Shown here: piece after piece, positions 1 to 64,000 of the stretch | Layout of the letters: the number at the start of each line of letters is the position of its first letter | How positions within the stretch are numbered: the stretch's first letter is position 1 | The notes under the pieces: model-generated | Seen by the model: only the letters and a program-made list of their open reading frames with translations | Databases searched by the model: none | Told to the model about the DNA's origin: nothing | Program-made: the position numbers and the translations under genes | Assembly (NCBI RefSeq): GCF_031085375.1 | Contig: NZ_JAVCWF010000001.1 | Span: 1,922,001-1,986,000 of the forward strand | Direction: 5' to 3' | DNA length: 64,000 nt | DNA from: Lactiplantibacillus brownii | Lineage (GTDB): Bacteria; Bacillota; Bacilli; Lactobacillales; Lactobacillaceae

Positions 1-508
1 GCTCATGCGTTAATTGATCCCGCGTTTGCGTTAAAATCCGTTCCCGCGCTTGGTCTTGTGACAAGGCGGCGACCTTTTCTAATTCTGCTTGACGTTGCGT
101 GATTAGTGAAGCTGCACTTTGTTGCTGTTGCTCAACCCGTTTTTGCTCTGTGGCAATTTTATCTTCTTTTTTGCCCAAAGCATCTTCGCGTTTTTCAAAA
201 GTATTTTCTTTGTGGTCCAAAGTTTCTTCGCGTTGTAACAGACGGTCTTCTTGCTTTTGCACTTCATTCCGTCGTTGCTTCAACTCGCCTTCAACTTCAG
301 TTCGATAGCGATGACTCTCCTCTTTTGCTTCGAGGACTTTTTCTTTCTTTTGAGTCACAGCTGCTTTCTTAGCCTCAGAAATAATACCTTCGGCGGTGTT
401 CTTGGCCACGTCCAATTCTTTTTCATGGACATTCTTACGAACATAATAACCAATCCCATAGCCGACAACAATCGCGATGACTGCGAGGATTAACCCGAAA
501 ACATTCAT
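1..508 (-). CDS. rny: Ribonuclease Y, 5' part (cut by window edge)
   Basis: RNase Y is a membrane-anchored endoribonuclease that starts mRNA decay. Reading leftwards from ATG at 508, the protein has one N-terminal membrane segment (MNVFGLILAVIAIVVGYGIG), then a long charged coiled coil rich in K, E, R and Q. This matches the family's N-terminal anchor and coiled coil. The KH and HD domains lie outside the window, so only about 169 residues are visible. A strong ribosome-binding site (GGAGGTGG) sits just upstream of the ATG. The gene follows recA on the same strand but has its own consensus promoter at 598-626 and lies beyond the recA terminator. Identification rests on N-terminal architecture and position next to recA. 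Confidence 0.88.
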   Translation of the reverse strand, partial: MNVFGLILAVIAIVVGYGIGYYVRKNVHEKELDVAKNTAEGIISEAKKAAVTQKKEKVLEAKEESHRYRTEVEGELKQRRNEVQKQEDRLLQREETLDHKENTFEKREDALGKKEDKIATEQKRVEQQQQSAASLITQRQAELEKVAALSQDQARERILTQTRDQLTHE

Positions 509-597
509 GTTTCCACCTCCGCATCACCAAAATCCAGTTAACATAAAATCAACTACAAATTTTCAGATGTTATATTTTGATTACTTACACACTTGTT

Positions 598-626
598 ATT
601 CTAATGTTTGAAACTAGTAGTGTCAA
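598..626 (-). promoter_or_regulatory. Sigma-A promoter for rny
   Basis: On the minus strand TTGACA (621-626) and TAGAAT (598-603) are separated by exactly 17 bp. Transcription would begin about 85 bases before the rny ATG, giving a moderately long 5' UTR. This is seen in the sequence, not measured. Confidence 0.75.
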
Positions 627-695
627 CTTAAAGTCTTATGTGAGTGCGTGTTTAGTCTATCGGTTTGCCTGTCCAAATCACCTTTTAGAAGACAC

Positions 696-725
696 AAAAC
701 GCCCAAAGCAACCGCTTTGGACGTT
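696..725 (-). terminator. Rho-independent terminator after recA
   Basis: A 12-bp stem (AACGTCCAAAGC paired with GCTTTGGGCGTT, one mismatch) with a 4-base loop is followed on the minus strand by a short T run. It begins about 10 bases past the recA stop. Confidence 0.65.
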
Positions 726-735
726 AACTGCAAAC

Positions 736-1845
736 TTATTTAGTTTCTTTGGCCGTTTTAGGGTCATCTTTGAGATCAAGCGTGGTTGGTTCAGCTTTAG
801 CTTTAGACTTCGACTTTGATTTGTCTTCCGTCATTTCAGCTTCTTCTTTGGTCGCAGCATCCATCCCATAGGCCTTACGAACCTTAGTCCGAATTTCAGC
901 CATCACATCAGGATGCTCTTCCAAATACTTCTTCGCATTCTCACGGCCTTGACCAATTCGATCTTCACCGTAAGAGTACCAAGAACCACTCTTCTTAACA
1001 ATGTCCTTATCAGCAGCCATGTCGACGATTTCACCAGTTTGTGAAATCCCATGACCATACATGATATCAACTTCGGCACGCTTAAATGGCGGCGCAACCT
1101 TATTTTTGACCACTTTGATACGCACACGGTTCCCGATAATATCGGTCCCATCTTTGATCTGTTCTGCGCGACGAACTTCCAAACGAATAGTCGCGTAGAA
1201 TTTCAAAGCCCGACCACCAGGTGTCACTTCAGGGTTACCAAACATAACCCCAACTTTTTCACGAATTTGGTTAATAAATAACGCAATCGTTTTAGTTTTA
1301 TTTAAAGTCCCAGAGAGTTTCCGCAACGCTTGTGACATCAAACGTGCTTGTAACCCAACGTGGGCATCACCCATTTCGCCTTCAATTTCAGCCCGTGGGA
1401 CTAATGCCGCCACAGAATCAATGACTAAGATGTCAACCGCACCACTGGAAACCAAGGCATCCGCAATTTCTAGGCCTTGTTCACCAGTATCTGGTTGCGA
1501 GAGCAATAAGTCGTCAATATTAACGCCTAAGTGTTCCGCATAAACGGGATCCAACGCGTTTTCTGCATCAATATAAGCCGCTGTCCCGCCTTGCTTTTGC
1601 ACTTCAGCCACAGCGTGCAACGCAACAGTCGTCTTACCAGAACTTTCTGGGCCATAGATTTCAACGATTCGGCCACGTGGATAACCACCGACCCCTAACG
1701 CATCATCTAAGGCTAATGACCCACTTGAAATGGTAGAGATTTCGGTGTTAGCCGCATCCCCCATCCGCATAATGGAGCCTTTCCCAAAGTTCTTTTCAAT
1801 CTTTTTTAGGGCAGCATCTAGTGCTGCTTGCCGTGCATCAGCCAA
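736..1845 (-). CDS. recA: Recombinase A
   Basis: RecA forms ATP-dependent filaments on single-stranded DNA, catalyses strand exchange and stimulates LexA self-cleavage. The 369-residue protein has Walker A GPESSGKT (about residues 65-72) and the usual core. Its C-terminal tail is long and rich in K, S, E and A ([16 protein letters not shown] region), as is common in lactobacilli. The start is a TTG codon: AAAGGAGG lies at the right distance and no ATG is nearby. A promoter (1884-1912) and a LexA/DinR-type operator (1921-1934) lie between it and cinA, so recA can be transcribed alone under SOS control as well as by read-through from cinA. Confidence 0.98.
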
Positions 1846-1883
1846 ATTATTTCCTCCTTTGGTTCTCGCTCTTAACTCTTAAT

Positions 1884-1912
1884 ATCATAGCTGTTCAATT
1901 GCAGAAATGCAA
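1884..1912 (-). promoter_or_regulatory. recA promoter
   Basis: On the minus strand TTGCAT (1907-1912) and TATGAT (1884-1889) are spaced by 17 bp. The predicted start site lies about 30 bases before the recA TTG codon. The SOS-box-like palindrome at 1921-1934 lies directly upstream of the -35 element. Confidence 0.7.
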
Positions 1913-1920
1913 GCAAAAAG

Positions 1921-1934
1921 CGAACAAAAGTTCG
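1921..1934 (-). promoter_or_regulatory. LexA (DinR) operator, SOS box
   Basis: CGAACAAAAGTTCG is a perfect inverted repeat matching the Gram-positive SOS box CGAAC-N4-GTTCG. It lies 8 bp upstream of the recA -35 element and 2 bases past the cinA stop codon. Confidence 0.85.
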
Positions 1935-1936
1935 GT

Positions 1937-3199
1937 TTATTTTTCAGTTGGCTGCTCAGCTGTTAAAGCATGCCGTAACAGGTCTAATCCGGCCATCACA
2001 CTGCGCTCACGAATCTTTTGCCGGTCGCCGGCAAAGTGATACAAGTGCCCAGTCGTCGGCTGTTGACGATACGCCAGACCAATCCATACCGTACCAGCTG
2101 GTTGGCCTTCAAGCTCATCTGGACCTGCAACGCCGGTGAAGCTCAGCGCGACATCCGTTTGTAGCTGGGTACGGGCCCCATCCGCCATGGCGATCGCCGT
2201 CGCTTCAGAAACGACACCATCTTGATCAATTGTAGTTTGTGGAACCTGTACCAATTGATGCTTTACCGCATTCGCATAGGTCACAAAGCCACCTGGAAAG
2301 ATTTCTGAGACGCCCGGAACGCCACCAATGGTACTTTGGAATTCACCGGCAGTTAAACTCTCGGCTGCGGTTAAGCTTAAACGACGGGCAATCATGGTTT
2401 TAATAACGACTTTGGCAAGCGAGTTGTCATCGCCATACCCATAAAAGTAGTCGCCAACTTTGGCCTTGATTTGATTTTCAACGGCATCTAAAGCCGCTTT
2501 AGCCGCTGCTTGTGACTCAGCTTGGGCGCTGATCCGCAGCGTGACCTCGTTCGTCTTAGCATATGGGGCAATCGTCACTGCTTGTTGATCATCGATCAAA
2601 GCTTGCAACTCGGTCACTAGCTTAGATTCACCAATACCAAAGAACCGCAAGACCCGTGAATAGATCTGTGCTTGTTGCCCATAGGCCGCTTGTAATTTAG
2701 GCTTGGCCTCCGTATCAAACATCTTAGTCATTTCACGGGGTGGCCCTGGTAACAGCAAAAAGTCGGCCGAATCTGGTGAGCGATAGAAGGCCCCCACTGC
2801 CATCCCATTATGATTGGTCAAAGGTGTTGCACCGGCCGGATACAAGGCTTGAATCCGGTTATTGGCGGTCATGATTTTCCCAGTGGTCTTAAAGTAATCA
2901 TCGATCACCGTCATCGCGTGCGCATCTTCTACTAACGAGACGTTTAAATACTGAGCCAACGTTTGCTTGGTTAAATCATCTTTGGTTGGGCCGAGACCAC
3001 CAGATAAAATCACCAAATCATTTCGACGGGCAGCGATTTCAATCACACTAGCCAACCGTTCTGGGTTATCACCAACGACTGTTTGGTAATAGCTTTCAAT
3101 ACCAAGCTCAGCGAGACCTTGTGCAATATGAGTGCTATTGGTATTAGTAATCTGACCGAGCAAAATCTCGGTACCAACTGCAATTATTTCTGCTTGCAT
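1937..3199 (-). CDS. cinA: CinA, competence/damage-inducible nucleotide pyrophosphatase/deamidase family protein
   Basis: The CinA family combines an N-terminal MoCF-like domain (here GTEILLGQITNTNS, then LSGGLGPTKDDLT, about residues 1-170) with a C-terminal NMN-amidohydrolase-type domain (TAAESLTAGEF to the end, with SGVAGP-like SFTGVAGPDELEGQ). Characterised homologues act in pyridine-nucleotide recycling, and the family is competence-induced in streptococci. Length, 420 residues, is normal. Start ATG 3199; GGAGG lies about 12 bases upstream, a rather long spacing. The cinA-recA order is conserved in many Firmicutes, and read-through into recA across the SOS box is likely. Confidence 0.93.
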   Translation of the reverse strand: MQAEIIAVGTEILLGQITNTNSTHIAQGLAELGIESYYQTVVGDNPERLASVIEIAARRNDLVILSGGLGPTKDDLTKQTLAQYLNVSLVEDAHAMTVIDDYFKTTGKIMTANNRIQALYPAGATPLTNHNGMAVGAFYRSPDSADFLLLPGPPREMTKMFDTEAKPKLQAAYGQQAQIYSRVLRFFGIGESKLVTELQALIDDQQAVTIAPYAKTNEVTLRISAQAESQAAAKAALDAVENQIKAKVGDYFYGYGDDNSLAKVVIKTMIARRLSLTAAESLTAGEFQSTIGGVPGVSEIFPGGFVTYANAVKHQLVQVPQTTIDQDGVVSEATAIAMADGARTQLQTDVALSFTGVAGPDELEGQPAGTVWIGLAYRQQPTTGHLYHFAGDRQKIRERSVMAGLDLLRHALTAEQPTEK

Positions 3200-3285
3200 G
3201 AAAAATTAATTCCTCCTCATAACCGTTTTGACTGGTTACATTAAGTATATACGAAATTTGAGTCATGCCTCCATCAAAAGTGCTC

Positions 3286-3322
3286 AAAAAAATTCACTGA
3301 CTCGTTGTCGCAGTCAGTGAAT
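3286..3322 (-). terminator. Rho-independent terminator after pgsA
   Basis: A perfect 10-bp stem (ATTCACTGAC/GTCAGTGAAT) with an 11-base loop is followed on the minus strand by seven T. It ends the rodZ-pgsA transcript before cinA. Confidence 0.9.
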
Positions 3323-3330
3323 CATCAGTG

Positions 3331-3915
3331 CTATTTAAACCCATCCGCAAAGACGTCTCGATTTTGGACGAAATAGTCGATGCCGGAGTAAATCACAAAG
3401 AATAAGCAAATATATAACATGATCAAGGCAAATGGGATGTTGATGGCGTCAAATAAGACGTTATTCAACAGTAGAAAGATAATCGCGATCATTTGCGTGG
3501 TCGTTTTAATCTTACCAGGCATCGCTGCCGCCATGACCTTACCATTGTTTTCAACAATCAATAACCGTAAACCAGTCACAGCTAGTTCACGACACATGAT
3601 AATGGCAACCACCCAGTCAGGGGCTAAATTCATCCGTACCAAAATGATAAAAGCCGTCATAACCAACATTTTGTCGGCCAATGGATCAGCAAATTTACCA
3701 AAGTTAGTAACTAGATGTTGCCCACGGGCAATCTTGCCATCTGCCAAATCCGTCAACGAAGCGACCGCAAAAATAATCGTTGCAACCACTTGGGTGACGG
3801 GAATGGTCGTCCCCGCCCAGACCACTTGACCCCAACTTAATGGTAAGACCATGATCAGGATGAACACAGGGATTAAAATAATTCGAAATACAGTTAATTT
3901 ATTGGGTAAATTCAT
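3331..3915 (-). CDS. pgsA: CDP-diacylglycerol--glycerol-3-phosphate 3-phosphatidyltransferase
   Basis: PgsA makes phosphatidylglycerol phosphate, the committed step to phosphatidylglycerol and cardiolipin, in the cytoplasmic membrane. The 194-residue protein has several hydrophobic helices. It carries the complete CDP-alcohol phosphatidyltransferase signature: D56, D59-G60, A63-R64, G73, D77 and D81. The ATG at 3915 has a GGAGG-type site. It lies 20 bp after rodZ on the same strand and is closed by a strong terminator, so rodZ and pgsA look like one unit. The rodZ-pgsA-cinA-recA order is common in bacilli and lactobacilli. Confidence 0.95.
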   Translation of the reverse strand: MNLPNKLTVFRIILIPVFILIMVLPLSWGQVVWAGTTIPVTQVVATIIFAVASLTDLADGKIARGQHLVTNFGKFADPLADKMLVMTAFIILVRMNLAPDWVVAIIMCRELAVTGLRLLIVENNGKVMAAAMPGKIKTTTQMIAIIFLLLNNVLFDAINIPFALIMLYICLFFVIYSGIDYFVQNRDVFADGFK

Positions 3916-3935
3916 TCAGTTTTCCTCCGTAACGG

Positions 3936-4832
3936 CTATTTAATGGTTAAAGTAATCGTCCGTACTTGTGACGAACTATTCTTTGGATTGAAATCAAATT
4001 TCTTGCCATTAATCGTTACTGAGGTCGCCGTGGCATTTCCAAATTGAAGCTTAACCGTCTTAGCATTGCTTGGTAACGTCACATCATGACTACCATTCGC
4101 AGTCAACGTGCCTTGCCAAGTCTGGGTACCGTCAGTTGTCACCGACATCCAGGCAGATTTAGTGGCTTTAAAAGTGACTTTATTCTTATCCGCACCATTC
4201 GTTAACGTATAAGCGGTGTCACTATCGCCATCTGCTTTAATCGTCTGTTCATCTGCTTTGGCTTTCTTTTCAGAACTAGCTTTGGCAGCGCTACTGCTGC
4301 TAGCAGCCTTTTTAGAACTAGCAATTTTACTGCTACTATTGGCCTTAGAACTGGACACTTCGGTCGTTGAACTACTTGAACTTGCCGCTGAACCGGAACC
4401 AGCATGCGTTCTCACCGCCATAAACCAGATAAATAGCAAAATGAGTACCACAATCGCCGTCACGATAATCGTTGGCAAATAGTTACGAACACGCCCAGCT
4501 GGTGTATTCGGTTGTTCGCGTGAACTCGTCCGGGTTGGCTGGACCTCATCCACATTCTTAACGATCGTTTCTGTTTCAGTTTTTGGTAACTCGTCGCGAT
4601 ATTCTTCAAGCAAAGCATTGCCATCAAGATCAACGGTATCCGCGTATTGTTTAATAAAAGCCCGGACATAGAAATCCCCTGGCAACTTATCAAACTCGCC
4701 ATCTTCAATCGCAATCAAATAACGCTTCTGGATTTTGGTGATTTGTTGCAAATCATCAATGGTTAATCCCTTAGTCGTTCGTGCAGTTTTTAGCCGCGCA
4801 CCAATGGTACTCTTCTCTTCATTTTCACTCAT
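3936..4832 (-). CDS. rodZ: RodZ-like cell-shape protein: HTH domain, one TM helix, DUF4115-type C-terminus
   Basis: RodZ links the MreB cytoskeleton to the membrane in rod-shaped bacteria. The sequence shows an N-terminal Xre-like HTH (about residues 8-70), one TM helix (about 119-140), a low-complexity Ser/Lys/Ala linker (about 145-195) and a beta-rich extracytoplasmic domain. I place the start at the ATG at 4832 (MSENEEK): it has a GGAG site, and the alternative ATG at 4880 lies only a base or two from a -10 element (4881-4886), too close to be translated. The result is 298 residues. The homologue in Bacillus is ymfM/rodZ, next to the ymfF/ymfH peptidases exactly as here. Confidence 0.85.
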   Translation of the reverse strand: MSENEEKSTIGARLKTARTTKGLTIDDLQQITKIQKRYLIAIEDGEFDKLPGDFYVRAFIKQYADTVDLDGNALLEEYRDELPKTETETIVKNVDEVQPTRTSSREQPNTPAGRVRNYLPTIIVTAIVVLILLFIWFMAVRTHAGSGSAASSSSSTTEVSSSKANSSSKIASSKKAASSSSAAKASSEKKAKADEQTIKADGDSDTAYTLTNGADKNKVTFKATKSAWMSVTTDGTQTWQGTLTANGSHDVTLPSNAKTVKLQFGNATATSVTINGKKFDFNPKNSSSQVRTITLTIK

Positions 4833-4880
4833 TTGACTTTTTCTCCACCCTAAGTCTATTTTCGAAATCTTTCGTTTCAT

Positions 4881-4908
4881 AGTATATCACAGCCGACTCA
4901 ATTGTCGG
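4881..4908 (-). promoter_or_regulatory. Candidate promoter for rodZ-pgsA
   Basis: Minus strand: CCGACA (4903-4908), 16-bp spacer, TATACT (4881-4886). The -35 is weak (4 of 6). The main value of the site is that it argues against the upstream ATG at 4880 as the rodZ start. Confidence 0.5.
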
Positions 4909-4936
4909 TACTGATGACAATAACTTTCGGATTTCT

Positions 4937-6238
4937 TTAATTCTTGGTCAGCGGTCGAATTTGATATTCGCTGATAGCTTGCGATGTCAGCAGTTGTTTC
5001 GCGATTGTTGCGACATCTTCCAAACTCAACCCGTCAATAACCGCGGGTTCATCAAAAATGGTCGCCTGGCCAAATAAATTCTGATCATAACGATTAGCAA
5101 TTGCTTCCAAAGAGTTGGCCATGAAAACAATCCGGCCAATCATTTCTTTTTTGATTGTTGCTAACAAGTCGTCTTGACCAAGTACCGCTTTTTGCCAATT
5201 CTCTAAACCATCAATAATGGCAGCGTCAAAGGCGGCGGGATCATCCGTTTCGCCACTAAAAGTTAGGAAGTTAAACTCATTTTGTAATTCGAAGTCATAA
5301 CCAAAAGTGTCGTCGATAATGCCTTGGTCATATAAACGCAAATAATTTTTAGAGGTATCGCCAAATAACATCTCTAATAAGACATTCACACCAGCACGAT
5401 ACTTCAGGGCAGGCGCCCCAGCTTCGATTGGCGTCAAACCTTTCACCCCAACGACTGATTTGGCCCGCTTGACGGGCATCTCGATTGACCGATAAGGCAT
5501 AATATCATGACCATCCGTGGCGGTTGCGGGAATTTTCGTTTCAATCGGTTGAAAGGCCGGAAATTGTTTAGCCGCCTGATTTGCCTTGATCCAAGTAAGC
5601 ACTTCGTCTGGATCAAGCTTTCCCACGACGAACAACGTCATGTTTTGGGGATGATAGAACGTCCGATAGGCCGCATATAAATCAGCCGCCGTAATCTTCG
5701 CAATTGATTCTGTGGTGCCGGCAATGTCATATTGCAACGGATGATTAGGGTATAAGTTACCAATCATGCCAAAGTATAACCGCCAACTAGGATCATCATC
5801 GTACATCTCAATTTCTTGACCAATGATGCCCTTTTCCTTGTCTACCGTTTGTGGCGTGAAATATGGCTCTTGGACAAAGTCGAGCAAGGTCTCTAAGTTC
5901 TCTTTCAAACTACGGGTGGCTGAAAATAAATAGCTTGTCCGTGTAAAACTCGTAAACGCATTCGCATTGGCTCCGTATTTACCGAACGTTTGAAACGCAT
6001 CATGGTCAGCTTTTTCAAACATTTTATGTTCGAGGAAATGAGCGATGCCATCTGGAAAACGGCGCATCTCACTCTCGCCGGCCGGGACAAAGGTATTATT
6101 GATCGACCCATAATTCGTCGTGAAAACGGCATAAGTTTTATGATAGCCAGCTTTGGGAAGTAACGTGACGGTTAAGCCATTATCCAGCTTAGTTTGATAA
6201 CTGGTTTCATTAAATTGATCATAATTATTTACTTGCAT
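4937..6238 (-). CDS. ymfH: M16-family zinc peptidase YmfH (catalytic partner)
   Basis: This 433-residue protein belongs to the insulinase/M16 family. The inverted zinc motif HxxEH is intact (H67-F-L-E70-H71), and a downstream glutamate pair (E142/E144 in IIGQEIEMYDDDP) fits the third zinc ligand about 70-76 residues later. Start ATG 6238 has GGAGG. It overlaps the end of ymfF by 14 bases, suggesting translational coupling and one complex. M16B enzymes commonly pair an active subunit with an inactive one; by that family rule YmfH would be the catalyst. The substrate is unknown. Position beside rodZ and pgsA suggests an envelope-related role, which is inference. Confidence 0.85.
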   Translation of the reverse strand: MQVNNYDQFNETSYQTKLDNGLTVTLLPKAGYHKTYAVFTTNYGSINNTFVPAGESEMRRFPDGIAHFLEHKMFEKADHDAFQTFGKYGANANAFTSFTRTSYLFSATRSLKENLETLLDFVQEPYFTPQTVDKEKGIIGQEIEMYDDDPSWRLYFGMIGNLYPNHPLQYDIAGTTESIAKITAADLYAAYRTFYHPQNMTLFVVGKLDPDEVLTWIKANQAAKQFPAFQPIETKIPATATDGHDIMPYRSIEMPVKRAKSVVGVKGLTPIEAGAPALKYRAGVNVLLEMLFGDTSKNYLRLYDQGIIDDTFGYDFELQNEFNFLTFSGETDDPAAFDAAIIDGLENWQKAVLGQDDLLATIKKEMIGRIVFMANSLEAIANRYDQNLFGQATIFDEPAVIDGLSLEDVATIAKQLLTSQAISEYQIRPLTKN

Positions 6239-7496
6239 GCTGACCTCCAGTTAAGAAGAATCCATTATTCAGGGTAACCAACTTGGCAACCGCCTGAATC
6301 TGGTCGCGGGTCACTGCCTGAATTTGTTGGAGCCACTCGTCATCACTGACCGCTTGTTGCGTTAAATCATCGATCAACGCTTGAACTGCAAACGTGCGTT
6401 GACTATCCAAACTAGATTCAAAATCATTGATCAAGCCCAGTTTTAACTGGTCGACCAATTCATCCGTGAAATCGCCTTGTTGAATCGCCGTTAGCTGCGC
6501 GGCAATAATTTGAAGGACTTGATCGTGATTCTGACCATCAATCCCGGCAGAAACCTTTAAAACACCCCGAAAAGTATCTAATGAACTGCTGGCATAATAG
6601 GCCAAACTTGCCTTTTCACGCACATTCATAAATAATTTCGATAACGGTGACCCACCAAATAATTCATTAAACACTAATGCAGCATAGTAATGTTGGTCAC
6701 GATAGAAGACTGGAAAATCATAACCCAAGTTCAATTTAGCTTGACTCAACTCCTGAACTTCGGTCTTTTCCACAAAATTGCCGGTATTTTGATGTTGATA
6801 AAAGGCTGCTGGTCGGTCAACTAAACGATCTTGGAACCCGACTGCCTGCCATTGTTTGACGATGGCAGCTTCGTCCAAATCACCCATGACGATAATATCG
6901 ACCTGATCTTCGGTCAACAACCGCTGATAATAAGTGTACAAGTCACTGGCCGTCAGCGCATCAATATCAGCCGCTAACCCATAGCTCGGTAACTGTTGTG
7001 CCACATCCGCAGCAAATAGTGCTTCATTTAATTGCTGTGCGGCATAATACTGCTTATCATCCGCCACTGACTCAATCGATGCCTTTAAATTTAACGCTTG
7101 GCGTTTAAACGTCGGTTCGTCAAAATGACCATCGTGCACCAATGGTTTAAAAATAATCTTACTCAAAAAATCAATGGCTTGTGACGTTAACGGCTCATCA
7201 GTCGCTAGATAACGTTCGTTTGGCACGGTAATAGCTAAACGTAAATTGTGTGTTGGCCCCTTGCGGCTAACGCCAGCACCAAACGCTGCACCATACATAT
7301 CCGCTAACGCATGGGCTAAAGCGCGTTGATCAGGATAATCCGCGGCGCTCGTTTCTAATAAGTTGGACAAGAGTGCCCGTTTTGTAATATCGGCCCGGTT
7401 AATCGGTGCCCGAAAATTAATACTAATTTGATTGGTCTTAAATTGATGACTCTGAATCGTCGTCAATTGAACCCCTTTTGCTAACTGAGTTTGCAA
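6225..7496 (-). CDS. ymfF: M16-family peptidase-like protein YmfF (probably non-catalytic partner)
   Basis: The fold and length (423 residues) match M16 peptidases, but where HxxEH is expected the sequence reads NLLET (about residues 45-49). Both histidines are therefore missing and no zinc site can form. The start is TTG at 7496: an AAGGAGG ribosome-binding site lies seven bases upstream, and it overlaps the only upstream ATG (7514), ruling that ATG out. The stop overlaps the ymfH start. The pair resembles the small and large subunits of M16B proteases, where the inactive subunit supplies an arginine/tyrosine pair for substrate binding. A promoter lies at 7524-7552. Confidence 0.82.
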   Translation of the reverse strand: MQTQLAKGVQLTTIQSHQFKTNQISINFRAPINRADITKRALLSNLLETSAADYPDQRALAHALADMYGAAFGAGVSRKGPTHNLRLAITVPNERYLATDEPLTSQAIDFLSKIIFKPLVHDGHFDEPTFKRQALNLKASIESVADDKQYYAAQQLNEALFAADVAQQLPSYGLAADIDALTASDLYTYYQRLLTEDQVDIIVMGDLDEAAIVKQWQAVGFQDRLVDRPAAFYQHQNTGNFVEKTEVQELSQAKLNLGYDFPVFYRDQHYYAALVFNELFGGSPLSKLFMNVREKASLAYYASSSLDTFRGVLKVSAGIDGQNHDQVLQIIAAQLTAIQQGDFTDELVDQLKLGLINDFESSLDSQRTFAVQALIDDLTQQAVSDDEWLQQIQAVTRDQIQAVAKLVTLNNGFFLTGGQHASK

Positions 7497-7523
7497 ATGA
7501 AATCCTCCTTGCATATGTAATAA

Positions 7524-7552
7524 ATAATAAGCGAAAGGTTAGCTTGACGCAA
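7524..7552 (-). promoter_or_regulatory. Promoter for ymfF-ymfH
   Basis: Minus strand: TTGCGT (7547-7552), 17-bp spacer, TATTAT (7524-7529). It is divergent from the aspartokinase promoter about 110 bp away. Confidence 0.6.
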
Positions 7553-7636
7553 CTTTCAATGTCGACATCCCCAATGGCTTGGTCCAAGTTAACAAACAAC
7601 CGGCAAAAATGAGAGCCAGATGAGGTTACATTAACA

Positions 7637-7665
7637 TTGCAAACAAGCGGTTTGTCTGCTATTCT
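7637..7665 (+). promoter_or_regulatory. Promoter for the aspartokinase gene
   Basis: TTGCAA (7637-7642), 17-bp spacer, TATTCT (7660-7665). The start site would be about 28 bases before the GTG codon. That leaves no room for a lysine riboswitch or T-box, so no leader control is visible here. Confidence 0.6.
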
Positions 7666-7699
7666 TTGAAGTATTGATAAAATTGAGGAGCGATTTAAT

Positions 7700-9052
7700 G
7701 TGAAAGTAATTAAATTTGGTGGCAGTTCGCTTGCCAGCAGTACCCAGCTACAAAAAGTACTGTCGATCGTCGAAGCCGACGACCAACGGAAATACGTGAT
7801 TGTTTCTGCGCCAGGCAAACGGTTTGACGGCGATACCAAAGTCACCGATTTGCTCATTCAGTATGCCCGTCAAACGATCCATCACCAGTCAACGACCGCC
7901 GTCATGCAAGCAATCATTGATCGCTATGCCGAAATTGGCCACGGTTTTAACGTTCCGGAATCACAATTGACCCCGATCTACGATATCATTAAAAATTTGC
8001 CCAATCAGACCTACGCGGACAATACTTACCTCATGGCAACGTTTAAAGCGCATGGTGAACGTTTAAATGCCCAACTCGTGGCGGCAGTTTTCGCCCAGTC
8101 TGGCTTAAATGCGCGTTACTTAGATCCTAAGGACGCTGGCATGGTCGTGACCGATGTTCCTGACGACGCCCAAATTATTGACAGTAGTTATGACAAGATT
8201 GCCAAGTGGGCCGATAGTCCACAAATTTTAGTTATCCCCGGCTTCTTCGCCTACAACCGTAATGGTCAAATCTGTACCTTTTCACGGGGCGGTTCCGATA
8301 TTACCGGCGCAATTATTGCGCGCGGGGTACATGCGGATCGCTATGAAAACTTTACGGATGTGGATGCCATCTACGCCGTTAATCCCAAGTTAGTGGCGCA
8401 ACCGGCGGCCATCCAAGAGATGACTTTCCGAGAGATGCGTGAACTTTCTTATGCTGGTTTTTCAGTTTTCCATGATGAGGCCTTGATTCCCGCAATCCAA
8501 GGCAATATCACCGTTAACGTCAAAAATACGAACCATCCAGAAGCTCCCGGAACCTTGATCAAATCCGTCAAAGACGGCAGTACCGCTTATCCCGTCACTG
8601 GGATTGCGAGTTCTTCCAGCTTTTGTTCATTATACATTCGGAAATACTTATTGAACAAAGAAGTCGGCTTCGGTCGCAAAATCTTAACGATTCTTGAAGA
8701 TCATCATGTGAGTTACGAACACATGCCTTCTGGGATTGATGACTTAACGATTATCTTTGATGAACATCAATTGACGCCAGAATTAGAAACCGTCTTAAAA
8801 GACGAAATTTCTGACGCCGTGCAACCTGATGAAATATACTTCACCCATGATTATTCCATCCTAATGATTGTTGGGGAAAACATGCGGAATCGCGTGGGCA
8901 TCATGTCTCGGGCGTCAACGGCCTTAGCGGATCACAATATTAAATTAATTATGGTCAACCAAGGTGCTTCTGAAATTTCCATCATGTTCGGGGTGCATGA
9001 CCGCGATGCCGATCAAGCCGTAATTGCTTTATACAACGAATTTTTCAACTAG
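7700..9052 (+). CDS. Aspartate kinase (monofunctional, YclM/ThrD-like)
   Basis: Phosphorylates aspartate, the first step to lysine/diaminopimelate, threonine and methionine. The N-terminus VIKFGGSSLAS is the kinase signature; the protein is 450 residues, the length of single-chain (class III-like) aspartokinases without an internal alpha/beta start. The C-terminal third (IASSSSFCSLYIRK and SILMIVGENMRNRVGIMSRAS regions) looks like two ACT domains, the usual allosteric sites. The start is GTG 7700 preceded by GAGGAG; the overlapping ATG two bases earlier runs straight into a stop. The gene stands alone, opposite to its neighbours, with its own promoter and a bidirectional terminator. Which amino acid inhibits it cannot be read from sequence. 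Confidence 0.93.
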   Translation: MKVIKFGGSSLASSTQLQKVLSIVEADDQRKYVIVSAPGKRFDGDTKVTDLLIQYARQTIHHQSTTAVMQAIIDRYAEIGHGFNVPESQLTPIYDIIKNLPNQTYADNTYLMATFKAHGERLNAQLVAAVFAQSGLNARYLDPKDAGMVVTDVPDDAQIIDSSYDKIAKWADSPQILVIPGFFAYNRNGQICTFSRGGSDITGAIIARGVHADRYENFTDVDAIYAVNPKLVAQPAAIQEMTFREMRELSYAGFSVFHDEALIPAIQGNITVNVKNTNHPEAPGTLIKSVKDGSTAYPVTGIASSSSFCSLYIRKYLLNKEVGFGRKILTILEDHHVSYEHMPSGIDDLTIIFDEHQLTPELETVLKDEISDAVQPDEIYFTHDYSILMIVGENMRNRVGIMSRASTALADHNIKLIMVNQGASEISIMFGVHDRDADQAVIALYNEFFN

Positions 9053-9065
9053 CCACGATACAATA

Positions 9066-9120
9066 AAAGACCGATTAGTTCAGACTCAAGTTTTTTCGAG
9101 TCCGGACCAATCGGCTTTTT
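9066..9120. terminator. Bidirectional terminator between aspartokinase and the ABC operon
   Basis: Nested inverted repeat: CCGATT 9071-9076 with AATCGG 9109-9114, and GACTC 9083-9087 with GAGTC 9098-9102, flanked by A-rich and T-rich tails. It can end both the plus-strand kinase gene and the minus-strand transporter operon. Confidence 0.85.
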
Positions 9121-9134
9121 ATTGTGGGCAATCC

Positions 9135-9971
9135 TTAGTTCTCGACTTTTTGATCACCAAACCATTTTTTATTGATTTTAGCTAAGGTCCCATTGGCTTT
9201 TAACGTCTTCAAACCAGCATTGATTTTAGCTTTCATCGTCTTGTCACCTTTACGCAACCCAACCGCAAAGTCTTCTGACTTAAAGGTCCCCTGTGTCTCA
9301 TGATAATCGGCGGAGTTGGCTTCATGCTTGATGTAATAGTTCGCGTAAACACTATCGATCAATAGCCCCTGAATCCGACCCGCATTGAGGTCTAAGAACG
9401 CATTCGTGAATGTATCGTACTGCACTGGTGTTTTCTTAGCGATTTTATTCTTCAACAATTTCGGATTATTTTCCAAAGATTCATAACCAGATGACCCAGA
9501 TTGGACACCAAGCGCTTTACCAGTCATGTCATTGAAAGAATTAATGTGATTTTTTCTTAAAGAAACCAGCACTTGCTTATTCTTCAGATAAGTATTACTA
9601 AACGCAACGACTTTTTCACGTTGTGGATTTTTCGTATAACCATTCCAAATGAGATCAATCGTGCCGTTCCGTAATTCAGTCGCGTTCATCGACCAATCGA
9701 TAGTCTGGAAACTCACCTTAATCCCATATAGCTTGAAAACCGCGCGAGCAAGATCGATATCATAGCCCACCAGTTTCCCGGATTTTTCCCGAAAGCCCAT
9801 TGGCACGAAACTATCATCTAGTCCAACCACGACCGTGCCCCGTTGCTTGATCTTTGACCAAGTATCTTGGGTATCTGCCCGGGTTGTCACGTTTTCACAA
9901 CCAGATAATGTGCTGGCAAGCCCTAGTAAGACCACGAAGAGAAGACCCAGTGAAATTAATCTTTTTTTCAT
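9135..9971 (-). CDS. Amino-acid ABC transporter substrate-binding lipoprotein (histidine predicted)
   Basis: A 278-residue type 3 periplasmic-binding-protein-like lipoprotein. The N-terminus has a basic head, a hydrophobic stretch and a lipobox LSGC (Cys about residue 25), so it should be lipid-anchored on the outer face of the membrane. The mature part shows family landmarks such as GTVVVGLDDSFVPMGF, GYDIDLARAV and ALGVQSGSSGYESL. It is last in a permease-ATPase-binding protein operon. The family transports polar amino acids. I infer histidine because the T-box upstream has a CAC specifier (11592-11594). Confidence 0.85.
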   Translation of the reverse strand: MKKRLISLGLLFVVLLGLASTLSGCENVTTRADTQDTWSKIKQRGTVVVGLDDSFVPMGFREKSGKLVGYDIDLARAVFKLYGIKVSFQTIDWSMNATELRNGTIDLIWNGYTKNPQREKVVAFSNTYLKNKQVLVSLRKNHINSFNDMTGKALGVQSGSSGYESLENNPKLLKNKIAKKTPVQYDTFTNAFLDLNAGRIQGLLIDSVYANYYIKHEANSADYHETQGTFKSEDFAVGLRKGDKTMKAKINAGLKTLKANGTLAKINKKWFGDQKVEN

Positions 9972-9982
9972 ACGATCCCCTC

Positions 9983-10624
9983 CTACTTCGTTTGATTCGG
10001 TTCAACGTGTAACATTTCATCCGCGATATTTTCTGCAAAGGTAATGTCATGGCTGACCACGATTTGGGTCATCCCATCAGCTTTAAGTCCTAAGATCAGC
10101 TTTTCAACTTCTTGGCGTAAATTAGGATCTAGCGCTGAAGTTGGTTCGTCATAACACAACACATTGGGCTTCATGGCTAATGCTCGCGCAATCGCCACCC
10201 GTTGTTGTTGCCCACCAGATAATTGGTAAGGATATTGATCCCCATGATCTTCCAAATTTAACCGATCTAACAGTTTGTTAGCGGCTGCTTTCGCTTCAGT
10301 GGCACTCTGCTTTAAGACCATCGTTGGGGCTAACGTAATATTTTGAAGCACCGTTAAATGTGGAAATAACTCGAAATTTTGGAAAACCACGCCGATCACA
10401 CTGTCGTTAGTCCGATTCGTATAAGGATCAAAGGCCTTACCATCTACTAAGAATGCGCCGCTATCAACTTGTTCCAGACCAGTGATACAACGTAATAAAG
10501 TTGTTTTCCCGGCACCGGAAGGACCCACAATACTTAAGATCTCGCCATCTTTAACAGTCAGATTCAGCTTGTTTATGATCGTGCGATCGCCGAAACTTTT
10601 AGTGATATTTTTAAGTTCTAACAT
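9983..10624 (-). CDS. Polar amino-acid ABC transporter ATP-binding protein
   Basis: A 213-residue ABC ATPase with Walker A GPSGAGKTT, Q-loop FQNFELFPHLTV, signature LSGGQQQR, Walker B NVLCYDEPTSALDP and H-loop VSHD. This is the GlnQ/HisP-like importer class. It is short for that class (usually about 240 residues) because the C-terminus ends soon after the H-loop. The ATG at 10624 has a GGAGGG site. It lies 12 bp from both operon neighbours, so the three products should form one importer. Substrate by context: histidine. Confidence 0.93.
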   Translation of the reverse strand: MLELKNITKSFGDRTIINKLNLTVKDGEILSIVGPSGAGKTTLLRCITGLEQVDSGAFLVDGKAFDPYTNRTNDSVIGVVFQNFELFPHLTVLQNITLAPTMVLKQSATEAKAAANKLLDRLNLEDHGDQYPYQLSGGQQQRVAIARALAMKPNVLCYDEPTSALDPNLRQEVEKLILGLKADGMTQIVVSHDITFAENIADEMLHVEPNQTK

Positions 10625-10636
10625 ATTGAGCCCTCC

Positions 10637-11278
10637 CTATTTCCAATAACTATAACGTTTTTCAATCTGTCGTAACACGAAGGTCGTCACTGCGGTGAGC
10701 AGTAAGTAGATCACACCGACCAAGACGAGTGGTACCAAGGTGACATCACGCGCCGTGGCCACGTTACCAGCTCGTAATAAATCTCCGATCCCGATGACGT
10801 AAACTAAGGATGAATCCTTGATCAAATTGATGACTTCATTCCCAACGGACGGAATGACGATCTTGACGACTTGTGGAATCACGATTTTACGAATCGTTTG
10901 GCCGTAGCTTAATCGTAAGACTCGCGCACTTTCATATTGGCCATTATCAATGGATTGTAAGCCGCCACGGAAGATTTCGGCGAAGTAAGCCGCGTAGTTT
11001 AAGATAAAGGCAAACAGTGCCGCTTCATACCGTGGAAAGACGACGCCAATCAATGGTAAACCGTAAAAGACGAAAATTAATTGTAGCAATAATGGCGTGC
11101 CACGCATTAACCAAACATAGAAGTTAATCACCCATTGTAACGGTTTGATTTTTGAAATTAATCCTAAACTTAAAACTAATCCTAAGGGTAACGACCCAAT
11201 CAACGTCCAAAGGAAAATCTGAAGCGTCATCCCGGCGCCGGCTAATAATGATGGCAAAATTTCTGAAATATAGTGCAT
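10637..11278 (-). CDS. Polar amino-acid ABC transporter permease
   Basis: A 213-residue membrane protein with about five hydrophobic helices and the EAA-loop region (ESARVLRLSYGQTIRKIVIPQ, shown here by its ends ESARV and VIPQ). It belongs to the HisM/GlnP-type permeases. Two ATG codons compete: 11284 has almost no gap after the GGGAGGG site, while 11278 (MHYISEIL) has a 7-base gap, so I choose 11278. First gene of the operon, immediately after the double T-box leader. Confidence 0.92.
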   Translation of the reverse strand: MHYISEILPSLLAGAGMTLQIFLWTLIGSLPLGLVLSLGLISKIKPLQWVINFYVWLMRGTPLLLQLIFVFYGLPLIGVVFPRYEAALFAFILNYAAYFAEIFRGGLQSIDNGQYESARVLRLSYGQTIRKIVIPQVVKIVIPSVGNEVINLIKDSSLVYVIGIGDLLRAGNVATARDVTLVPLVLVGVIYLLLTAVTTFVLRQIEKRYSYWK

Positions 11279-11292
11279 CTGCATTCCCTCCC

Positions 11293-11695
11293 AATTTTTA
11301 TCACAGTAACAAAAAAGTCCTCTTGAGAAATTAAAATTATCTCAAGAGGACGTCTATGCGCGGTGCCACCTCACTTCACAGCAACCTCACAGTTACTGCC
11401 TCAGGGAGTTTAGTGATAAATACAAAAAAATCGTCCCTAGGTCTAAAACCTAAGAGGACGATTAAATCGCGGTGCCACCTCATCTTTATCAATTGCTCAC
11501 GCAACTGAACTCAGCGAGTTTATCACTAAACTCCGCCGCTAACGAGGCCAACCGGAACAGCTTACTTGATTCAGCCATTCAACTCACAGATGTGTTTCGT
11601 CTCCTAAACGTGATCGACTTTTCAGCATCGTCGATTCTCTGCACGCCGTTTAAGCAACTACTCTTCTGTTCTCTGTCTTTTTTAATGTTGCTCTC
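11293..11695 (-). promoter_or_regulatory. T-box leader, His specifier (CAC), with duplicated antiterminator/terminator module
   Basis: The minus-strand leader has a Stem I region (about 11580-11680, with AGAGTAG on its 5' side) and specifier loop GAAA-CAC-A followed by the closing strand TCTGT. The CAC at 11592-11594 is the histidine codon. The same geometry gives GTA in the valS leader and ATG in the met leader, which supports the reading. Two T-box sequences follow (GGTGGCACCGCG at about 11468-11479 and again at about 11359-11370). Each precedes its own terminator: 11424-11462, and 11311-11351 with the perfect 12-bp stem GTCCTCTTGAGA. Only one Stem I is visible. Uncharged tRNA-His should favour read-through into the transporter. 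Confidence 0.88.
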
Positions 11696-11724
11696 ATAAT
11701 AACCAAAACAAGCTCACTCGTCAA
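11696..11724 (-). promoter_or_regulatory. Promoter for the His T-box/ABC transporter operon
   Basis: Minus strand: TTGACG (11719-11724), 17-bp spacer, TATTAT (11696-11701). It starts 8 bp after the minD stop codon, with no terminator between, so some read-through from the mre-min operon is possible. Confidence 0.75.
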
Positions 11725-11731
11725 GCCTTTT

Positions 11732-12538
11732 TCACTTATTTCGGTGAAAAATTCCAGTGATCCGCGACCAAACGCCTGGTTTTTGTTGTTCCAAATTCAT
11801 TAACGGCACGGTCTCGCCCTCAATCCGACGCGCAATATTACGATAACCTTGTGCGGCTGGATTTTTAGGATCTAAGACCACTGGTTCACCATTGTTTGAA
11901 GTCCGAATGACGGCATCATCATCAAAAACAATGCCCAATAGGTCGATGGATAAATGATGCGTAATTTCATCAATATCCATGGTTTCACCATCTTGCATCA
12001 TCCGCCGGCGAATCCGGTTGATAACGAGTTTAGGTGCTTCGGCCAACGGATATTGTTCCAGTAAACCAACGACCCGATCAGCATCACGAATTGCCGAAAT
12101 TTCGGGTGTCGAGACAATGATCGCCGCATCGGCTCCCGCAATCGCATTCATAAAGCCCCGTTCAATCCCGGCAGGACAATCCAATAAAATGTAATCAAAG
12201 TCGGGCTTCAATTCTTCAACGACGGCTTTAACTTGTTCCGGATTTAAGGAATCCTTATCTGCGTTTTGAGCAGCAGGTAGTAAGAACAACAAATCATCAA
12301 AGCGCTTGTCTTTGACTAAAGCTTGGCGAATTTGAGCACGATTTTCAACGACATCCACGATGTCATATAAAATCCGATTATCCAAGCCTAAAATAACATC
12401 CAAATTTCGTAGTCCGATATCCAAATCAACCAGGCAAACTTTTTTGCCCATTAAGGCCAAAGCCGTGCCAAGATTGGCGGTCGTGGTCGTTTTACCAACG
12501 CCACCCTTACCAGAGGTGACCACAATAGCTTTTCCCAT
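11732..12538 (-). CDS. minD: Septum-site determining ATPase MinD
   Basis: MinD is a membrane-associated ParA/MRP-type ATPase that recruits MinC to block division near poles. The 268-residue protein has the deviant Walker A KGGVGKTT near residue 11, the DxDxGLRNLD motif (VDLDIGLRNLD) and a C-terminal amphipathic helix (about WSRITGIFHRNK) for membrane binding. The ATG overlaps the minC stop (TAATG). It is the last gene of mreBCD-minCD; no terminator is seen before the next promoter. Confidence 0.97.
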   Translation of the reverse strand: MGKAIVVTSGKGGVGKTTTTANLGTALALMGKKVCLVDLDIGLRNLDVILGLDNRILYDIVDVVENRAQIRQALVKDKRFDDLLFLLPAAQNADKDSLNPEQVKAVVEELKPDFDYILLDCPAGIERGFMNAIAGADAAIIVSTPEISAIRDADRVVGLLEQYPLAEAPKLVINRIRRRMMQDGETMDIDEITHHLSIDLLGIVFDDDAVIRTSNNGEPVVLDPKNPAAQGYRNIARRIEGETVPLMNLEQQKPGVWSRITGIFHRNK

Positions 12539-13206
12539 TAAAGACGTCCTCCATTCCGTGTAAATAATTTAGGCCGGACCCGTTTCAATTGTGCTAACGG
12601 GACATAGTCGAGGGCTTGAATATCGTTAATATAAACCACATTCGTCCCGGCCACGATTTTATCTTTATCAACCAATTCCATTAATTCTCCGACACGGACT
12701 CGTGGGACCGTTGCTAAGTCACTCACAATTGCAGCATCGTTATGATCAGGATACCCTGCTTCAAGGGCCCCAACCACTTCACCCATGACAAAAATACTGC
12801 CAGTGGCCCGCAAAACGCCACCTTCATGGATCTTACCAAAGAACAAGACGTCGCCAGTGACGGCAACGACTTGGCCATTACGAATAATTTGATTCACTAA
12901 GTGGACCGTGTTTCGTTCGACCATTGCTAACGCATCCGCCGTCAAAATAACCTCCGCTGCTAATTTATGAATGCTAAACAGCGGGTAACGGTTCACGAGC
13001 TGGGTCACCTTTTGATTTTGCTCAGCCGTCAATAGTCGGCCTTCGGTGTCCATATCAAATGAGATCTGTTTATCAGTCGTATTGTCCACTTGTAACCGAT
13101 CCAACAAGGTCTTTAAGTCAACCATAATCGCGTCGAAACTCGCTGCTTGTCGAAAGATTAATTCATAGCCATCATTACTGGCTTTTAAAATTACACTTTG
13201 CTGCAT
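12538..13206 (-). CDS. minC: Septum-site determining protein MinC
   Basis: MinC inhibits FtsZ polymerisation when activated by MinD. At 222 residues it has the variable N-terminal domain (about 1-105) and the C-terminal beta-helix domain with glycine-spaced repeats (RNGQVVAVTGDVLFFGKIHEGG, by its ends RNGQVV and HEGG, then ATGSIFVMGEVVGALEAG). ATG 13206 has GAAAGGA. It lies 21 bp after mreD and overlaps minD by one base pair of codons, so translation is coupled. Confidence 0.93.
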   Translation of the reverse strand: MQQSVILKASNDGYELIFRQAASFDAIMVDLKTLLDRLQVDNTTDKQISFDMDTEGRLLTAEQNQKVTQLVNRYPLFSIHKLAAEVILTADALAMVERNTVHLVNQIIRNGQVVAVTGDVLFFGKIHEGGVLRATGSIFVMGEVVGALEAGYPDHNDAAIVSDLATVPRVRVGELMELVDKDKIVAGTNVVYINDIQALDYVPLAQLKRVRPKLFTRNGGRL

Positions 13207-13227
13207 GTCCGAATTCCTTTCTACCGA

Positions 13228-13743
13228 CTAATTGACCCTGAGATATAACTGTCGTACCGGATAGTACAAAATCACAAAGATTGCTAAGTTGACCGCAATC
13301 GTTGGGCCTAACGTGTAAACCGCAAAGTCGGCAAGATTGCTAGTCACCACTTTGCCCATGACGTACCATGCGTACACAAATGCTTCTACGATCGTTAAGT
13401 TAATAATATAGACCATTAGTAACGTTAGAAAGTTTAAGTCTAACCACGGTTTGATTTGACGACATAAATACACCACAAGTGGTAAGGCCACTAAGTAAAC
13501 GCCAAAGACGCCCGTATAATACCAATCAAAAACAAGTCCGGCAAACGCGGACCAAGTCACGATTGGTAAATCATCACGGTCATCTAAAAAGACGGCAAAA
13601 ATAATCCACAATAACACCAAGTGCAACACACTCGAATAGGGATATCTAAACAAACTTCCCGCAAAGACATTCGATAGTGAGCCATCTAAAAACAACGCTA
13701 AAAACAGTCCAATTGGGAAGATAATTCTTAAACGTGATTTCAA
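13228..13743 (-). CDS. mreD: Rod-shape determining protein MreD
   Basis: A 171-residue integral membrane protein with five to six hydrophobic segments, typical of MreD, which works with MreC and MreB in the elongasome. The start is TTG 13743 (GGGAGGG upstream, 6-base gap); no closer ATG exists. The ribosome-binding site overlaps the mreC stop codon. Identification rests on hydropathy, length and position between mreC and minC. Confidence 0.9.
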   Translation of the reverse strand: MKSRLRIIFPIGLFLALFLDGSLSNVFAGSLFRYPYSSVLHLVLLWIIFAVFLDDRDDLPIVTWSAFAGLVFDWYYTGVFGVYLVALPLVVYLCRQIKPWLDLNFLTLLMVYIINLTIVEAFVYAWYVMGKVVTSNLADFAVYTLGPTIAVNLAIFVILYYPVRQLYLRVN

Positions 13744-13755
13744 AGTTAACCCTCC

Positions 13756-14601
13756 CTATTGTTCAGCAACCGTAACCACCGTTAAGTCGGTCAGGTCAGC
13801 TGCAGGTTTGATTTCAACTTCAGAAGCCAGCCCATAATCATCTTGTTTAATTTTGGCAACCGTCCCCACATAGAGGCCTTTAGGTGTTAATCCACCTAAA
13901 CCACTGGTAACGACTTTATCGCCCTTTTTGATCTTAACTGACGAAGTCACAGAACCCATTTGAATATAGTTATTGCTCGTGTCAAAACCAGTGACGATCC
14001 CATTGACCGTTTTACCAGCCGAGTTCGTAATCTGAATGGCAAACTTATTTGAAGATGAACTCGTGTTAGAAATTAATTCAACTTTCGAATTGGTCTGGTT
14101 AACTTCAACAATACGACCAATCAATCCCGCTTGTGACATCACTGGCATATTCTTCTTAACACCCGCAGTTGCCCCTTTTGAAATCACCAATTGGTTCATC
14201 CAAGAAGACGGTGTCCGCGTCAACACATTGGCTGAAACCGCCGTGTAATCGGTTAAGGACTCGTTCAATTTCAATTCTTTACGCAATTGCTTGTTTTCAG
14301 CAGTTGCGGTTTGTGCATTGACCTTGGCTTGCGCTAACTGATCAACTTGCTTCTTTAACTTTTGGTTTTCTTGATAAGTGTTCAGCAAGTCAGAAACTGA
14401 ATTTGTCGCACTTTGGAGCCCGTTTACTGGCCAAGCAATGACCCGATTGACCGCACCCGCCACATCGTTACCAAATTGTTGGACTAATGGTGGTGTCGAT
14501 TTACGGTCCCGAATGGCGACAGAAACGCTCATCAGACCGAAACTGATTATTAGGATAATAATCGCAATGACCAATTTACGGTTAGAAAAAAACTTTTGCA
14601 T
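13756..14601 (-). CDS. mreC: Rod-shape determining protein MreC
   Basis: MreC is a bitopic membrane protein scaffolding lateral cell-wall synthesis. The 281-residue sequence has an N-terminal TM helix (about 9-28), a coiled-coil stretch (about 65-110, rich in N, K, L, Q) and a C-terminal beta domain with typical segments SSWMNQLVISKGA, GLIGRIVEVN and VTSGLGGLTPKGL. Second gene of mreBCD; the 70-bp gap to mreB contains a strong GC-rich hairpin (14644-14665). Confidence 0.94.
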   Translation of the reverse strand: MQKFFSNRKLVIAIIILIISFGLMSVSVAIRDRKSTPPLVQQFGNDVAGAVNRVIAWPVNGLQSATNSVSDLLNTYQENQKLKKQVDQLAQAKVNAQTATAENKQLRKELKLNESLTDYTAVSANVLTRTPSSWMNQLVISKGATAGVKKNMPVMSQAGLIGRIVEVNQTNSKVELISNTSSSSNKFAIQITNSAGKTVNGIVTGFDTSNNYIQMGSVTSSVKIKKGDKVVTSGLGGLTPKGLYVGTVAKIKQDDYGLASEVEIKPAADLTDLTVVTVAEQ

Positions 14602-14643
14602 AATGAACCCCCGGTCGAAAATTCAAAGATTTAACAATAAATA

Positions 14644-14665
14644 AGCGGGAAGTCATCTTCCCGCT
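14644..14665 (-). terminator. Hairpin between mreB and mreC (attenuator or processing site)
   Basis: A perfect 9-bp stem (AGCGGGAAG/CTTCCCGCT, 4-base loop) is followed on the minus strand by TTATTTATTG. The T run is interrupted, so it may terminate only part of the transcripts and set mreB above mreCD. Partial termination is inference. Confidence 0.5.
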
Positions 14666-14671
14666 CACCTG

Positions 14672-15676
14672 TTATCGCTTTTTCATAACATCAATGCTTT
14701 TAAGTGATTCACCGGTCCCGACCGCTACACAATCAAGTGGTTCGTTCGCAATGAAGACTGGCACCTTGGTTTCGTCAGCAATCACTTCGGAAAGATTCTT
14801 TAATAATGCGCCACCACCGGTCAAAACAATCCCATGATCGATGACGTCAGAGGCAATTTCCGGTGACGTTTCTTCAAGGGTTTCCTTGATTGCCGAAACA
14901 ATTTCGGAAACGATTTCTTGAATGGCTTCTGAAACATCCGTTGCTGAGATTTCAACCGTCTTTGGTAGCCCAGTCAAGAGATCCCGACCACGAATTGTTG
15001 AACTCTCAATGTCTTCAGCTGCTTTCATCGAGGCTGAGCCGACATCCATCTTCAACTGTTCAGCCGTACGTTCACCAATCAGCAAGTTAAATTTTTGACG
15101 GACATGATAGATGATTGAATCATCGATCTTGTCGCCCGCCATCCGAATTGAACGACTGGACACGATCCCACCTAAGGAAATCGTGGCCACGTCGGTCGTC
15201 CCGCCACCGATATCGACCACCATACTACCGGTTGGATCCATGACTGGCAAGCCAGCACCGATCGCCGCAGCAAATGGTTCTTCAATGACATAAGCATCAC
15301 GCGCACCAGCAACTCGGGTTGCATCGATCACTGCTCGTTTTTCAACTTCGGTAACACCTGATGGCACACAGACCATGACGTAAGGCTTGCCGTTTGAACG
15401 GCCTAATGTCTTTTGAATAAAGTATTTCATCATCGCCACAGTGGTATCGTAATCCGCAATGACCCCGTCTTTCATTGGTCGAATAGCCACAATACTTGCA
15501 GGCGTTCTCCCAATCATTTCGCGGGCGTCTGAGCCAACGGATACGATTTCACCAGTCTTCGTGTTCTTCGCAACTACAGATGGTTCCCGCAGTACGATTC
15601 CCTTGCCGTCAACATACACAATCGTATTGGCAGTACCGAGATCGATCCCGATATTCTTTGTCCCAAATCCGAACAC
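14672..15676 (-). CDS. mreB: Actin-like cell-shape protein MreB
   Basis: MreB polymerises under the membrane and positions elongation machinery. The sequence has actin-fold phosphate loops ([26 protein letters not shown]) and the adenosine motif [11 protein letters not shown] choose GTG 15676 as start: GAAGGG lies 9 bases upstream, while the ATG at 15685 touches that site. The result, [14 protein letters not shown], also matches the usual MreB N-terminus. Length 334 residues. It heads mreBCD-minCD. A second paralogue (Mbl-like) is at 48888-49883. Confidence 0.96.
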
Positions 15677-15731
15677 TACATTCATCCCTTCATCAATTAC
15701 AATTTAATTTTTATTAGTCATAATAGTAAGT

Positions 15732-15737
15732 ATTATA
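15732..15737 (-). promoter_or_regulatory. mreB promoter, extended -10
   Basis: Minus strand TATAAT preceded by TATGC (a TGn extended -10). The -35 position holds only TTTTTA. The start site would be about 50 bases before the mreB GTG. Nothing else was recognised between mreB and radC. Confidence 0.5.
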
Positions 15738-15893
15738 GCATAATAGCTCAGCATTAAAAATACTGCCTGAAACCTAGCATACCGTAATCTATTAAAAAAT
15801 ACAGTCCCATTATTGAACTTAGATAAAATTTAACAAAAAAACGCGACTAAAGCGAACAAAACACTCGCCCTAACCCCGTTATTTTAACACATT

Positions 15894-16535
15894 CTATTCT
15901 GAATCCGTATTACAATTTAACAATCCTTGCTCCGCGAAACTAAAATAATCCGTGGCGCCAACCACGAAACTATCTAGGAGTGGCAAGCCTAACAGCTTGC
16001 CACCAGCGGACAGGCGTTCAGTAAATTCGGTATCTTTACCTGACGGCTCACAATCCCCACTCGGATGATTATGAGCAATCACTACCCGAGCCGTATTAGT
16101 TAGTAAGGCCGCCTGAAAAATTTCACGCGGATGGACCGGACAAGCATTCAAAGTGCCCTGAAAAACGATTTGGCGTTTCAGAATCTGATTCTTTGTATCC
16201 AAACAGATCAGTAATAACTGCTCCTGAGCGAGTCCAGCAAAATCATGTAGCAATTGTTCACCAATTTGCTGACTGCCATAAACTTGCCCTAAAACAATCC
16301 GTGGTTGGGCCTGCAACAGTCGCCCACAACGTAATGCCGTGAGCAAACTATTCCAGAGTGGATCACTGTTAGGCTGCCGCGACCAAGCCGTCACCTCAGC
16401 GGCAGGATAAGCGCCCTCGAAAGCCAAAGTAGCGGCCGCGGCGGCACTTGGATCTAAGAAGTCCCGGAAGTAGCGCTGAATCAAATGATGAATCTGTGTG
16501 CCATGATCGTCCGTGCGACCAGTTAATAAACTCAT
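15894..16535 (-). CDS. radC: RadC-family JAMM/MPN protein, short N-terminus
   Basis: The C-terminal half carries the RadC metalloprotease-like motif HNHPSGDCEPSGKDTEF (H-x-H-P-S-G then D). The N-terminal part still shows an LLTGR and helix-hairpin-helix-like segment, but the usual start of RadC (the RPREKL region) is absent. At 213 residues it is slightly short. ATG 16535 has AGGGGG. There is no room for the missing part, because the folC stop is only 39 bases upstream. The biochemical role of RadC is still unsettled; the old DNA-repair assignment in E. coli is doubtful. Confidence 0.85.
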   Translation of the reverse strand: MSLLTGRTDDHGTQIHHLIQRYFRDFLDPSAAAAATLAFEGAYPAAEVTAWSRQPNSDPLWNSLLTALRCGRLLQAQPRIVLGQVYGSQQIGEQLLHDFAGLAQEQLLLICLDTKNQILKRQIVFQGTLNACPVHPREIFQAALLTNTARVVIAHNHPSGDCEPSGKDTEFTERLSAGGKLLGLPLLDSFVVGATDYFSFAEQGLLNCNTDSE

Positions 16536-16574
16536 GCGAAAGCCCCCTATCTAATAGGTAGTTCCGCATTTGGG

Positions 16575-17894
16575 TCACGCTCGCGTTTTAAAATAAGCCC
16601 GCACATCCGAAATGAAGTAAAGTGAGCCCGTCATCAATAGCACATCTTCACTCGACATCTCACTGGTGGCGGCCACTAACGCTGACTGCCAATCCTTAAA
16701 AATGGGGGCATCGTAGTGTGCTGGTAATTCGGCCGCCAACTCATGCGGGTCCGTCGCTTGGCGCTTAGGGTTCGGGCCAGCAAATTGCGTCAACAATAAG
16801 CGAACATTCGGCAACTTAGCCAGCGTTTGAATCATTTGCGCATGCTGCTTGTCAGCCAACACCGCAAAGATCAAATAAATCGTTTGCTGGCTAAAGCGTT
16901 CCTTAATCGTCGCTGCAAGCTCGGTCACTGCTGGCTCATTGTGCGCCCCATCAATCAAAATCAAAGGCTCCTGGTTCAACCGTTCCAAACGACCCGGCCA
17001 AGTGGTATTTGCCAAAGCTTGCCGCACATCACGCGCATTGACCGGTAGTTGCAACTGGCGGTGATAGGTTAAATAGGCGGCCAATGCGACCGCAGCATTA
17101 TCCACCTGGTAGTCGCCTAACAATGGTGTCGTTAGCTCTTTGAAGTGCTCCTGCTCACCATCGTAGTTAAACCGTTCTTGCCAACCTTGTGGCGGTAAAA
17201 GCTTGGTCTTAAACTCAACTCCCAATGTCTGTAAGCTCGCACCCTGCTTTTCAGCGGTTGCCACCATGACCGCCTGGGCCGCTGCGGGTAATTTTCCAAC
17301 GACAACAGGCACCTTGGGTTTAATAATCCCCGCTTTTTGCGTCGCAATGGCCGTTAGTGTGTCCCCTAAAATCTGCATATGATCGTAGCCAATCGTCGTG
17401 ATCGCACTCACCTTTGGCGTGAACACATTGGTCGAATCATACAGACCGCCTAAGCCAACTTCAATAATCGCAATATCGATCGGTTGGGTCGCAAAATACA
17501 AAAACATCATCGCAGTAATAATTTCAAATTCAGTCGGGCCACCCGTCGGCAATTCCGCATCCAATTTAGCTACAACTGGCTGAACCTGTTGGACCAACGT
17601 GACCAAATCAGCATCACTAATTGGTTCACCATCGACACTAATCCGCTCATTAAAACGCGTGATGAACGGCGACGTAAACGTCCCAACCGTCAAACCATCA
17701 GCCATGAATAATTCCCGTAAATTTGCAACGGTTGATCCTTTACCGTTCGTACCAGCAACGTGAATCCCGTTGATTTTAAGCTGGGGATCACCGAGTTCTT
17801 GCAAGAATCGCCGCATCCGGTCCAGCGTTGGTAGCTTTTTAAATTTTGTGCGGCCATGGATAAACGCCAAGGCCTGTGCATAATTCTCAATCAA
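16575..17894 (-). CDS. folC: Folylpolyglutamate synthase / dihydrofolate synthase
   Basis: Adds glutamate to folates (and possibly to dihydropteroate), ATP-dependent, in the cytoplasm. The 439-residue Mur-ligase-like protein has the P-loop GTNGKGS, the substrate segment FTSPFITRFNERI and the C-terminal DGAHNEPA motif. The start is TTG 17894 with GAGGAG upstream at 8 bases. It usually sits downstream of valS; here a composite repeat (17950-18368) has come between the two. Confidence 0.95.
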   Translation of the reverse strand: MIENYAQALAFIHGRTKFKKLPTLDRMRRFLQELGDPQLKINGIHVAGTNGKGSTVANLRELFMADGLTVGTFTSPFITRFNERISVDGEPISDADLVTLVQQVQPVVAKLDAELPTGGPTEFEIITAMMFLYFATQPIDIAIIEVGLGGLYDSTNVFTPKVSAITTIGYDHMQILGDTLTAIATQKAGIIKPKVPVVVGKLPAAAQAVMVATAEKQGASLQTLGVEFKTKLLPPQGWQERFNYDGEQEHFKELTTPLLGDYQVDNAAVALAAYLTYHRQLQLPVNARDVRQALANTTWPGRLERLNQEPLILIDGAHNEPAVTELAATIKERFSQQTIYLIFAVLADKQHAQMIQTLAKLPNVRLLLTQFAGPNPKRQATDPHELAAELPAHYDAPIFKDWQSALVAATSEMSSEDVLLMTGSLYFISDVRAYFKTRA

Positions 17895-17949
17895 ATGAAT
17901 CGCTCCTCTTTCAAACTTAGTGCGTTATAACTATCGTAATTTATTTATA

Positions 17950-18153
17950 ATAAGTCATTAATTGTCCGTCTCCGTGGACCTGCACGTTCGCTGTGAGGCA
18001 GACCTGCAGCCAAAAAGCGGTCTGCAGGGCGTTTTCAAGCCGAAGTTCACGTCTTAAAAGTCGGCCAAACACTAACCTGGGTAAAACCGCCCAGCTAAGT
18101 GTCTCGACACGGCAAACGTGCAAGTCCACTCCGACGTTAAATAGTGATTGTAA
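17950..18153 (+). repeat. Composite repeat copy A, module 2 (about 200 bp, hairpin-rich)
   Basis: Shares a continuous alignment with 49980-50183 (same orientation) and 34250-34449 (opposite orientation). Landmarks: the left end CCGTCTCCGT, a CTGCAG hairpin (CCTGCAG ... CTGCAGG), the segment ACGTCTTAAAAGTCGGCC, the hairpin ACACTAACCTGGG ... CCCAGCTAAGTGT, and the right end GTCCACTCCGACGTT. Left and right ends are imperfect inverted repeats. No coding capacity is credible. It lies between folC and valS. Confidence 0.85.
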
Positions 18154-18213
18154 CCTAGGCAATAATAAAGTCAGGACCTAACAAAAACCCGATTAAAATC
18201 AGAATCACTTATT

Positions 18214-18368
18214 AGCGCAGGGCGGGCTGGATGATGCTCAGTGGTGAAATTTTTCTTTGCTGGTGGGCTTTTCCAGCTTAGAAAAAGCCCGGCTTGTGAG
18301 ACCGTACTTTGGCTCACGAACGTGGCCACCACGTTCCAGCATCAATCCAGACCAACCGGAGCGGCAAA
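18214..18368 (+). repeat. Composite repeat copy A, module 1 (about 155 bp, cloverleaf-like)
   Basis: Matches 50250-50398 (same orientation) and 28467-28622 and 34027-34185 (opposite). It runs from AGCGCAGGGCGGGCTGG to CCAACCGGAGCGG. The ends pair with each other, and two internal hairpins follow (TTTTTCT...AGAAAAA enclosing CTGG...CCAG; TTGTGAG...CTCAC). The pairing supports a folded DNA or RNA element. The next 230 bp up to the valS terminator show nothing I can identify. Confidence 0.85.
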
Positions 18369-18606
18369 TCAAGCGGACACTCATAATTCTGAACGCGACA
18401 CCGCACTTAGCACTTACACCGTTAAACTTTTTAAATTCATCAAACCAAACTGTATTCGTTTTTAACCTAGTGTACGAACTTAATTTTAAGTCGTTTCAAT
18501 CAAGAGCCATTGATAGTCAAAACGTGCGATAAAATGTTGCGACCGCTGCCAACTATGCCGTCTTTTATCACACGTTAATAGTTTAACCTTTTTCAGCGTC
18601 AACGAC

Positions 18607-18645
18607 AAAAAAGTCTACCAAACCAACTGAGGTTCGATAGACTTT
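18607..18645 (-). terminator. Rho-independent terminator after valS
   Basis: Stem AAAGTCTA-C-AAC paired with GTT-GATAGACTTT, followed on the minus strand by a T run, 10 bases after the valS stop. Confidence 0.8.
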
Positions 18646-18654
18646 CTTGTTGAA

Positions 18655-21324
18655 TTAAGCTTGCGCTTTAATATCGATCAAACGTTGCTTTGTGGCAGCA
18701 AGTTTATTTTCATTATCAGCGAGCTTTTCTTTTTCACTAGCCACAACCGCTTCAGGCGCATTCGCAACAAAGCGTTCGTTGCCTAATTTCTTAGTGGCAC
18801 GCGTGACTTCACTTTCAAAGGTGGCTTGTTCCTTTTCAAGCTTTTTAATTTCTTCATTCAAATCAACCAATTCAGCTAGCGGAATATAAAGTTCGGCATC
18901 ACTGATCACTTGTGTCATGGCTAATTTTGGTGCTTCCACATCCGCGCCAATCGTTAACGTCTTAGGATGTGCAAACCGGTCAATATAATCTTCGTTAGTC
19001 TTGAAGACCGTCTGCAACCGGGTGCTATCCGTCTTGATCAACAAATCAACCGCAGATGACATCTTTGCGTTGGCCTCAGCCCGAATACTCCGAACCGCCG
19101 TGATCAATTCAATCAAGGACGCCATATCACTTTCGGCAGCCTGATTATCAAATTCAGCGTGTGCCACTGGATAGTCGGCCACAACTAATGATTTACCAAC
19201 ATGTGGCATCGATAACCAGATTTTTTCAGTGACAAATGGCATGATTGGATGAAGTAAACGTAAGGTTTGATCCAAAACGTAGGCCAAAACATTTTGCGTA
19301 TTGGCTTTAGCTTGAGCATCGTCACCGGTTAAAACGGCTTTACTCATTTCAATGTACCAGTCACAAAAATCATTCCAGATAAAGTTATACAAGGCCCGAC
19401 CAGCTTCACCAAAATCAAATTTTTCAAAGCAATCAGTCACTTGTTTAACCGTCGCATTCAAACGGCTCAAAATCCATTTGTCAGCTAGTGTCCAGTCAGC
19501 TTGTGCCGGTAAAGTTGGCTTGTCCATATCACCCAAGTTCATGATGACATAACGACTGGCATTCCAAATCTTATTGATAAAGTTCCAAGCGGCGTCCATT
19601 TTTGTATAACTGAAACGGACATCTTGACCCGCTGTGGACCCATTTGACAAGAACCAACGTAAGGCATCGGCACCGTATTTCTTGATAACATCCATTGGGT
19701 CAATCCCGTTACCTAAGGACTTGCTCATCTTACGACCTTGTTCATCACGAATTAAGCCATGCAACAAGACGTTCTTAAATGGGCGACGACCAGTAAATTC
19801 AAGGCTTTGGAACATCATCCGTGAAACCCAGAAGAAGATAATATCGTAACCGGTGACTAACGTATTGGTTGGGAAGTATCGCTTAAAGTCAGGGGCATCT
19901 TCATCTGGCCAACCCATTGTTGAAAATGGCCATAAGGCACTTGAGAACCAAGTATCTAAAACATCTGGATCTTGTTCCCAGTTTTCAATATCCTTAGGTG
20001 GCTCAACATCAACATAGGTTTCCCCAGTCTTTTTATTGTACCAAGCTGGAATTTGATGACCCCACCAAAGTTGACGTGAGATGACCCAGTCATGAACATT
20101 TTCCATCCATTGATTGAAGGTTTCTTCAAAACGTTCTGGTACGAAATTGACTTTATCGTCGCCTTTTTGGTTCTTCAAGGCTTGTTCCGCTAGCGGTTGC
20201 ATCTTAACGAACCATTGCGTCGACAAGCGTGCTTCAACTTGGACCCCAGTCCGTTCAGAATGCCCAACACTATGCACGATTGGATCAATCTTGATCATCA
20301 AGTCTTGGTCTTGTAAATCCTTAACCATGGCTTTACGTGCAGCAAAACGATCTAAGCCTTCATATTTACCAGCATTGGCATTCATTGAAGCATCTTCATT
20401 CATTGTGTTGATGCGTTTCAAGTCATGACGGTTACCAACTTTGAAGTCATTAGGGTCATGGGCTGGCGTAATTTTAACCATCCCAGTCCCAAATTCAGGA
20501 TCAACGTAAGCATCCGCGATAATCGGAATCTTTCGTTCAGCCAATGGCAGGATAACTTCTTTGCCAACGAGTTCCTTATAACGATCATCGCTAGGATTAA
20601 CGGCAACCGCCGTATCACCCATCATCGTTTCAGGACGGGTCGTGGCAATTTCAATATAATGCTTGCCATTGAACGTATAATTTTTGTCAGCGAATGGATA
20701 TTTGACGTGGTAAAAGGCACCCTTATCATCTTTATGGATAACTTCAATATCGGATAAAGCCGTCCGCGCTTGTGGGTCCCAGTTGATGATGTATTCGCCA
20801 CGATAAATTAAGCCTTTTTTATAAAGCGTGACAAAGACTTTCTTAACTGCATCAGACAACCCTTTATCCATCGTAAATCGTTCACGTGAATAATCTAAAG
20901 ACAAGCCCATTTTGGCCCATTGTTGTTTGATGATTGACGCATATTCGTCTTTCCAATCCCAAACTTGTTGGATGAATTTTTCACGACCTAAATCGTAACG
21001 ACTGATGCCTTGTTCACGAAGCTTAGCTTCAACCTTGGCTTGGGTTGCGATACCGGCATGATCCATCCCTGGTAACCAGAGCGTATCAAAGCCTTGCATC
21101 CGTTTTTGACGAATGATGATATCTTGTAGTGTCGTATCCCAAGCATGGCCTAAATGCAACTTACCTGTGACATTTGGCGGGGGCAAAACGATTGAATAAG
21201 GCTTAGCTTTTTTATTGCCCGAAGGCTTGAATAGATCTTCGTCCAACCAAGTTTGATACCGACCCTTTTCAACGGCGGTCGGATCATACTTTGTGGGCAT
21301 ATCAGTGGTTAAATCTTCTGACAT
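18655..21324 (-). CDS. valS: Valyl-tRNA synthetase
   Basis: Class I aminoacyl-tRNA synthetase charging tRNA-Val. The 889-residue protein has the HIGH-type motif in [15 protein letters not shown], the CP1 editing region, and KMSKS ([14 protein letters not shown]). It ends with a coiled-coil tRNA-binding arm ([17 protein letters not shown] region). ATG 21324 has AAAGGA. It is expressed from a T-box leader with a valine GTA specifier, so its mRNA rises when tRNA-Val is uncharged. Confidence 0.98.
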
Positions 21325-21351
21325 ATCGGTACGTCCTTTCTATTTTTGGCA

Positions 21352-21733
21352 CGAAAAAAGTCCACCCATCCTAAATTAATTAGGACGAATAGACTTCGCG
21401 GTACCACCTAAATTTAAAGAGCGTTATTAGCGACGCTCAGCCACCGAGCATTGCCCAGCTAATCACAGCATGCGTTTTTGGCATGTTGTGACTAGCGTAG
21501 CAAGCACAGGTTGCTGTCGCTAATAGCGCGTTTCGGCAATTTAGCTTCGCCGCGCTACTCTTCACACTTAAACATTATTGTTAACGAACGGTGTATCCGT
21601 CCGGTCGACCCTACTACTATTTCAGGCCAACAGCTCGCAAGCTACTTTCATTCAAACTGACAACGAAAACTTACAGCCCCGTTTTCTTTCTGCAGATGTC
21701 ACTCAAAACTACTCTCTTGCTCATCGCTTGAAT
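21352..21733 (-). promoter_or_regulatory. T-box leader of valS, Val specifier (GTA)
   Basis: The minus-strand leader starts with Stem I: GCAAG-AG-AGTAG on the 5' side and GAAA-GTA-G-CTTGC on the 3' side. GTA (21643-21645) is therefore the specifier, matching the gene. The T-box core GGTGGTACCGCG (about 21397-21408) and a terminator (21354-21397, ending in six T) follow. The leader is long (about 380 bases) because a cruciform-like insert (21421-21529) sits before the antiterminator. Confidence 0.93.
21421..21529. repeat. Palindromic insert within the valS T-box leader
   Basis: Outer arms 21421-21434 and 21516-21529 pair over 14 bp with one mismatch (TATTAGCGAC/GTCGCTAATA core). Inside them a second stem pairs 21458-21473 with 21481-21496 (16 bp, two wobbles). 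This fold is not part of the T-box core as I know it. It may be an expanded Stem II/III or an inserted palindromic element. No second copy was seen in the window. Confidence 0.7.
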
Positions 21734-21739
21734 GTTCCT

Positions 21740-21768
21740 ATTGTAATCAATTTATAATCCGGCGTCAA
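21740..21768 (-). promoter_or_regulatory. valS promoter
   Basis: Minus strand: TTGACG (21763-21768), 17-bp spacer, TACAAT (21740-21745). The -35 starts 3 bp past the tpx stop codon. Confidence 0.75.
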
Positions 21769-21771
21769 TGC

Positions 21772-22266
21772 TTATTCAAATTGCTTCAACGCATCTAAAG
21801 CGGCCACGTAGTTTGGTTCATGCGTCATTTCAGGCACGATTTCGTGGTAAACCACTTTACCGGCAGCATCAACGACATAAATGGCCCGAGCTAACGTCCC
21901 ATTGTTTGGCAAGTATAAGTTAGTGGCATAGCCAAAGGAAAGTTCTTCATCGGAAACGACCGTCAAATTTTTGACGCCTTCCTTGGCACACCAGCCAGCC
22001 TGATCCGCAATCGAATTGTTAGAAACCGCCAAAAATTGAATATGTGGATATTGGTCGGCTTGTTGATTGAACTTTTTCGTTTGAATTGAGCAAACCCGAG
22101 TATCAATATCGGGCATCACACTAATCAACGCGGGCTTGCCTAAAATATCTTTGGTCTTGAGTTTCTTATCATGGGTCGTGAACACTTTGAACTTCGGCAA
22201 TTGGTCGCCATCCGTCAACGGTTCACCGACTAAATCTAACGGCTGATCATGAAATAATACTTGCAC
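21772..22266 (-). CDS. tpx: Thiol peroxidase (atypical 2-Cys peroxiredoxin, Tpx)
   Basis: Reduces hydrogen peroxide and organic peroxides using thioredoxin. The peroxidatic cysteine lies in SVMPDIDTRVCSIQT and the resolving cysteine in AGWCAKEGVKNL, the Tpx spacing. I choose the GTG at 22266, giving MQVLFHDQPLDL and 164 residues: GAAGGGG lies 8 bases upstream, while the GTG at 22275 falls on that site. It stands alone between the valS promoter and a 300-bp gap that holds the thiI terminator and a small palindrome (22306-22320). Confidence 0.93.
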   Translation of the reverse strand: MQVLFHDQPLDLVGEPLTDGDQLPKFKVFTTHDKKLKTKDILGKPALISVMPDIDTRVCSIQTKKFNQQADQYPHIQFLAVSNNSIADQAGWCAKEGVKNLTVVSDEELSFGYATNLYLPNNGTLARAIYVVDAAGKVVYHEIVPEMTHEPNYVAALDALKQFE

Positions 22267-22305
22267 AGCAAACACCCCTTCAATAACTTGATTAAGCTAA
22301 CGTTT

Positions 22306-22320
22306 ACTAGTTTAACTAGT
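22306..22320. promoter_or_regulatory. Palindrome in the tpx upstream region
   Basis: ACTAGTTTAACTAGT is a 6-bp inverted repeat with a 3-base centre, 40 bases before the tpx start. It lies inside the spacer of a possible weak promoter (TTGAAG, 17 bp, TAAACG). It could be an operator; no regulator is identifiable. Confidence 0.3.
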
Positions 22321-22466
22321 ATGCTTCAAATGTACCGCAAACTCCCGCCAGTCGCAAATAATAACTTTAGAATCGCCTCGATTTATCAAAACAACTGGAT
22401 ACTGATTAACCGTCTGCTTTTGCCGCCAGCGATTTGAGCGCTGAGCATGATTTTAAAATACGTTGT

Positions 22467-22506
22467 AAAAAAAACTCGTGTCAGCGAATGTGCTAACACG
22501 AGTTTG
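22467..22506 (-). terminator. Rho-independent terminator after thiI
   Basis: Stem AAACTCGTGT-AGC with GCT-ACACGAGTTT, one internal mismatch, 6-base loop, followed on the minus strand by eight T. It lies 67 bases past the thiI stop. Confidence 0.85.
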
Positions 22507-22572
22507 ATTGAGCGATAGTCATTTTTCAACACGCAACTTGTTTAGTTTGGTGCTTAATCGCATGCTGGTCGC

Positions 22573-23790
22573 TTACAATAGTTCTGCAAAGACTTCTTCT
22601 TGAGTGTTCATATAATTCTCGCCGGGCTTGATTTCAGTAATCTTAATCCCGTCCATGGCACGTTGCATTAATCCTTCCACGTCGATTCGTTCTTCGTAAG
22701 CACGAGAACGATCGAGTTTTGGATGTGTTTTAGGTGCTGGCGGCGCGAAAATTGTACAACAATCTTCGAATGGCATGATTGACAAGTTGTAGGTGTCAAT
22801 CTCTTCAGCAATCTTGATAATCTCGGTTTTATCCATTGAGATCACCGGCCGTAAAACTGGCAAAGCAGTGACGTCATTAATGGCAATCATACTATCCATC
22901 GTTTGTGACGCAACTTGTCCTAAAGATTCACCGTTAAAAATGGCTTTACCATGACGTTGGCGGGTCACAGCATCCATCAAGCGCATCATCAAACGGCGTT
23001 GTACCGTCATCAAATAGCCTTCTGGCACCTTTTCTTTGATTTCTTCTTGAATCTCGGTGAAAGGAATCTGAATGAATTTAACACTTCCAGAATAGCTCGC
23101 TAAAGTCGAGGCTAATTGTTTCGCCTTGGCGAGGGCCTGTTCACTAGTATATGGCGGACTGAAGAAATGAACCATTTCCATGTCAACGCCACGCTTCATG
23201 CCAAGATAACCCGCAACGGGCGAGTCAATCCCACCAGATAACATCAACATCCCTTTACCAGCGGTACCAACGGGTAATCCGCCAGCGCCTTGGATTGTCT
23301 CGGATGATAAGAAAATCCCGTTTGGACGAACTTCGACACGGATCACAATATCTGGTTGCTTCATTTTAACTTGGATGCCGTCAACGTGGTCCAAAATCTG
23401 ACCACCTAACATATCATTGATGGCATTCGTATCGTATTCAAAAGTATGATCAGAACGACGCGTATTTACTTTAAACGTCATCCCCGGTTCAAATTGTGCT
23501 TGAACCATTTCAATCGCCGTCTGATAAACTGCGGCCATATCCTGTGGCACCCGGATACTTGGTGAGAAGTTTTGAATTCCGAAAACCAATTTTAGCCGTC
23601 CCATGACCTTGGTGGCATCTTCACCGTTTAAGGCGATGTGCATCCGGTCACGATCCGCATGAACTTTGAGTTCCGGAAAATCGTGCAGCGCTTTGCGGAC
23701 GTTACGCCCTAAACTATCGATAAAATTACGTTTGTTTTTACCCTTAGTTGAGAGTTCGCCGTAACGCACCATTATTTCAGTGTATTGCAT
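22573..23790 (-). CDS. thiI: tRNA 4-thiouridine synthase ThiI
   Basis: ThiI adenylates U8 of tRNA and transfers sulfur to form 4-thiouridine; in some bacteria it also feeds thiamine thiazole synthesis. The 405-residue protein has an N-terminal ferredoxin-like/THUMP part (about 1-165) and the PP-loop [11 protein letters not shown]. It lacks the C-terminal rhodanese domain of the E. coli enzyme, as usual in Gram-positives; those rely on a dedicated cysteine desulfurase, here the adjacent upstream gene. ATG 23790 has GAAAGGA. It lies 17 bp after the desulfurase. Confidence 0.95.
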
Positions 23791-23807
23791 GAATTATTTC
23801 CTTTCAG

Positions 23808-24962
23808 TTAAGCGTCAGCATTTATTTTAGAAAATCGTTTATATAACTTATCAAAAACTTGATTAAACTCGTCAGCTTCGGCCAAAGTGTTGTGTTCATC
23901 CAAACTAATTCGAATGGCACTCGTGGCGACTGCTTCAGGGGTATGCATCGCCATTAATGTGCTGGAAGCCAGATGCTTCTTGGAAGAACAAGCACTCGTC
24001 GTTGAGAGATAAATGCCCTGATCTTCAAACGCATGGACGATGGTCTCACCACGAACCCCATTGATCGTAAAACACAAGATATGTGGCGCAAAACCAGTCG
24101 TCGGCTGACTAAAAATCGTGACTTTTGGAAAAGTTTTAATGTGATCATAAACGCGTTGCTTGATTGCGCGTTCACGAGCGACCTTTTCAGTCTCATCAGT
24201 CAATAACAATCGTAAGGCTTTCGCCATACCAGCGATTGCTGGTAAGTTTTCAGTCCCAGAACGCCAGTTGTTTTCTTGACCACCACCGGTCATTAATGGG
24301 GCTAATTTTCGACCTTGGCGCGCGTAAATGAAGCCAATACCGCGTGGCGCATGGAATTTGTGCCCGGAGAAGGTCACAAAATCCACCCGATCATTCATGA
24401 TCATGTCTTGGATGCCCTTACCGATCCCTTGAACAGCATCAATGTGGAAGTGAATTTTCGGATAAGCCTTCAATACCTCGGCCACTTCTGTCAATGGTTG
24501 AATCGTGCCAATTTCATTGTTGACCGCCATGACCGAAACCAAAATGGTGTCTGGCCGAATCGCGGCTTTCAAATCAGCGATTGAAATCCGGCCTTCTTTA
24601 TCAACGGGTAAGTAAGTCACGTCAAAGCCGAGCTCTTTGAGTTGTTCCATTGAATTATGAATAGCTGGATGTTCAACAGCCGTTGTAATCAGATGTTTCC
24701 CAAATGTCCGTTTTTCCATGGCTGTCCCTTTGACGACCCAATTGTCGCCTTCCGTACCGCCAGAAGTAAAAAAGATTTCATTAGGTTTCGCACCAATTAA
24801 ATCCGCAATTTGTTGGCGTGATTGTTCCAATAAATGGAACGCCGTCTCACCAAAATTATGCAAACTAGATGGGTTGCCCCAAACTTGTTGTGAGACTTTT
24901 GTGTAGGTCTCAAGTACTGATGGTGCAACTTTAGTTGTCGCACTATTGTCAAAATAAATCAT
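23808..24962 (-). CDS. Cysteine desulfurase (NifS/IscS-like, ThiI partner)
   Basis: A PLP enzyme that removes sulfur from cysteine as a protein persulfide. At 384 residues it has the N-terminal IYFDNSATTKVAPSV motif, the PLP lysine in FSGHKFHAPRGIGF and the active-site cysteine loop TSACSSKKHLAS. The fixed pairing with thiI (17-bp gap) matches Bacillus NifZ, which supplies ThiI for s4U. Iron-sulfur or thiamine roles are possible but not indicated. ATG 24962 follows GAAGG at 7 bases. Confidence 0.93.
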   Translation of the reverse strand: MIYFDNSATTKVAPSVLETYTKVSQQVWGNPSSLHNFGETAFHLLEQSRQQIADLIGAKPNEIFFTSGGTEGDNWVVKGTAMEKRTFGKHLITTAVEHPAIHNSMEQLKELGFDVTYLPVDKEGRISIADLKAAIRPDTILVSVMAVNNEIGTIQPLTEVAEVLKAYPKIHFHIDAVQGIGKGIQDMIMNDRVDFVTFSGHKFHAPRGIGFIYARQGRKLAPLMTGGGQENNWRSGTENLPAIAGMAKALRLLLTDETEKVARERAIKQRVYDHIKTFPKVTIFSQPTTGFAPHILCFTINGVRGETIVHAFEDQGIYLSTTSACSSKKHLASSTLMAMHTPEAVATSAIRISLDEHNTLAEADEFNQVFDKLYKRFSKINADA

Positions 24963-25030
24963 TCTAAAGCCTTCACTTTCCCTAAAAGTCGTGCTGGAAA
25001 CATTGGAGCTGTCATAAGTGTTAACTTGCC

Positions 25031-25070
25031 ACTCGAGTTGGCTAGATTACTGCCGGAACGTGGTAGCCAA
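25031..25070 (-). repeat. Probable decayed end of composite-repeat module 1
   Basis: The stretch ACTCGAGTTGGC ... GGAACGTGGTAGCCA resembles the outer end of module 1 (GCTCCGGTTGGC ... GGAACGTGGTGGCTA at 28471-28512) with a one-base length difference. The rest of the module is not recognisable. It sits in the 288-bp gap between the desulfurase and ezrA genes, which holds nothing else except the ezrA terminator. Confidence 0.35.
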
Positions 25071-25214
25071 CAGAGACAACCGATTATCAATTGAACTAAC
25101 TATGACTAGAACAACGCCTAAGCACTTACTTTCGATAAGAATTCTTTGCAATTATACCAAATAACCACTATGAAACAAGCCTTTTTGTTTCACAACACCC
25201 AAAATAGGCGAACA

Positions 25215-25240
25215 AAAAAGTTTGGGAATTCCCAAACTTT
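25215..25240 (-). terminator. Rho-independent terminator after ezrA
   Basis: A fully symmetrical stem AAAGTTTGGGAATTCCCAAA continuing to CTTT, followed on the minus strand by six T, 10 bases after the ezrA stop. Confidence 0.85.
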
Positions 25241-25250
25241 CAGTGGTCAG

Positions 25251-26960
25251 CTATTCAGGTTCTGTTTGCTTTTGCGCGTAATAACTATCTTCAATCCGCT
25301 TGTATGCACCGGCATCGATCTTATCAATGGCCGTCGCAATCACTTCCAAGCTATGTGCGTAGTCATGTTCTTCATTAAATAGTCGCTGGGCTTCCACACT
25401 GGCAGCCTGCACGTCTTCATGATTCGTCTTGTAACGGTTCGCGTATTGCAACAGCTGTTCTGACAAGACGGCCGAATCAATTAAATCATTGGTTTTTTCT
25501 TTAAGTGTTGCCATATCGGACTGAATGACGATCAGTTGCTTCGTGATATCATCCATATTAATCACTAACTTATTGATATCATGATCTAAACGTTCAATTT
25601 CCTTAGTCACAACCATGAAATAATCCAAGTAATCTTTTGGCAAGCCAGGCAAGTTTAAGTTCTCCACTTGCCGCTTGATGGCATGGATTTCAAAATCAAA
25701 TCGTTGCAACGTGTCATGTGCCTTAGACTCTTCTGCAGCTAGGCCGGCAACACCATCATTAATCGTGACTTGTTCTTCTTCGATACCTTTTAATTGTTTA
25801 TCTTGTTCTGCATAGTGGTTAGCGATTTGACTAAAGATGGCTTGATGCGTCGTCAGTGCAGTCGTGTCCGCCTGATAAACATCCTGAATATTTTTCAGCT
25901 GTTCGCCAAGTTCACGTGTCCGTTCAACTTCATGATCGTTCAACGTATAGCTCTGTGCTAATCGATCTAACTCAACTTGTAAACGTTGATTTTGGTTCGT
26001 CGCATGCGTTAAAAACTGGCTGATTTCGTCTTGTTTTTGATCAACAACTGCTTTAGCATCAATCTCAACTTGCATGACGTCATACAAATGATCGATTCGC
26101 TTTTCAATGGCATGGTTACCAGCTTCAGCATCCGAGACCTTTAACGCCCCTAACAACTTGGTGTTGTCGGCAATTGCTTTGGTCAAGGCTTGAATTTCAG
26201 GTTCGATTTTAGCCACTTCAAAGTGAAAATGTTGATCGATCAATTGCCGATAACCCGTTTCAAGTTCCTTTAATTGATCCGGAAAACCACTCACTAAGTC
26301 CTTGTAAATCGGTGGAATACGGTCGATATCCATTTCTAAAGCACTCGTATCGTGCCGCAATTGGTCCAAGACTTGTTCGGCAGCATCGTGATCGCCAGCC
26401 TTCGCCAATTGAGAAAATTTGTCAAAGTCACTTTCTAAGTTCGCCAGCCGGTCTTCCAACCGGTCAATGCTTGGTCCAAAGGAAAAGTTTTGCGATAACA
26501 AAGTTTTCCGTAGATCCTGATATTTCTTTTCCAAACTCGCAACGGCTTTGCGGTGAGCTTGATCGGCATCATCTAATGCTTGTAAGCCTTCGTTTATTGA
26601 CCCAATTTTCGTTTCAATCACGGTCAATGAGGCGGTGACTTTTTTAATATTTTGGTTAGCGTCCATAAATTTAATACTGTGGGCGGCGGCGGTAATTTGT
26701 GTGAGGCGCTCACTAATGGCTGGCAAGCGTTCTTCACGCAAAGCCTGTCCATCATGTTGCAATGTTTCTAGTTTCGCCAATGATCCGCCGGTCAATCCAA
26801 GACCTTCGATTTTTTCAAAGTCAGTCGCCTGAGTCTGTTCAACTAACGCTTGCTGCCGCGTCGTTAACTGTCGAACTTGTTTATCTATGTACAGTTGAAA
26901 GCCTTTGATCGCAGCGTAAATCACAAGCGCGACAACCACAATACCGATTGCTACTTGCAT
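25251..26960 (-). CDS. ezrA: Septation ring formation regulator EzrA
   Basis: EzrA is a membrane-anchored negative regulator of FtsZ ring formation that also links division to wall synthesis. The 569-residue protein has one N-terminal TM helix (MQVAIGIVVVALVIYAAIKG), and nearly all the rest is predicted coiled coil rich in D, Q, L, K and H, like the spectrin-like repeats of EzrA. Usual length (about 560-570). ATG 26960 has AAGGGG. Its leader contains a GC-rich hairpin (27003-27033). Gene position before thiI and the desulfurase is conserved in bacilli. Confidence 0.93.
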   Translation of the reverse strand: MQVAIGIVVVALVIYAAIKGFQLYIDKQVRQLTTRQQALVEQTQATDFEKIEGLGLTGGSLAKLETLQHDGQALREERLPAISERLTQITAAAHSIKFMDANQNIKKVTASLTVIETKIGSINEGLQALDDADQAHRKAVASLEKKYQDLRKTLLSQNFSFGPSIDRLEDRLANLESDFDKFSQLAKAGDHDAAEQVLDQLRHDTSALEMDIDRIPPIYKDLVSGFPDQLKELETGYRQLIDQHFHFEVAKIEPEIQALTKAIADNTKLLGALKVSDAEAGNHAIEKRIDHLYDVMQVEIDAKAVVDQKQDEISQFLTHATNQNQRLQVELDRLAQSYTLNDHEVERTRELGEQLKNIQDVYQADTTALTTHQAIFSQIANHYAEQDKQLKGIEEEQVTINDGVAGLAAEESKAHDTLQRFDFEIHAIKRQVENLNLPGLPKDYLDYFMVVTKEIERLDHDINKLVINMDDITKQLIVIQSDMATLKEKTNDLIDSAVLSEQLLQYANRYKTNHEDVQAASVEAQRLFNEEHDYAHSLEVIATAIDKIDAGAYKRIEDSYYAQKQTEPE

Positions 26961-27002
26961 ATGAATACCCCTTACTTAAATTAAATTAATGGCTAATGGT
27001 TT

Positions 27003-27033
27003 GGTTGCGGATTCACCCTGCCGAACCGCAACC
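27003..27033 (-). promoter_or_regulatory. Hairpin in the ezrA 5' leader
   Basis: GGTTGCGG (27003-27010) pairs perfectly with CCGCAACC (27026-27033) around a 15-base loop. It lies between the ezrA promoter and start codon, with no T run after it. A stability or RNA-binding element is possible. Confidence 0.35.
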
Positions 27034-27071
27034 TTGCTTTTTGCTTAATTTCCAATTAAAATCTAACCTAA

Positions 27072-27077
27072 ATTATA
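27072..27077 (-). promoter_or_regulatory. ezrA promoter, extended -10
   Basis: Minus strand TATAAT preceded by TATGC; the -35 position (CTGATT at 17 bp) is weak. The start codon is about 105 bases downstream. Confidence 0.5.
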
Positions 27078-27131
27078 GCATACCCGCAATTATCAATCAG
27101 TATGAAATTAATAACTTATAGGAGGATTTTC

Positions 27132-27593
27132 ATGTCAGAGACACAAACTTCACTCATGAACCAACAATTAGACGCCTTACTTTATAACGAAACCAATTTG
27201 GTGGCTAATCTAGCCAACGCCAGTGCATTAATTAATGATACATACACAGACCTCAATTGGGCTGGGTTTTATTTATACGATTCCGCGACCGATAGCCTCG
27301 ATTTGGGACCATTTCAAGGTAAGGTCGCTTGCATGCATATCAAAGTTGGCGCCGGTGTTGTTGGGACGGCTTTTAAGGATCAACAGATCCATCGCGTGGC
27401 AAATGTCCATGATTTTCCCGGACACATCGCTTGCGATAGTGCCAGCAACTCTGAAATCGTCGTGCCGTTAACTAAAAATGGACATCAAATTGGCGTCATG
27501 GATATTGATTCCCCTTCCCTCGACCGTTTTACCACTGAAAATGAACTCGAGTTGGCCGAATTTGCGAAGATTCTCGTACAACACATTGACTAA
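27132..27593 (+). CDS. msrC: GAF-domain free methionine-R-sulfoxide reductase (fRMsr)
   Basis: fRMsr reduces free methionine-(R)-sulfoxide with thioredoxin. The whole 153-residue protein is one GAF domain with the family's LNWAGFYLY and HDFPGHIACDSASNSE segments. Two of the three family cysteines are present, C67 (resolving) and C101 (nucleophile). The third, expected in GVCG, is V77 (GVVG). The chosen start is ATG 27132, with GGAGG 6 bases upstream; an in-frame ATG at 27102 lies upstream of that site. The stop codon overlaps the rpsD -35 box. Confidence 0.88.
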   Translation: MSETQTSLMNQQLDALLYNETNLVANLANASALINDTYTDLNWAGFYLYDSATDSLDLGPFQGKVACMHIKVGAGVVGTAFKDQQIHRVANVHDFPGHIACDSASNSEIVVPLTKNGHQIGVMDIDSPSLDRFTTENELELAEFAKILVQHID

Positions 27594-27614
27594 GTAAGGT
27601 CAGCATGCTATGCT
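27586..27614 (+). promoter_or_regulatory. rpsD promoter
   Basis: TTGACT (27586-27591), 17-bp spacer, TATGCT (27609-27614). The -35 overlaps the last codons of the fRMsr gene. Transcription should start near 27621, leaving a leader of about 170 bases. Confidence 0.75.
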
Positions 27615-27620
27615 ACTCTT

Positions 27621-27793
27621 TGTGTAAAATAATGCAGCAGTGAGTGGGTAAGCTCGTCAACAGATTGGTGCCAAATTTTTGGTCAGTTAGTAACCTGCGG
27701 CTGCAATGGTGAAACCTGCAGTCCAATCTGAACGAATATCGAACTCACATCGGATTATTTTACTCCAACTAAAATTATTGGAGGATACAACAT
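27621..27793 (+). promoter_or_regulatory. rpsD leader, candidate S4 autoregulatory RNA
   Basis: The leader contains CCTGCGGCTGCA followed by an inverted partner ACCTGCAGTCC, among other possible stems. S4 in Firmicutes is known to repress its own mRNA by binding the leader, and a single-gene rpsD with a structured leader of this length fits. I have not matched it to a covariance model, so this is a context call. Confidence 0.45.
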
Positions 27794-28402
27794 ATGTCTC
27801 GTTATACAGGTCCAAGTTGGAAGATCTCCCGTCGTTTGGGAATGTCTCTTTCAGGTACTGGTAAAGAATTAGCTCGTCGTCCTTATGCTCCTGGTGATCA
27901 TGGTCAAGGTCGTCATTCAAAGCTTTCTGAATACGGTACGCAATTACGCGAAAAGCAAAAGTTACGGATGATGTACGGTTTAACTGAACGTCAATTCGCC
28001 AACTTATTTATCAAAGCTGGTAAAATCCGCGAAGGTAAGCATGGTGTTAACTTCATGATCTTACTCGAACGTCGTTTAGACAACATGGTCTACCGTTTAG
28101 GTTTGGCAACGACTCGTCGTCAAGCTCGTCAATTGGTAAACCATGGCCACATCACTGTTGATGGCAAACGTGTTGACATTCCTTCATACGAAGTTAGTGT
28201 TGGCCAAGTTGTCTCAGTACGTGAAAAGTCTAAAAAGTTAACGGTTATCACTGGCGCTGTTGAAGCCGTGGTTTCACGTCCTAACTTCGTTCAATTCGAT
28301 GCTGACAAACTTGAAGGTTCATTAACTCGTTTACCAGAACGTGAAGAACTTGAAGCAGATATCGACGAATCACTTATCGTTGAATACTACAACAAACTTT
28401 AA
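27794..28402 (+). CDS. rpsD: 30S ribosomal protein S4
   Basis: Primary 16S rRNA-binding protein that nucleates small-subunit assembly. 202 residues starting [16 protein letters not shown], with the S4 RNA-binding domain [23 protein letters not shown] (given by its ends) near residues 95-120. TTGGAGGA ribosome-binding site. Codon use is strongly biased toward frequent codons, as expected for a ribosomal gene. Monocistronic, as in Bacillus, with its own promoter, leader and terminator. Confidence 0.98.
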
Positions 28403-28413
28403 TTTCTGGTTAT

Positions 28414-28446
28414 TAAAAACGCGTCGCATTTGCGGCGTGTTTTTTT
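28414..28446 (+). terminator. rpsD terminator
   Basis: GC-rich stem (ACGCGTCGCA with TGCGGCGTGT) followed by seven T, 12 bases after the stop codon. Confidence 0.88.
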
Positions 28447-28466
28447 GTGTCTCGTGATAAAAAGCA

Positions 28467-28622
28467 TTGCCGCTCCGGTTGGCCTGGACTGATGTTGGAA
28501 CGTGGTGGCTACGTTTGTGAGCCAAGGGGCAGTCTCACAAGCCGGGCTTTCTCTAAGCTGGCAAGACCCCAGCAAAGAGAAATTTCACCACTGAGCCTCA
28601 TTCCAGACCAACCTACGCTAAC
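28467..28622 (-). repeat. Composite repeat copy B, module 1
   Basis: Reverse-oriented copy matching 18214-18368, 34027-34185 and 50250-50398. Its inner hairpin arms are TTTCTCT and AGAGAAA around CTGG and CCAG. It begins 20 bp after the rpsD terminator in the gap between rpsD and the convergent DUF1054 gene. Confidence 0.85.
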
Positions 28623-28664
28623 CCAGCGCCTCAATATTGATTGGGTTTTCGGGATATTAAGAGC

Positions 28665-28734
28665 CATAATCACTATCTAACATCGTAATGAACCAGTGGC
28701 TGCACAGCGAATGAACTGGTCAATGAAGACGGCG
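28665..28734 (-). repeat. Composite repeat copy B, module 2 with internal deletion
   Basis: Only about 70 bp remain. The left part (ACTATCTAACATCGTAATG, AACCAGT) matches one end of module 2 and the right part (GAACTGGTCAATGAAGACGG) matches the other; about 130 central bases are missing. The two ends still pair (ACCAGT/ACTGGT). Confidence 0.65.
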
Positions 28735-28798
28735 GCGTTTACGCTCTTGAACGTTAAGAGCTATTTGCAACCACCCACAATAGGCTAACTACCAATTA

Positions 28799-29419
28799 TC
28801 AGTCAGTCTTCAGCCTTAGTTTTGCCATAATCGCTAAATAAATCGGTAAGAGTGTTGTAAACGTTGCTTGAATATAAGCTAATTGACCCGCTTCATCCGC
28901 TAATAATGGTGAATCCAGACTAATCGCACGGCCAGCAACTAACTCGCTGTGCTTGTACTGCGCAAATTTATTAAGCACCCCATCAATATTGGCTGATGTG
29001 GCGACTCGCATTTCAGCGACCGTGTGATCATGACTAATTAAATAATCAGCGGGCAAGTGGCGATATAATTTTTGTAATTCCGCGGGGGTTAAACTAGCCT
29101 GTACCCTTACCTTACTTTCGTCCAACAAATCCAAATAGCAAAATAACCGATCCGGCCATAGTCCGAGTTCGAAATGTGGCAATGCCTTGTAACGCCGCGG
29201 ATCTTCACTAAATGCGACCCAAGTGTCGACCGGTGGATTTTTAAAACGTCGCAAGTGTTTGGCGATATGCGGGTAAAACGTCTGCCCACCTGCTTGTAGC
29301 ACGGGCAAAATTTGTGGCGTCACTGCCTCAAATTTTGGATCAATCACCGTTCTAATTTGGGTCATTCGACCGGCTAAGGTGGGGTCATTAAATAAGTCAA
29401 AGTCTGCTTTAGTAAACAC
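28799..29419 (-). CDS. DUF1054 family protein (YktB-like)
   Basis: A 206-residue soluble protein of unknown function. Family features visible: MFTKADFDLFNDPTLAGRM at the start, FYPHIAKHLRR, and VAFSEDPRRYKALPHFELGLW in the centre, the most conserved DUF1054 segment. The start is GTG 29419 with GGGA at 5 bases. No membrane segment. It faces rpsD convergently and diverges from the YueI gene. No function can be assigned from context. Confidence 0.85.
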   Translation of the reverse strand: MFTKADFDLFNDPTLAGRMTQIRTVIDPKFEAVTPQILPVLQAGGQTFYPHIAKHLRRFKNPPVDTWVAFSEDPRRYKALPHFELGLWPDRLFCYLDLLDESKVRVQASLTPAELQKLYRHLPADYLISHDHTVAEMRVATSANIDGVLNKFAQYKHSELVAGRAISLDSPLLADEAGQLAYIQATFTTLLPIYLAIMAKLRLKTD

Positions 29420-29500
29420 AACGTTCCCTGCTTTCGTTTTTCGCTTTTAACTCTGGAACATGCTACAATTGTATGATAATCGTAGAAAGGATGTTTGACA

Positions 29501-29962
29501 ATGGCTGACAAAGATATGCAACCGGTTGATCGGATTCAAACCGCGATGCACGGGACCCCACAACTCCACCCCGATGAACAGAATAAATATCTCGGGACAT
29601 TTCGCGAACGCGTCGAAGTTGCCGTCACCGTCTACCAAATCAAGCGCCATCACTACGTTGATCAACTCAACGTGGCCTTTACAATGCATCCGGATTACCG
29701 CTTGTACATTAATGGCAATCTTGATCAAGACATACTCGGTCCCTACCTGCAAGCTGCGGCGAAAGCTGATATTCAATTCACCATCAAGACGGATGATATT
29801 TATCGAACGGGCGATGCTAATTACGCCCTCGTCTTCACGGCTGATCAGGCAATCAACCAAGAGGTGATTGATATTGATCACCGTTATCAACCTGAATCCA
29901 AGCAACAAGCACACCCCAAAGAAGGGCACGGCTTGTTCGGAAAACTTAAAAAGTTATTCTAA
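29501..29962 (+). CDS. YueI family protein (DUF1694)
   Basis: A 153-residue protein of unknown function conserved in Firmicutes. It shows the family pattern: LNPDEQxxYLGTFRERV-like start (HPDEQNKYLGTFRERV), then YINGNLDQDILGPYLQAA and KLLF-like basic C-terminus. The chosen start is ATG 29501, which has AAAGG 10 bases upstream. The TTG two codons earlier would be too close. Divergent from DUF1054 and ended by a shared terminator with gshAB. Confidence 0.82.
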   Translation: MADKDMQPVDRIQTAMHGTPQLHPDEQNKYLGTFRERVEVAVTVYQIKRHHYVDQLNVAFTMHPDYRLYINGNLDQDILGPYLQAAAKADIQFTIKTDDIYRTGDANYALVFTADQAINQEVIDIDHRYQPESKQQAHPKEGHGLFGKLKKLF

Positions 29963-29964
29963 AT

Positions 29965-30010
29965 AAAAAGACAGCCACGGCCTTAGATTTGGTCAGTGGC
30001 TGTCTTTTTA
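29965..30010. terminator. Bidirectional terminator between yueI-like gene and gshAB
   Basis: AAAAAGACAGCCAC pairs with GTGGCTGTCTTTTT, with an inner GCC/GGTC pairing. A-rich and T-rich flanks serve both strands. Confidence 0.88.
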
Positions 30011-30011
30011 A

Positions 30012-32264
30012 CTACATTTCCGGAAATAACGCTGACAACAATTTTGCAGTCACTGGTTGCGCCGCACCAAACATTGGAAAACAATGCGGGTAAAGATAAG
30101 GTGCCGCATGAATACCCAGATAAACCGCCATTTCAGGATGCTCTGGCGTCAATTCAGCATATAAATTGGGAATCATGACATCGAAACCGGCAACTTTTAA
30201 CTTTAAATCTGCCGCTAACTTCTCGACCGCCGCGATATAGGACGGATGCATGTCCGCGGTTGCGTCCAAGACATCGGCACCATTACCAAAAGTGGCGTCC
30301 TCTCGCAATAAAATCTGTGTTCCTCGACTCACGACTGAATCCAAATCTAAATGGTAAGACTCTAACCGATAACGTTCGACCGTTCCTAACTTCAATTCCG
30401 ACTGAGGATACGCCAAGGCGGTGCCCCGTAGTTCGCGCGCATTCTTGCGGTCAAGTAGTGCCTGTACCGTTGAACGCCCATCGCCCACAATGTTAGCAGG
30501 GATTCGTTCGACAATGGCCTGTACTTTACCATCAATCACTAAGAAACGATAACTGGAGCCGACGATTAATGCTTCAGCCATCACCGACTTAGTTTGCTCG
30601 AATAACTGGCGGACGACTTGTTCAAATAGGGCTCGTTTGGGCATGATCCGGAAAGCAGCGACAGCTCTCGTCGTATCCGTCCCTTTCAAGACGATGCCAC
30701 CGCCTTGGGCATACCGGTCATAATCATCAATGAGCTGGTTAGCCGATCGATATGTCTGTGAAGCCGGCACCTGTCCACCGTGTTCAGCAATAATCTGCTT
30801 TGCAGCAACCTTGTGAGTCAAGACGGTCGTCAACGCCTGCGGATTCAAATCAGTACCACTACCATTAACGACAATTTGTGCTTGGTCAGCATGCGTCAAG
30901 CGCATAATAGCGGCATGCGCATCCACAACTGCGACCTTGATACCACGAGCTAAGGCTTGTTCCGCCAAAAGTTGACTGGATAGGTCAAGCTGCGTAAACC
31001 CTGGCAAACTAAAAGGTTTCGTTTGGGCTTCCGCTTGATACTGCTGCGCCTGCTTAGTTGCCCAGGCCAATGGATCAGCTTGGGCCGCAATTTTAGCACT
31101 AGGCGTCTGTTTAGGATCACTGACCCGTTGTTTCAAATGGGTTAATAAGACCGCGTCGCTAGCTGGTAAACCATGTGTTTTAACAAAATCCTTCAACGCA
31201 TCCAGCACTTGTAAAGCCGGCTGAGCTTGAGCACTCGCGGTCGTTGGATTCTCCATGGTGACTTGCGCACTTAATTGGTCGGCTTGCGCGCTGACTTGAC
31301 TGACCATCGCTGCTGGTAAGGCTGGCATCATCACAAAATAACTCGCCAATAAGCGAATGAATTCAATCGCATTATGATCCACACCAGTCGTGAGAGTTGG
31401 ATCAAGGTCGAGTCCCTGATATTCCAAATAATAAACGCCTTGTCGACCGAGCGTTGTCAACTGACCTGTACTGCGAAAACGAACCGGACCATCAAAATCA
31501 CTGATTGACAGTAATTTTTTGTTTTGAACATCGGCCTGCAACTTCGCGACATAGCGGTCAATCGACGTGTAGTCCCCTTTGACCTGACTGTATCGCCCAG
31601 CTGGCGCATGGACACTACTCCGTTGGCGTTTAGACTGCGTATCAGTAATTTGTAACGTTGGCGTGGCGCCAAATAAATATTGGATTAACCAATTCATGCG
31701 CACAAAACCTTGTGCCACTTTCAAATAAATGGCATTACGAAACTCAACATAACTTGAGTAATGTTGATGAAAGGTTTCTGAATATAAGCGCGTAAATAAT
31801 TGTTCATTAAAGCTTAAATTGACGTGGACGCCAGTCGTCATTAATTTGGTTATATCATAATGATTAGCTTGCTGCTGGCGCCGTTTAAAGCCCACCTCAT
31901 CGGCCTCTGACAAAGGAATCTGTTGCAGATCAGCTGGCAATACCGGTGTGCTTGATAACGGCCATAAATAGTCATCAGCTGCCAAAGCTCGGCGTGCGGT
32001 CGTATTTAATCCTGCCAAATACGCTAACAATTTAGTTAGATCTGACATTGCAGGCGTGGTTAATTTTAATTGTGTCTGAGCGAAAGCATTGTGGATCTGT
32101 GGATTCTGGCGCTGGTCGCCGAAAACTTTAGGATACGGTTGCATAGACAGGACGCCCTGTGCATTGACGCGTTGCATCGTGACTTCTAAGCCCAAATTCG
32201 ACTGGCTCACTAATGGCACCAATTGGTAGTGCATAATTGCTTTTCCGACTGCATCGACTTCCAT
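30012..32264 (-). CDS. gshAB: Bifunctional glutamate-cysteine ligase / glutathione synthetase
   Basis: One polypeptide makes gamma-glutamylcysteine and then glutathione. The N-terminal two thirds (about 1-480) resemble GshA-type ligase (SSNTPV-like GRYSQVKGD and RFRSTGQ segments, YLEYQGLDLDP). The C-terminal part (about 490-750) is an ATP-grasp domain (KGTDTTRAVAAF, YRFLVIDGKVQAIVERIPANIVGDG by its ends, AGFDVMIPNLY). I choose ATG 32264: the SD AAGGATGG lies about 8 bases upstream of it but runs into the ATG at 32276. Length 750 residues, typical of GshAB/GshF. It suggests the cell can make glutathione. Confidence 0.92.
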   Translation of the reverse strand: MEVDAVGKAIMHYQLVPLVSQSNLGLEVTMQRVNAQGVLSMQPYPKVFGDQRQNPQIHNAFAQTQLKLTTPAMSDLTKLLAYLAGLNTTARRALAADDYLWPLSSTPVLPADLQQIPLSEADEVGFKRRQQQANHYDITKLMTTGVHVNLSFNEQLFTRLYSETFHQHYSSYVEFRNAIYLKVAQGFVRMNWLIQYLFGATPTLQITDTQSKRQRSSVHAPAGRYSQVKGDYTSIDRYVAKLQADVQNKKLLSISDFDGPVRFRSTGQLTTLGRQGVYYLEYQGLDLDPTLTTGVDHNAIEFIRLLASYFVMMPALPAAMVSQVSAQADQLSAQVTMENPTTASAQAQPALQVLDALKDFVKTHGLPASDAVLLTHLKQRVSDPKQTPSAKIAAQADPLAWATKQAQQYQAEAQTKPFSLPGFTQLDLSSQLLAEQALARGIKVAVVDAHAAIMRLTHADQAQIVVNGSGTDLNPQALTTVLTHKVAAKQIIAEHGGQVPASQTYRSANQLIDDYDRYAQGGGIVLKGTDTTRAVAAFRIMPKRALFEQVVRQLFEQTKSVMAEALIVGSSYRFLVIDGKVQAIVERIPANIVGDGRSTVQALLDRKNARELRGTALAYPQSELKLGTVERYRLESYHLDLDSVVSRGTQILLREDATFGNGADVLDATADMHPSYIAAVEKLAADLKLKVAGFDVMIPNLYAELTPEHPEMAVYLGIHAAPYLYPHCFPMFGAAQPVTAKLLSALFPEM

Positions 32265-32402
32265 ATTTTTATCCATCCTTATTATCTTGATAATTTCGTT
32301 GTATCATACGGCACGCCATCGGTCAACGTTGAAACCAATCAATCGGCGGAAGTAACGGGAAATGCTATAATAATTAAGACTAGTTTTACAAGGGAGGTTA
32401 TC

Positions 32403-33683
32403 ATGCAACAACCATTAGCTTATCGGATGCGTCCCAAAACGATTGAAGAAGTCGTTGGGCAGCAGCATTTAGTGGGCCCGGGAAAAATCATTGCACGGAT
32501 GGTCAAAGCCAAGCGCTTATCTTCCATGATTTTATATGGCCCCCCGGGTACTGGCAAGACCAGTATCGCGAGTGCCATTGCCGGGTCAACAAAATATGCT
32601 TTTCGGATGCTCAACGCCGCAACCGATAGTAAAAAGCAATTACAAATTGTCGCTGAAGAAGCGAAAATGAGTGGCACGGTTATCTTACTGTTGGACGAAA
32701 TCCACCGATTGGATAAGACCAAACAAGACTTTCTGCTCCCCCATCTCGAAAGCGGCCGCATTATTTTGATTGGGGCGACTACTGAGAATCCTTACATCAG
32801 TATTAATCCCGCCATTCGGAGTCGGACACAGATTTTTGAAGTCCACCCACTCACGCCTTCGGATATTGAAACGGCCGTTAAACGCGCCTTAACCGATACC
32901 GAACGTGGTTTAGGTCAGTATCACGTTGATTTAGAACCAGCGGCCATGCATCATCTGTGTACCGCGACTAATGGTGATCTACGGAGTGCCTTGAATGGTT
33001 TAGAGTTAGCGGTCTTGTCATCGACTGATTCTGAACAAACTGGTGTGACGATCACTCAGAAAATTATCGAAGAATGTTTACAAAAGAAAGCCCTCTCCGC
33101 GGATAAAGACGGTGATGCCCATTATGATGTGATTTCTGCTTTTCAAAAATCGATTCGTGGTTCGGATGCCAACGCCGCCTTACATTACATGGCACGCTTG
33201 GTTGAAGCTGGCGATTTAAAAAGTATTTTACGCCGTTTGATGGTCATCGCCTATGAGGACATTGGTCTAGCCAATCCACCCGCATGCGCGCATACCGTCG
33301 CAGCCTGTCAAGCCGCGGACCAGCTTGGGTTACCCGAGGCTCGGATTCCGCTCGCCAACGCGGTCATCGAACTCGCCTTATCGCCAAAATCTAACTCAGC
33401 CATGGGGGCGATTGATGGGGCGCTCGAAAAAGTTCGTCAGGGCCATTTTGGCGATATTCCAGCGGATTTGAAAGACGCTCACTATGCTGGTGCGGCTAAA
33501 TTAGGCCATGGCGTCGGTTATGTCTATCCGCATGACCATCCCGGTGACTGGGTGGCACAGCAGTATTTGCCAGACGCCATCAAGGGTGCCGAATACTACC
33601 AGCCTAAAACGAACGGGCGCTATGAAACTGCCCTTGGGGAACAATACAAAAAATTATTAAAGGCTAACCAGCAAAACCGTTAA
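32403..33683 (+). CDS. rarA: Replication-associated recombination protein RarA (MgsA)
   Basis: A clamp-loader-like AAA+ ATPase acting at stalled replication forks. The sequence has PLAYRMRPKTIEEVVGQQHL, Walker A GPPGTGKTS, Walker B LLLDEIHRLDK, sensor 1 GATTENPY and the C-terminal region IAYEDIGLANP typical of RarA. Start ATG 32403, directly after GGGAGG; upstream in-frame codons lack a site. Length 426 residues. The next locus is a probable 6S RNA, a neighbourhood also known for rarA in Bacillus. Confidence 0.95.
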   Translation: MQQPLAYRMRPKTIEEVVGQQHLVGPGKIIARMVKAKRLSSMILYGPPGTGKTSIASAIAGSTKYAFRMLNAATDSKKQLQIVAEEAKMSGTVILLLDEIHRLDKTKQDFLLPHLESGRIILIGATTENPYISINPAIRSRTQIFEVHPLTPSDIETAVKRALTDTERGLGQYHVDLEPAAMHHLCTATNGDLRSALNGLELAVLSSTDSEQTGVTITQKIIEECLQKKALSADKDGDAHYDVISAFQKSIRGSDANAALHYMARLVEAGDLKSILRRLMVIAYEDIGLANPPACAHTVAACQAADQLGLPEARIPLANAVIELALSPKSNSAMGAIDGALEKVRQGHFGDIPADLKDAHYAGAAKLGHGVGYVYPHDHPGDWVAQQYLPDAIKGAEYYQPKTNGRYETALGEQYKKLLKANQQNR

Positions 33684-33706
33684 CATCCGCATCATCAGTA
33701 CAATCG

Positions 33707-33735
33707 TTGCAACTTTTATTTTAATATGCTAGACT
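33707..33735 (+). promoter_or_regulatory. Promoter of the 6S RNA candidate
   Basis: TTGCAA (33707-33712), 17-bp spacer, TAGACT (33730-33735). Expected start about 33742. It lies after the rarA stop codon and before no protein gene, so it points to an RNA gene. Confidence 0.7.
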
Positions 33736-33741
33736 AATAGT

Positions 33742-33935
33742 CGAAATTACTAAGGTGTGCGCATTGCTCTAAATAAAGTGTTGCCGAACAATTAATATTA
33801 CTTTGGGATTGGCTTCAGGTAGTAATCATAACATGCCTTATCATTTGGTAGTTAGAAAGCTATACAGCCGATCCCACCTGCTTGACGCGGGTCAATACTG
33901 AAGGGCGACTAACGGCACTACTAGTTTTTTTCGGA
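33742..33935 (+). ncRNA. ssrS: Probable 6S RNA
   Basis: 6S RNA mimics an open promoter and sequesters sigma-70-type RNA polymerase. Evidence: a dedicated promoter, no open reading frame, size near 190 bases, and position just after rarA as in Bacillus. The fold fits: imperfect closing stem between about 33755-33780 and 33900-33925, a weakly paired central part, a strong 11-bp upper stem (TGGGATTGGCT with AGCCGATCCCA), and a small hairpin on the 3' bubble strand (TTGAC ... GGTCAA). I could not run a covariance search. A different small RNA remains possible. Confidence 0.6.
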
Positions 33936-33948
33936 AGGAAACTTCCGT

Positions 33949-33976
33949 GGGTCAGGACTTGTCCTGGCCCTTTTTT
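33949..33976 (+). terminator. Terminator after the 6S RNA candidate
   Basis: Stem GGGTCAGGAC/GTCCTGGCCC with a TT loop, followed by six T. Confidence 0.88.
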
Positions 33977-34026
33977 GTTGACTGTAATCACGACCTAATG
34001 CCTCCATTGATATTGATTGGCATAGC

Positions 34027-34185
34027 TTACCGCTCCGGTTGGTCTGGATTAATGCTGGAACGTGGTGGCCACGTTTGTGAGCCAAAGAGCGGTCTCACAA
34101 GCCGGGCTTTTCCTAAGCTGGAAAGTTCACCAGCAAAGGAAAATTTCACCACTGAGCATCATCCAGCCCGCCCTGCGCTAGTCGG
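34027..34185 (-). repeat. Composite repeat copy C, module 1
   Basis: Reverse-oriented copy of 18214-18368. Inner hairpin arms here are TTTTCCT and AGGAAAA around CTGG and CCAG, differing from the other copies in a paired manner. It starts about 50 bp after the terminator of the 6S candidate. Confidence 0.85.
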
Positions 34186-34249
34186 TAACTAACCCAATAT
34201 CAATTAACTTTTTTGTGGGAACTAAGATTAATGATACTTTGATTACAAC

Positions 34250-34449
34250 TACTATCTGACGTCGGAGTGGACCAGTATGTTCACCGTGTTAAGACACTTA
34301 GCTGGGGGATTCTCCCAGGTTAGTGTCTGGCCGACTTTTAAGACGTGGGTTTCGGCTTGAAAGCGCACTGCAGACCGAATTTTGGCTGCAGGTCTGCCCC
34401 CACGGTGAACGTGCTGGTCAACGGAGACGGACAATTAATCAGTTATTTA
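34250..34449 (-). repeat. Composite repeat copy C, module 2
   Basis: Reverse-oriented copy of 17950-18153 and 49980-50183, with the conserved GACACTTAGCTGGG ... CCCAGGTTAGTGTC hairpin and the CTGCAG pair. Order and spacing to module 1 mirror copies A and D, so the two modules travel together. Confidence 0.85.
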
Positions 34450-34537
34450 AATAGAAACACTATGATACACTAACTACAGACCGACAACTGTCCTTTTATT
34501 AAAAAACAATCTAAAAAATTCTCATGGAGGAATCAAC

Positions 34538-34813
34538 TTGATCACCCTACTCTTAGTCATCTACACCTTAATCGCGGCCGGACTCGGCTATTACCTAGTT
34601 CGCCATCAAAATAAGCGTTTTCTCACCTTTGATCCAACCGAGTCGTCAACCGTCCAACATGTCGCCCGTTACGGTGGCAGCTTAATGTTACTCGTGGCCC
34701 TCGGCGGTGCCGTGACAATTTTTTATCAAAGTACCGTGGTTATTGCGTTAGTTCTCGCTAGCGGTTGTTTGATCATGATGGCAATCGGCTTACTTCTCAT
34801 CAGTTTCATGTAA
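34538..34813 (+). CDS. Small membrane protein, function unknown
   Basis: A 91-residue hydrophobic protein with three likely membrane helices (about 3-20, 48-65 and 68-90) and a short polar loop after the first (RHQNKRFLTFDPTESST). TTG 34538 start after ATGGAGGAA; translation reads MITLLLVIYTLIAAGLGYYL. I do not recognise the family. It lies between composite repeat C and the uspA gene, 65 bp before the latter, possibly cotranscribed. Confidence 0.65.
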   Translation: MITLLLVIYTLIAAGLGYYLVRHQNKRFLTFDPTESSTVQHVARYGGSLMLLVALGGAVTIFYQSTVVIALVLASGCLIMMAIGLLLISFM

Positions 34814-34884
34814 ATTGAGAGAAAACGCTTTTTATTTTTTACGAAAACCTTTACAATAAAGGTATAAAGTATTGAGGGGTGAGA

Positions 34885-35370
34885 ATGATGTTACAACAAT
34901 ACCAACACATCTTAGTTCCCGTTGATGGTTCATATGAAGCGGAATTAGCATTTAAAAAGGCGGTCGCCGTGGCTAAGCGGAATGGCCCTAAAGCGTCAGT
35001 TCACATGGTGCACGTCGTGGATACGCGGGCATTCCAAAACATTTCTAGTTTTGACACGACCATGGTTGAACAAGTTACCGATACTGCGCAAAAGACATTG
35101 GATAAGTACGTCGCAGAAGCCAAGTCAGAAGGCTTGGACAATGTGGACTATTCAATCGAATATGGGGCACCCAAGACCATTATTGCGCGCGATGTGCCAA
35201 AAGATTTAGGCATTGATTTGATCATGATTGGTGCCACTGGTTTGAACGCAGTGGAACGACTTTTGATTGGCTCAGTTACTGAATATGTCACCCGTATGGC
35301 GGTCTGTGATGTTCTCGTTGTTCGGACTGATTTGGCTAATAAACCAGCTCCTAAACCTAAGAAAAAGTAA
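34885..35370 (+). CDS. Universal stress protein (UspA family)
   Basis: A single Usp domain of about 160 residues: HILVPVDGSYEAELAFKKAV at the start, and the ATP-binding motif GATGLNAVERLLIGSVTEYV near the end (G-2x-G-9x-G-S pattern), so an ATP-binding type. Two adjacent ATGs (34885 and 34888) both follow GAGGGG; either may be used. The C-terminus ends in a short Pro/Lys tail. Role in stress tolerance is a family statement only. Confidence 0.9.
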   Translation: MMLQQYQHILVPVDGSYEAELAFKKAVAVAKRNGPKASVHMVHVVDTRAFQNISSFDTTMVEQVTDTAQKTLDKYVAEAKSEGLDNVDYSIEYGAPKTIIARDVPKDLGIDLIMIGATGLNAVERLLIGSVTEYVTRMAVCDVLVVRTDLANKPAPKPKKK

Positions 35371-35383
35371 TCTTATTTTACTG

Positions 35384-35437
35384 AAAAAAGCCTCATGACC
35401 TGACTTTCGATTGAAAGTTAATCATGAGACTTTTTTA
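35384..35437. terminator. Bidirectional terminator between uspA and the SdpI-like gene
   Basis: CTCATGA/TCATGAG and ACTTTC/GAAAGT nested stems, flanked by six A and six T. Confidence 0.85.
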
Positions 35438-35445
35438 GTTTAGCC

Positions 35446-36042
35446 TTACATTGGCCGTCGCGAGAGTCGTGCTAACCAATAGGCATAGCCAACTACAATC
35501 GCACTCGTTGTTAGGGTTAGACCGACGAGTAACGTCATACCGATTGCTTGACCGAAAACACCGGCAACAATGCCAAGTAACCCACTGACATATAGCAGCC
35601 ATCCTCCGACTCGATTCACTTTGTGCCAAATGGCTGCGGAAGCATAGGTCCAGACAACGCGCACACCGATCAAGTGATTGCGTGGCACATCCACACATAG
35701 CACGCCGAAAAAGCTGATCAACAGCCCAATGCCAATCTCCGGTACACTGACTTGCTGGAAGACACTCGGAAATCCCACAACCAAAATACTCAGCCCCAAC
35801 CACCCCAATGACCAATGTTGTGCAATTTGCCAAGGTTGCCAATGGTAATTTTTTTCAAGTAACCAGGGTGCCACTAGTGATAGTCCAAAAACCAGCGTGA
35901 TGACTAGGCCTAATTGTGGATCGAGGCCCACCTTTGGAATACGCTGCCCCGTTGGTAACCAAAGCCAGACCAAACTCAGTATATTCACGAGACTGATTAA
36001 CATCGTTGTGGCACGCTGCTTTGACATTTGTAGTTTTCGCAT
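35446..36042 (-). CDS. SdpI/YhfL family membrane protein
   Basis: A 198-residue protein with about six hydrophobic segments. The loop NHLIGVRVVWTYASAAIWHKVNR (by its ends NHLIGVR and WHKVNRVGG) matches the SdpI-family signature GxRTxWTxxSxxxWxxxxR. Bacillus SdpI gives immunity to the SdpC killing factor, but many family members lie outside any toxin locus, as here: no bacteriocin-like gene is adjacent. ATG 36042 with GGGAAAGG. Role undetermined. Confidence 0.72.
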   Translation of the reverse strand: MRKLQMSKQRATTMLISLVNILSLVWLWLPTGQRIPKVGLDPQLGLVITLVFGLSLVAPWLLEKNYHWQPWQIAQHWSLGWLGLSILVVGFPSVFQQVSVPEIGIGLLISFFGVLCVDVPRNHLIGVRVVWTYASAAIWHKVNRVGGWLLYVSGLLGIVAGVFGQAIGMTLLVGLTLTTSAIVVGYAYWLARLSRRPM

Positions 36043-36077
36043 TTTTTAACCTTTCCCTAACAAAATTTATTTGAGTG

Positions 36078-36127
36078 AAAAAAAGCGCCCAGTTTCAAAT
36101 TGGCAACCAATTCAAAACTGGGCGTTT
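36078..36127 (-). terminator. Terminator after the Xre/TPR regulator gene
   Basis: Long stem AACGCCCAGTTT with AAACTGGGCGCT plus an inner AATTG/CAATT pairing, followed on the minus strand by a T run. Confidence 0.88.
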
Positions 36128-36134
36128 CCTTTAA

Positions 36135-37034
36135 CTAGGCATCTTTGGCCACTTGCAAGGGCGCAATGTGGTATTCTGCCATTTCTTTAATAATCTTTTG
36201 AGTTAGCTTTTCATTATGAGTGACCAAGCTTAACGCATAAGCCACATAATAATGATCATGAGCTGAAGCCACATTGTTTAAAACGACTTCGTTAGCAGCC
36301 TTTTGGGCATATAGCCGATCAAGCAAGTACAATGATTGACTTTCTTGCGCTTTTTTCAAGGCTAAATCGATCAACTCCAACGCTTCTTCAGGGAAGTTAA
36401 TCTTCGCATAAAGTTGCGCCGCAGAAGCATAAATCAAAATTTCGTTTTGCAAATAATCGTCGTCACCAATTGGCATCGCTTGCGCGTCCATGGTATGCAA
36501 CGTTGCGACCGCTTGCTTCACGAAGATTTCAGCTTTGTCATAAGACTGCTTGCGTTCGTACGCTAAACCAGTCCCCAACGTTGCCAAAATGGCAAACATG
36601 TCGTGACTTGACTTCACGAATTGATTTAATAACATCCCAAAGTTGAAGATGGCTTCATCCGCATTGTCGTTCAAGACTAATTGTAAATAACCTTCATAGT
36701 AATAATATTGTTTCTTGTCCGTATTGCTACGCAGTTGCTTTGGCCGAATCTTCGCAAAGACTTCGTTGGCTGCATCCAACTGATCGTGACGAATCAAAGA
36801 ATCAATTTTTTTGAAGGTCCGATATAACTGGTCATCATTTTCTACAATAACATCAGATAAACGAATTCCTAATCGATTACAAATTTTCATCATAATTTTC
36901 ATACTTGGAATTTTACTTTTCTTCTCAATTAAACTAATCGTTGCTTGGGTACAAATACCCTCCGCCAATTCCTTTTGCGACATGCCTTTACGCTTCCGAA
37001 ACTGCCGAACTTTCTCTCCCAATATTCTCATCAT
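36135..37034 (-). CDS. Xre-type regulator with TPR-like C-terminal domain (RNPP-like)
   Basis: A 299-residue protein: N-terminal HTH (about residues 9-64: LGEKVRQFRKRKGMSQKELAEG, shown by ends LGEKVR and KELAEG, then TISLIEKKSKIPSM), followed by alpha-helical repeats (about 75-290). This layout is that of Rgg/PlcR/PrgX-type regulators, which may sense short peptides. No signal-peptide-like small gene was found beside it. ATG 37034 (or 37031) after AGAGGGG. It has a long leader and its own promoter with an adjoining inverted repeat. Target genes unknown. Confidence 0.8.
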   Translation of the reverse strand: MMRILGEKVRQFRKRKGMSQKELAEGICTQATISLIEKKSKIPSMKIMMKICNRLGIRLSDVIVENDDQLYRTFKKIDSLIRHDQLDAANEVFAKIRPKQLRSNTDKKQYYYYEGYLQLVLNDNADEAIFNFGMLLNQFVKSSHDMFAILATLGTGLAYERKQSYDKAEIFVKQAVATLHTMDAQAMPIGDDDYLQNEILIYASAAQLYAKINFPEEALELIDLALKKAQESQSLYLLDRLYAQKAANEVVLNNVASAHDHYYVAYALSLVTHNEKLTQKIIKEMAEYHIAPLQVAKDA

Positions 37035-37200
37035 AAACCCCTCTTTATGTCTACAACACTCAACCTAACACTAATTTGATCACCGCTAAGTCCGACCCCA
37101 CTCGCAAACCTAACGTCGCTAACACCTAATCAATCCTTAAACATCGATTAATAATTGATTGCCCGCATTGTCGAATTGGACAATACCAATTACGCATATT

Positions 37201-37229
37201 ATTATATTCAGATAAGTGATAATACGCAA
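37201..37229 (-). promoter_or_regulatory. Promoter of the Xre/TPR regulator gene
   Basis: Minus strand: TTGCGT (37224-37229), 17-bp spacer, TATAAT (37201-37206). The 5' UTR would be about 160 bases. Confidence 0.6.
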
Positions 37230-37231
37230 GA

Positions 37232-37250
37232 AATAAGATTAATTCTTATT
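37232..37250. promoter_or_regulatory. Inverted repeat upstream of the -35 box (candidate operator)
   Basis: AATAAGA-TTAAT-TCTTATT is a perfect 7-bp inverted repeat, 2 bp upstream of the -35 box, a position typical for an activator or autoregulator. A second perfect inverted repeat, AATTAGTT-AACAG-AACTAATT, is at 37310-37330. The rest of the 455-bp gap holds nothing recognised. Confidence 0.45.
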
Positions 37251-37489
37251 CAATATTAAGTTATAGCATGTTTTACCCCCATGGTCACTTATTAATCGTT
37301 CAGGTTTTCAATTAGTTAACAGAACTAATTTACACAACGTTAACTCAGTCACCAGACTGACGAAAGCGATTCAAAGTGGATAAGGTCAACGTTTATATTT
37401 GTCAAACAAAAGCACATCCAAATCCCATGCTGTCGAGGTTCCAAACTCCTAGCCAGTTTCTAATTCTCTCATTTTTGACTGGTTTATTA

Positions 37490-39043
37490 TCATAAACTAA
37501 TCAGCCAATTAATAAGCTGGTAAAAATAATAATGTTGCGGCTGTTTTTGTATTCGTCGCAATCGCCCTGGCTGATTCGTAATAATTCCGGTTGGGCGCAA
37601 TGCCGATAACCGTTGTAGCTGAATTGGCCGATCTACCGTCCATAAATAAACTGCCTTATGTTCCCGCTTAGCGCTTGCTAATTGCTCACGGGTCACCGTC
37701 AGGGCTTGCAGGGAATAGAAATCCGCCACATTCGGGCTAAACGCCGTCAAGTAAAACGGGGTAATATAGCCAACTCGCAACCGGCGTGTCCGCTGTTTTA
37801 AGCGTGTCACGACTTGGTAGTCTAACGAATGGACTGAGCTTCCCCGGTGTTCCAATAGCGTCGCGTAACGATCAGCAAATGGTGAAACTAATTGGACTGC
37901 ATCGCCAACTGCCTTGATTTCGACTAACAGAGGCTGATGTAGCCGTTGTGCCGCGGCCAAATAAGCGTTAAAGGAGCTCAATTCACCGTGCTGACCGTGC
38001 TCGGTTAAAGGTAAACCGGCCAACTGGTCTAATTGATAGGCTTGCACCGGTCCCGGACGATCCGCTAAATGACGCAATGTGGGATCATGCATGACTACCC
38101 AGTGTTGATCAGCGGTAGGTTGAATATCCATCTCCACAAATGCCGGCTGGGTTGCTTTCACGGTCCGTTTCAGGGCGCTCGTGGTATTTTGTACGCCATC
38201 CGCACCATTTACCCCACGATGAGCAATAACGGCTGGTAACGTTGCTGAGGGCGTCTGCAACCACCAAGTTGCACTCAATAGCGTACTCAGCAGTAACAAG
38301 CCCATCAGGCCTAAATGTGGCCGCGCTGACCGATCAATCGTGCTGTCGCCGAACCAACCTGTCCACCAACTAGCTAAAATCACCCAGCCAAGCCATTGTA
38401 GACCAGCCAAACTTAAAATTGCGCTGACGCGACCTGCCGTCTGATTGACTAGTTCAAAGCCGCCCGTTATGGCGACTAAGCCTATTGCCACGACCAACCA
38501 AGCCACTAACCAGCGCGTCAGTTTTAACAACCGCCAGACCACTGGCCACCAAGGTTGATGCCAACCTTGTTGCCACCAATCACGCCAGCCCGTTGGCGCC
38601 CGTAGTTGGTCCCGCCAAGCAATTAACCATTTGAACGACCCTAACCATAACAGGCCCCAGATTGGTACGACCCATGGCAACCAGTCGTAACGCGTCATAA
38701 AGAGCGTGTTCTGAAAGTCAGCGGGCAGTTGAATGCTGGCTTGTAACGTTGCCAAATAGCCGCCCCAACCTAAAGGGAGCCAGATCACGCCGAGCAACCA
38801 TTGACCACCCCAGATGAAGCCACGTTGGCGCCACGACCAAGTTTGAGTGCTGGACCGTTCTGCTAGGCTCGGCAACCAGGCACTCAGCACGACTAAGCCG
38901 ACTAGCGACCACCAACCGCCAAGCTGAACGCCCAGCCATTTGTCGATTAAGGCCAATAACAGACCACTCACCCACCAAATTGCCAGTGGGCCATGCAACT
39001 GGGCCAAGCCGCGTTTGAAATTTTGACTGCCCCGTGCGAACAT
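37490..39043 (-). CDS. Membrane glycerophosphodiester phosphodiesterase
   Basis: A 517-residue protein: the N-terminal half (about 1-275) is a Trp-rich membrane domain with seven to eight helices; the C-terminal half is a GDPD domain. That domain has the signature AHRGVNG...NTTSALK, EMDIQ, HDPTL and EIKA, with catalytic His/Glu/Asp residues present. It should hydrolyse glycerophosphodiesters from lipids or lipoteichoic acid at the membrane, presumably on the outer face. ATG 39043 after GGGGGG. It lies between the Xre regulator and ddl, with a ddl terminator between. Confidence 0.87.
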   Translation of the reverse strand: MFARGSQNFKRGLAQLHGPLAIWWVSGLLLALIDKWLGVQLGGWWSLVGLVVLSAWLPSLAERSSTQTWSWRQRGFIWGGQWLLGVIWLPLGWGGYLATLQASIQLPADFQNTLFMTRYDWLPWVVPIWGLLWLGSFKWLIAWRDQLRAPTGWRDWWQQGWHQPWWPVVWRLLKLTRWLVAWLVVAIGLVAITGGFELVNQTAGRVSAILSLAGLQWLGWVILASWWTGWFGDSTIDRSARPHLGLMGLLLLSTLLSATWWLQTPSATLPAVIAHRGVNGADGVQNTTSALKRTVKATQPAFVEMDIQPTADQHWVVMHDPTLRHLADRPGPVQAYQLDQLAGLPLTEHGQHGELSSFNAYLAAAQRLHQPLLVEIKAVGDAVQLVSPFADRYATLLEHRGSSVHSLDYQVVTRLKQRTRRLRVGYITPFYLTAFSPNVADFYSLQALTVTREQLASAKREHKAVYLWTVDRPIQLQRLSALRPTGIITNQPGRLRRIQKQPQHYYFYQLINWLISL

Positions 39044-39065
39044 CTTCGCATCCCCCCGTTTATGT

Positions 39066-39104
39066 AAAAAGATGAGCCTGGGACAAAAGCGCCAGACTCA
39101 TCTT
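39066..39104 (-). terminator. Terminator after ddl
   Basis: AAGATGAG/CTCATCTT and CTGG/CCAG nested stem with T run on the minus strand, 35 bases after the ddl stop. Confidence 0.85.
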
Positions 39105-39138
39105 ACTTTTTCTCATATTTATCGCCAAAGCGAGCAAT

Positions 39139-40251
39139 TTATTCGGCGTCTAAAGCCACAAAATCGTAATGAATCTCAGATTGCCGCTTGAATTCATCAA
39201 AACCAAGTTGAATCAAACGATCAATCAAGTCAGTATAACCAATTCCTGAAACTTCCCAAAGTTTTGGATACAAGCTAATGTTGGTAAATCCAGGCAACGT
39301 ATTGATTTCACCCAAGTAAGGTTCGCCATCTTCTGAGACTAAGAAATCAACTCGAGCCATCCCCTTCAACCCTAGCGCCTTAAATGCGCCCAACGACATT
39401 TCTTGAATGCGTTTCGTCAAATCGGCTGGTAGGTCAACGGGCAATTCGAATGTTACACCACTGGCATCCACAAACTTATTATTATAATCATAAAAAGTAT
39501 CGCTCTTAGGCACATCAATCGCGCCAAGCTTCGAAGCAATGGCATCCTCGTTGCCAAGAATGGAACATTCCACTTCACGCGGATTGTCGATGGATTCTTC
39601 AACTAAGATCTTATAATCGTATTTGAAAGCATCCGCTAAGCCATCCAAGTAGTCCTGTTCATTTTCAGCCTTATGAATTCCGACTGAAGAGCCTTGGTTG
39701 GCTGGCTTGATAAACAAGTGCGCCCCAACGTGTTCGCTCAGATAGGCATACGTCATTTGTTTCCGATTTTCAGGCGTTACCACCACGTATTTGGTATTCT
39801 GAATATGATGATGCGTCAAAATTTGCTTCGTAATATCCTTATCAAAACTAGCCGCTGAAGCTAATACGCCACTACCGACGTAAGGCTTCTTCAGTAACTT
39901 GAACAGGCCTTGTAAGGTCCCATCTTCACCCAAATTACCGTGAACGACCGGATAAAAGATATCAATATCCTTGGCGCCCATTAAATTCTTGATGGGTGCT
40001 AACGGATCACTCATATCTAGCTTTGGTAATTCTTCTGCGACCACCTTATCTTCTGGTTCACCATCAAAGATCCGACGGGTTGCAGTATCGCTTAGAATGA
40101 CCCCATTCTTAGTAATCAAGAATAAATCAATTTGATACTTCTGTTTGTCCATTGCATCGTAAATATTATGAGCTGAACGCTTCGAAACATCATGTTCAGA
40201 AGAGTTTCCGCCAAACAACATGCCAACATGGATCTTTTTTTGTGTGTCCAT
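39139..40251 (-). CDS. ddl: D-alanine--D-lactate (D-Ala-D-X) ligase
   Basis: An ATP-grasp ligase supplying the terminal depsipeptide of peptidoglycan precursors. 370 residues with HGNLGEDGTLQGL, FIKPANQGSSVG and the C-terminal GEINTLPGFT. In the omega loop it reads YDYNNKF, so residue 260 is Phe where D-Ala-D-Ala ligases have Tyr (E. coli DdlB Y216). Phe here marks D-Ala-D-Lac ligases of Leuconostoc and vancomycin-resistant lactobacilli. ATG 40251 has only a weak ribosome-binding site. Monocistronic. Confidence 0.93.
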   Translation of the reverse strand: MDTQKKIHVGMLFGGNSSEHDVSKRSAHNIYDAMDKQKYQIDLFLITKNGVILSDTATRRIFDGEPEDKVVAEELPKLDMSDPLAPIKNLMGAKDIDIFYPVVHGNLGEDGTLQGLFKLLKKPYVGSGVLASAASFDKDITKQILTHHHIQNTKYVVVTPENRKQMTYAYLSEHVGAHLFIKPANQGSSVGIHKAENEQDYLDGLADAFKYDYKILVEESIDNPREVECSILGNEDAIASKLGAIDVPKSDTFYDYNNKFVDASGVTFELPVDLPADLTKRIQEMSLGAFKALGLKGMARVDFLVSEDGEPYLGEINTLPGFTNISLYPKLWEVSGIGYTDLIDRLIQLGFDEFKRQSEIHYDFVALDAE

Positions 40252-40351
40252 TTTTAGTTCATCCTATCAAGATTTATTTCATATTACGGCTTCTTTAATT
40301 TTACAATATCTCAACAAATTTAGAAACATTTTTGCAACTTTGAAACCGTTA

Positions 40352-41380
40352 TTATGCATTAAATGGCGCTGTTAATACTAATTTACCCAACATTTGTCCT
40401 GTTTCAACAATCTTGTGGGCTGTTTTTAAGGTCTCCGCATTGATCCCCGTGAGCACTTTTTTAGTCGTCGGCTGCAAAACACCCGTGTCAGCCAAATGCG
40501 CCATTTTGGCTAACATCATCCCTTGCGTGGCTAACTCTGGCAACTGATAATTGGGCTTGGTAAACATAAATTCCCAAGCAAAGTTTAAACTCTTGGGTTT
40601 CAACAAAGCCATTGGTAATGGTTTCGTATTCGTCACGACCGCCACAATGGTACTTAATGGCCGCATTAGTGGCGCCACGATTGGCAAATATAAGTCCGTT
40701 GAGTGAAATATAATGGCACTATCAACGGTCTCAATTCCGCGTGCTTTAAGCTGTTGTGCCAAGTCGTCATGATAATCGAGCACCACATCCGCGCCTAAGG
40801 ACGTGACCCAAGCTTTCGTTTGCGGTTGCCCAGCTGTCGTGATGACCGTTAAACCGGCCCACTTTGCTAATTGAATCGCCACCGAACCGACCCCGCCGGC
40901 CCCATTGATAATCAAGACTGATCGACCAACGTTGGCATTTTTTGCCGCTCGCCACGGTAACTTTTCGAATAAGGCTTCCCAGGCCGTGATACCGGTCAAT
41001 GGTAACCCCGCAGCCGCCGTGGTTGACCATTTTTTCGGTGTTAAAGCAACTAAGCGTTCGTCTACCAGTTGATATTCGGCATTGCTGCCGGGGCGATCAA
41101 CCGCACCCGCATAATAGACGACATCATCCGTCATCACGCTGGTCACTTGGTCACCCACCGCCAAAACTTTCCCGACCGCATCAAAGCCTAAAATACGTGG
41201 CGTCTTCGTGGCAACTTGCACTTGCCGCTGTTTGGTATCAATGGGATTGACTGAAACGGCCTGAACCGCAACTAACACATCACGCCCAGTGGGTTGTGCC
41301 ACGTCGATGGTCACGTCTTCAAAGGCGCGCGGATCACTTAGCGGATGACCCGCATATAACCCAACTGCTTTTGCTTGCAT
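40352..41380 (-). CDS. Zinc-type alcohol dehydrogenase-like / quinone oxidoreductase family protein
   Basis: A 342-residue medium-chain dehydrogenase. It has an N-terminal GroES-like part (DVLVAVQAVSVNPIDTKQRQ) and a Rossmann motif INGAGGVGSVAIQLAKW. The catalytic zinc ligands of true alcohol dehydrogenases are absent, so it is in the zinc-independent NADPH:quinone reductase-like group. ATG 41380 with GGAAGGAAG. It is followed by 19 bp after the DUF2785 gene on the same strand, so the two are probably one transcript. Substrate unknown. Confidence 0.85.
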   Translation of the reverse strand: MQAKAVGLYAGHPLSDPRAFEDVTIDVAQPTGRDVLVAVQAVSVNPIDTKQRQVQVATKTPRILGFDAVGKVLAVGDQVTSVMTDDVVYYAGAVDRPGSNAEYQLVDERLVALTPKKWSTTAAAGLPLTGITAWEALFEKLPWRAAKNANVGRSVLIINGAGGVGSVAIQLAKWAGLTVITTAGQPQTKAWVTSLGADVVLDYHDDLAQQLKARGIETVDSAIIFHSTDLYLPIVAPLMRPLSTIVAVVTNTKPLPMALLKPKSLNFAWEFMFTKPNYQLPELATQGMMLAKMAHLADTGVLQPTTKKVLTGINAETLKTAHKIVETGQMLGKLVLTAPFNA

Positions 41381-41399
41381 AACTAACTTCCTTCCAAAA

Positions 41400-42374
41400 C
41401 TAGCCTAAAAACTCTAATTCATCATCTAAATATTCCACAATGGCGGTTGGAAAATCATCATGTAACGCCATAGCTTCAAGTAAGCGATTCCGATTAAAAA
41501 CGCGCGTCCAAGCTTGGGCCGTTGCCGGTGCCGGTTGCATCACTAATTGTTGATGCCATTTTTTTAGCGCCCGTAAGAGATAGTCTGAATACAACTCGTC
41601 TTTTGACGTAATCAGCGCTAAATAGGATGACAATCGTTCCGCTTCACCAAAGATCAGTGGCGTTGTGAGTCGTTGATAATGCTCGATCAAGCTAGCCAAC
41701 ATCATTAATTTATCCGCTCTAGCCAGATCATTTTCATCGGCCAATTCATCGAGTAAATTGCCAATATGCGTATACGCATGCGCCCAACCATGATTAGGGA
41801 CAAAACCGCGTGTATCACGCTCCAAAAGTAAATAAGTTGTAAATTGTTGGACCACTTGTTCCAAACGAGCCGGCGTCATAAACGCCATCCCCGCATGGTC
41901 AGCATACAATAAGACCGACAAAATCAAAATTGAAAACGACCGCTGAAAAACGGCATCATTCTCTGGTTGATCAATATGACTAAAAAGTTGCTCATCTTGG
42001 GTTAGCCGGTCGAAGATCGTTCCCAACTGATCACTAGTTAATAATTGTTGTTGTAAAGCCTCATTCAGCAGGTAGTAACAGCCTCGGTCCCGAACATTAG
42101 CATCCAGCGAACCCAAATGCTGGACCAATAAGTTGAGTTGGTCATCGGTAATTTCGGTCAATGTCCCTGCTTCCAGACCAGCGTGCAATTTTTTGATTAA
42201 GTCTGAGACAGCCCCGTCGTCCGGTATGGTCACGGTCGTGGCGGGAGCTACTGGAATCTGATCAATCAGGTAACCCAATCGCTGCGGGAGTGATTGATAG
42301 AGCTCTCCAGCGCGTAAATGCTGGCGTAACTTCATGACGTCAGCTTTTAAAGTTGCTAAATTCTGTGCTTCCAT
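41400..42374 (-). CDS. DUF2785 family protein
   Basis: A 324-residue soluble helical protein. The segment RDTRGFVPNHGWAHAYTHIGNLLDEL (by its ends RDTRGFVP and GWAHAYTH) is the DUF2785 signature with conserved His and Trp. The function is unknown. ATG 42374 after a GAGG site. Upstream partner of the oxidoreductase gene (19-bp gap). No signal peptide or membrane segment. Confidence 0.82.
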   Translation of the reverse strand: MEAQNLATLKADVMKLRQHLRAGELYQSLPQRLGYLIDQIPVAPATTVTIPDDGAVSDLIKKLHAGLEAGTLTEITDDQLNLLVQHLGSLDANVRDRGCYYLLNEALQQQLLTSDQLGTIFDRLTQDEQLFSHIDQPENDAVFQRSFSILILSVLLYADHAGMAFMTPARLEQVVQQFTTYLLLERDTRGFVPNHGWAHAYTHIGNLLDELADENDLARADKLMMLASLIEHYQRLTTPLIFGEAERLSSYLALITSKDELYSDYLLRALKKWHQQLVMQPAPATAQAWTRVFNRNRLLEAMALHDDFPTAIVEYLDDELEFLG

Positions 42375-42590
42375 AATAACCTCGATTGCTCAGTTTATCC
42401 TTTATTTTAGCATGATTGGCGGGGTTTGCACATTGGTTACACGTTAATTTAAGCCGCCACTCATCTACTTTTAAGAGACTAGTCGTGATTGTAAAGATTT
42501 GACCTCGAGACCAGTGGTAATTGCGCTGGGACGTTTACACGAACAGGTCGACTCATAAATTAGTCCTGAACCACTTAATTTTAGGTAATT

Positions 42591-42626
42591 AAAAAGCCGT
42601 CCAACGTGACTTCTCGTTGCAACGAC
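42591..42626 (-). terminator. Terminator after hicD
   Basis: GTCGTTGCAACG pairs with CGTTGGACGGC, then five T on the minus strand. The remaining 42375-42590 gap has no gene; a 16-base stretch (42539-42554) resembles an end of repeat module 2 but is too short to call. Confidence 0.75.
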
Positions 42627-42678
42627 TTTTCAGTAGTAAAGGCAATACGACTTAATATCATCGAAAAAGCTTAACCAT

Positions 42679-43602
42679 CTATTTTTCAGCTTGTGGTAAA
42701 ACATCAACTTTAGATTTGATGAACTTCGCAGATGATGCTAATGACGCCTGTTCATCTGACGTCAAGTTCAGATGGATTAAGGCTTCAACCCCATCCTTGC
42801 CGATTACTGCGGGCATGCCCACGTAAGTCCCAAAATCAGGATCAAAGGCCGAAACTGGGCAAGCTAGTTTTTCATCCGCACTCACCGCTTCTGCCAGACG
42901 AACGCCACAGGTCGCAATCGCAAAGTTTGTGTAGTGTTTCCCTTCCATGACCGCAAATGCCCCTTGGCGTGCATCTTCTTCAAGTTGCTTTAAATCTAAG
43001 TCCTTGAAGTTAGCGATTGGTTGCCCATTGACCGCCACCGTTGACCAAGCTACGAATTGAGAATTACCATGTTCCCCATAAACGTAGCCCGCCACGTTTT
43101 TACCATTGGTCTGTAAAGCTTGACCAACATACTTTTGCATCCGGGCCGTATCTAAGAACGTGCCCGTCCCAAAGACCCGGTTACGGTCAAAACCTGTCAT
43201 CCGTTGTAAATAGTCAGTCATGACATCACAAGGATTCATAATATCGATCAGGATTCCTTTGAAACCAGAAGCCACGATTTTAGGCGCAATATCCCGCACG
43301 ATTGCTTGATTTGAGTCATACTCACCAAACCGACCCTTCGAACTGTTCATGTCGATCGCGCCAATATTCCCAGAAGCCACAATTAGAACTTCCGCATCCG
43401 CTAAAGCGGCATAGTCGTTGATCACAATTTTAGTCGTCGACCCTAATCGCGGTGACGCGTCATCTAAATCTAGCTTTTGTGCTTGTGCTAACTTTTCGTT
43501 ATGATCAATCAAAACTAATTCATCAACGGTTCCATGTTGAACCAAAGTATAGGCAACCGTTGCCCCAACTTGACCTAAACCAATAACACCATATTTACGC
43601 AT
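42679..43602 (-). CDS. hicD: L-2-hydroxyisocaproate dehydrogenase (LDH/MDH family)
   Basis: NAD-dependent reduction of branched 2-oxo acids to L-2-hydroxy acids. 307 residues; Rossmann motif GLGQVG (8-13), catalytic His in YGEHGNSQF (His178) and the Asp-Arg relay. The substrate-side sequences differ from lactate dehydrogenase: IMNPCDVMTDYLQ instead of the LDH type, and GEHGNSQF instead of GEHGDSEF. These are features of L-HicDH. ATG 43602 after GGAG. Monocistronic with its own terminator. A lactate dehydrogenase role cannot be fully excluded. Confidence 0.85.
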   Translation of the reverse strand: MRKYGVIGLGQVGATVAYTLVQHGTVDELVLIDHNEKLAQAQKLDLDDASPRLGSTTKIVINDYAALADAEVLIVASGNIGAIDMNSSKGRFGEYDSNQAIVRDIAPKIVASGFKGILIDIMNPCDVMTDYLQRMTGFDRNRVFGTGTFLDTARMQKYVGQALQTNGKNVAGYVYGEHGNSQFVAWSTVAVNGQPIANFKDLDLKQLEEDARQGAFAVMEGKHYTNFAIATCGVRLAEAVSADEKLACPVSAFDPDFGTYVGMPAVIGKDGVEALIHLNLTSDEQASLASSAKFIKSKVDVLPQAEK

Positions 43603-43702
43603 TATGCTAACTCCATTCTGTAAAATATTTAACTAAAGTTAGCGTACCTTGCAAGGGCTTTAAAGTCAAGCAGGGCGCAGTCTCATGTGTTTTTAATGTC
43701 AT

Positions 43703-43735
43703 CAAAAAAGCCGGCCATTTTCAGACCGACTTTTC
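43703..43735 (-). terminator. Terminator after metQ
   Basis: AAAGTCGG/CCGGCTTT stem with a run of six T on the minus strand, 7 bases after the metQ stop. Confidence 0.78.
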
Positions 43736-43741
43736 ATTGAC

Positions 43742-44575
43742 TTAATTGGTTGAGGCCACCGGTAAAATGGCACCCTTATAATGTTTCTTGATCCAGCTTT
43801 GCGTACTCTTTGAGCGTAACGCCTTCATCAACTTCTTGATTGCAGGCTTGTTCTTGTCACCCTTCCGAACAGCCACAATGTTGGCATATGGTGAATCGGA
43901 TTTTTCAAGCGCAATGGCATCTTTCCGTGGATCTAAACCAGCTTGAACCGCATAGTTGGCGTTAATAACGACGGCATCACCTTCGTTATTCTTGTAAAAT
44001 TGTGGCATTAATTTAGCTTCGTACGAATGCTTGAAGACTAAGTGTTTCTTGTTCGTCGCAATATCGTTGAAGTTGGCAGACGTGATGTCCGTCCCCTTTT
44101 TCAAGGTGATCAACCCGGCATCCTTAAAGAGTGTCAGTACCCGACCATAGTCCGCCACGTTGCTGCTTACTAAGACGGTCGCGCCCTCTTTAAGATTCTT
44201 AAGGTTTTTGACCTTTTTCGAAAAGACCCCAATTGGTTCCAAATGGACAGTGCCCGCTGAAACTAGCGTCCCATTATTTTCTTTATTCCAGTTATCTAAG
44301 AATGGCACGTGTTGGAAATAGTTGGCATCCAATTCTTTAGAAGCCAACGCTTTGTTTGGTAACACGTAGTCTTGGAAGACTTTAATCTTTAAATTGACGC
44401 CTTCCTTTTTCAATTCTGGTTGAATATGCTTCAAGATTTGTGCATGTGGCACCGCTGAAGCCCCCACCGTAATCGTGGTCGTCTTTGATGATGACGACGA
44501 TGACTTACCACAACCAACTAACAGAAATGCCGTTGCGGCAATCGCTAATAACCCTAAAATTCGCTTTTTTTGCAT
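43742..44575 (-). CDS. metQ: Methionine-binding lipoprotein MetQ
   Basis: Substrate-binding lipoprotein of the NlpA family. N-terminal lipobox LVGC (Cys about residue 22) after a hydrophobic stretch; mature part with VGASAVPHAQIL, LDANYFQHVPFLDNW and VVINANYAVQAGLDP, all family landmarks. I choose ATG 44575 (MQKKRILG): AGGAGG lies 8 bases upstream, whereas the in-frame codon at 44596 precedes that site. 277 residues. Last gene of metN-metI-metQ under a Met T-box. Confidence 0.94.
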   Translation of the reverse strand: MQKKRILGLLAIAATAFLLVGCGKSSSSSSKTTTITVGASAVPHAQILKHIQPELKKEGVNLKIKVFQDYVLPNKALASKELDANYFQHVPFLDNWNKENNGTLVSAGTVHLEPIGVFSKKVKNLKNLKEGATVLVSSNVADYGRVLTLFKDAGLITLKKGTDITSANFNDIATNKKHLVFKHSYEAKLMPQFYKNNEGDAVVINANYAVQAGLDPRKDAIALEKSDSPYANIVAVRKGDKNKPAIKKLMKALRSKSTQSWIKKHYKGAILPVASTN

Positions 44576-44631
44576 GCTGAATTTCCTCCTAATCAAATTG
44601 TTAAACCCTTTTTAATAATCCCTTAAAACCA

Positions 44632-45324
44632 TTAATTAACGCGTTTATCGATATGCTTGACCGCAAAATCCCCGATAAATTGGAAAATGAAAACGATAAT
44701 GACGATAATCACCGTTGCAACTAAAGTGATCGCATTGTTATTGGATTGGAACCCATCTTGATACGCTAAGTTACCAAGACCCCCAGCCCCAATCGCCCCA
44801 GCCATGGCTGTATACCCAATCAATGAGATCGTCGTGACGGTGATACCGGAAACCAGCGCTGGTAAACTTTCTGGTAACAAGACTTTTCGAATGATTTGCC
44901 AACGCGTTGCACCCATTGATTCAGCCGCTTCCACGACGCCGTGATCAAGTTCATGAAAAGCCAACTCAACCATCCGCGCATAGAATGGTGCGGCAGAAAT
45001 AATCAATGAGGGCAATGCCGCGCGTGGCCCAATAATCGTGCCGACAATACTTTGGGTAACTGGCAATAATAAGACGATTAAGATGATAAATGGAATCGAC
45101 CGGAAAACGTTGACAAACAACGCGACGACCCAATTTAACAACTTGGCCAATGGATTTTGACTGTTGGTGGTTTCAAATAATAGCAACCCCAAGGCAATCC
45201 CTAAAATTGCCACCACAATCATTGAAACAAGCGTCAACCAAATCGTTTCCCAGGTCGAGCTCCACATATTGCCCCAATCGACATTTGAAAATTTGAAATA
45301 TGAGCCTAACCCTTGACTATTCAC
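44632..45324 (-). CDS. metI: Methionine ABC transporter permease MetI
   Basis: A 230-residue permease with five hydrophobic helices and the EAA motif segment [23 protein letters not shown] 45324 start, overlapping the metN stop by 8 bases, with GGAGG inside metN. This coupling and gene order identify it as MetI. Confidence 0.94.
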
Positions 45325-46348
45325 GATTTAAAACCTCCGTTTCAACCCGCATCTTTTGTAAATAAGCTAATGCGCCATCAATTTGATCCTGGTCCCCACT
45401 GATTTGGATATACAACGACCCAATGGCGCCTTCTTGCGTTTGATGAATGGCACCCTCAATAATGTTCAAGTCTAACGTGTATTGCTTCAACATTTCTGAA
45501 ACAATCGGCAGTTGTGCTTGGTCGCCGTGGAAGGTCAACTGAACGATGGTCCCTTTCGGATACTTTGCCAATAACTGATCAACGACCGCCGTCGTTTCGT
45601 TCAAGGATGGCGTGACTTCTTCATTAACGAAGCGTTTCGTTACGGCTTGTTTAGGCCGCTTGAAGACTTCTAAGACAGGCCCCTGTTCAACGATTTTACC
45701 ATCTTCCATGACCGCCACATGATCCGCAATCTTACGAATCACGTGCATTTCATGGGTGATCAACACAATCGTCAAATTCAACTTTTTATTAATATCGAGT
45801 AACAAATCAAGGACTTCATCCGTCGTTTGCGGATCTAGCGCACTCGTCGCTTCATCAGATAACAAGATTTGCGGATCATTGGCTAAGGCTCTGGCAATCC
45901 CGACCCGTTGCTTTTGCCCACCAGAGAGTTCTGAAGGATAAGCAGTTTCGCGGCCGGAGAGACCAACTAACTCAGCCAAATGTTCAGCTTTCTTTTTAGC
46001 CTCGGCTTTGCTGTTACCCGCAATTTCTAATGGAAACATGATATTTTGCAACACCGTTCGTGACCACAATAAGTTAAAATGTTGGAAAATCATCCCAATT
46101 TTGTGGCGCTGCTCACGAAGCTTGGCACCAGCTAGCGCGGAAATTTCAACGCCATCAATGTCAACCGACCCACTAGTGGGCGTTTCCAGCCCATTCAACA
46201 TGCGAATCAAGGTACTCTTCCCTGCCCCAGAATAACCAACGATTCCGTAGATATGGCCGTCTTCAATTTTTAAGTTCACATCTTGGACCGCATGCACGGT
46301 GCCTTGTTTACTAGCAAACGTTTTGGTCACGTCTTTAAATTCAATCAA
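45317..46348 (-). CDS. metN: Methionine ABC transporter ATP-binding protein MetN
   Basis: 343 residues: ABC ATPase (Walker [10 protein letters not shown], signature LSGGQKQR, Walker [14 protein letters not shown]) plus a C-terminal NIL/ACT-like domain (about 265-343). In E. coli MetN this domain binds methionine and inhibits transport. Start TTG 46348 with AAGGAGG 8 bases upstream. First gene after the Met T-box. Confidence 0.95.
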
Positions 46349-46427
46349 GTTGCTTCCTCCTTATGCCGATAAATTGGTTCAGACCAATTAAATTAATCAT
46401 TTATCAATCTCAATTACTTTGCAAACA

Positions 46428-46733
46428 AAAAAGCTTCTCATCCGATCAATTATGATTGACATCATAACCAATAGGACGAGAAGCTTAGTCTCGTGGTACC
46501 ACCCATCTTTGCAGCCTGCTCACGCAAACTGTCTCAAGAGTTATTGCTAACTCGGCACGATAATGGGTGCAATCCAAACTTGGCTAACCAAAGCTCACCA
46601 AATTGCATTGATTCAAGACCATCTTCCGCTTCACGCCTAATCTCATTACACCAACCTGAGACTCTCTTAGTAGTCGTTACCGCGTACTCATCTTTTCAAA
46701 ATGACATTTTTCTAATGATTTATTAATGTCCTG
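46428..46733 (-). promoter_or_regulatory. T-box leader of metNIQ, Met specifier (ATG)
   Basis: Minus-strand leader with AGTA on the 5' side of Stem I and GAAG-ATG-G-TCTT on the 3' side; ATG (46620-46622) is the specifier. The T-box core GGGTGGTACCACGAG lies at about 46491-46506. A long terminator hairpin (46428-46484) ends in a T run just before metN. This ties transporter expression to uncharged tRNA-Met and supports methionine as substrate. Confidence 0.93.
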
Positions 46734-46762
46734 AGTATACCGAGGACGGATTCGCTTGTCAA
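46734..46762 (-). promoter_or_regulatory. metNIQ promoter
   Basis: Minus strand: TTGACA (46757-46762), 17-bp spacer, TATACT (46734-46739); near-consensus. It starts 10 bp after the gcvH-like stop. Confidence 0.85.
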
Positions 46763-46771
46763 CCCCGAAAA

Positions 46772-47080
46772 TTAATCGACGTCGATCAACCAAGCGACAC
46801 CATCTTCTAAACTGTTCAAAGCCGTAAAGTCAGCTTTCAATGCTGGATTAACGGCCGTAACGGTCCCGTTAATTGGGCAATTAAATTCTGAAACGGCTTT
46901 CGTTGCTTCAATACTAAGGAAAGCTTCTTTTTGGCTGACCTTGTCACCAACGGCTGGTAACTCAGCATACTTCACTTCACCTAAGGCTTCGTGAGCGGCT
47001 TTCGTTAAACCAATTCGCGTATGACCGTCAGTATCTTTCGTCCAAAAATAATTTGCATCTTCACTCATCTTCAACACCAT
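46772..47080 (-). CDS. GcvH-like lipoyl-domain protein, orphan
   Basis: A 102-residue single lipoyl domain. The lipoylation lysine is K61 in LSIEATKAVSEF, and the N-terminal half (YFWTKDTDGHTRIGLTKAAHEALGEV, by ends YFWTKD and ALGEV) is GcvH-like. No glycine cleavage T or P genes are nearby. Orphan GcvH proteins serve as lipoate carriers in lipoyl-relay pathways in other Firmicutes, which may apply here (inference). ATG 47080 follows AAGGAAAG; an ATG four codons later is possible. It lies 20 bp after rodA. Confidence 0.85.
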   Translation of the reverse strand: MVLKMSEDANYFWTKDTDGHTRIGLTKAAHEALGEVKYAELPAVGDKVSQKEAFLSIEATKAVSEFNCPINGTVTAVNPALKADFTALNSLEDGVAWLIDVD

Positions 47081-47100
47081 GCTTTCCTTAATTTAATTCC

Positions 47101-48306
47101 TTATTCAAACCGGTCGTTACGACTAAACATGTATGACTTGTAATGGAACCGCATCGACATGATCAGCCCAATTCCGGCCATGTTCGCAATCAACGCCGAA
47201 CCCCCTTGACTAATAAACGGCAAAGGAATCCCAGTCATTGGGAGCAAACCGATACTCATCCCAACATTTTCAAAGACATGGAATAAGATCATCATAATAA
47301 CACCCGTTGAGATGTAAGCATAAAACTCATTTTTCGTATTAAAGGTCACACGGATCATTTGATAGATTAACAAGAAATATAATAAAACTACAATGGTACA
47401 GCCGATAAAACCGAAGTTTTCACCAATCACGGAGAAAATCATATCGGATTCACGTACCGGTACTGTAACGTGTGACACATTGAAGCCCCGGCCAGTAATT
47501 TGGCCAGAACCAATGGCTTTCATACTTTGCCAAACTTGATACGCGTTGTTGGACGTATCAGTGGATGGGTTTAACCAAGTATCGATCCGGGCAAATTGAT
47601 AAGCCTTAAACCCGACCGCTTCCAACACATGACGCCCACTGGTTGTAATAACCAAGTAGAGCACCGTTCCAGCAAACGCAAACACAATGGCAAAGGCTGG
47701 TGCGAGTAACCGCCAAGAGATCCCTGAAACTAAAATGACCCCACCTAAAATGGCAAAGAAGACTAACATCGTCCCAAAGTCATTTTGGAGCTTTAGTAAG
47801 ATCACCAACGGTACCGTATAAGCAATTAGTTTACCAATTAATTGCCAATCACCGGCCGGCGTATGCGTTGGATTCTCAGTATTGTGCATCGTGACGACCC
47901 GACCTAACATCAAAATGAAGGCTGGCTTCATAATTTCTGACGGTTGGAAAGTCAATGAACCAACTGCAAACCAACTTTTGGCCCCAGTACTTGCATACAT
48001 CGTTCGACTATACAAGACTAAGACCGCCACTAGGAGGAAGATCCCGAACCAATAAGCTAGCGGAGCCACCCGCCAAAGCTGTTCGGAGTCAAACTGCATA
48101 ATAATGACTGCTAACGTCGTCCCGATCACAAACCACATCACTTGCGAAATAACCTGCTTCGTCACGTTGACCACACTTGAATCATGACTGGCAGCGACAT
48201 AAATTGAGGCCAGCCCAATCAAGCCCAGCATCATGACGGAGAAGATAATTCCCCAGTCAATCCGTGATTCTTCTGCTTGACCACGAAGTCTAGATTCTTC
48301 TGCCAC
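47101..48306 (-). CDS. rodA: Rod-shape SEDS glycosyltransferase RodA (FtsW/RodA/SpoVE)
   Basis: RodA is a membrane peptidoglycan polymerase of the elongasome. About ten hydrophobic segments, with the SEDS signatures QNDFGTMLVFF and the C-terminal GMSIGLLPMTGIPLPFISQGG region (by ends). I choose GTG 48306 as start (MAEESRLRGQ): AAGGAG is 10 bases upstream, and the upstream in-frame TTG at 48354 lies in the -10-like region. 401 residues. It follows mbl-yidD-DUF2969 on the same strand. Confidence 0.94.
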   Translation of the reverse strand: MAEESRLRGQAEESRIDWGIIFSVMMLGLIGLASIYVAASHDSSVVNVTKQVISQVMWFVIGTTLAVIIMQFDSEQLWRVAPLAYWFGIFLLVAVLVLYSRTMYASTGAKSWFAVGSLTFQPSEIMKPAFILMLGRVVTMHNTENPTHTPAGDWQLIGKLIAYTVPLVILLKLQNDFGTMLVFFAILGGVILVSGISWRLLAPAFAIVFAFAGTVLYLVITTSGRHVLEAVGFKAYQFARIDTWLNPSTDTSNNAYQVWQSMKAIGSGQITGRGFNVSHVTVPVRESDMIFSVIGENFGFIGCTIVVLLYFLLIYQMIRVTFNTKNEFYAYISTGVIMMILFHVFENVGMSIGLLPMTGIPLPFISQGGSALIANMAGIGLIMSMRFHYKSYMFSRNDRFE

Positions 48307-48352
48307 AGTAATAACGCTCCTTATTTTTCTAAGATAAGCTTGATTATACAAC

Positions 48353-48382
48353 AACCTGGTGCCGAATAAACGGAACCAGGTT
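48353..48382 (-). other. Hairpin between DUF2969 gene and rodA
   Basis: AACCTGGT/ACCAGGTT, perfect 8-bp stem, 14-base loop, followed by a TATAAT-like -10 (48343-48348) rather than a T run. It may be a weak attenuator or a processing site; the rodA promoter lacks a clear -35. Confidence 0.35.
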
Positions 48383-48398
48383 GAAGGTTAACCAAAAA

Positions 48399-48626
48399 TT
48401 AGCCTTTATGCAAGTGGTACGCTGAAAGGACTTCTTGCAAACTTTCATCAAATGATTTGGTGTGTGCAAATGGTTGCACATCACTAGACAGTTCCGCATC
48501 AAAGCGATCGCCGTCTTGCATCACTTGACCGATCACTTGTTTCCCAATCAAAACTTCGGTGACCGTTTGATCGTTCACTTTAGTTTCGTTAAGTGTCACT
48601 GAAATGGCTTTATCTTTTTTTGACAA
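48399..48626 (-). CDS. DUF2969 family protein
   Basis: A small 75-residue cytosolic protein of a lactobacillus/enterococcus family without known function. Recognised by MSKKDKxIxVxLNExxVNxxxVxExxIGKxxIGQ-like beginning. It lies between yidD and rodA; one base separates it from yidD's stop, so the unit mbl-yidD-DUF2969-(rodA) is one operon. A role in elongation is possible only by context. Confidence 0.78.
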   Translation of the reverse strand: MSKKDKAISVTLNETKVNDQTVTEVLIGKQVIGQVMQDGDRFDAELSSDVQPFAHTKSFDESLQEVLSAYHLHKG

Positions 48627-48887
48627 TTACTTTTCCTCCTTAAAGGCCGGATTGCGACGTAATGAAAATTTCGCTGGTACCGGATCAAAGCCGCCTTTGA
48701 CAAATGGTTGACAGCGTAAAACACGAGCCAGCCCCATCAGGCCACCACGAGCCGCACCAAAGCGCTCAACCGCTTCAATCGTATAAGTCGAGCAAGTCGG
48801 CCAATAACGGCAATGCGCCGGCGAAAAGGTGGATATGGCCCGTTGATACCAACGAATACTACTAATTAAAACGTGTTTCATCGCCAA
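48627..48887 (-). CDS. yidD: Membrane protein insertion efficiency factor YidD
   Basis: An 86-residue protein with the YidD signature: [34 protein letters not shown] (by its ends IRWYQR and EAVERFG), three conserved cysteines, and [17 protein letters not shown]. An amphipathic membrane-associated protein assisting YidC-mediated insertion. ATG 48887 adjoins the mbl stop. Confidence 0.94.
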
Positions 48888-49883
48888 TTATTTTTTAGCA
48901 CTCTTTTGCATGTGTTCCAGTAAGATACCGGCACCTTGCGCCACATTATTCAATGGGTGTTCAGCCACCATCACTGGCACTTTTAAGTTTTCACTAATTA
49001 ATTGATCTAAGCCGCTCAAAAGCGCGCCCCCACCAGTTAACATAATGCCGCGATCAATAATATCGGCAGAAATTTCTGGTGGTAGAGTTTCCATAACATG
49101 ATGAGCAGTCGTCACAATTTGCATCAACGTATCATGAATCGCTACTTCAACTTCATTGGAATCCATGTCAATTGAACGTGGCATCCCAGTGACCGTATCG
49201 CGACCACGAACTTGCATGACTTGATCATCATCGTCATCTTGTTTGAAGACTTGTGCGATCTGAATCTTAACATTTTCCGCGGTCCGTTCACCAATTAGCA
49301 AATGATGCTCATCTTTAACGTAGTTAGCAATGTCTTGGTTCATCCGATCGCCAGCCATCCGTAGTGAGCTGCTAGCAACGATATCGCCTAAAGATAAGAC
49401 GGCAATATCACTAGTCCCACCACCAATATCAATGACCATGTTACCGCGTGGTTGGAAAATATCCATACCAGCACCAATGGCAGCAACTTTAGGTTCGACT
49501 TCCAAATACACCTTGTTACCACCGGACTTTTCAGCCGCCTGTAAGATCGCCTTACGTTCGATTTCCGTGGTGTTCGTTGGCGTACAGATCATAATACTTG
49601 GGCGTGACATAATACCACGCACATTTAATTTTTTAATGAAATAAGACAACATTTCTTCGGTAACATCAAAATCTGAAATTACCCCGTCCTTTAATGGTCG
49701 GATTGCCCGAATGTTACTTGGGGTCTTACCAACCATTTGATAGGCTTCCGACCCGACTGCTAATACTTGATTCGTATTCGTATCAATGGCAACGACGGAT
49801 GGTTCATTTAACACGATGCCCTTCCCGGATACGTAAATCAAAACATTGGCAGTACCTAAGTCGATACCAATATCTAAAGCCAT
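48888..49883 (-). CDS. mbl: MreB paralogue (Mbl-like)
   Basis: Second actin-like protein in the window, 331 residues: [48 protein letters not shown] 49883 has GAGGAG seven bases upstream; the in-frame ATG at 49916 has no such site. B. subtilis has MreB, Mbl and MreBH; the murA-mbl neighbourhood there matches this locus (murA at 51084). Whether it acts as Mbl or MreBH is not decidable here. Confidence 0.93.
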   Translation of the reverse strand: MALDIGIDLGTANVLIYVSGKGIVLNEPSVVAIDTNTNQVLAVGSEAYQMVGKTPSNIRAIRPLKDGVISDFDVTEEMLSYFIKKLNVRGIMSRPSIMICTPTNTTEIERKAILQAAEKSGGNKVYLEVEPKVAAIGAGMDIFQPRGNMVIDIGGGTSDIAVLSLGDIVASSSLRMAGDRMNQDIANYVKDEHHLLIGERTAENVKIQIAQVFKQDDDDDQVMQVRGRDTVTGMPRSIDMDSNEVEVAIHDTLMQIVTTAHHVMETLPPEISADIIDRGIMLTGGGALLSGLDQLISENLKVPVMVAEHPLNNVAQGAGILLEHMQKSAKK

Positions 49884-49979
49884 GTTTTTGCTCCTCTCAA
49901 ACTTGCAGTTATACAACTTATCATTATAGCATACTCATCCCGACCTGCGAACCAGTGTCACGTCGTACTCGTACTTCAA

Positions 49980-50183
49980 ATAACCGATTAATTCGCCGTC
50001 TCCGTTGACCAGCACGTTCGCCTTGGGGCAAACCCTGCAGCCAAAATACGGTCTGCAGGGCGCTTTCAAGCCGCAAACCACGTCTTAAAAGTCGGCCCAG
50101 ACACTAACCTGGGTAAAAATCCCCCAGCTAAGTGTCTCGACACGGTGAACGAACTGGTCCACTCCAACGTCTTAAATAGTGGT
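49980..50183 (+). repeat. Composite repeat copy D, module 2
   Basis: Same orientation as copy A. Visible folds: CCCTGCAG (50033-50040) with CTGCAGGG (50053-50060), and AGACACTAACCTGGG (50099-50113) with CCCAGCTAAGTGTCT (50123-50137). The outer ends pair imperfectly (GACCAGCACGTTC against GAACTGGTC). It fills the region between mbl and the acetyltransferase. Confidence 0.88.
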
Positions 50184-50249
50184 TGCAGATAAAACGTTAA
50201 TAAATTCAATGTAGATAAAAACCAATTTCCTTTAAGTCGAATGATCAGC

Positions 50250-50398
50250 GCAGGGCGGGCTGGATGATGCTCAGTGGTGAAATTTCTCTTGGCTGGTGAA
50301 TTTCCAGCTTAGAGAAAGCCCGGCTTGTGAGACCGCACTTTGGCTCACAAACGTGGCCACCACGTTCCAGCATCAGTCCAGACCAACCGGAGCGACAA
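50250..50398 (+). repeat. Composite repeat copy D, module 1
   Basis: Outer stem: GGGCTGGATGATGCT (50257-50271) with AGCATCAGTCCAGACC (50369-50384), continued by GTGGTG/CACCAC. Inner hairpins: TTTCTCT...CTGG / CCAG...AGAGAAA (50283-50317) and TTGTGAG (50325-50331) / CTCACAA (50344-50350). Together a cloverleaf-like fold of about 130 bases. Confidence 0.88.
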
Positions 50399-50435
50399 GT
50401 TAAGCCTATTTTATAAGTACGTACACGACAATATT

Positions 50436-50990
50436 CTAATCGTCGCGACGTTTAGACCATTCATCAACTGTGAGCGAATAAATCGCTTCGTCTTTATATT
50501 GAGCGTTAACCAAAATATTATCCGGTAGGGTCGCATCTAAATGATATTGACGCCGCTCAGCGACCGCACGACTAGGTTTGTTAGCCACGTCGGCACCCAA
50601 GCTCAATTTATGCAGATCAAGTTCTGTAAAGGCAATTTCTTCGACACGCTCAAGTGATTTTGTCATCACACCTCTACCGACATAAGCTTGACCTAGCCAG
50701 TAACCAATCTCACCGCGATGGTTAAGCGCGCTAATATTGTGCACATCAATCATCCCAGCAACTTCGCCATCGACGACGATTGTTGCCAGAAAAACTTTTC
50801 CATGCGCTTGTTTCGTCAACATTGATTCAATAAACTGACGTTCAGCTTGCACAGTGTCAGTCCCATCGACCCACGGCATCCAGGGTTTTAAATACTGACG
50901 ATTCGCAGCCAGTAAATCAAACAGTGGTTCGGCATCTGCCACTTCGGTTGGTTTTAATGAGATATGTTTATCAATAATATTTATGAACAT
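50436..50990 (-). CDS. GNAT acetyltransferase, RimJ/RimL type
   Basis: A 184-residue GNAT: ISLKPTEVADAEPLFDLLAANR at the start, acetyl-CoA region GEIGYWLGQAYVGRGVMTKSL, and LGADVANKPSRAVAERRQY. It resembles ribosomal-protein N-acetyltransferases and YdaF-type enzymes; the substrate is unknown. ATG 50990 after GGAGGG. It lies between repeat D and murA and is on the same strand as both neighbours; a terminator separates it from murA. Confidence 0.85.
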   Translation of the reverse strand: MFINIIDKHISLKPTEVADAEPLFDLLAANRQYLKPWMPWVDGTDTVQAERQFIESMLTKQAHGKVFLATIVVDGEVAGMIDVHNISALNHRGEIGYWLGQAYVGRGVMTKSLERVEEIAFTELDLHKLSLGADVANKPSRAVAERRQYHLDATLPDNILVNAQYKDEAIYSLTVDEWSKRRDD

Positions 50991-51021
50991 ATTTTGTTTC
51001 CCTCCTGAATGACCATTTTCA

Positions 51022-51065
51022 TAAAAAAACCTTCAAACACGAGTTTATCGCATTTTGAAGGTTTT
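51022..51065 (-). terminator. Terminator after murA
   Basis: AAAACCTTCAAA pairs with TTTGAAGGTTTT around a 16-base loop, with seven T on the minus strand. Confidence 0.85.
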
Positions 51066-51083
51066 GTAAGCTATTTTTTAAGG

Positions 51084-52400
51084 CTATTCAGCTGCTTCAT
51101 GCGCAAAATCAGGATTTAACGCATAAACGGCTTCGTCTGGCACGCTGATGCGCTTAATTTCCGCACCTAACTTCGCTAATTTACCATGGAAATTAAAGTA
51201 ACCGCGATCCAGATATTTCAAGTTCGTCACTTCGGTGTAACCCCGACTGACCAGCCCAGCAATGACTAATGCCGCTGCTGCACGTAAATCAGTCGCCGTC
51301 ACTTGGGCGCCATTAAAGTTAGTTGGCCCATACATAATGACAGAACGTCCTTCAATTTTAAAATCTGCGTTCATCCGGCGCAATTCTTCCAAATGCATGA
51401 ACCGATTTTCAAAGACGGTTTCAGTCAGCAAACTGGTCCCTTGGGCACAGAGCTGTAAAATAGTCATTTGTGGTTGCATATCGGTTGGAAAACCCGGATG
51501 TGGCATGGTTTTAACTGAAGTTGGCTTGAGCTTCAACGGGCCAATGACCCGAATACCACCAGCTTCTTCGGTAACCGTGACCCCCATCTCGCGCATTTTA
51601 GAAATCAAGGGCTTGTTGTGTTCCGCAATAGCATCTTCAACGAGGACGTTGCCTTGTGTGACTGCTGCGGCCACCATAAATGTGCCGGCTTCGATTCGAT
51701 CTTGCACGATACTATGTTCACAACCGTGCATGGCCGGAACACCTTGTATCCGAATCGTTTCAGTTCCGGCACCCATTACCTTAGCACCCATTTGGTTTAA
51801 AATGTTGGCTAAGTCAACGATTTCTGGTTCACGAGCCACATTTTCCATCGTGGTGGTGCCTTCTGCCAAAGTTGCTGCCATCATGATATTTTGGGTCGCA
51901 CCAACACTTGGAAAATCGAGGTAAATTGAGGCACCGTGTAGTTTTTCTGCGGTTGCTTCAACATAGCCATCATGCCGTTCAATCTCGGCACCCAGCGCAC
52001 TTAGCCCTTTAAGGTGCAAATCAATCGGCCGCGAGCCAATCGCACAGCCACCAGGCATCGCAACCTTAGCGTGACCTAAACGTGCTAATAATGGTCCCAT
52101 GACCACGATTGAAGCGCGCATCTTCGAAACATATTGGAATGGTGCTTCCGCTGATAATTGTTGACTTGCATCAATATCAATGGTTTTATTTATTTCATCA
52201 AAATCTACTTTTGTATTTAAGAAACGTAACACATTGTTCATTGTAAAAACATCTGATAATACGGGCACATTTGTTAGATGTGTCGTGCCAGAACTAGCCA
52301 GCAACCCTGCTGCTAGAATCGGCAATACTGCATTTTTGGCACCTTCGATATGGACATTTCCTGTCAAACGATGACCGCCATGAACTACAATTTCCTCCAT
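51084..52400 (-). CDS. murA: UDP-N-acetylglucosamine 1-carboxyvinyltransferase
   Basis: First committed step of peptidoglycan synthesis; target of fosfomycin. 438 residues; active-site cysteine in [16 protein letters not shown] (Cys119), so the fosfomycin-reactive Cys is present. ATG 52400 ([12 protein letters not shown]) has GGAGGG; the longer in-frame start at 52466 lacks a site. -10 TATAAT at 52423-52428. Firmicutes often have two murA genes; the location next to the atp operon and mbl matches murA1/murAA. Confidence 0.96.
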
Positions 52401-52422
52401 GGATAACCCTCCATCACAAACG

Positions 52423-52428
52423 ATTATA
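52423..52428 (-). promoter_or_regulatory. murA promoter -10 element
   Basis: TATAAT on the minus strand, 23 bases before the start codon; no good -35 at 17 bp. Confidence 0.4.
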
Positions 52429-52500
52429 ATCAAACCAGATAGCCGAAATTTTGGATTACGATGCAATCGTCTGACCAGACCAAACTTTTATTGGCTCCCT

Positions 52501-53283
52501 TTAATTGGGATGACCAAATAATTTTGATGCTGCTCAAGACGCCTGCATTAACGCACAGCCCTGCTAATTGCTATACCCAAAAAGCAATCCAAACACGCAA
52601 AAAACCGACTCACAAAATCCCATGATGGCACTTTGTTCAAATAGCGTCATCACTTGGTATTCCTAGTAGTTTCCTAATCATCATAACATAAACCCTAAGC
52701 GAATAAATATTACATTTTACAAAAATGTTACATTTTTAACATTCTGTCATTTACTTATGATTAGTTAACTTAGTTAGATATTGCTAGTGCCAAGTTATTT
52801 AATTTGTGGTTAATAGCAGGTGCAACTCATTGAAACGTTAGACTATCCGTTACAAAATCTTGACATCTGCTGACTCACGACTGATAGCCGTTCACATGTG
52901 ATCCCGGGACCCCATCAAACCAACAGGTCGTTTTACGATGGCGTTCATGTGAGTGCTTATCACTGTAAGTCATGACATCCTAACCAGCTAGACTTCACCT
53001 GTTCTGCTCGTCAGTTTAGCCAACCTGAGACAAACTTACCAGTGTCAATCTGAGGTCGACCAATGCTTCGCTGGTCTATAATCTTATTTTAAGCGACAGT
53101 AAGCGGTTTCAGATAGAATTCACGCTTCTAAACCGCGAGTAATTAAACAGTTTGACCTTTCGCAAATAAAGTTCAACTAATTATCAATAGTCATTGAACT
53201 GTTAACGGTGGCTTATTCGTCGTGGCTGGTGGAGATGCGGCGTGGTTGTGAGTATTGTGAGTGATGAACGAAAACTGTTTTTG
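52501..53283. other. Gene-free gap between murA and the atp operon
   Basis: Nearly 0.8 kb without a credible coding frame on either strand. It holds an AT-rich stretch (about 52690-52780) with repeated TTACATTTT/AAAATGTTA-like motifs, scattered short inverted repeats (GCGGTTT...AAACCGC at about 53112-53140; GTTCAA...TTGAAC at about 53171-53200), and no match to the composite repeat that I trust. It may contain decayed sequence or an unrecognised small RNA. Confidence 0.5.
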
Positions 53284-53286
53284 CCT

Positions 53287-53324
53287 AAAAAAAGTACCTA
53301 CAACCGGCTGGCTGTAGGTACTTT
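53287..53324 (-). terminator. Terminator of the atp operon
   Basis: A perfect 12-bp stem AAAGTACCTACA/TGTAGGTACTTT with a 10-base loop, followed on the minus strand by a T run. It lies 130 bases past atpC. Confidence 0.9.
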
Positions 53325-53456
53325 GATTATTTGCTTTTCGAAACGTGTTCGCCCCAGCTGCGTCCTCCGCTTAGCTACGTTACCAATACGATGCTAAACC
53401 CGCATCATATTGGTAACTAGGCTATGCTCGGAAGCAACCCGCTGGCGCTCACACTC

Positions 53457-53885
53457 TTATCGATGGGCCACATGTAGACGGTTCACGGCACGCCGCAATG
53501 CGACTTGTGCCCGTGCCAACTCAGCATCATCATGCTTTTGTTGGGCTTCTTGAATCCGACTTTCAGCTCGTTTCCGGGCATTTTCAGCCCGTGCAACATC
53601 GATATCATTTTGACGTTCAGCACTATCTGCCACAATAGTTGCGACATTGTTACTGAATTCCACGAAACCGCCGTTAACGGCAATTTCATCGTCTTCCTGA
53701 TCCGTTTCCTGTTGCTTGATCCGAACTTCGTCAATGGCTAAAGAAGCAATCATCGGAATGTGGTTCGGCAAAATCCCTAATTCGCCGTTAATCGTGCGAA
53801 CGATCAACATGGGCGTTTTACTTTCATAGACCTGACCGTCTGGAGTAACGATGCTAACGGTTAATGAGTTTGCATTGTCAGCCAT
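53457..53885 (-). CDS. atpC: F1Fo ATP synthase epsilon subunit
   Basis: 142 residues: beta-sandwich N-terminus (LTVSIVTPDGQVYES, GELGILPNHIPMI) and a helical C-terminal hairpin rich in R, A and E. Regulates the rotor and inhibits hydrolysis. ATG 53885 after GGAGGGG. Last gene of atpBEFHAGDC. Confidence 0.96.
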   Translation of the reverse strand: MADNANSLTVSIVTPDGQVYESKTPMLIVRTINGELGILPNHIPMIASLAIDEVRIKQQETDQEDDEIAVNGGFVEFSNNVATIVADSAERQNDIDVARAENARKRAESRIQEAQQKHDDAELARAQVALRRAVNRLHVAHR

Positions 53886-53896
53886 GTTAACCCCTC

Positions 53897-55306
<1,410 letters not shown>

Positions 55307-55325
55307 TTAATTCCTCCCAAATTCG

Positions 55326-56270
55326 TTATTCTTGCGCAACCAAACCACCTGTAATTTCGGTGATTTCCGTCGTAATAGCAGCTTGACGTGCGCGGTTATA
55401 TTTCAAATTCAACTTATCAATTAAATCGCCAGCATTATCTGATGCCGCCTTCATCGCTGTCGACGATGAGGCATGTTCAGCAGTTTTTGCATCCAAGATG
55501 GCACCATAAACCAAGCTTTCAGCATATTGTGGCAACACGGCCGACAAAATTGCTTCTTCTGAAGGTTCCATTTCGTACTCGGGACCGACATCCACTCGAC
55601 TATCTTCGGCTGGCCGGTTATCTTTTTCACTTTGTGCGAAAGTCTCTTCAGAGATCGGTAGCATTTTAACTGACCGGAATCCGGAAGACAAACGGTTAAT
55701 AAAGTGATTATAGAAGACATAAAGTTCGTCAAAGACTTCATTATGGTACATCGAGGTAACTGTTTTAACGATTTCACGGACTTCTTTAAAAGTTGGTACG
55801 TCAGAAACGCCACGATATTCGTAGGCAACGTTCAAGCCGTTCTTCTTATAGAAATCCGCACCAGTGCCACCGACCGCTAACACAACGGCATTATCAGCAT
55901 TTAATTGGTGTTGATGCATAAAATCGTTCGTTTGTTTCAAAACGTTCGAATTGTAGCTTCCCACCAACCCTCGATCAGAGGTAATGATTAATAAACCGGT
56001 GCGTTTAACGGGGCGTTGAGCCAATAATTCACTAACCGAAATGGTATTAGAATTACTGTTCGGAACACCAGCGCTCGCTGACATCAGATGAGCTTTGGCA
56101 AGATGTGAAACGATGCTTTCAACTTTGGAAGCATACACCTGATACGTGCTCGTATGCTTTTGAATCTGGTTCAACTTAGAAGTCGAAACCATTTGCATTG
56201 CGGACGTGATCTGATGAGTCTTCTTGGTTGAGTCAATCCGGCGCTTGACATCCATTAATGATTCTGCCAT
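55326..56270 (-). CDS. atpG: F1Fo ATP synthase gamma subunit
   Basis: 314 residues: N-terminal helix [25 protein letters not shown] (by its ends) and C-terminal helix [15 protein letters not shown] form the rotor shaft. Slightly longer than the Bacillus form, with an acidic insert around residue 200 ([19 protein letters not shown] region). ATG 56270; its ribosome-binding site (AAGGA) is rather distant. Confidence 0.97.
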
Positions 56271-56300
56271 GCACTACTCACCATCCTTTTCAGCCATTAA

Positions 56301-58382
<2,082 letters not shown>

Positions 58383-58396
<14 letters not shown>

Positions 58397-58901
58397 GCTT
58401 TCCCAACCCTTCAATATACGAATTGATTAATGCCTGTTGACCTTCAGGATCCAATTGCTTCTTAATAATCTTAGAAGCAATTTCAACCGAAATGTCAGCC
58501 ACGTCAGCTTGGACGTTCTTTAAGGCATCTTGACGCTCCTGTTCAATATCTTTACGCGCATTTTGTTTATACTGCGTAGCTTCGTTTTGAGCGTCGGCAA
58601 CAATCGTTGTGCGCTGTTTTTCACCATTTTGCTTAGCATCAGCGACAATATCGCTAGCTTCGCTCCGTGAATGTGATAAGGCATCACGACGTTGATCAGC
58701 TAAATCAGTCGCCTCTTGACGAGACTTCTTCGCTGAATCAATATCGTTGGCAATCTTGTCAGCCCGTTCACCCATCATTTTTGTGACAGGGTTCCAAGCG
58801 ACTCGCGCAATCAACGCCATCAAAACGATAAAACTAATCGCAATAAACAACATGTCGCCAAGGTAAAGACCGGATGCACCGATAATTAAATGCGAGAGCA
58901 T
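58383..58901 (-). CDS. atpF: F1Fo ATP synthase b subunit
   Basis: 172 residues: N-terminal membrane helix (about 15-35) followed by a long coiled coil with the peripheral-stalk pattern (ADKIANDIDSAKKSRQEATDL). ATG 58901 after GGAGGTG. Confidence 0.97.
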
Positions 58902-58954
58902 CTAATGACACCTCCTTCTTTCATTTTCATTAAAATGAACTCGTTGACCAATGA

Positions 58955-59925
<971 letters not shown>

Positions 59926-59964
59926 TGAATATCACCTCTTTCCTTAATTTCGGTGTACACGATA

Positions 59965-59993
59965 ACCATAACGTGTGGAACAATTAACGTCAA
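59965..59993 (-). promoter_or_regulatory. atp operon promoter
   Basis: Minus strand: TTGACG (59988-59993), 17-bp spacer, TATGGT (59965-59970), about 32 bases before the atpB GTG. Confidence 0.65.
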
Positions 59994-60106
59994 TTGTATC
60001 GAAACATGAAATAGTAAATTAGAGCGACCTCTAATTAAAATACAATGGTAATAATACCACCACCAACCTAAAAATTCAAAATAATTTCATTATTTAGTCA
60101 CTTGGC

Positions 60107-60157
60107 AAAAATCCCACGATATCAAGGGTTCAACCGCCTTTGACATCATGGGATTTT
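60107..60157 (-). terminator. Terminator after pyrP
   Basis: AAAATCCCA/TGGGATTTT with additional pairing GATGTCAAAGG ... CTTGATATC inside; T run on the minus strand. Confidence 0.8.
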
Positions 60158-60203
60158 CATAAAGTTCCGTATATTTTCATTTTCTACAACATGTTGATTC
60201 CGC

Positions 60204-61484
60204 TTACTTCTCGTTAACCGCCGTCTTTGGCAGTACTAAGTTCATAATAATTCCTAACACGGTCGCAACAGCTAGACCACTAAATTGAAAATTACCGATT
60301 TGTAAATAGGCGTTACCAATTCCAATGACTAAGACTGCTGAAGCAATCATTAAATTTCTTTTTTGATTAAAATCAATTTTATTATCAATTAAGATCCGCA
60401 TCCCACTCGAAGCAATGACCCCGAACAATAGGAAACTGACCCCACCGATCACTGGTGACGGAATACTTTGAATTAACGCTGACAGCTTGCCCACAAAACT
60501 AAAGACAATGGCAAAGAACGCCGCGCCACCAAGAACATAAATACTGTGTACTCGTGTAATTGCTAAGACCCCAATATTTTCACCATACGAAGTCACTGGC
60601 GGGCCACCAACCAGCCCTGCAATGATTGATGCAGTCCCATCCCCGGCCAAAGTATGACTCAAACCGGGATCTTTAAAGAAATTCCGCTTGGTCAATTTAT
60701 TCAAAACCATAATATGTCCCATATGTTCAGACATCGTGACAAAGGCAATTGGTGCCATACTAAATATCGCACCCCAATAAATACCAGGATGGTAATTGAT
60801 AAAAGGAATCTGAAAATTAGGTAAAGCGAACCATTTGGCTTGCATGACCGGCGTAAAGTCAACAATCCCGAACAAGACAGCAATCAGATACCCCGAAACA
60901 ATCCCCAACAAGATTGGGACTAGACTCATAAATCCTCGCAAATACATGTTAAAGACGACAGTCAAAATCATCGTCAACATCGCTACCGCGAAGAAACGAA
61001 TATCGTAATTATTGCCATTGATCGTGGCATCCTTGGCCGCGGTGCTCGCTAATGATAACCCAATGACCATGACAATTGGGCCTACCACGATTGGCGGCAA
61101 GGCTTTGTCGATCCAATCAGAACCAATCAAGGTCACCAACAAACTCACTAGTAAGTAAACACAGCCAACCGCAACGGTCCCTTGAGCAATCGCTGGGTAA
61201 CCGGCCGTTTTCATCAATGATTGCATCACCACAATAAATGAAAAGCTAGAACCCATGTATGCTGGAATCTTATGTCGCGTAATCAAAATGTACATCAAGG
61301 TTCCGACCCCAGAACTAAATAGCGCAATTCCGGGATTCAAACCAACTAAAATTGGGACTAAAACGGTTGAGCCAAACATGGAGAATAGATGCTGAATCGA
61401 TAACCCAAGCCAACTACCAAACTTTGGTCGGTCATGAATATCGAGCACGACATCGTCGTTATGAAATGGTTTTTGCTTTGCCAT
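60204..61484 (-). CDS. pyrP: Uracil permease (UraA/PyrP, NCS2 family)
   Basis: A 426-residue nucleobase transporter with 12-14 hydrophobic segments, including the NCS2 QH-type start LGLSIQHLFSMFGSTVLVP and SEHMGHIMVLNKL. A uracil:proton symporter by family. ATG 61484 after GAGGGG. A PyrR-dependent attenuator (61517-61612) precedes it, supporting uracil rather than xanthine. Confidence 0.94.
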   Translation of the reverse strand: MAKQKPFHNDDVVLDIHDRPKFGSWLGLSIQHLFSMFGSTVLVPILVGLNPGIALFSSGVGTLMYILITRHKIPAYMGSSFSFIVVMQSLMKTAGYPAIAQGTVAVGCVYLLVSLLVTLIGSDWIDKALPPIVVGPIVMVIGLSLASTAAKDATINGNNYDIRFFAVAMLTMILTVVFNMYLRGFMSLVPILLGIVSGYLIAVLFGIVDFTPVMQAKWFALPNFQIPFINYHPGIYWGAIFSMAPIAFVTMSEHMGHIMVLNKLTKRNFFKDPGLSHTLAGDGTASIIAGLVGGPPVTSYGENIGVLAITRVHSIYVLGGAAFFAIVFSFVGKLSALIQSIPSPVIGGVSFLLFGVIASSGMRILIDNKIDFNQKRNLMIASAVLVIGIGNAYLQIGNFQFSGLAVATVLGIIMNLVLPKTAVNEK

Positions 61485-61516
61485 AATGCACCCCTCACTA
61501 TGAATTTAATCCAAAA

Positions 61517-61612
61517 GAAAAGACAGACCCCCACTCAAAGCGGCTGGTCTGTCTGAATCGCATTCACTCGTAGTGGTGAACATCCGATCAAATCCTTTTC
61601 AGCCTCTCTGAG
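61517..61612 (-). promoter_or_regulatory. PyrR-binding attenuator in the pyrP leader
   Basis: The minus-strand leader contains CTCAGAGAGGCTGAAAAGG (61594-61612), matching the PyrR-binding loop core GAGAGGCU. A terminator follows (61517-61554) with stem AGACAGACC/GGTCTGTCT and a T run. With UMP, PyrR should bind and let the terminator form. Confidence 0.88.
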
Positions 61613-61642
61613 CTAAATTAAAGGAACTGTTTAATTGAACCA

Positions 61643-61671
61643 AGTTTACTTGAGTTATTGTGGTTTGTCAA
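61643..61671 (-). promoter_or_regulatory. pyrP promoter
   Basis: Minus strand: TTGACA (61666-61671), 17-bp spacer, TAAACT (61643-61648). Confidence 0.78.
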
Positions 61672-61717
61672 TAGTGCTTACAAGCCTGATTTGGGCCTCC
61701 GATTCAGGCTTAACTCA

Positions 61718-61790
61718 CCGCATCGGTTGGCTTGGACAGGGCTTTTAAGTGATTAGTCTCTCATCATAAGCCCGTGAGATGACCTAGTAT
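61718..61790 (-). repeat. Possible decayed copy of composite-repeat module 1
   Basis: CCGCATCGGTTGGCTTGGAC (61718-61737) matches 17 of 20 bases at the outer end of module 1; AGTCTC...AAGCCC further on resembles its inner part. The rest of the gap (61791-62004) shows no clear feature. Confidence 0.35.
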
Positions 61791-62004
61791 CGGTTTAAAT
61801 TGTTCAACAGGTGTTTTTAAGCGACGTCTTTGAAATCCTATCGAATTTTTAAATAACCGTTTAAATCGATTGATAGACCGGTTTAACGTGATGATAATAA
61901 CGAGCTATATTATGGTAGAAAAATCTAAATTTTCTGACAGATTTTGTCGCAATTAAGCGATAGTTGTTGCTAAACCAACTAAAAACGGTTCACGTTTAGA
62001 CAGC

Positions 62005-62865
62005 CTAATTGTCTTCAATCACAATTTTTTGAAGACAATCTTTGGTGGCTTCTATCGTTTCAGCAAATGTGACTGCTTTTACGAAGTCGTGTTTAGTTCG
62101 ATAGTCGATCCAACGTCGATGCATTAGTGAATCCTGTGCAATAATATCTAATATCATCCGCCATTCTACTAACAAATCGGCAGTGCCACGTTCCAACATC
62201 ACTGCTTGAATTGCTTCAGCTAAGAGAGCCGGCTCAATTTCGATGGCGATAGCTAGATGTGAAATTAAATAAATATCGAAAAAGTCCTTCATACGAGTAT
62301 TAGCAATACTCCGGGTCAGAATGGTTTGAATCTTTTCAGCAAGTATTCGCTCTGGTCGGTAGATACTAATGCCAATCTTGTTACCAATTAGTGGTTGATA
62401 GTTCCAGGACATTGCTGAAGGAATTAATTTTTCACCAGTCGCGATATCTAAGTGAAAATTGTCTTGCATTTGCCCCAGTTTACCTTGAAGATCGATTCGA
62501 AGTCCCTGATAGGCATTTTTCTCTTGAATCGGTTCGATACTTTTCAAAACATATTGGCAACCGACTGGGTCACTCAGACCGATGATCTGGTTAACGATAT
62601 CAGTTAAGCTCGCTTTATCTACTGTGACACCCTGTAGCATTGTGTCTAGATCAACAGTTGTCCGTTTTTCAACGCCGGTTATGGCCGATAATACAAAACC
62701 ACCTTTCCAAATAAACTTGGTCCTGTAAGTCGACTTTGATAACAAGCGCAAGAATTCATCGATAAAGTATTTTTTGAGAAGAATATTGTAGTCAACATTG
62801 GTTTCATCCCGTTTTACCTTTAATTTATCTTTAACACCTTGTTCTCTGCTGCTATTCTTCGTCAC
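62005..62865 (-). CDS. abiEii: AbiEii-type nucleotidyltransferase toxin
   Basis: 286 residues. The motif KGGFVLSAITGVEKRTTVDLDTML (by its ends KGGFVLS and VDLDTM) is the AbiEii/AbiGii NTase core, G-G...D-x-D. The later RMKDFFDIYLIS segment is the family's second motif. Family members block growth (MenT-type members modify tRNA) and protect against phage as type IV toxin-antitoxin systems. GTG 62865 start overlaps the abiEi stop by 4 bases (GTGA), giving strict coupling. No terminator seen within the next 200 bp. Confidence 0.85.
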   Translation of the reverse strand: MTKNSSREQGVKDKLKVKRDETNVDYNILLKKYFIDEFLRLLSKSTYRTKFIWKGGFVLSAITGVEKRTTVDLDTMLQGVTVDKASLTDIVNQIIGLSDPVGCQYVLKSIEPIQEKNAYQGLRIDLQGKLGQMQDNFHLDIATGEKLIPSAMSWNYQPLIGNKIGISIYRPERILAEKIQTILTRSIANTRMKDFFDIYLISHLAIAIEIEPALLAEAIQAVMLERGTADLLVEWRMILDIIAQDSLMHRRWIDYRTKHDFVKAVTFAETIEATKDCLQKIVIEDN

Positions 62866-63545
62866 AGTAGTACCTCTAGTAATTGTCTCACTTGATTTTG
62901 CATACCGTTCTTAGACGCGATTGACAAAAGCTTGGTAACGTTTTTATTGGTTTTATTTAGATAACGCTTGTAAATTGCGCTCACTTGACCCATATCTAAG
63001 TCGTTGCCACCTTGCAACAATTCAATTAGTGCACGTTCCGGTGAGTACAATTTGATGGTATATTTTGTGCCAGACACCCCTAATTCTCTCGTATAAGGTT
63101 CAATATTGTTACCATAGGTTTGCCTAACAACTAGGTTTTTCGACCATTTGGCAGGCAGTCTCTTTGGCAATTTATACCCACGCTTGAATGTCATTTCAAC
63201 TCGGTAAGGGAATTGATCAGACAACTCCCACAAATAAAGTGCGGTCTCTCCAGAATAGACACCCTGTTTTAGAATTAGTTGTCGAATCAAGAAATCGTTA
63301 GGTGACCATTCAGAGCTAATGAATAGATTCGATATTGGATTCTCGAGCAATCCTTTACGAACTAGACTGTTTAAAATGGGTTTAACTGCCTTTTTAAGTG
63401 GCCCTCCAAGCAAGTCTATATCAATTATTGCGTTCTGTTGAAACTCCTCTTCTAGAAATTTTAAGGGGACAATCCGAGCTCGCAGTTCGTGATATAGACC
63501 GCTATTCAATGGCATTACTTTTCGATTAATCTGCTGTTTAATCAT
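62862..63545 (-). CDS. abiEi: AbiEi-type antitoxin/transcriptional repressor
   Basis: 227 residues: N-terminal winged-helix-like part (about 15-85, LKFLEEEFQQNAIIDIDLL...LVRKGLLE) and a C-terminal domain (VYSGETALYLWELSDQFP, SPERALIELLQGG) typical of AbiEi antitoxins. AbiEi both represses the operon and antagonises the toxin without direct contact in characterised systems. ATG 63545 after GGAGGGG. A promoter and GCTTCA-type inverted repeats upstream fit autorepression. Confidence 0.83.
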   Translation of the reverse strand: MIKQQINRKVMPLNSGLYHELRARIVPLKFLEEEFQQNAIIDIDLLGGPLKKAVKPILNSLVRKGLLENPISNLFISSEWSPNDFLIRQLILKQGVYSGETALYLWELSDQFPYRVEMTFKRGYKLPKRLPAKWSKNLVVRQTYGNNIEPYTRELGVSGTKYTIKLYSPERALIELLQGGNDLDMGQVSAIYKRYLNKTNKNVTKLLSIASKNGMQNQVRQLLEVLL

Positions 63546-63591
63546 TTAGCCCCTCCGGTTCAGTGACGTAATAATTTGGCCTATCATTTAT

Positions 63592-63643
63592 ATTGCTTCA
63601 TACTGAAGCCTATTGAAGCAATTTTTATCCATATGTCATTATA
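63592..63643 (-). promoter_or_regulatory. abiE promoter (-10) and candidate AbiEi operator
   Basis: Extended -10 TGC-TATAAT (63638-63643, minus strand). Just downstream ATTGCTTCA (63592-63600) and TGAAGCAAT (63614-63622) form a perfect 9-bp inverted repeat, with a third GCTTCA half-site between them (63604-63609). A further TTGCTTCAA lies upstream at 63692-63700. AbiEi in other systems binds inverted repeats at its promoter. Confidence 0.6.
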
Positions 63644-63836
63644 GCATTCATTCCATAAACTAGTGAATCCAAATACTGAGCATTGATATTTTTGCTTCAA
63701 GTGTTTGCTGATTTTATTGGTGCTGTTGCACTGTAAGCGCCATTTTCCAAAAAGGAATGGTTAAAATCATAATCATCCGTTTGACAAGTGGTCTATTCTT
63801 TCATTTTCAGCCTTTAAAGTATCAGTAAAAAACAAC

Positions 63837-63877
63837 TAAAAAAATCCCGTTAGTTAAGTGACAACTAACGAGATTTT
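63837..63877 (-). terminator. Terminator after upp
   Basis: AAAATCTCGTTAGTT pairs with AACTAACGGGATTTT (one mismatch), followed on the minus strand by a T run, 18 bases after the upp stop. Confidence 0.85.
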
Positions 63878-63894
63878 GGCAAAAATTCAATTAA

Positions 63895-64000
<106 letters not shown>

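Follow-up and report, generated by a model that had tools for sequence, protein, structure and literature searches.

Divergent pairs of one covarying fold make up an abundant, MITE-like intergenic repeat in Lactiplantibacillus

The repeat that occurs four times in a 64-kb stretch of the Lactiplantibacillus brownii genome is probably a small, non-autonomous element of MITE-like anatomy, moved by a transposase that acts in trans. The stretch, called the window here, spans 64,000 nucleotides (NCBI RefSeq assembly GCF_031085375.1, contig NZ_JAVCWF010000001.1, positions 1,922,001 to 1,986,000; C1:1922001-1986000). The elements are mostly divergent, back-to-back pairs of homologous folds, and the covariation that supports the fold of one partner, module 1, is very strong. 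The original prediction had left the choice between a structured RNA or DNA element and a non-autonomous mobile element in two parts; covariation on the one hand, and marks of mobility in sister species and in L. brownii itself on the other, indicate that the repeat is both. The family is apparently very common in lactobacilli and uncatalogued.

Results

Copies in the window

All four copies (A to D) were recovered where they had first been reported by an unprompted repeat search of the window, as direct and inverted pairs with 71-94% identity over 64-135 nt. A four-way alignment resolved two conserved blocks separated by a less conserved spacer, and R1, a covariance model of module 1, matched every copy, with scores of 138-171 bits and E-values down to 2e-45 (Table 1). 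The length first given, about 420 bp, was too short, as degenerate terminal inverted repeats, located by eye, lie beyond the ends proposed at that time. Copy B had been called shortened, and in the alignment the inner part of its module 2 is indeed gone. Element A sits between two minus-strand ORFs, at 16575-17894 and 18655-21324.

Table 1. Coordinates of the elements and modules in the window
Feature	Position	Strand	Evidence
Whole of element A with its degenerate terminal inverted repeats	17917..18410	+	ends by eye
Module 2 of A, fold on minus strand	17968..18132	-	R1 match 18027-18108 (-), 30.6 bits, E 1.6e-6; BLAST
Module 1 of A, three-way-junction fold	18215..18362	+	R1, 169.2 bits
Module 1 of B	28472..28618	-	R1, 138 bits
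Spacer and module 2 remnant of B, inner part deleted	28619..28734	- (strand of element)	alignment; no R1 match
Whole of element C with its terminal inverted repeats	33995..34473	-	ends by eye; repeat search
Module 1 of C	34032..34178	-	R1, 166.8 bits
Module 2 of C, fold on plus strand	34265..34428	+	R1 match 34286-34368 (+), 31 bits, E 1.2e-6
Whole of element D with its terminal inverted repeats	49952..50439	+	ends by eye; L. daoliensis, L. nangangensis and L. pingfangensis without D
Module 2 of D, fold on minus strand	49998..50165	-	R1 match 50055-50143 (-), 28.5 bits, E 6.2e-6
Module 1 of D	50248..50393	+	R1, 170.6 bits; covariation

The fold of module 1 and the strand on which it works

Module 1 is a three-way-junction fold of about 145 nt. 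A closing stem with an asymmetric internal loop (P1) and a second stem (P2) lead to the junction with hairpins P3 and P4, and the terminal loop of P4 is of the type ACCGNNCUUUGG. In a MAFFT alignment of 40 module-1 sequences from seven genomes, chosen by DNA similarity (A3), the fold has 46 consensus pairs, 27 of which show compensatory changes on both sides. Paired cells amount to 98.3% (86.0% in shuffled alignments), and the covariation score of 0.350 compares with 0.113 after shuffling; none of 500 shuffles scored as high, and versions of the fold slid along the alignment reached at most 0.058. A second alignment (A5) holds 148 model-found sequences, 147 of them distinct, from Lactiplantibacillus and one other genus (g16). 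Being fitted to R1 it leans towards the model, and in it 37 of the 46 pairs are compensated, 96.7% of cells are paired and covariation is 0.500 against 0.158. When A5 was filtered to less than 80% identity, GCUcAG and CGUUCCAGC were nearly invariant in the 30 remaining rows. Folded as RNA, copy D (49980-50398) has a predicted energy of -155.1 kcal/mol (z -7.4).

Read outward, from the spacer to the end of the element, the 43 pairs common to the folds of both strands contain 40 G-U against 9 A-C combinations in A3. With one mostly-G-U pair omitted throughout, A5 gives 246 against 84 over all rows, 22 against 5 in the 21 rows from loci L155-L168, and 49 against 19 in the 30 non-redundant rows (p 0.0004 on the assumption of independent cells, which does not hold); A5 was itself gathered with a model that favours the outward strand. 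For the outward strand of module 1 this excess suggests a single-stranded molecule, but does not discriminate between RNA and ssDNA. The evidence for module 2 is ambiguous, its bias being weak: 47 against 20 over 57 sequences, but 4 against 8 in the seven non-redundant rows.

Module 2 as a partner of module 1

The two modules had been described as unrelated, a view that must be abandoned, as in three of the four window copies module 2 is itself hit by R1, on the opposite strand to module 1 (28.5-31 bits, E 1.2e-6 to 6.2e-6). The same arrangement prevails among 254 R1 hits, where 95 neighbouring modules at most 700 bp apart comprise 89 -/+, five -/-, one +/+ and no +/- pairs; L. brownii contributes 35 -/+ pairs in 47 loci. 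From the opposite-strand matches and these L. brownii pairs it follows that module 2 is the left-hand version of the module 1 fold, so that one fold is present twice, as a divergent pair. On the left, L. songbeiensis and L. dongliensis often have a module-1 variant; at one locus with a shared right flank, the left partner is module 2 in L. songbeiensis (L064) and such a variant in L. dongliensis (L088).

It had also been proposed that the modules always occur together and in the same order, which holds for most copies but not for all. Among 72 module-1 places in fetched L. brownii loci, 56 have module 2 in that order, two have it nearby in another order and 14 lack it, and module 2 was found without module 1 at none of 56 places. 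This sample is tilted towards pairs, since 40 of its loci came either from BLAST matches to the whole of copy D or from the surroundings of such matches. In a less biased set of 20 places chosen by R1 alone, 12 carry module 2 and eight do not; even here, the modules are found together more often than apart, and the result that was to refute the original prediction, modules that mostly stand alone, did not arise.

Distribution

In the 3.35-Mb L. brownii genome, copy D has at least 48 BLAST matches (the best 40 of 143 candidates were scored, copies B and C not being among them) and R1 at least 120 (the best 149 of 1189 candidates scored), which excludes chance. R1 matches 19 of 21 Lactiplantibacillus genomes, with at least 100 places in six of the 21 and at least 149 in three of these six. 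Searches of the family and the order used stricter filters and scored the best seven candidates per genome: 117 of 397 sampled Lactobacillaceae genomes, from 14 of 40 sampled genera, have matches, and in the order sample 25 of 395 genomes do, of which 24 belong to Lactobacillaceae and one, with a weak match (27 bits, E 5e-4), lies outside. If this picture is right, few non-coding features of Lactiplantibacillus are as abundant as these elements, which have so far escaped cataloguing.

None of the 4227 Rfam models matched the modules at gathering thresholds, and a relaxed search of five loci (E up to 5) gave four weak, sub-gathering matches, none overlapping a module; a known Rfam family is therefore rejected, and with it the possibility, raised at the outset, that the copies match a repeat in that catalogue. 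An origin as a plasmid or phage element was discarded in the same manner, copy D having no match in a plasmid or a phage collection. Among the titles and abstract openings listed, mostly of papers other than those behind subscription, none describes the repeat. In the accessible text of one paper (PMC2267715), Lactobacillus johnsonii is one of the genomes covered and the word 'plantarum' is missing; in that of another (PMC10969869), no word starts with 'Lactobacill'.

Sequence constraint and gene context

Among 33 L. brownii copies, compared after seven incomplete ones had been left out, mean identity is 0.923 for module 1, 0.888 for module 2 and 0.653 for the spacer, and falls to 0.505 and 0.477 in the two end regions, which are partly unrelated flank. 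These paralog identities suggest that the modules outlive their ends. Decay of the spacer is unlinked to the identity of module 1. Orthologs speak less clearly. In eight pairs between L. dongliensis and L. songbeiensis with both flanks matched, the modules are 0.83-0.99 identical (mean 0.93), with 0.91 for the outer and 0.72 for the inner 60 bp; the modules are barely above the outer 60 bp, so selection in place is not proved by these pairs. Pooling 13 ortholog pairs of the two species gives 0.91 for the modules, 0.78 for the outer and 0.71 for the inner segments.

By a crude ORF finder, 67 elements are intergenic and none lies within a gene; two more are at locus edges. Their neighbouring genes are in tandem in 41 cases, convergent in 15 and divergent in 11, close to the background of 63/14/14, and a preference for 3'-UTRs or convergent genes was rejected on these counts. 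A promoter scan of three elements gave hits at chance level, one of them inside a spacer (9/12 matches), and no convincing promoter; nor was a convincing terminator found.

Marks of mobility

Close pairs in L. songbeiensis and L. dongliensis are bounded by a 17-bp inverted repeat, ACGCTTGGTGCTAGTTG, which, allowing up to two mismatches, occurs at 181 and 179 sites in these genomes, respectively (control, 0 and 1). The fetched loci hold 34 bounded elements (20 from L. songbeiensis, 13 from L. dongliensis and one from L. daoliensis), and 12 of the 34 are flanked by perfect duplications of 7 bp (three), 8 bp (four), 9 bp (four) or 12 bp (one). When the left flank of one element was compared with the right flank of another, none of 1122 combinations gave such a duplication. 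Target-site duplications are thus a property of this subfamily.

In L. brownii the ends carry a different inverted repeat, the pattern of which has 16 sites, 15 at copies and one alone. Its elements (15 distinct, 16 entries) show no excess of target duplications over the control, and the case for mobility in this genome accordingly comes from the inverted repeats, from sites at which relatives lack the element and from internal changes that copies have in common. A YTAR duplication is compatible with site D and, judged by eye, with a few copies; not being above control, it was rejected for the window's subfamily.

Site D is empty in L. daoliensis (G001), L. nangangensis (G009) and L. pingfangensis (G013), where the intergenic space measures 152, 35 and 86 bp, respectively, against 520 bp with the element. 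Where the filled site reads CCAG and CTAA, the junction in L. daoliensis reads CTAG, which makes one compatible empty site. Two further L. brownii copies behave similarly: that near C1:1993973 has no counterpart in G001, G009 or G013, and that near C1:2043401 has none in G001 or G009, the stretch fetched from G013 being free of matches. The elements that L. dongliensis (G003) and L. songbeiensis (G017) have at sites A and D are arranged differently, so simple inheritance does not explain whether a site is occupied; at sites A and B, relatives have other, distant structured modules.

The internal changes are of two kinds. An extra hairpin unit of about 120 bp (M3) occupies the same point of module 1 in the seven copies inspected, which are unlinked, and two copies (L053 and L055) share an identical inner deletion of module 2. 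Both are signs of copying. Among the matches listed there was no transposase or autonomous copy. An interval of 3.4 kb in L. songbeiensis, which we had hoped was an autonomous copy, consists of ordinary genes and separate small elements, and nine loci inspected by eye where a contig ends at the repeat show modules, flanks or an IS-like end and no transposase.

Discussion

How the element may work

On the reading that we prefer, each copy is, or descends from, a small non-autonomous transposable element, in which terminal inverted repeats enclose two divergent, homologous modules of about 145-170 nt. In each module, the strand running outward from the spacer adopts a branched, single-stranded fold. 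A transposase would move the element in trans. The outward strand would be active as RNA through read-through from neighbouring genes, a source suggested by the lack of a convincing promoter in the scanned spacers. From the divergent pairing, a transcript across a complete element, in either direction, would be expected to hold one module in its folding sense.

More tentatively, the folded module may act on the stability or processing of the transcript that contains it. Such action would keep the fold under selection while insertions remained tolerable. The available text of a paper on BOX elements (PMC3049150) reports effects of ERIC and Correia elements on co-transcribed RNA and mentions the same proposal for BOX; these would be the nearest model for what the modules do. 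It is conceivable, though we hold it with some doubt, that the elements represent a mobile class which disperses one structured RNA in the form of a divergent pair, in effect an RNA device independent of orientation, with a fold older than the ends and independent of them. If this is true, insertion in either orientation provides any crossing transcript with one correctly folded module. If the present picture is right, harmless laboratory bacteria contain hundreds of natural insertions, including variants that keep and variants that break the fold, and the old question of selection on a MITE-borne fold through transcript effects becomes directly testable.

Other readings

The modules could also belong to purely selfish, long-inverted-repeat elements and be kept alike by gene conversion among copies and not by function. 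That orthologous modules scarcely exceed the outer flank in the eight best pairs, that no orientation bias exists and that the same intergenic sites have different occupants across species all agree with this. However, 37 of the 46 pairs are compensated and loop letters are nearly invariant in two genera, which requires that the fold was at some time under selection and is not the product of conversion alone. A purely selfish origin seems to us rather unlikely. Action of the fold as ssDNA, in which a transposase or replication factor would recognise the 3'-side module on each strand as in REPINs, attC sites or rolling-hairpin ends, seems to us unlikely. G-T is the mildest mismatch in ssDNA too, so the bias of G-U over A-C fits; moreover, owing to the divergent symmetry each strand has its folding module on the 3' side, and the three scanned spacers contained no convincing promoter. 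Yet ssDNA transposition of the IS200/IS605 type is not known to give 7-12 bp target duplications with inverted repeats, as seen here, and the occurrence of one fold with two different end sequences argues that it is not tied to recognition of a single end.

Two different inverted-repeat chassis carrying the same fold would also be expected if the modules were a divergent pair of small-RNA genes, with a cell function of their own, travelling as cargo of different MITEs. The nearly invariant junction letters in two genera, and modules that outlive the end sequences in L. brownii, are in keeping with this. It is nevertheless an improbable account: a convincing promoter or terminator was not found in the three elements scanned, module 2 is missing beside module 1 at 14 of 72 places (eight of 20 in the set chosen by R1 alone), and at least 100 redundant copies per genome are hard to reconcile with a gene. 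Repeats of chromosome architecture, BIME-like sites for gyrase or a nucleoid protein, would account for chromosome-wide spread, inverted pairing and presence in any gene context, but binding to duplex DNA has no need of long branched folds or of the strand bias of module 1, which makes such a role very improbable.

Relation to known repeats

BIMEs and REPINs are inverted pairs of REP sequences, each REP unit being a short, single hairpin that a RAYT mobilises. The repeat resembles them in its inverted pairs of a foldable unit, its dispersal between genes and its mosaic composition; it differs in having units that are three-way junctions of about 145 nt, inverted repeats and duplications of 7-12 bp.

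BOX of Streptococcus pneumoniae is described, in the accessible part of its account, as modular (boxA, boxB and boxC), present in many copies, mostly intergenic, predicted to fold when transcribed and thought to consist of MITEs (PMC3049150), and the available text of a second paper has BOX, RUP and SPRITE inserting into one another in the pneumococcus (PMC10969869). On that description the lactobacilli repeat is alike in being modular, multicopy, mostly intergenic, predicted to fold and MITE-like; it is set apart in that BOX is one fold with an optional middle unit, whereas here two homologous folds diverge. The host of BOX also belongs to a different family of bacteria.

The traits of a MITE, as given in the consulted part of the same account, are terminal inverted repeats, target-site duplication, a highly base-paired secondary structure and A+T-richness (PMC3049150). 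Terminal inverted repeats are present in L. brownii (15 of 16 sites at copies) and in the sister species (181 and 179 sites); target-site duplications are found in the latter (12 of 34 elements) and are not demonstrable for the window's own subfamily; and the folding energy of copy D and the covariation both indicate a highly base-paired structure. MITEs also share their ends with an autonomous insertion sequence of the host; among the matches listed here no autonomous copy appeared, and the one long interval inspected contained ordinary genes. The elements are not A+T-rich, as A, B, C and D have a G+C content of 0.47-0.51 against 0.442 for the window, and for this reason we write 'MITE-like' and let the claim of a transposon rest on the ends and the duplications. 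Like the MITEs Correia, ERIC and bcr1, the repeat is small and apparently non-coding, with inverted repeats, duplications (in one subfamily) and no transposase. Unlike them, it has in each half a covarying, multi-branched fold that is common to two different ends, and its R1 matches span 14 of the 40 Lactobacillaceae genera sampled.

Structured modules in and around module 1

The hairpin unit M3 (about 120 bp) was located at 11 places in or near module 1, the three-way-junction fold of the dispersed repeat. In loci L029, L030, L033, L036, L037, L042 and L046, it lies within the loop of P3, one of the two junction hairpins. M3-like units are also present on their own at site C, the intergenic site of copy C, in L. 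nangangensis and L. pingfangensis.

At the intergenic site of copy A (site A), other species carry different modules, also structured but with no more than a distant likeness to module 1 (L099, L100, L101 and L109); these occupants suggest both a larger superfamily and that site A is a hot spot.

In L. songbeiensis, modules at two contig ends (L349 and L350; first ~100 bases) are broken by one and the same IS-like end.

Other, ordinary structured RNAs in the window (Rfam search)
Feature	Position	Strand
T-box leader	11451-11682	-
T-box leader	21378-21733	-
PyrR site	61516-61628	-
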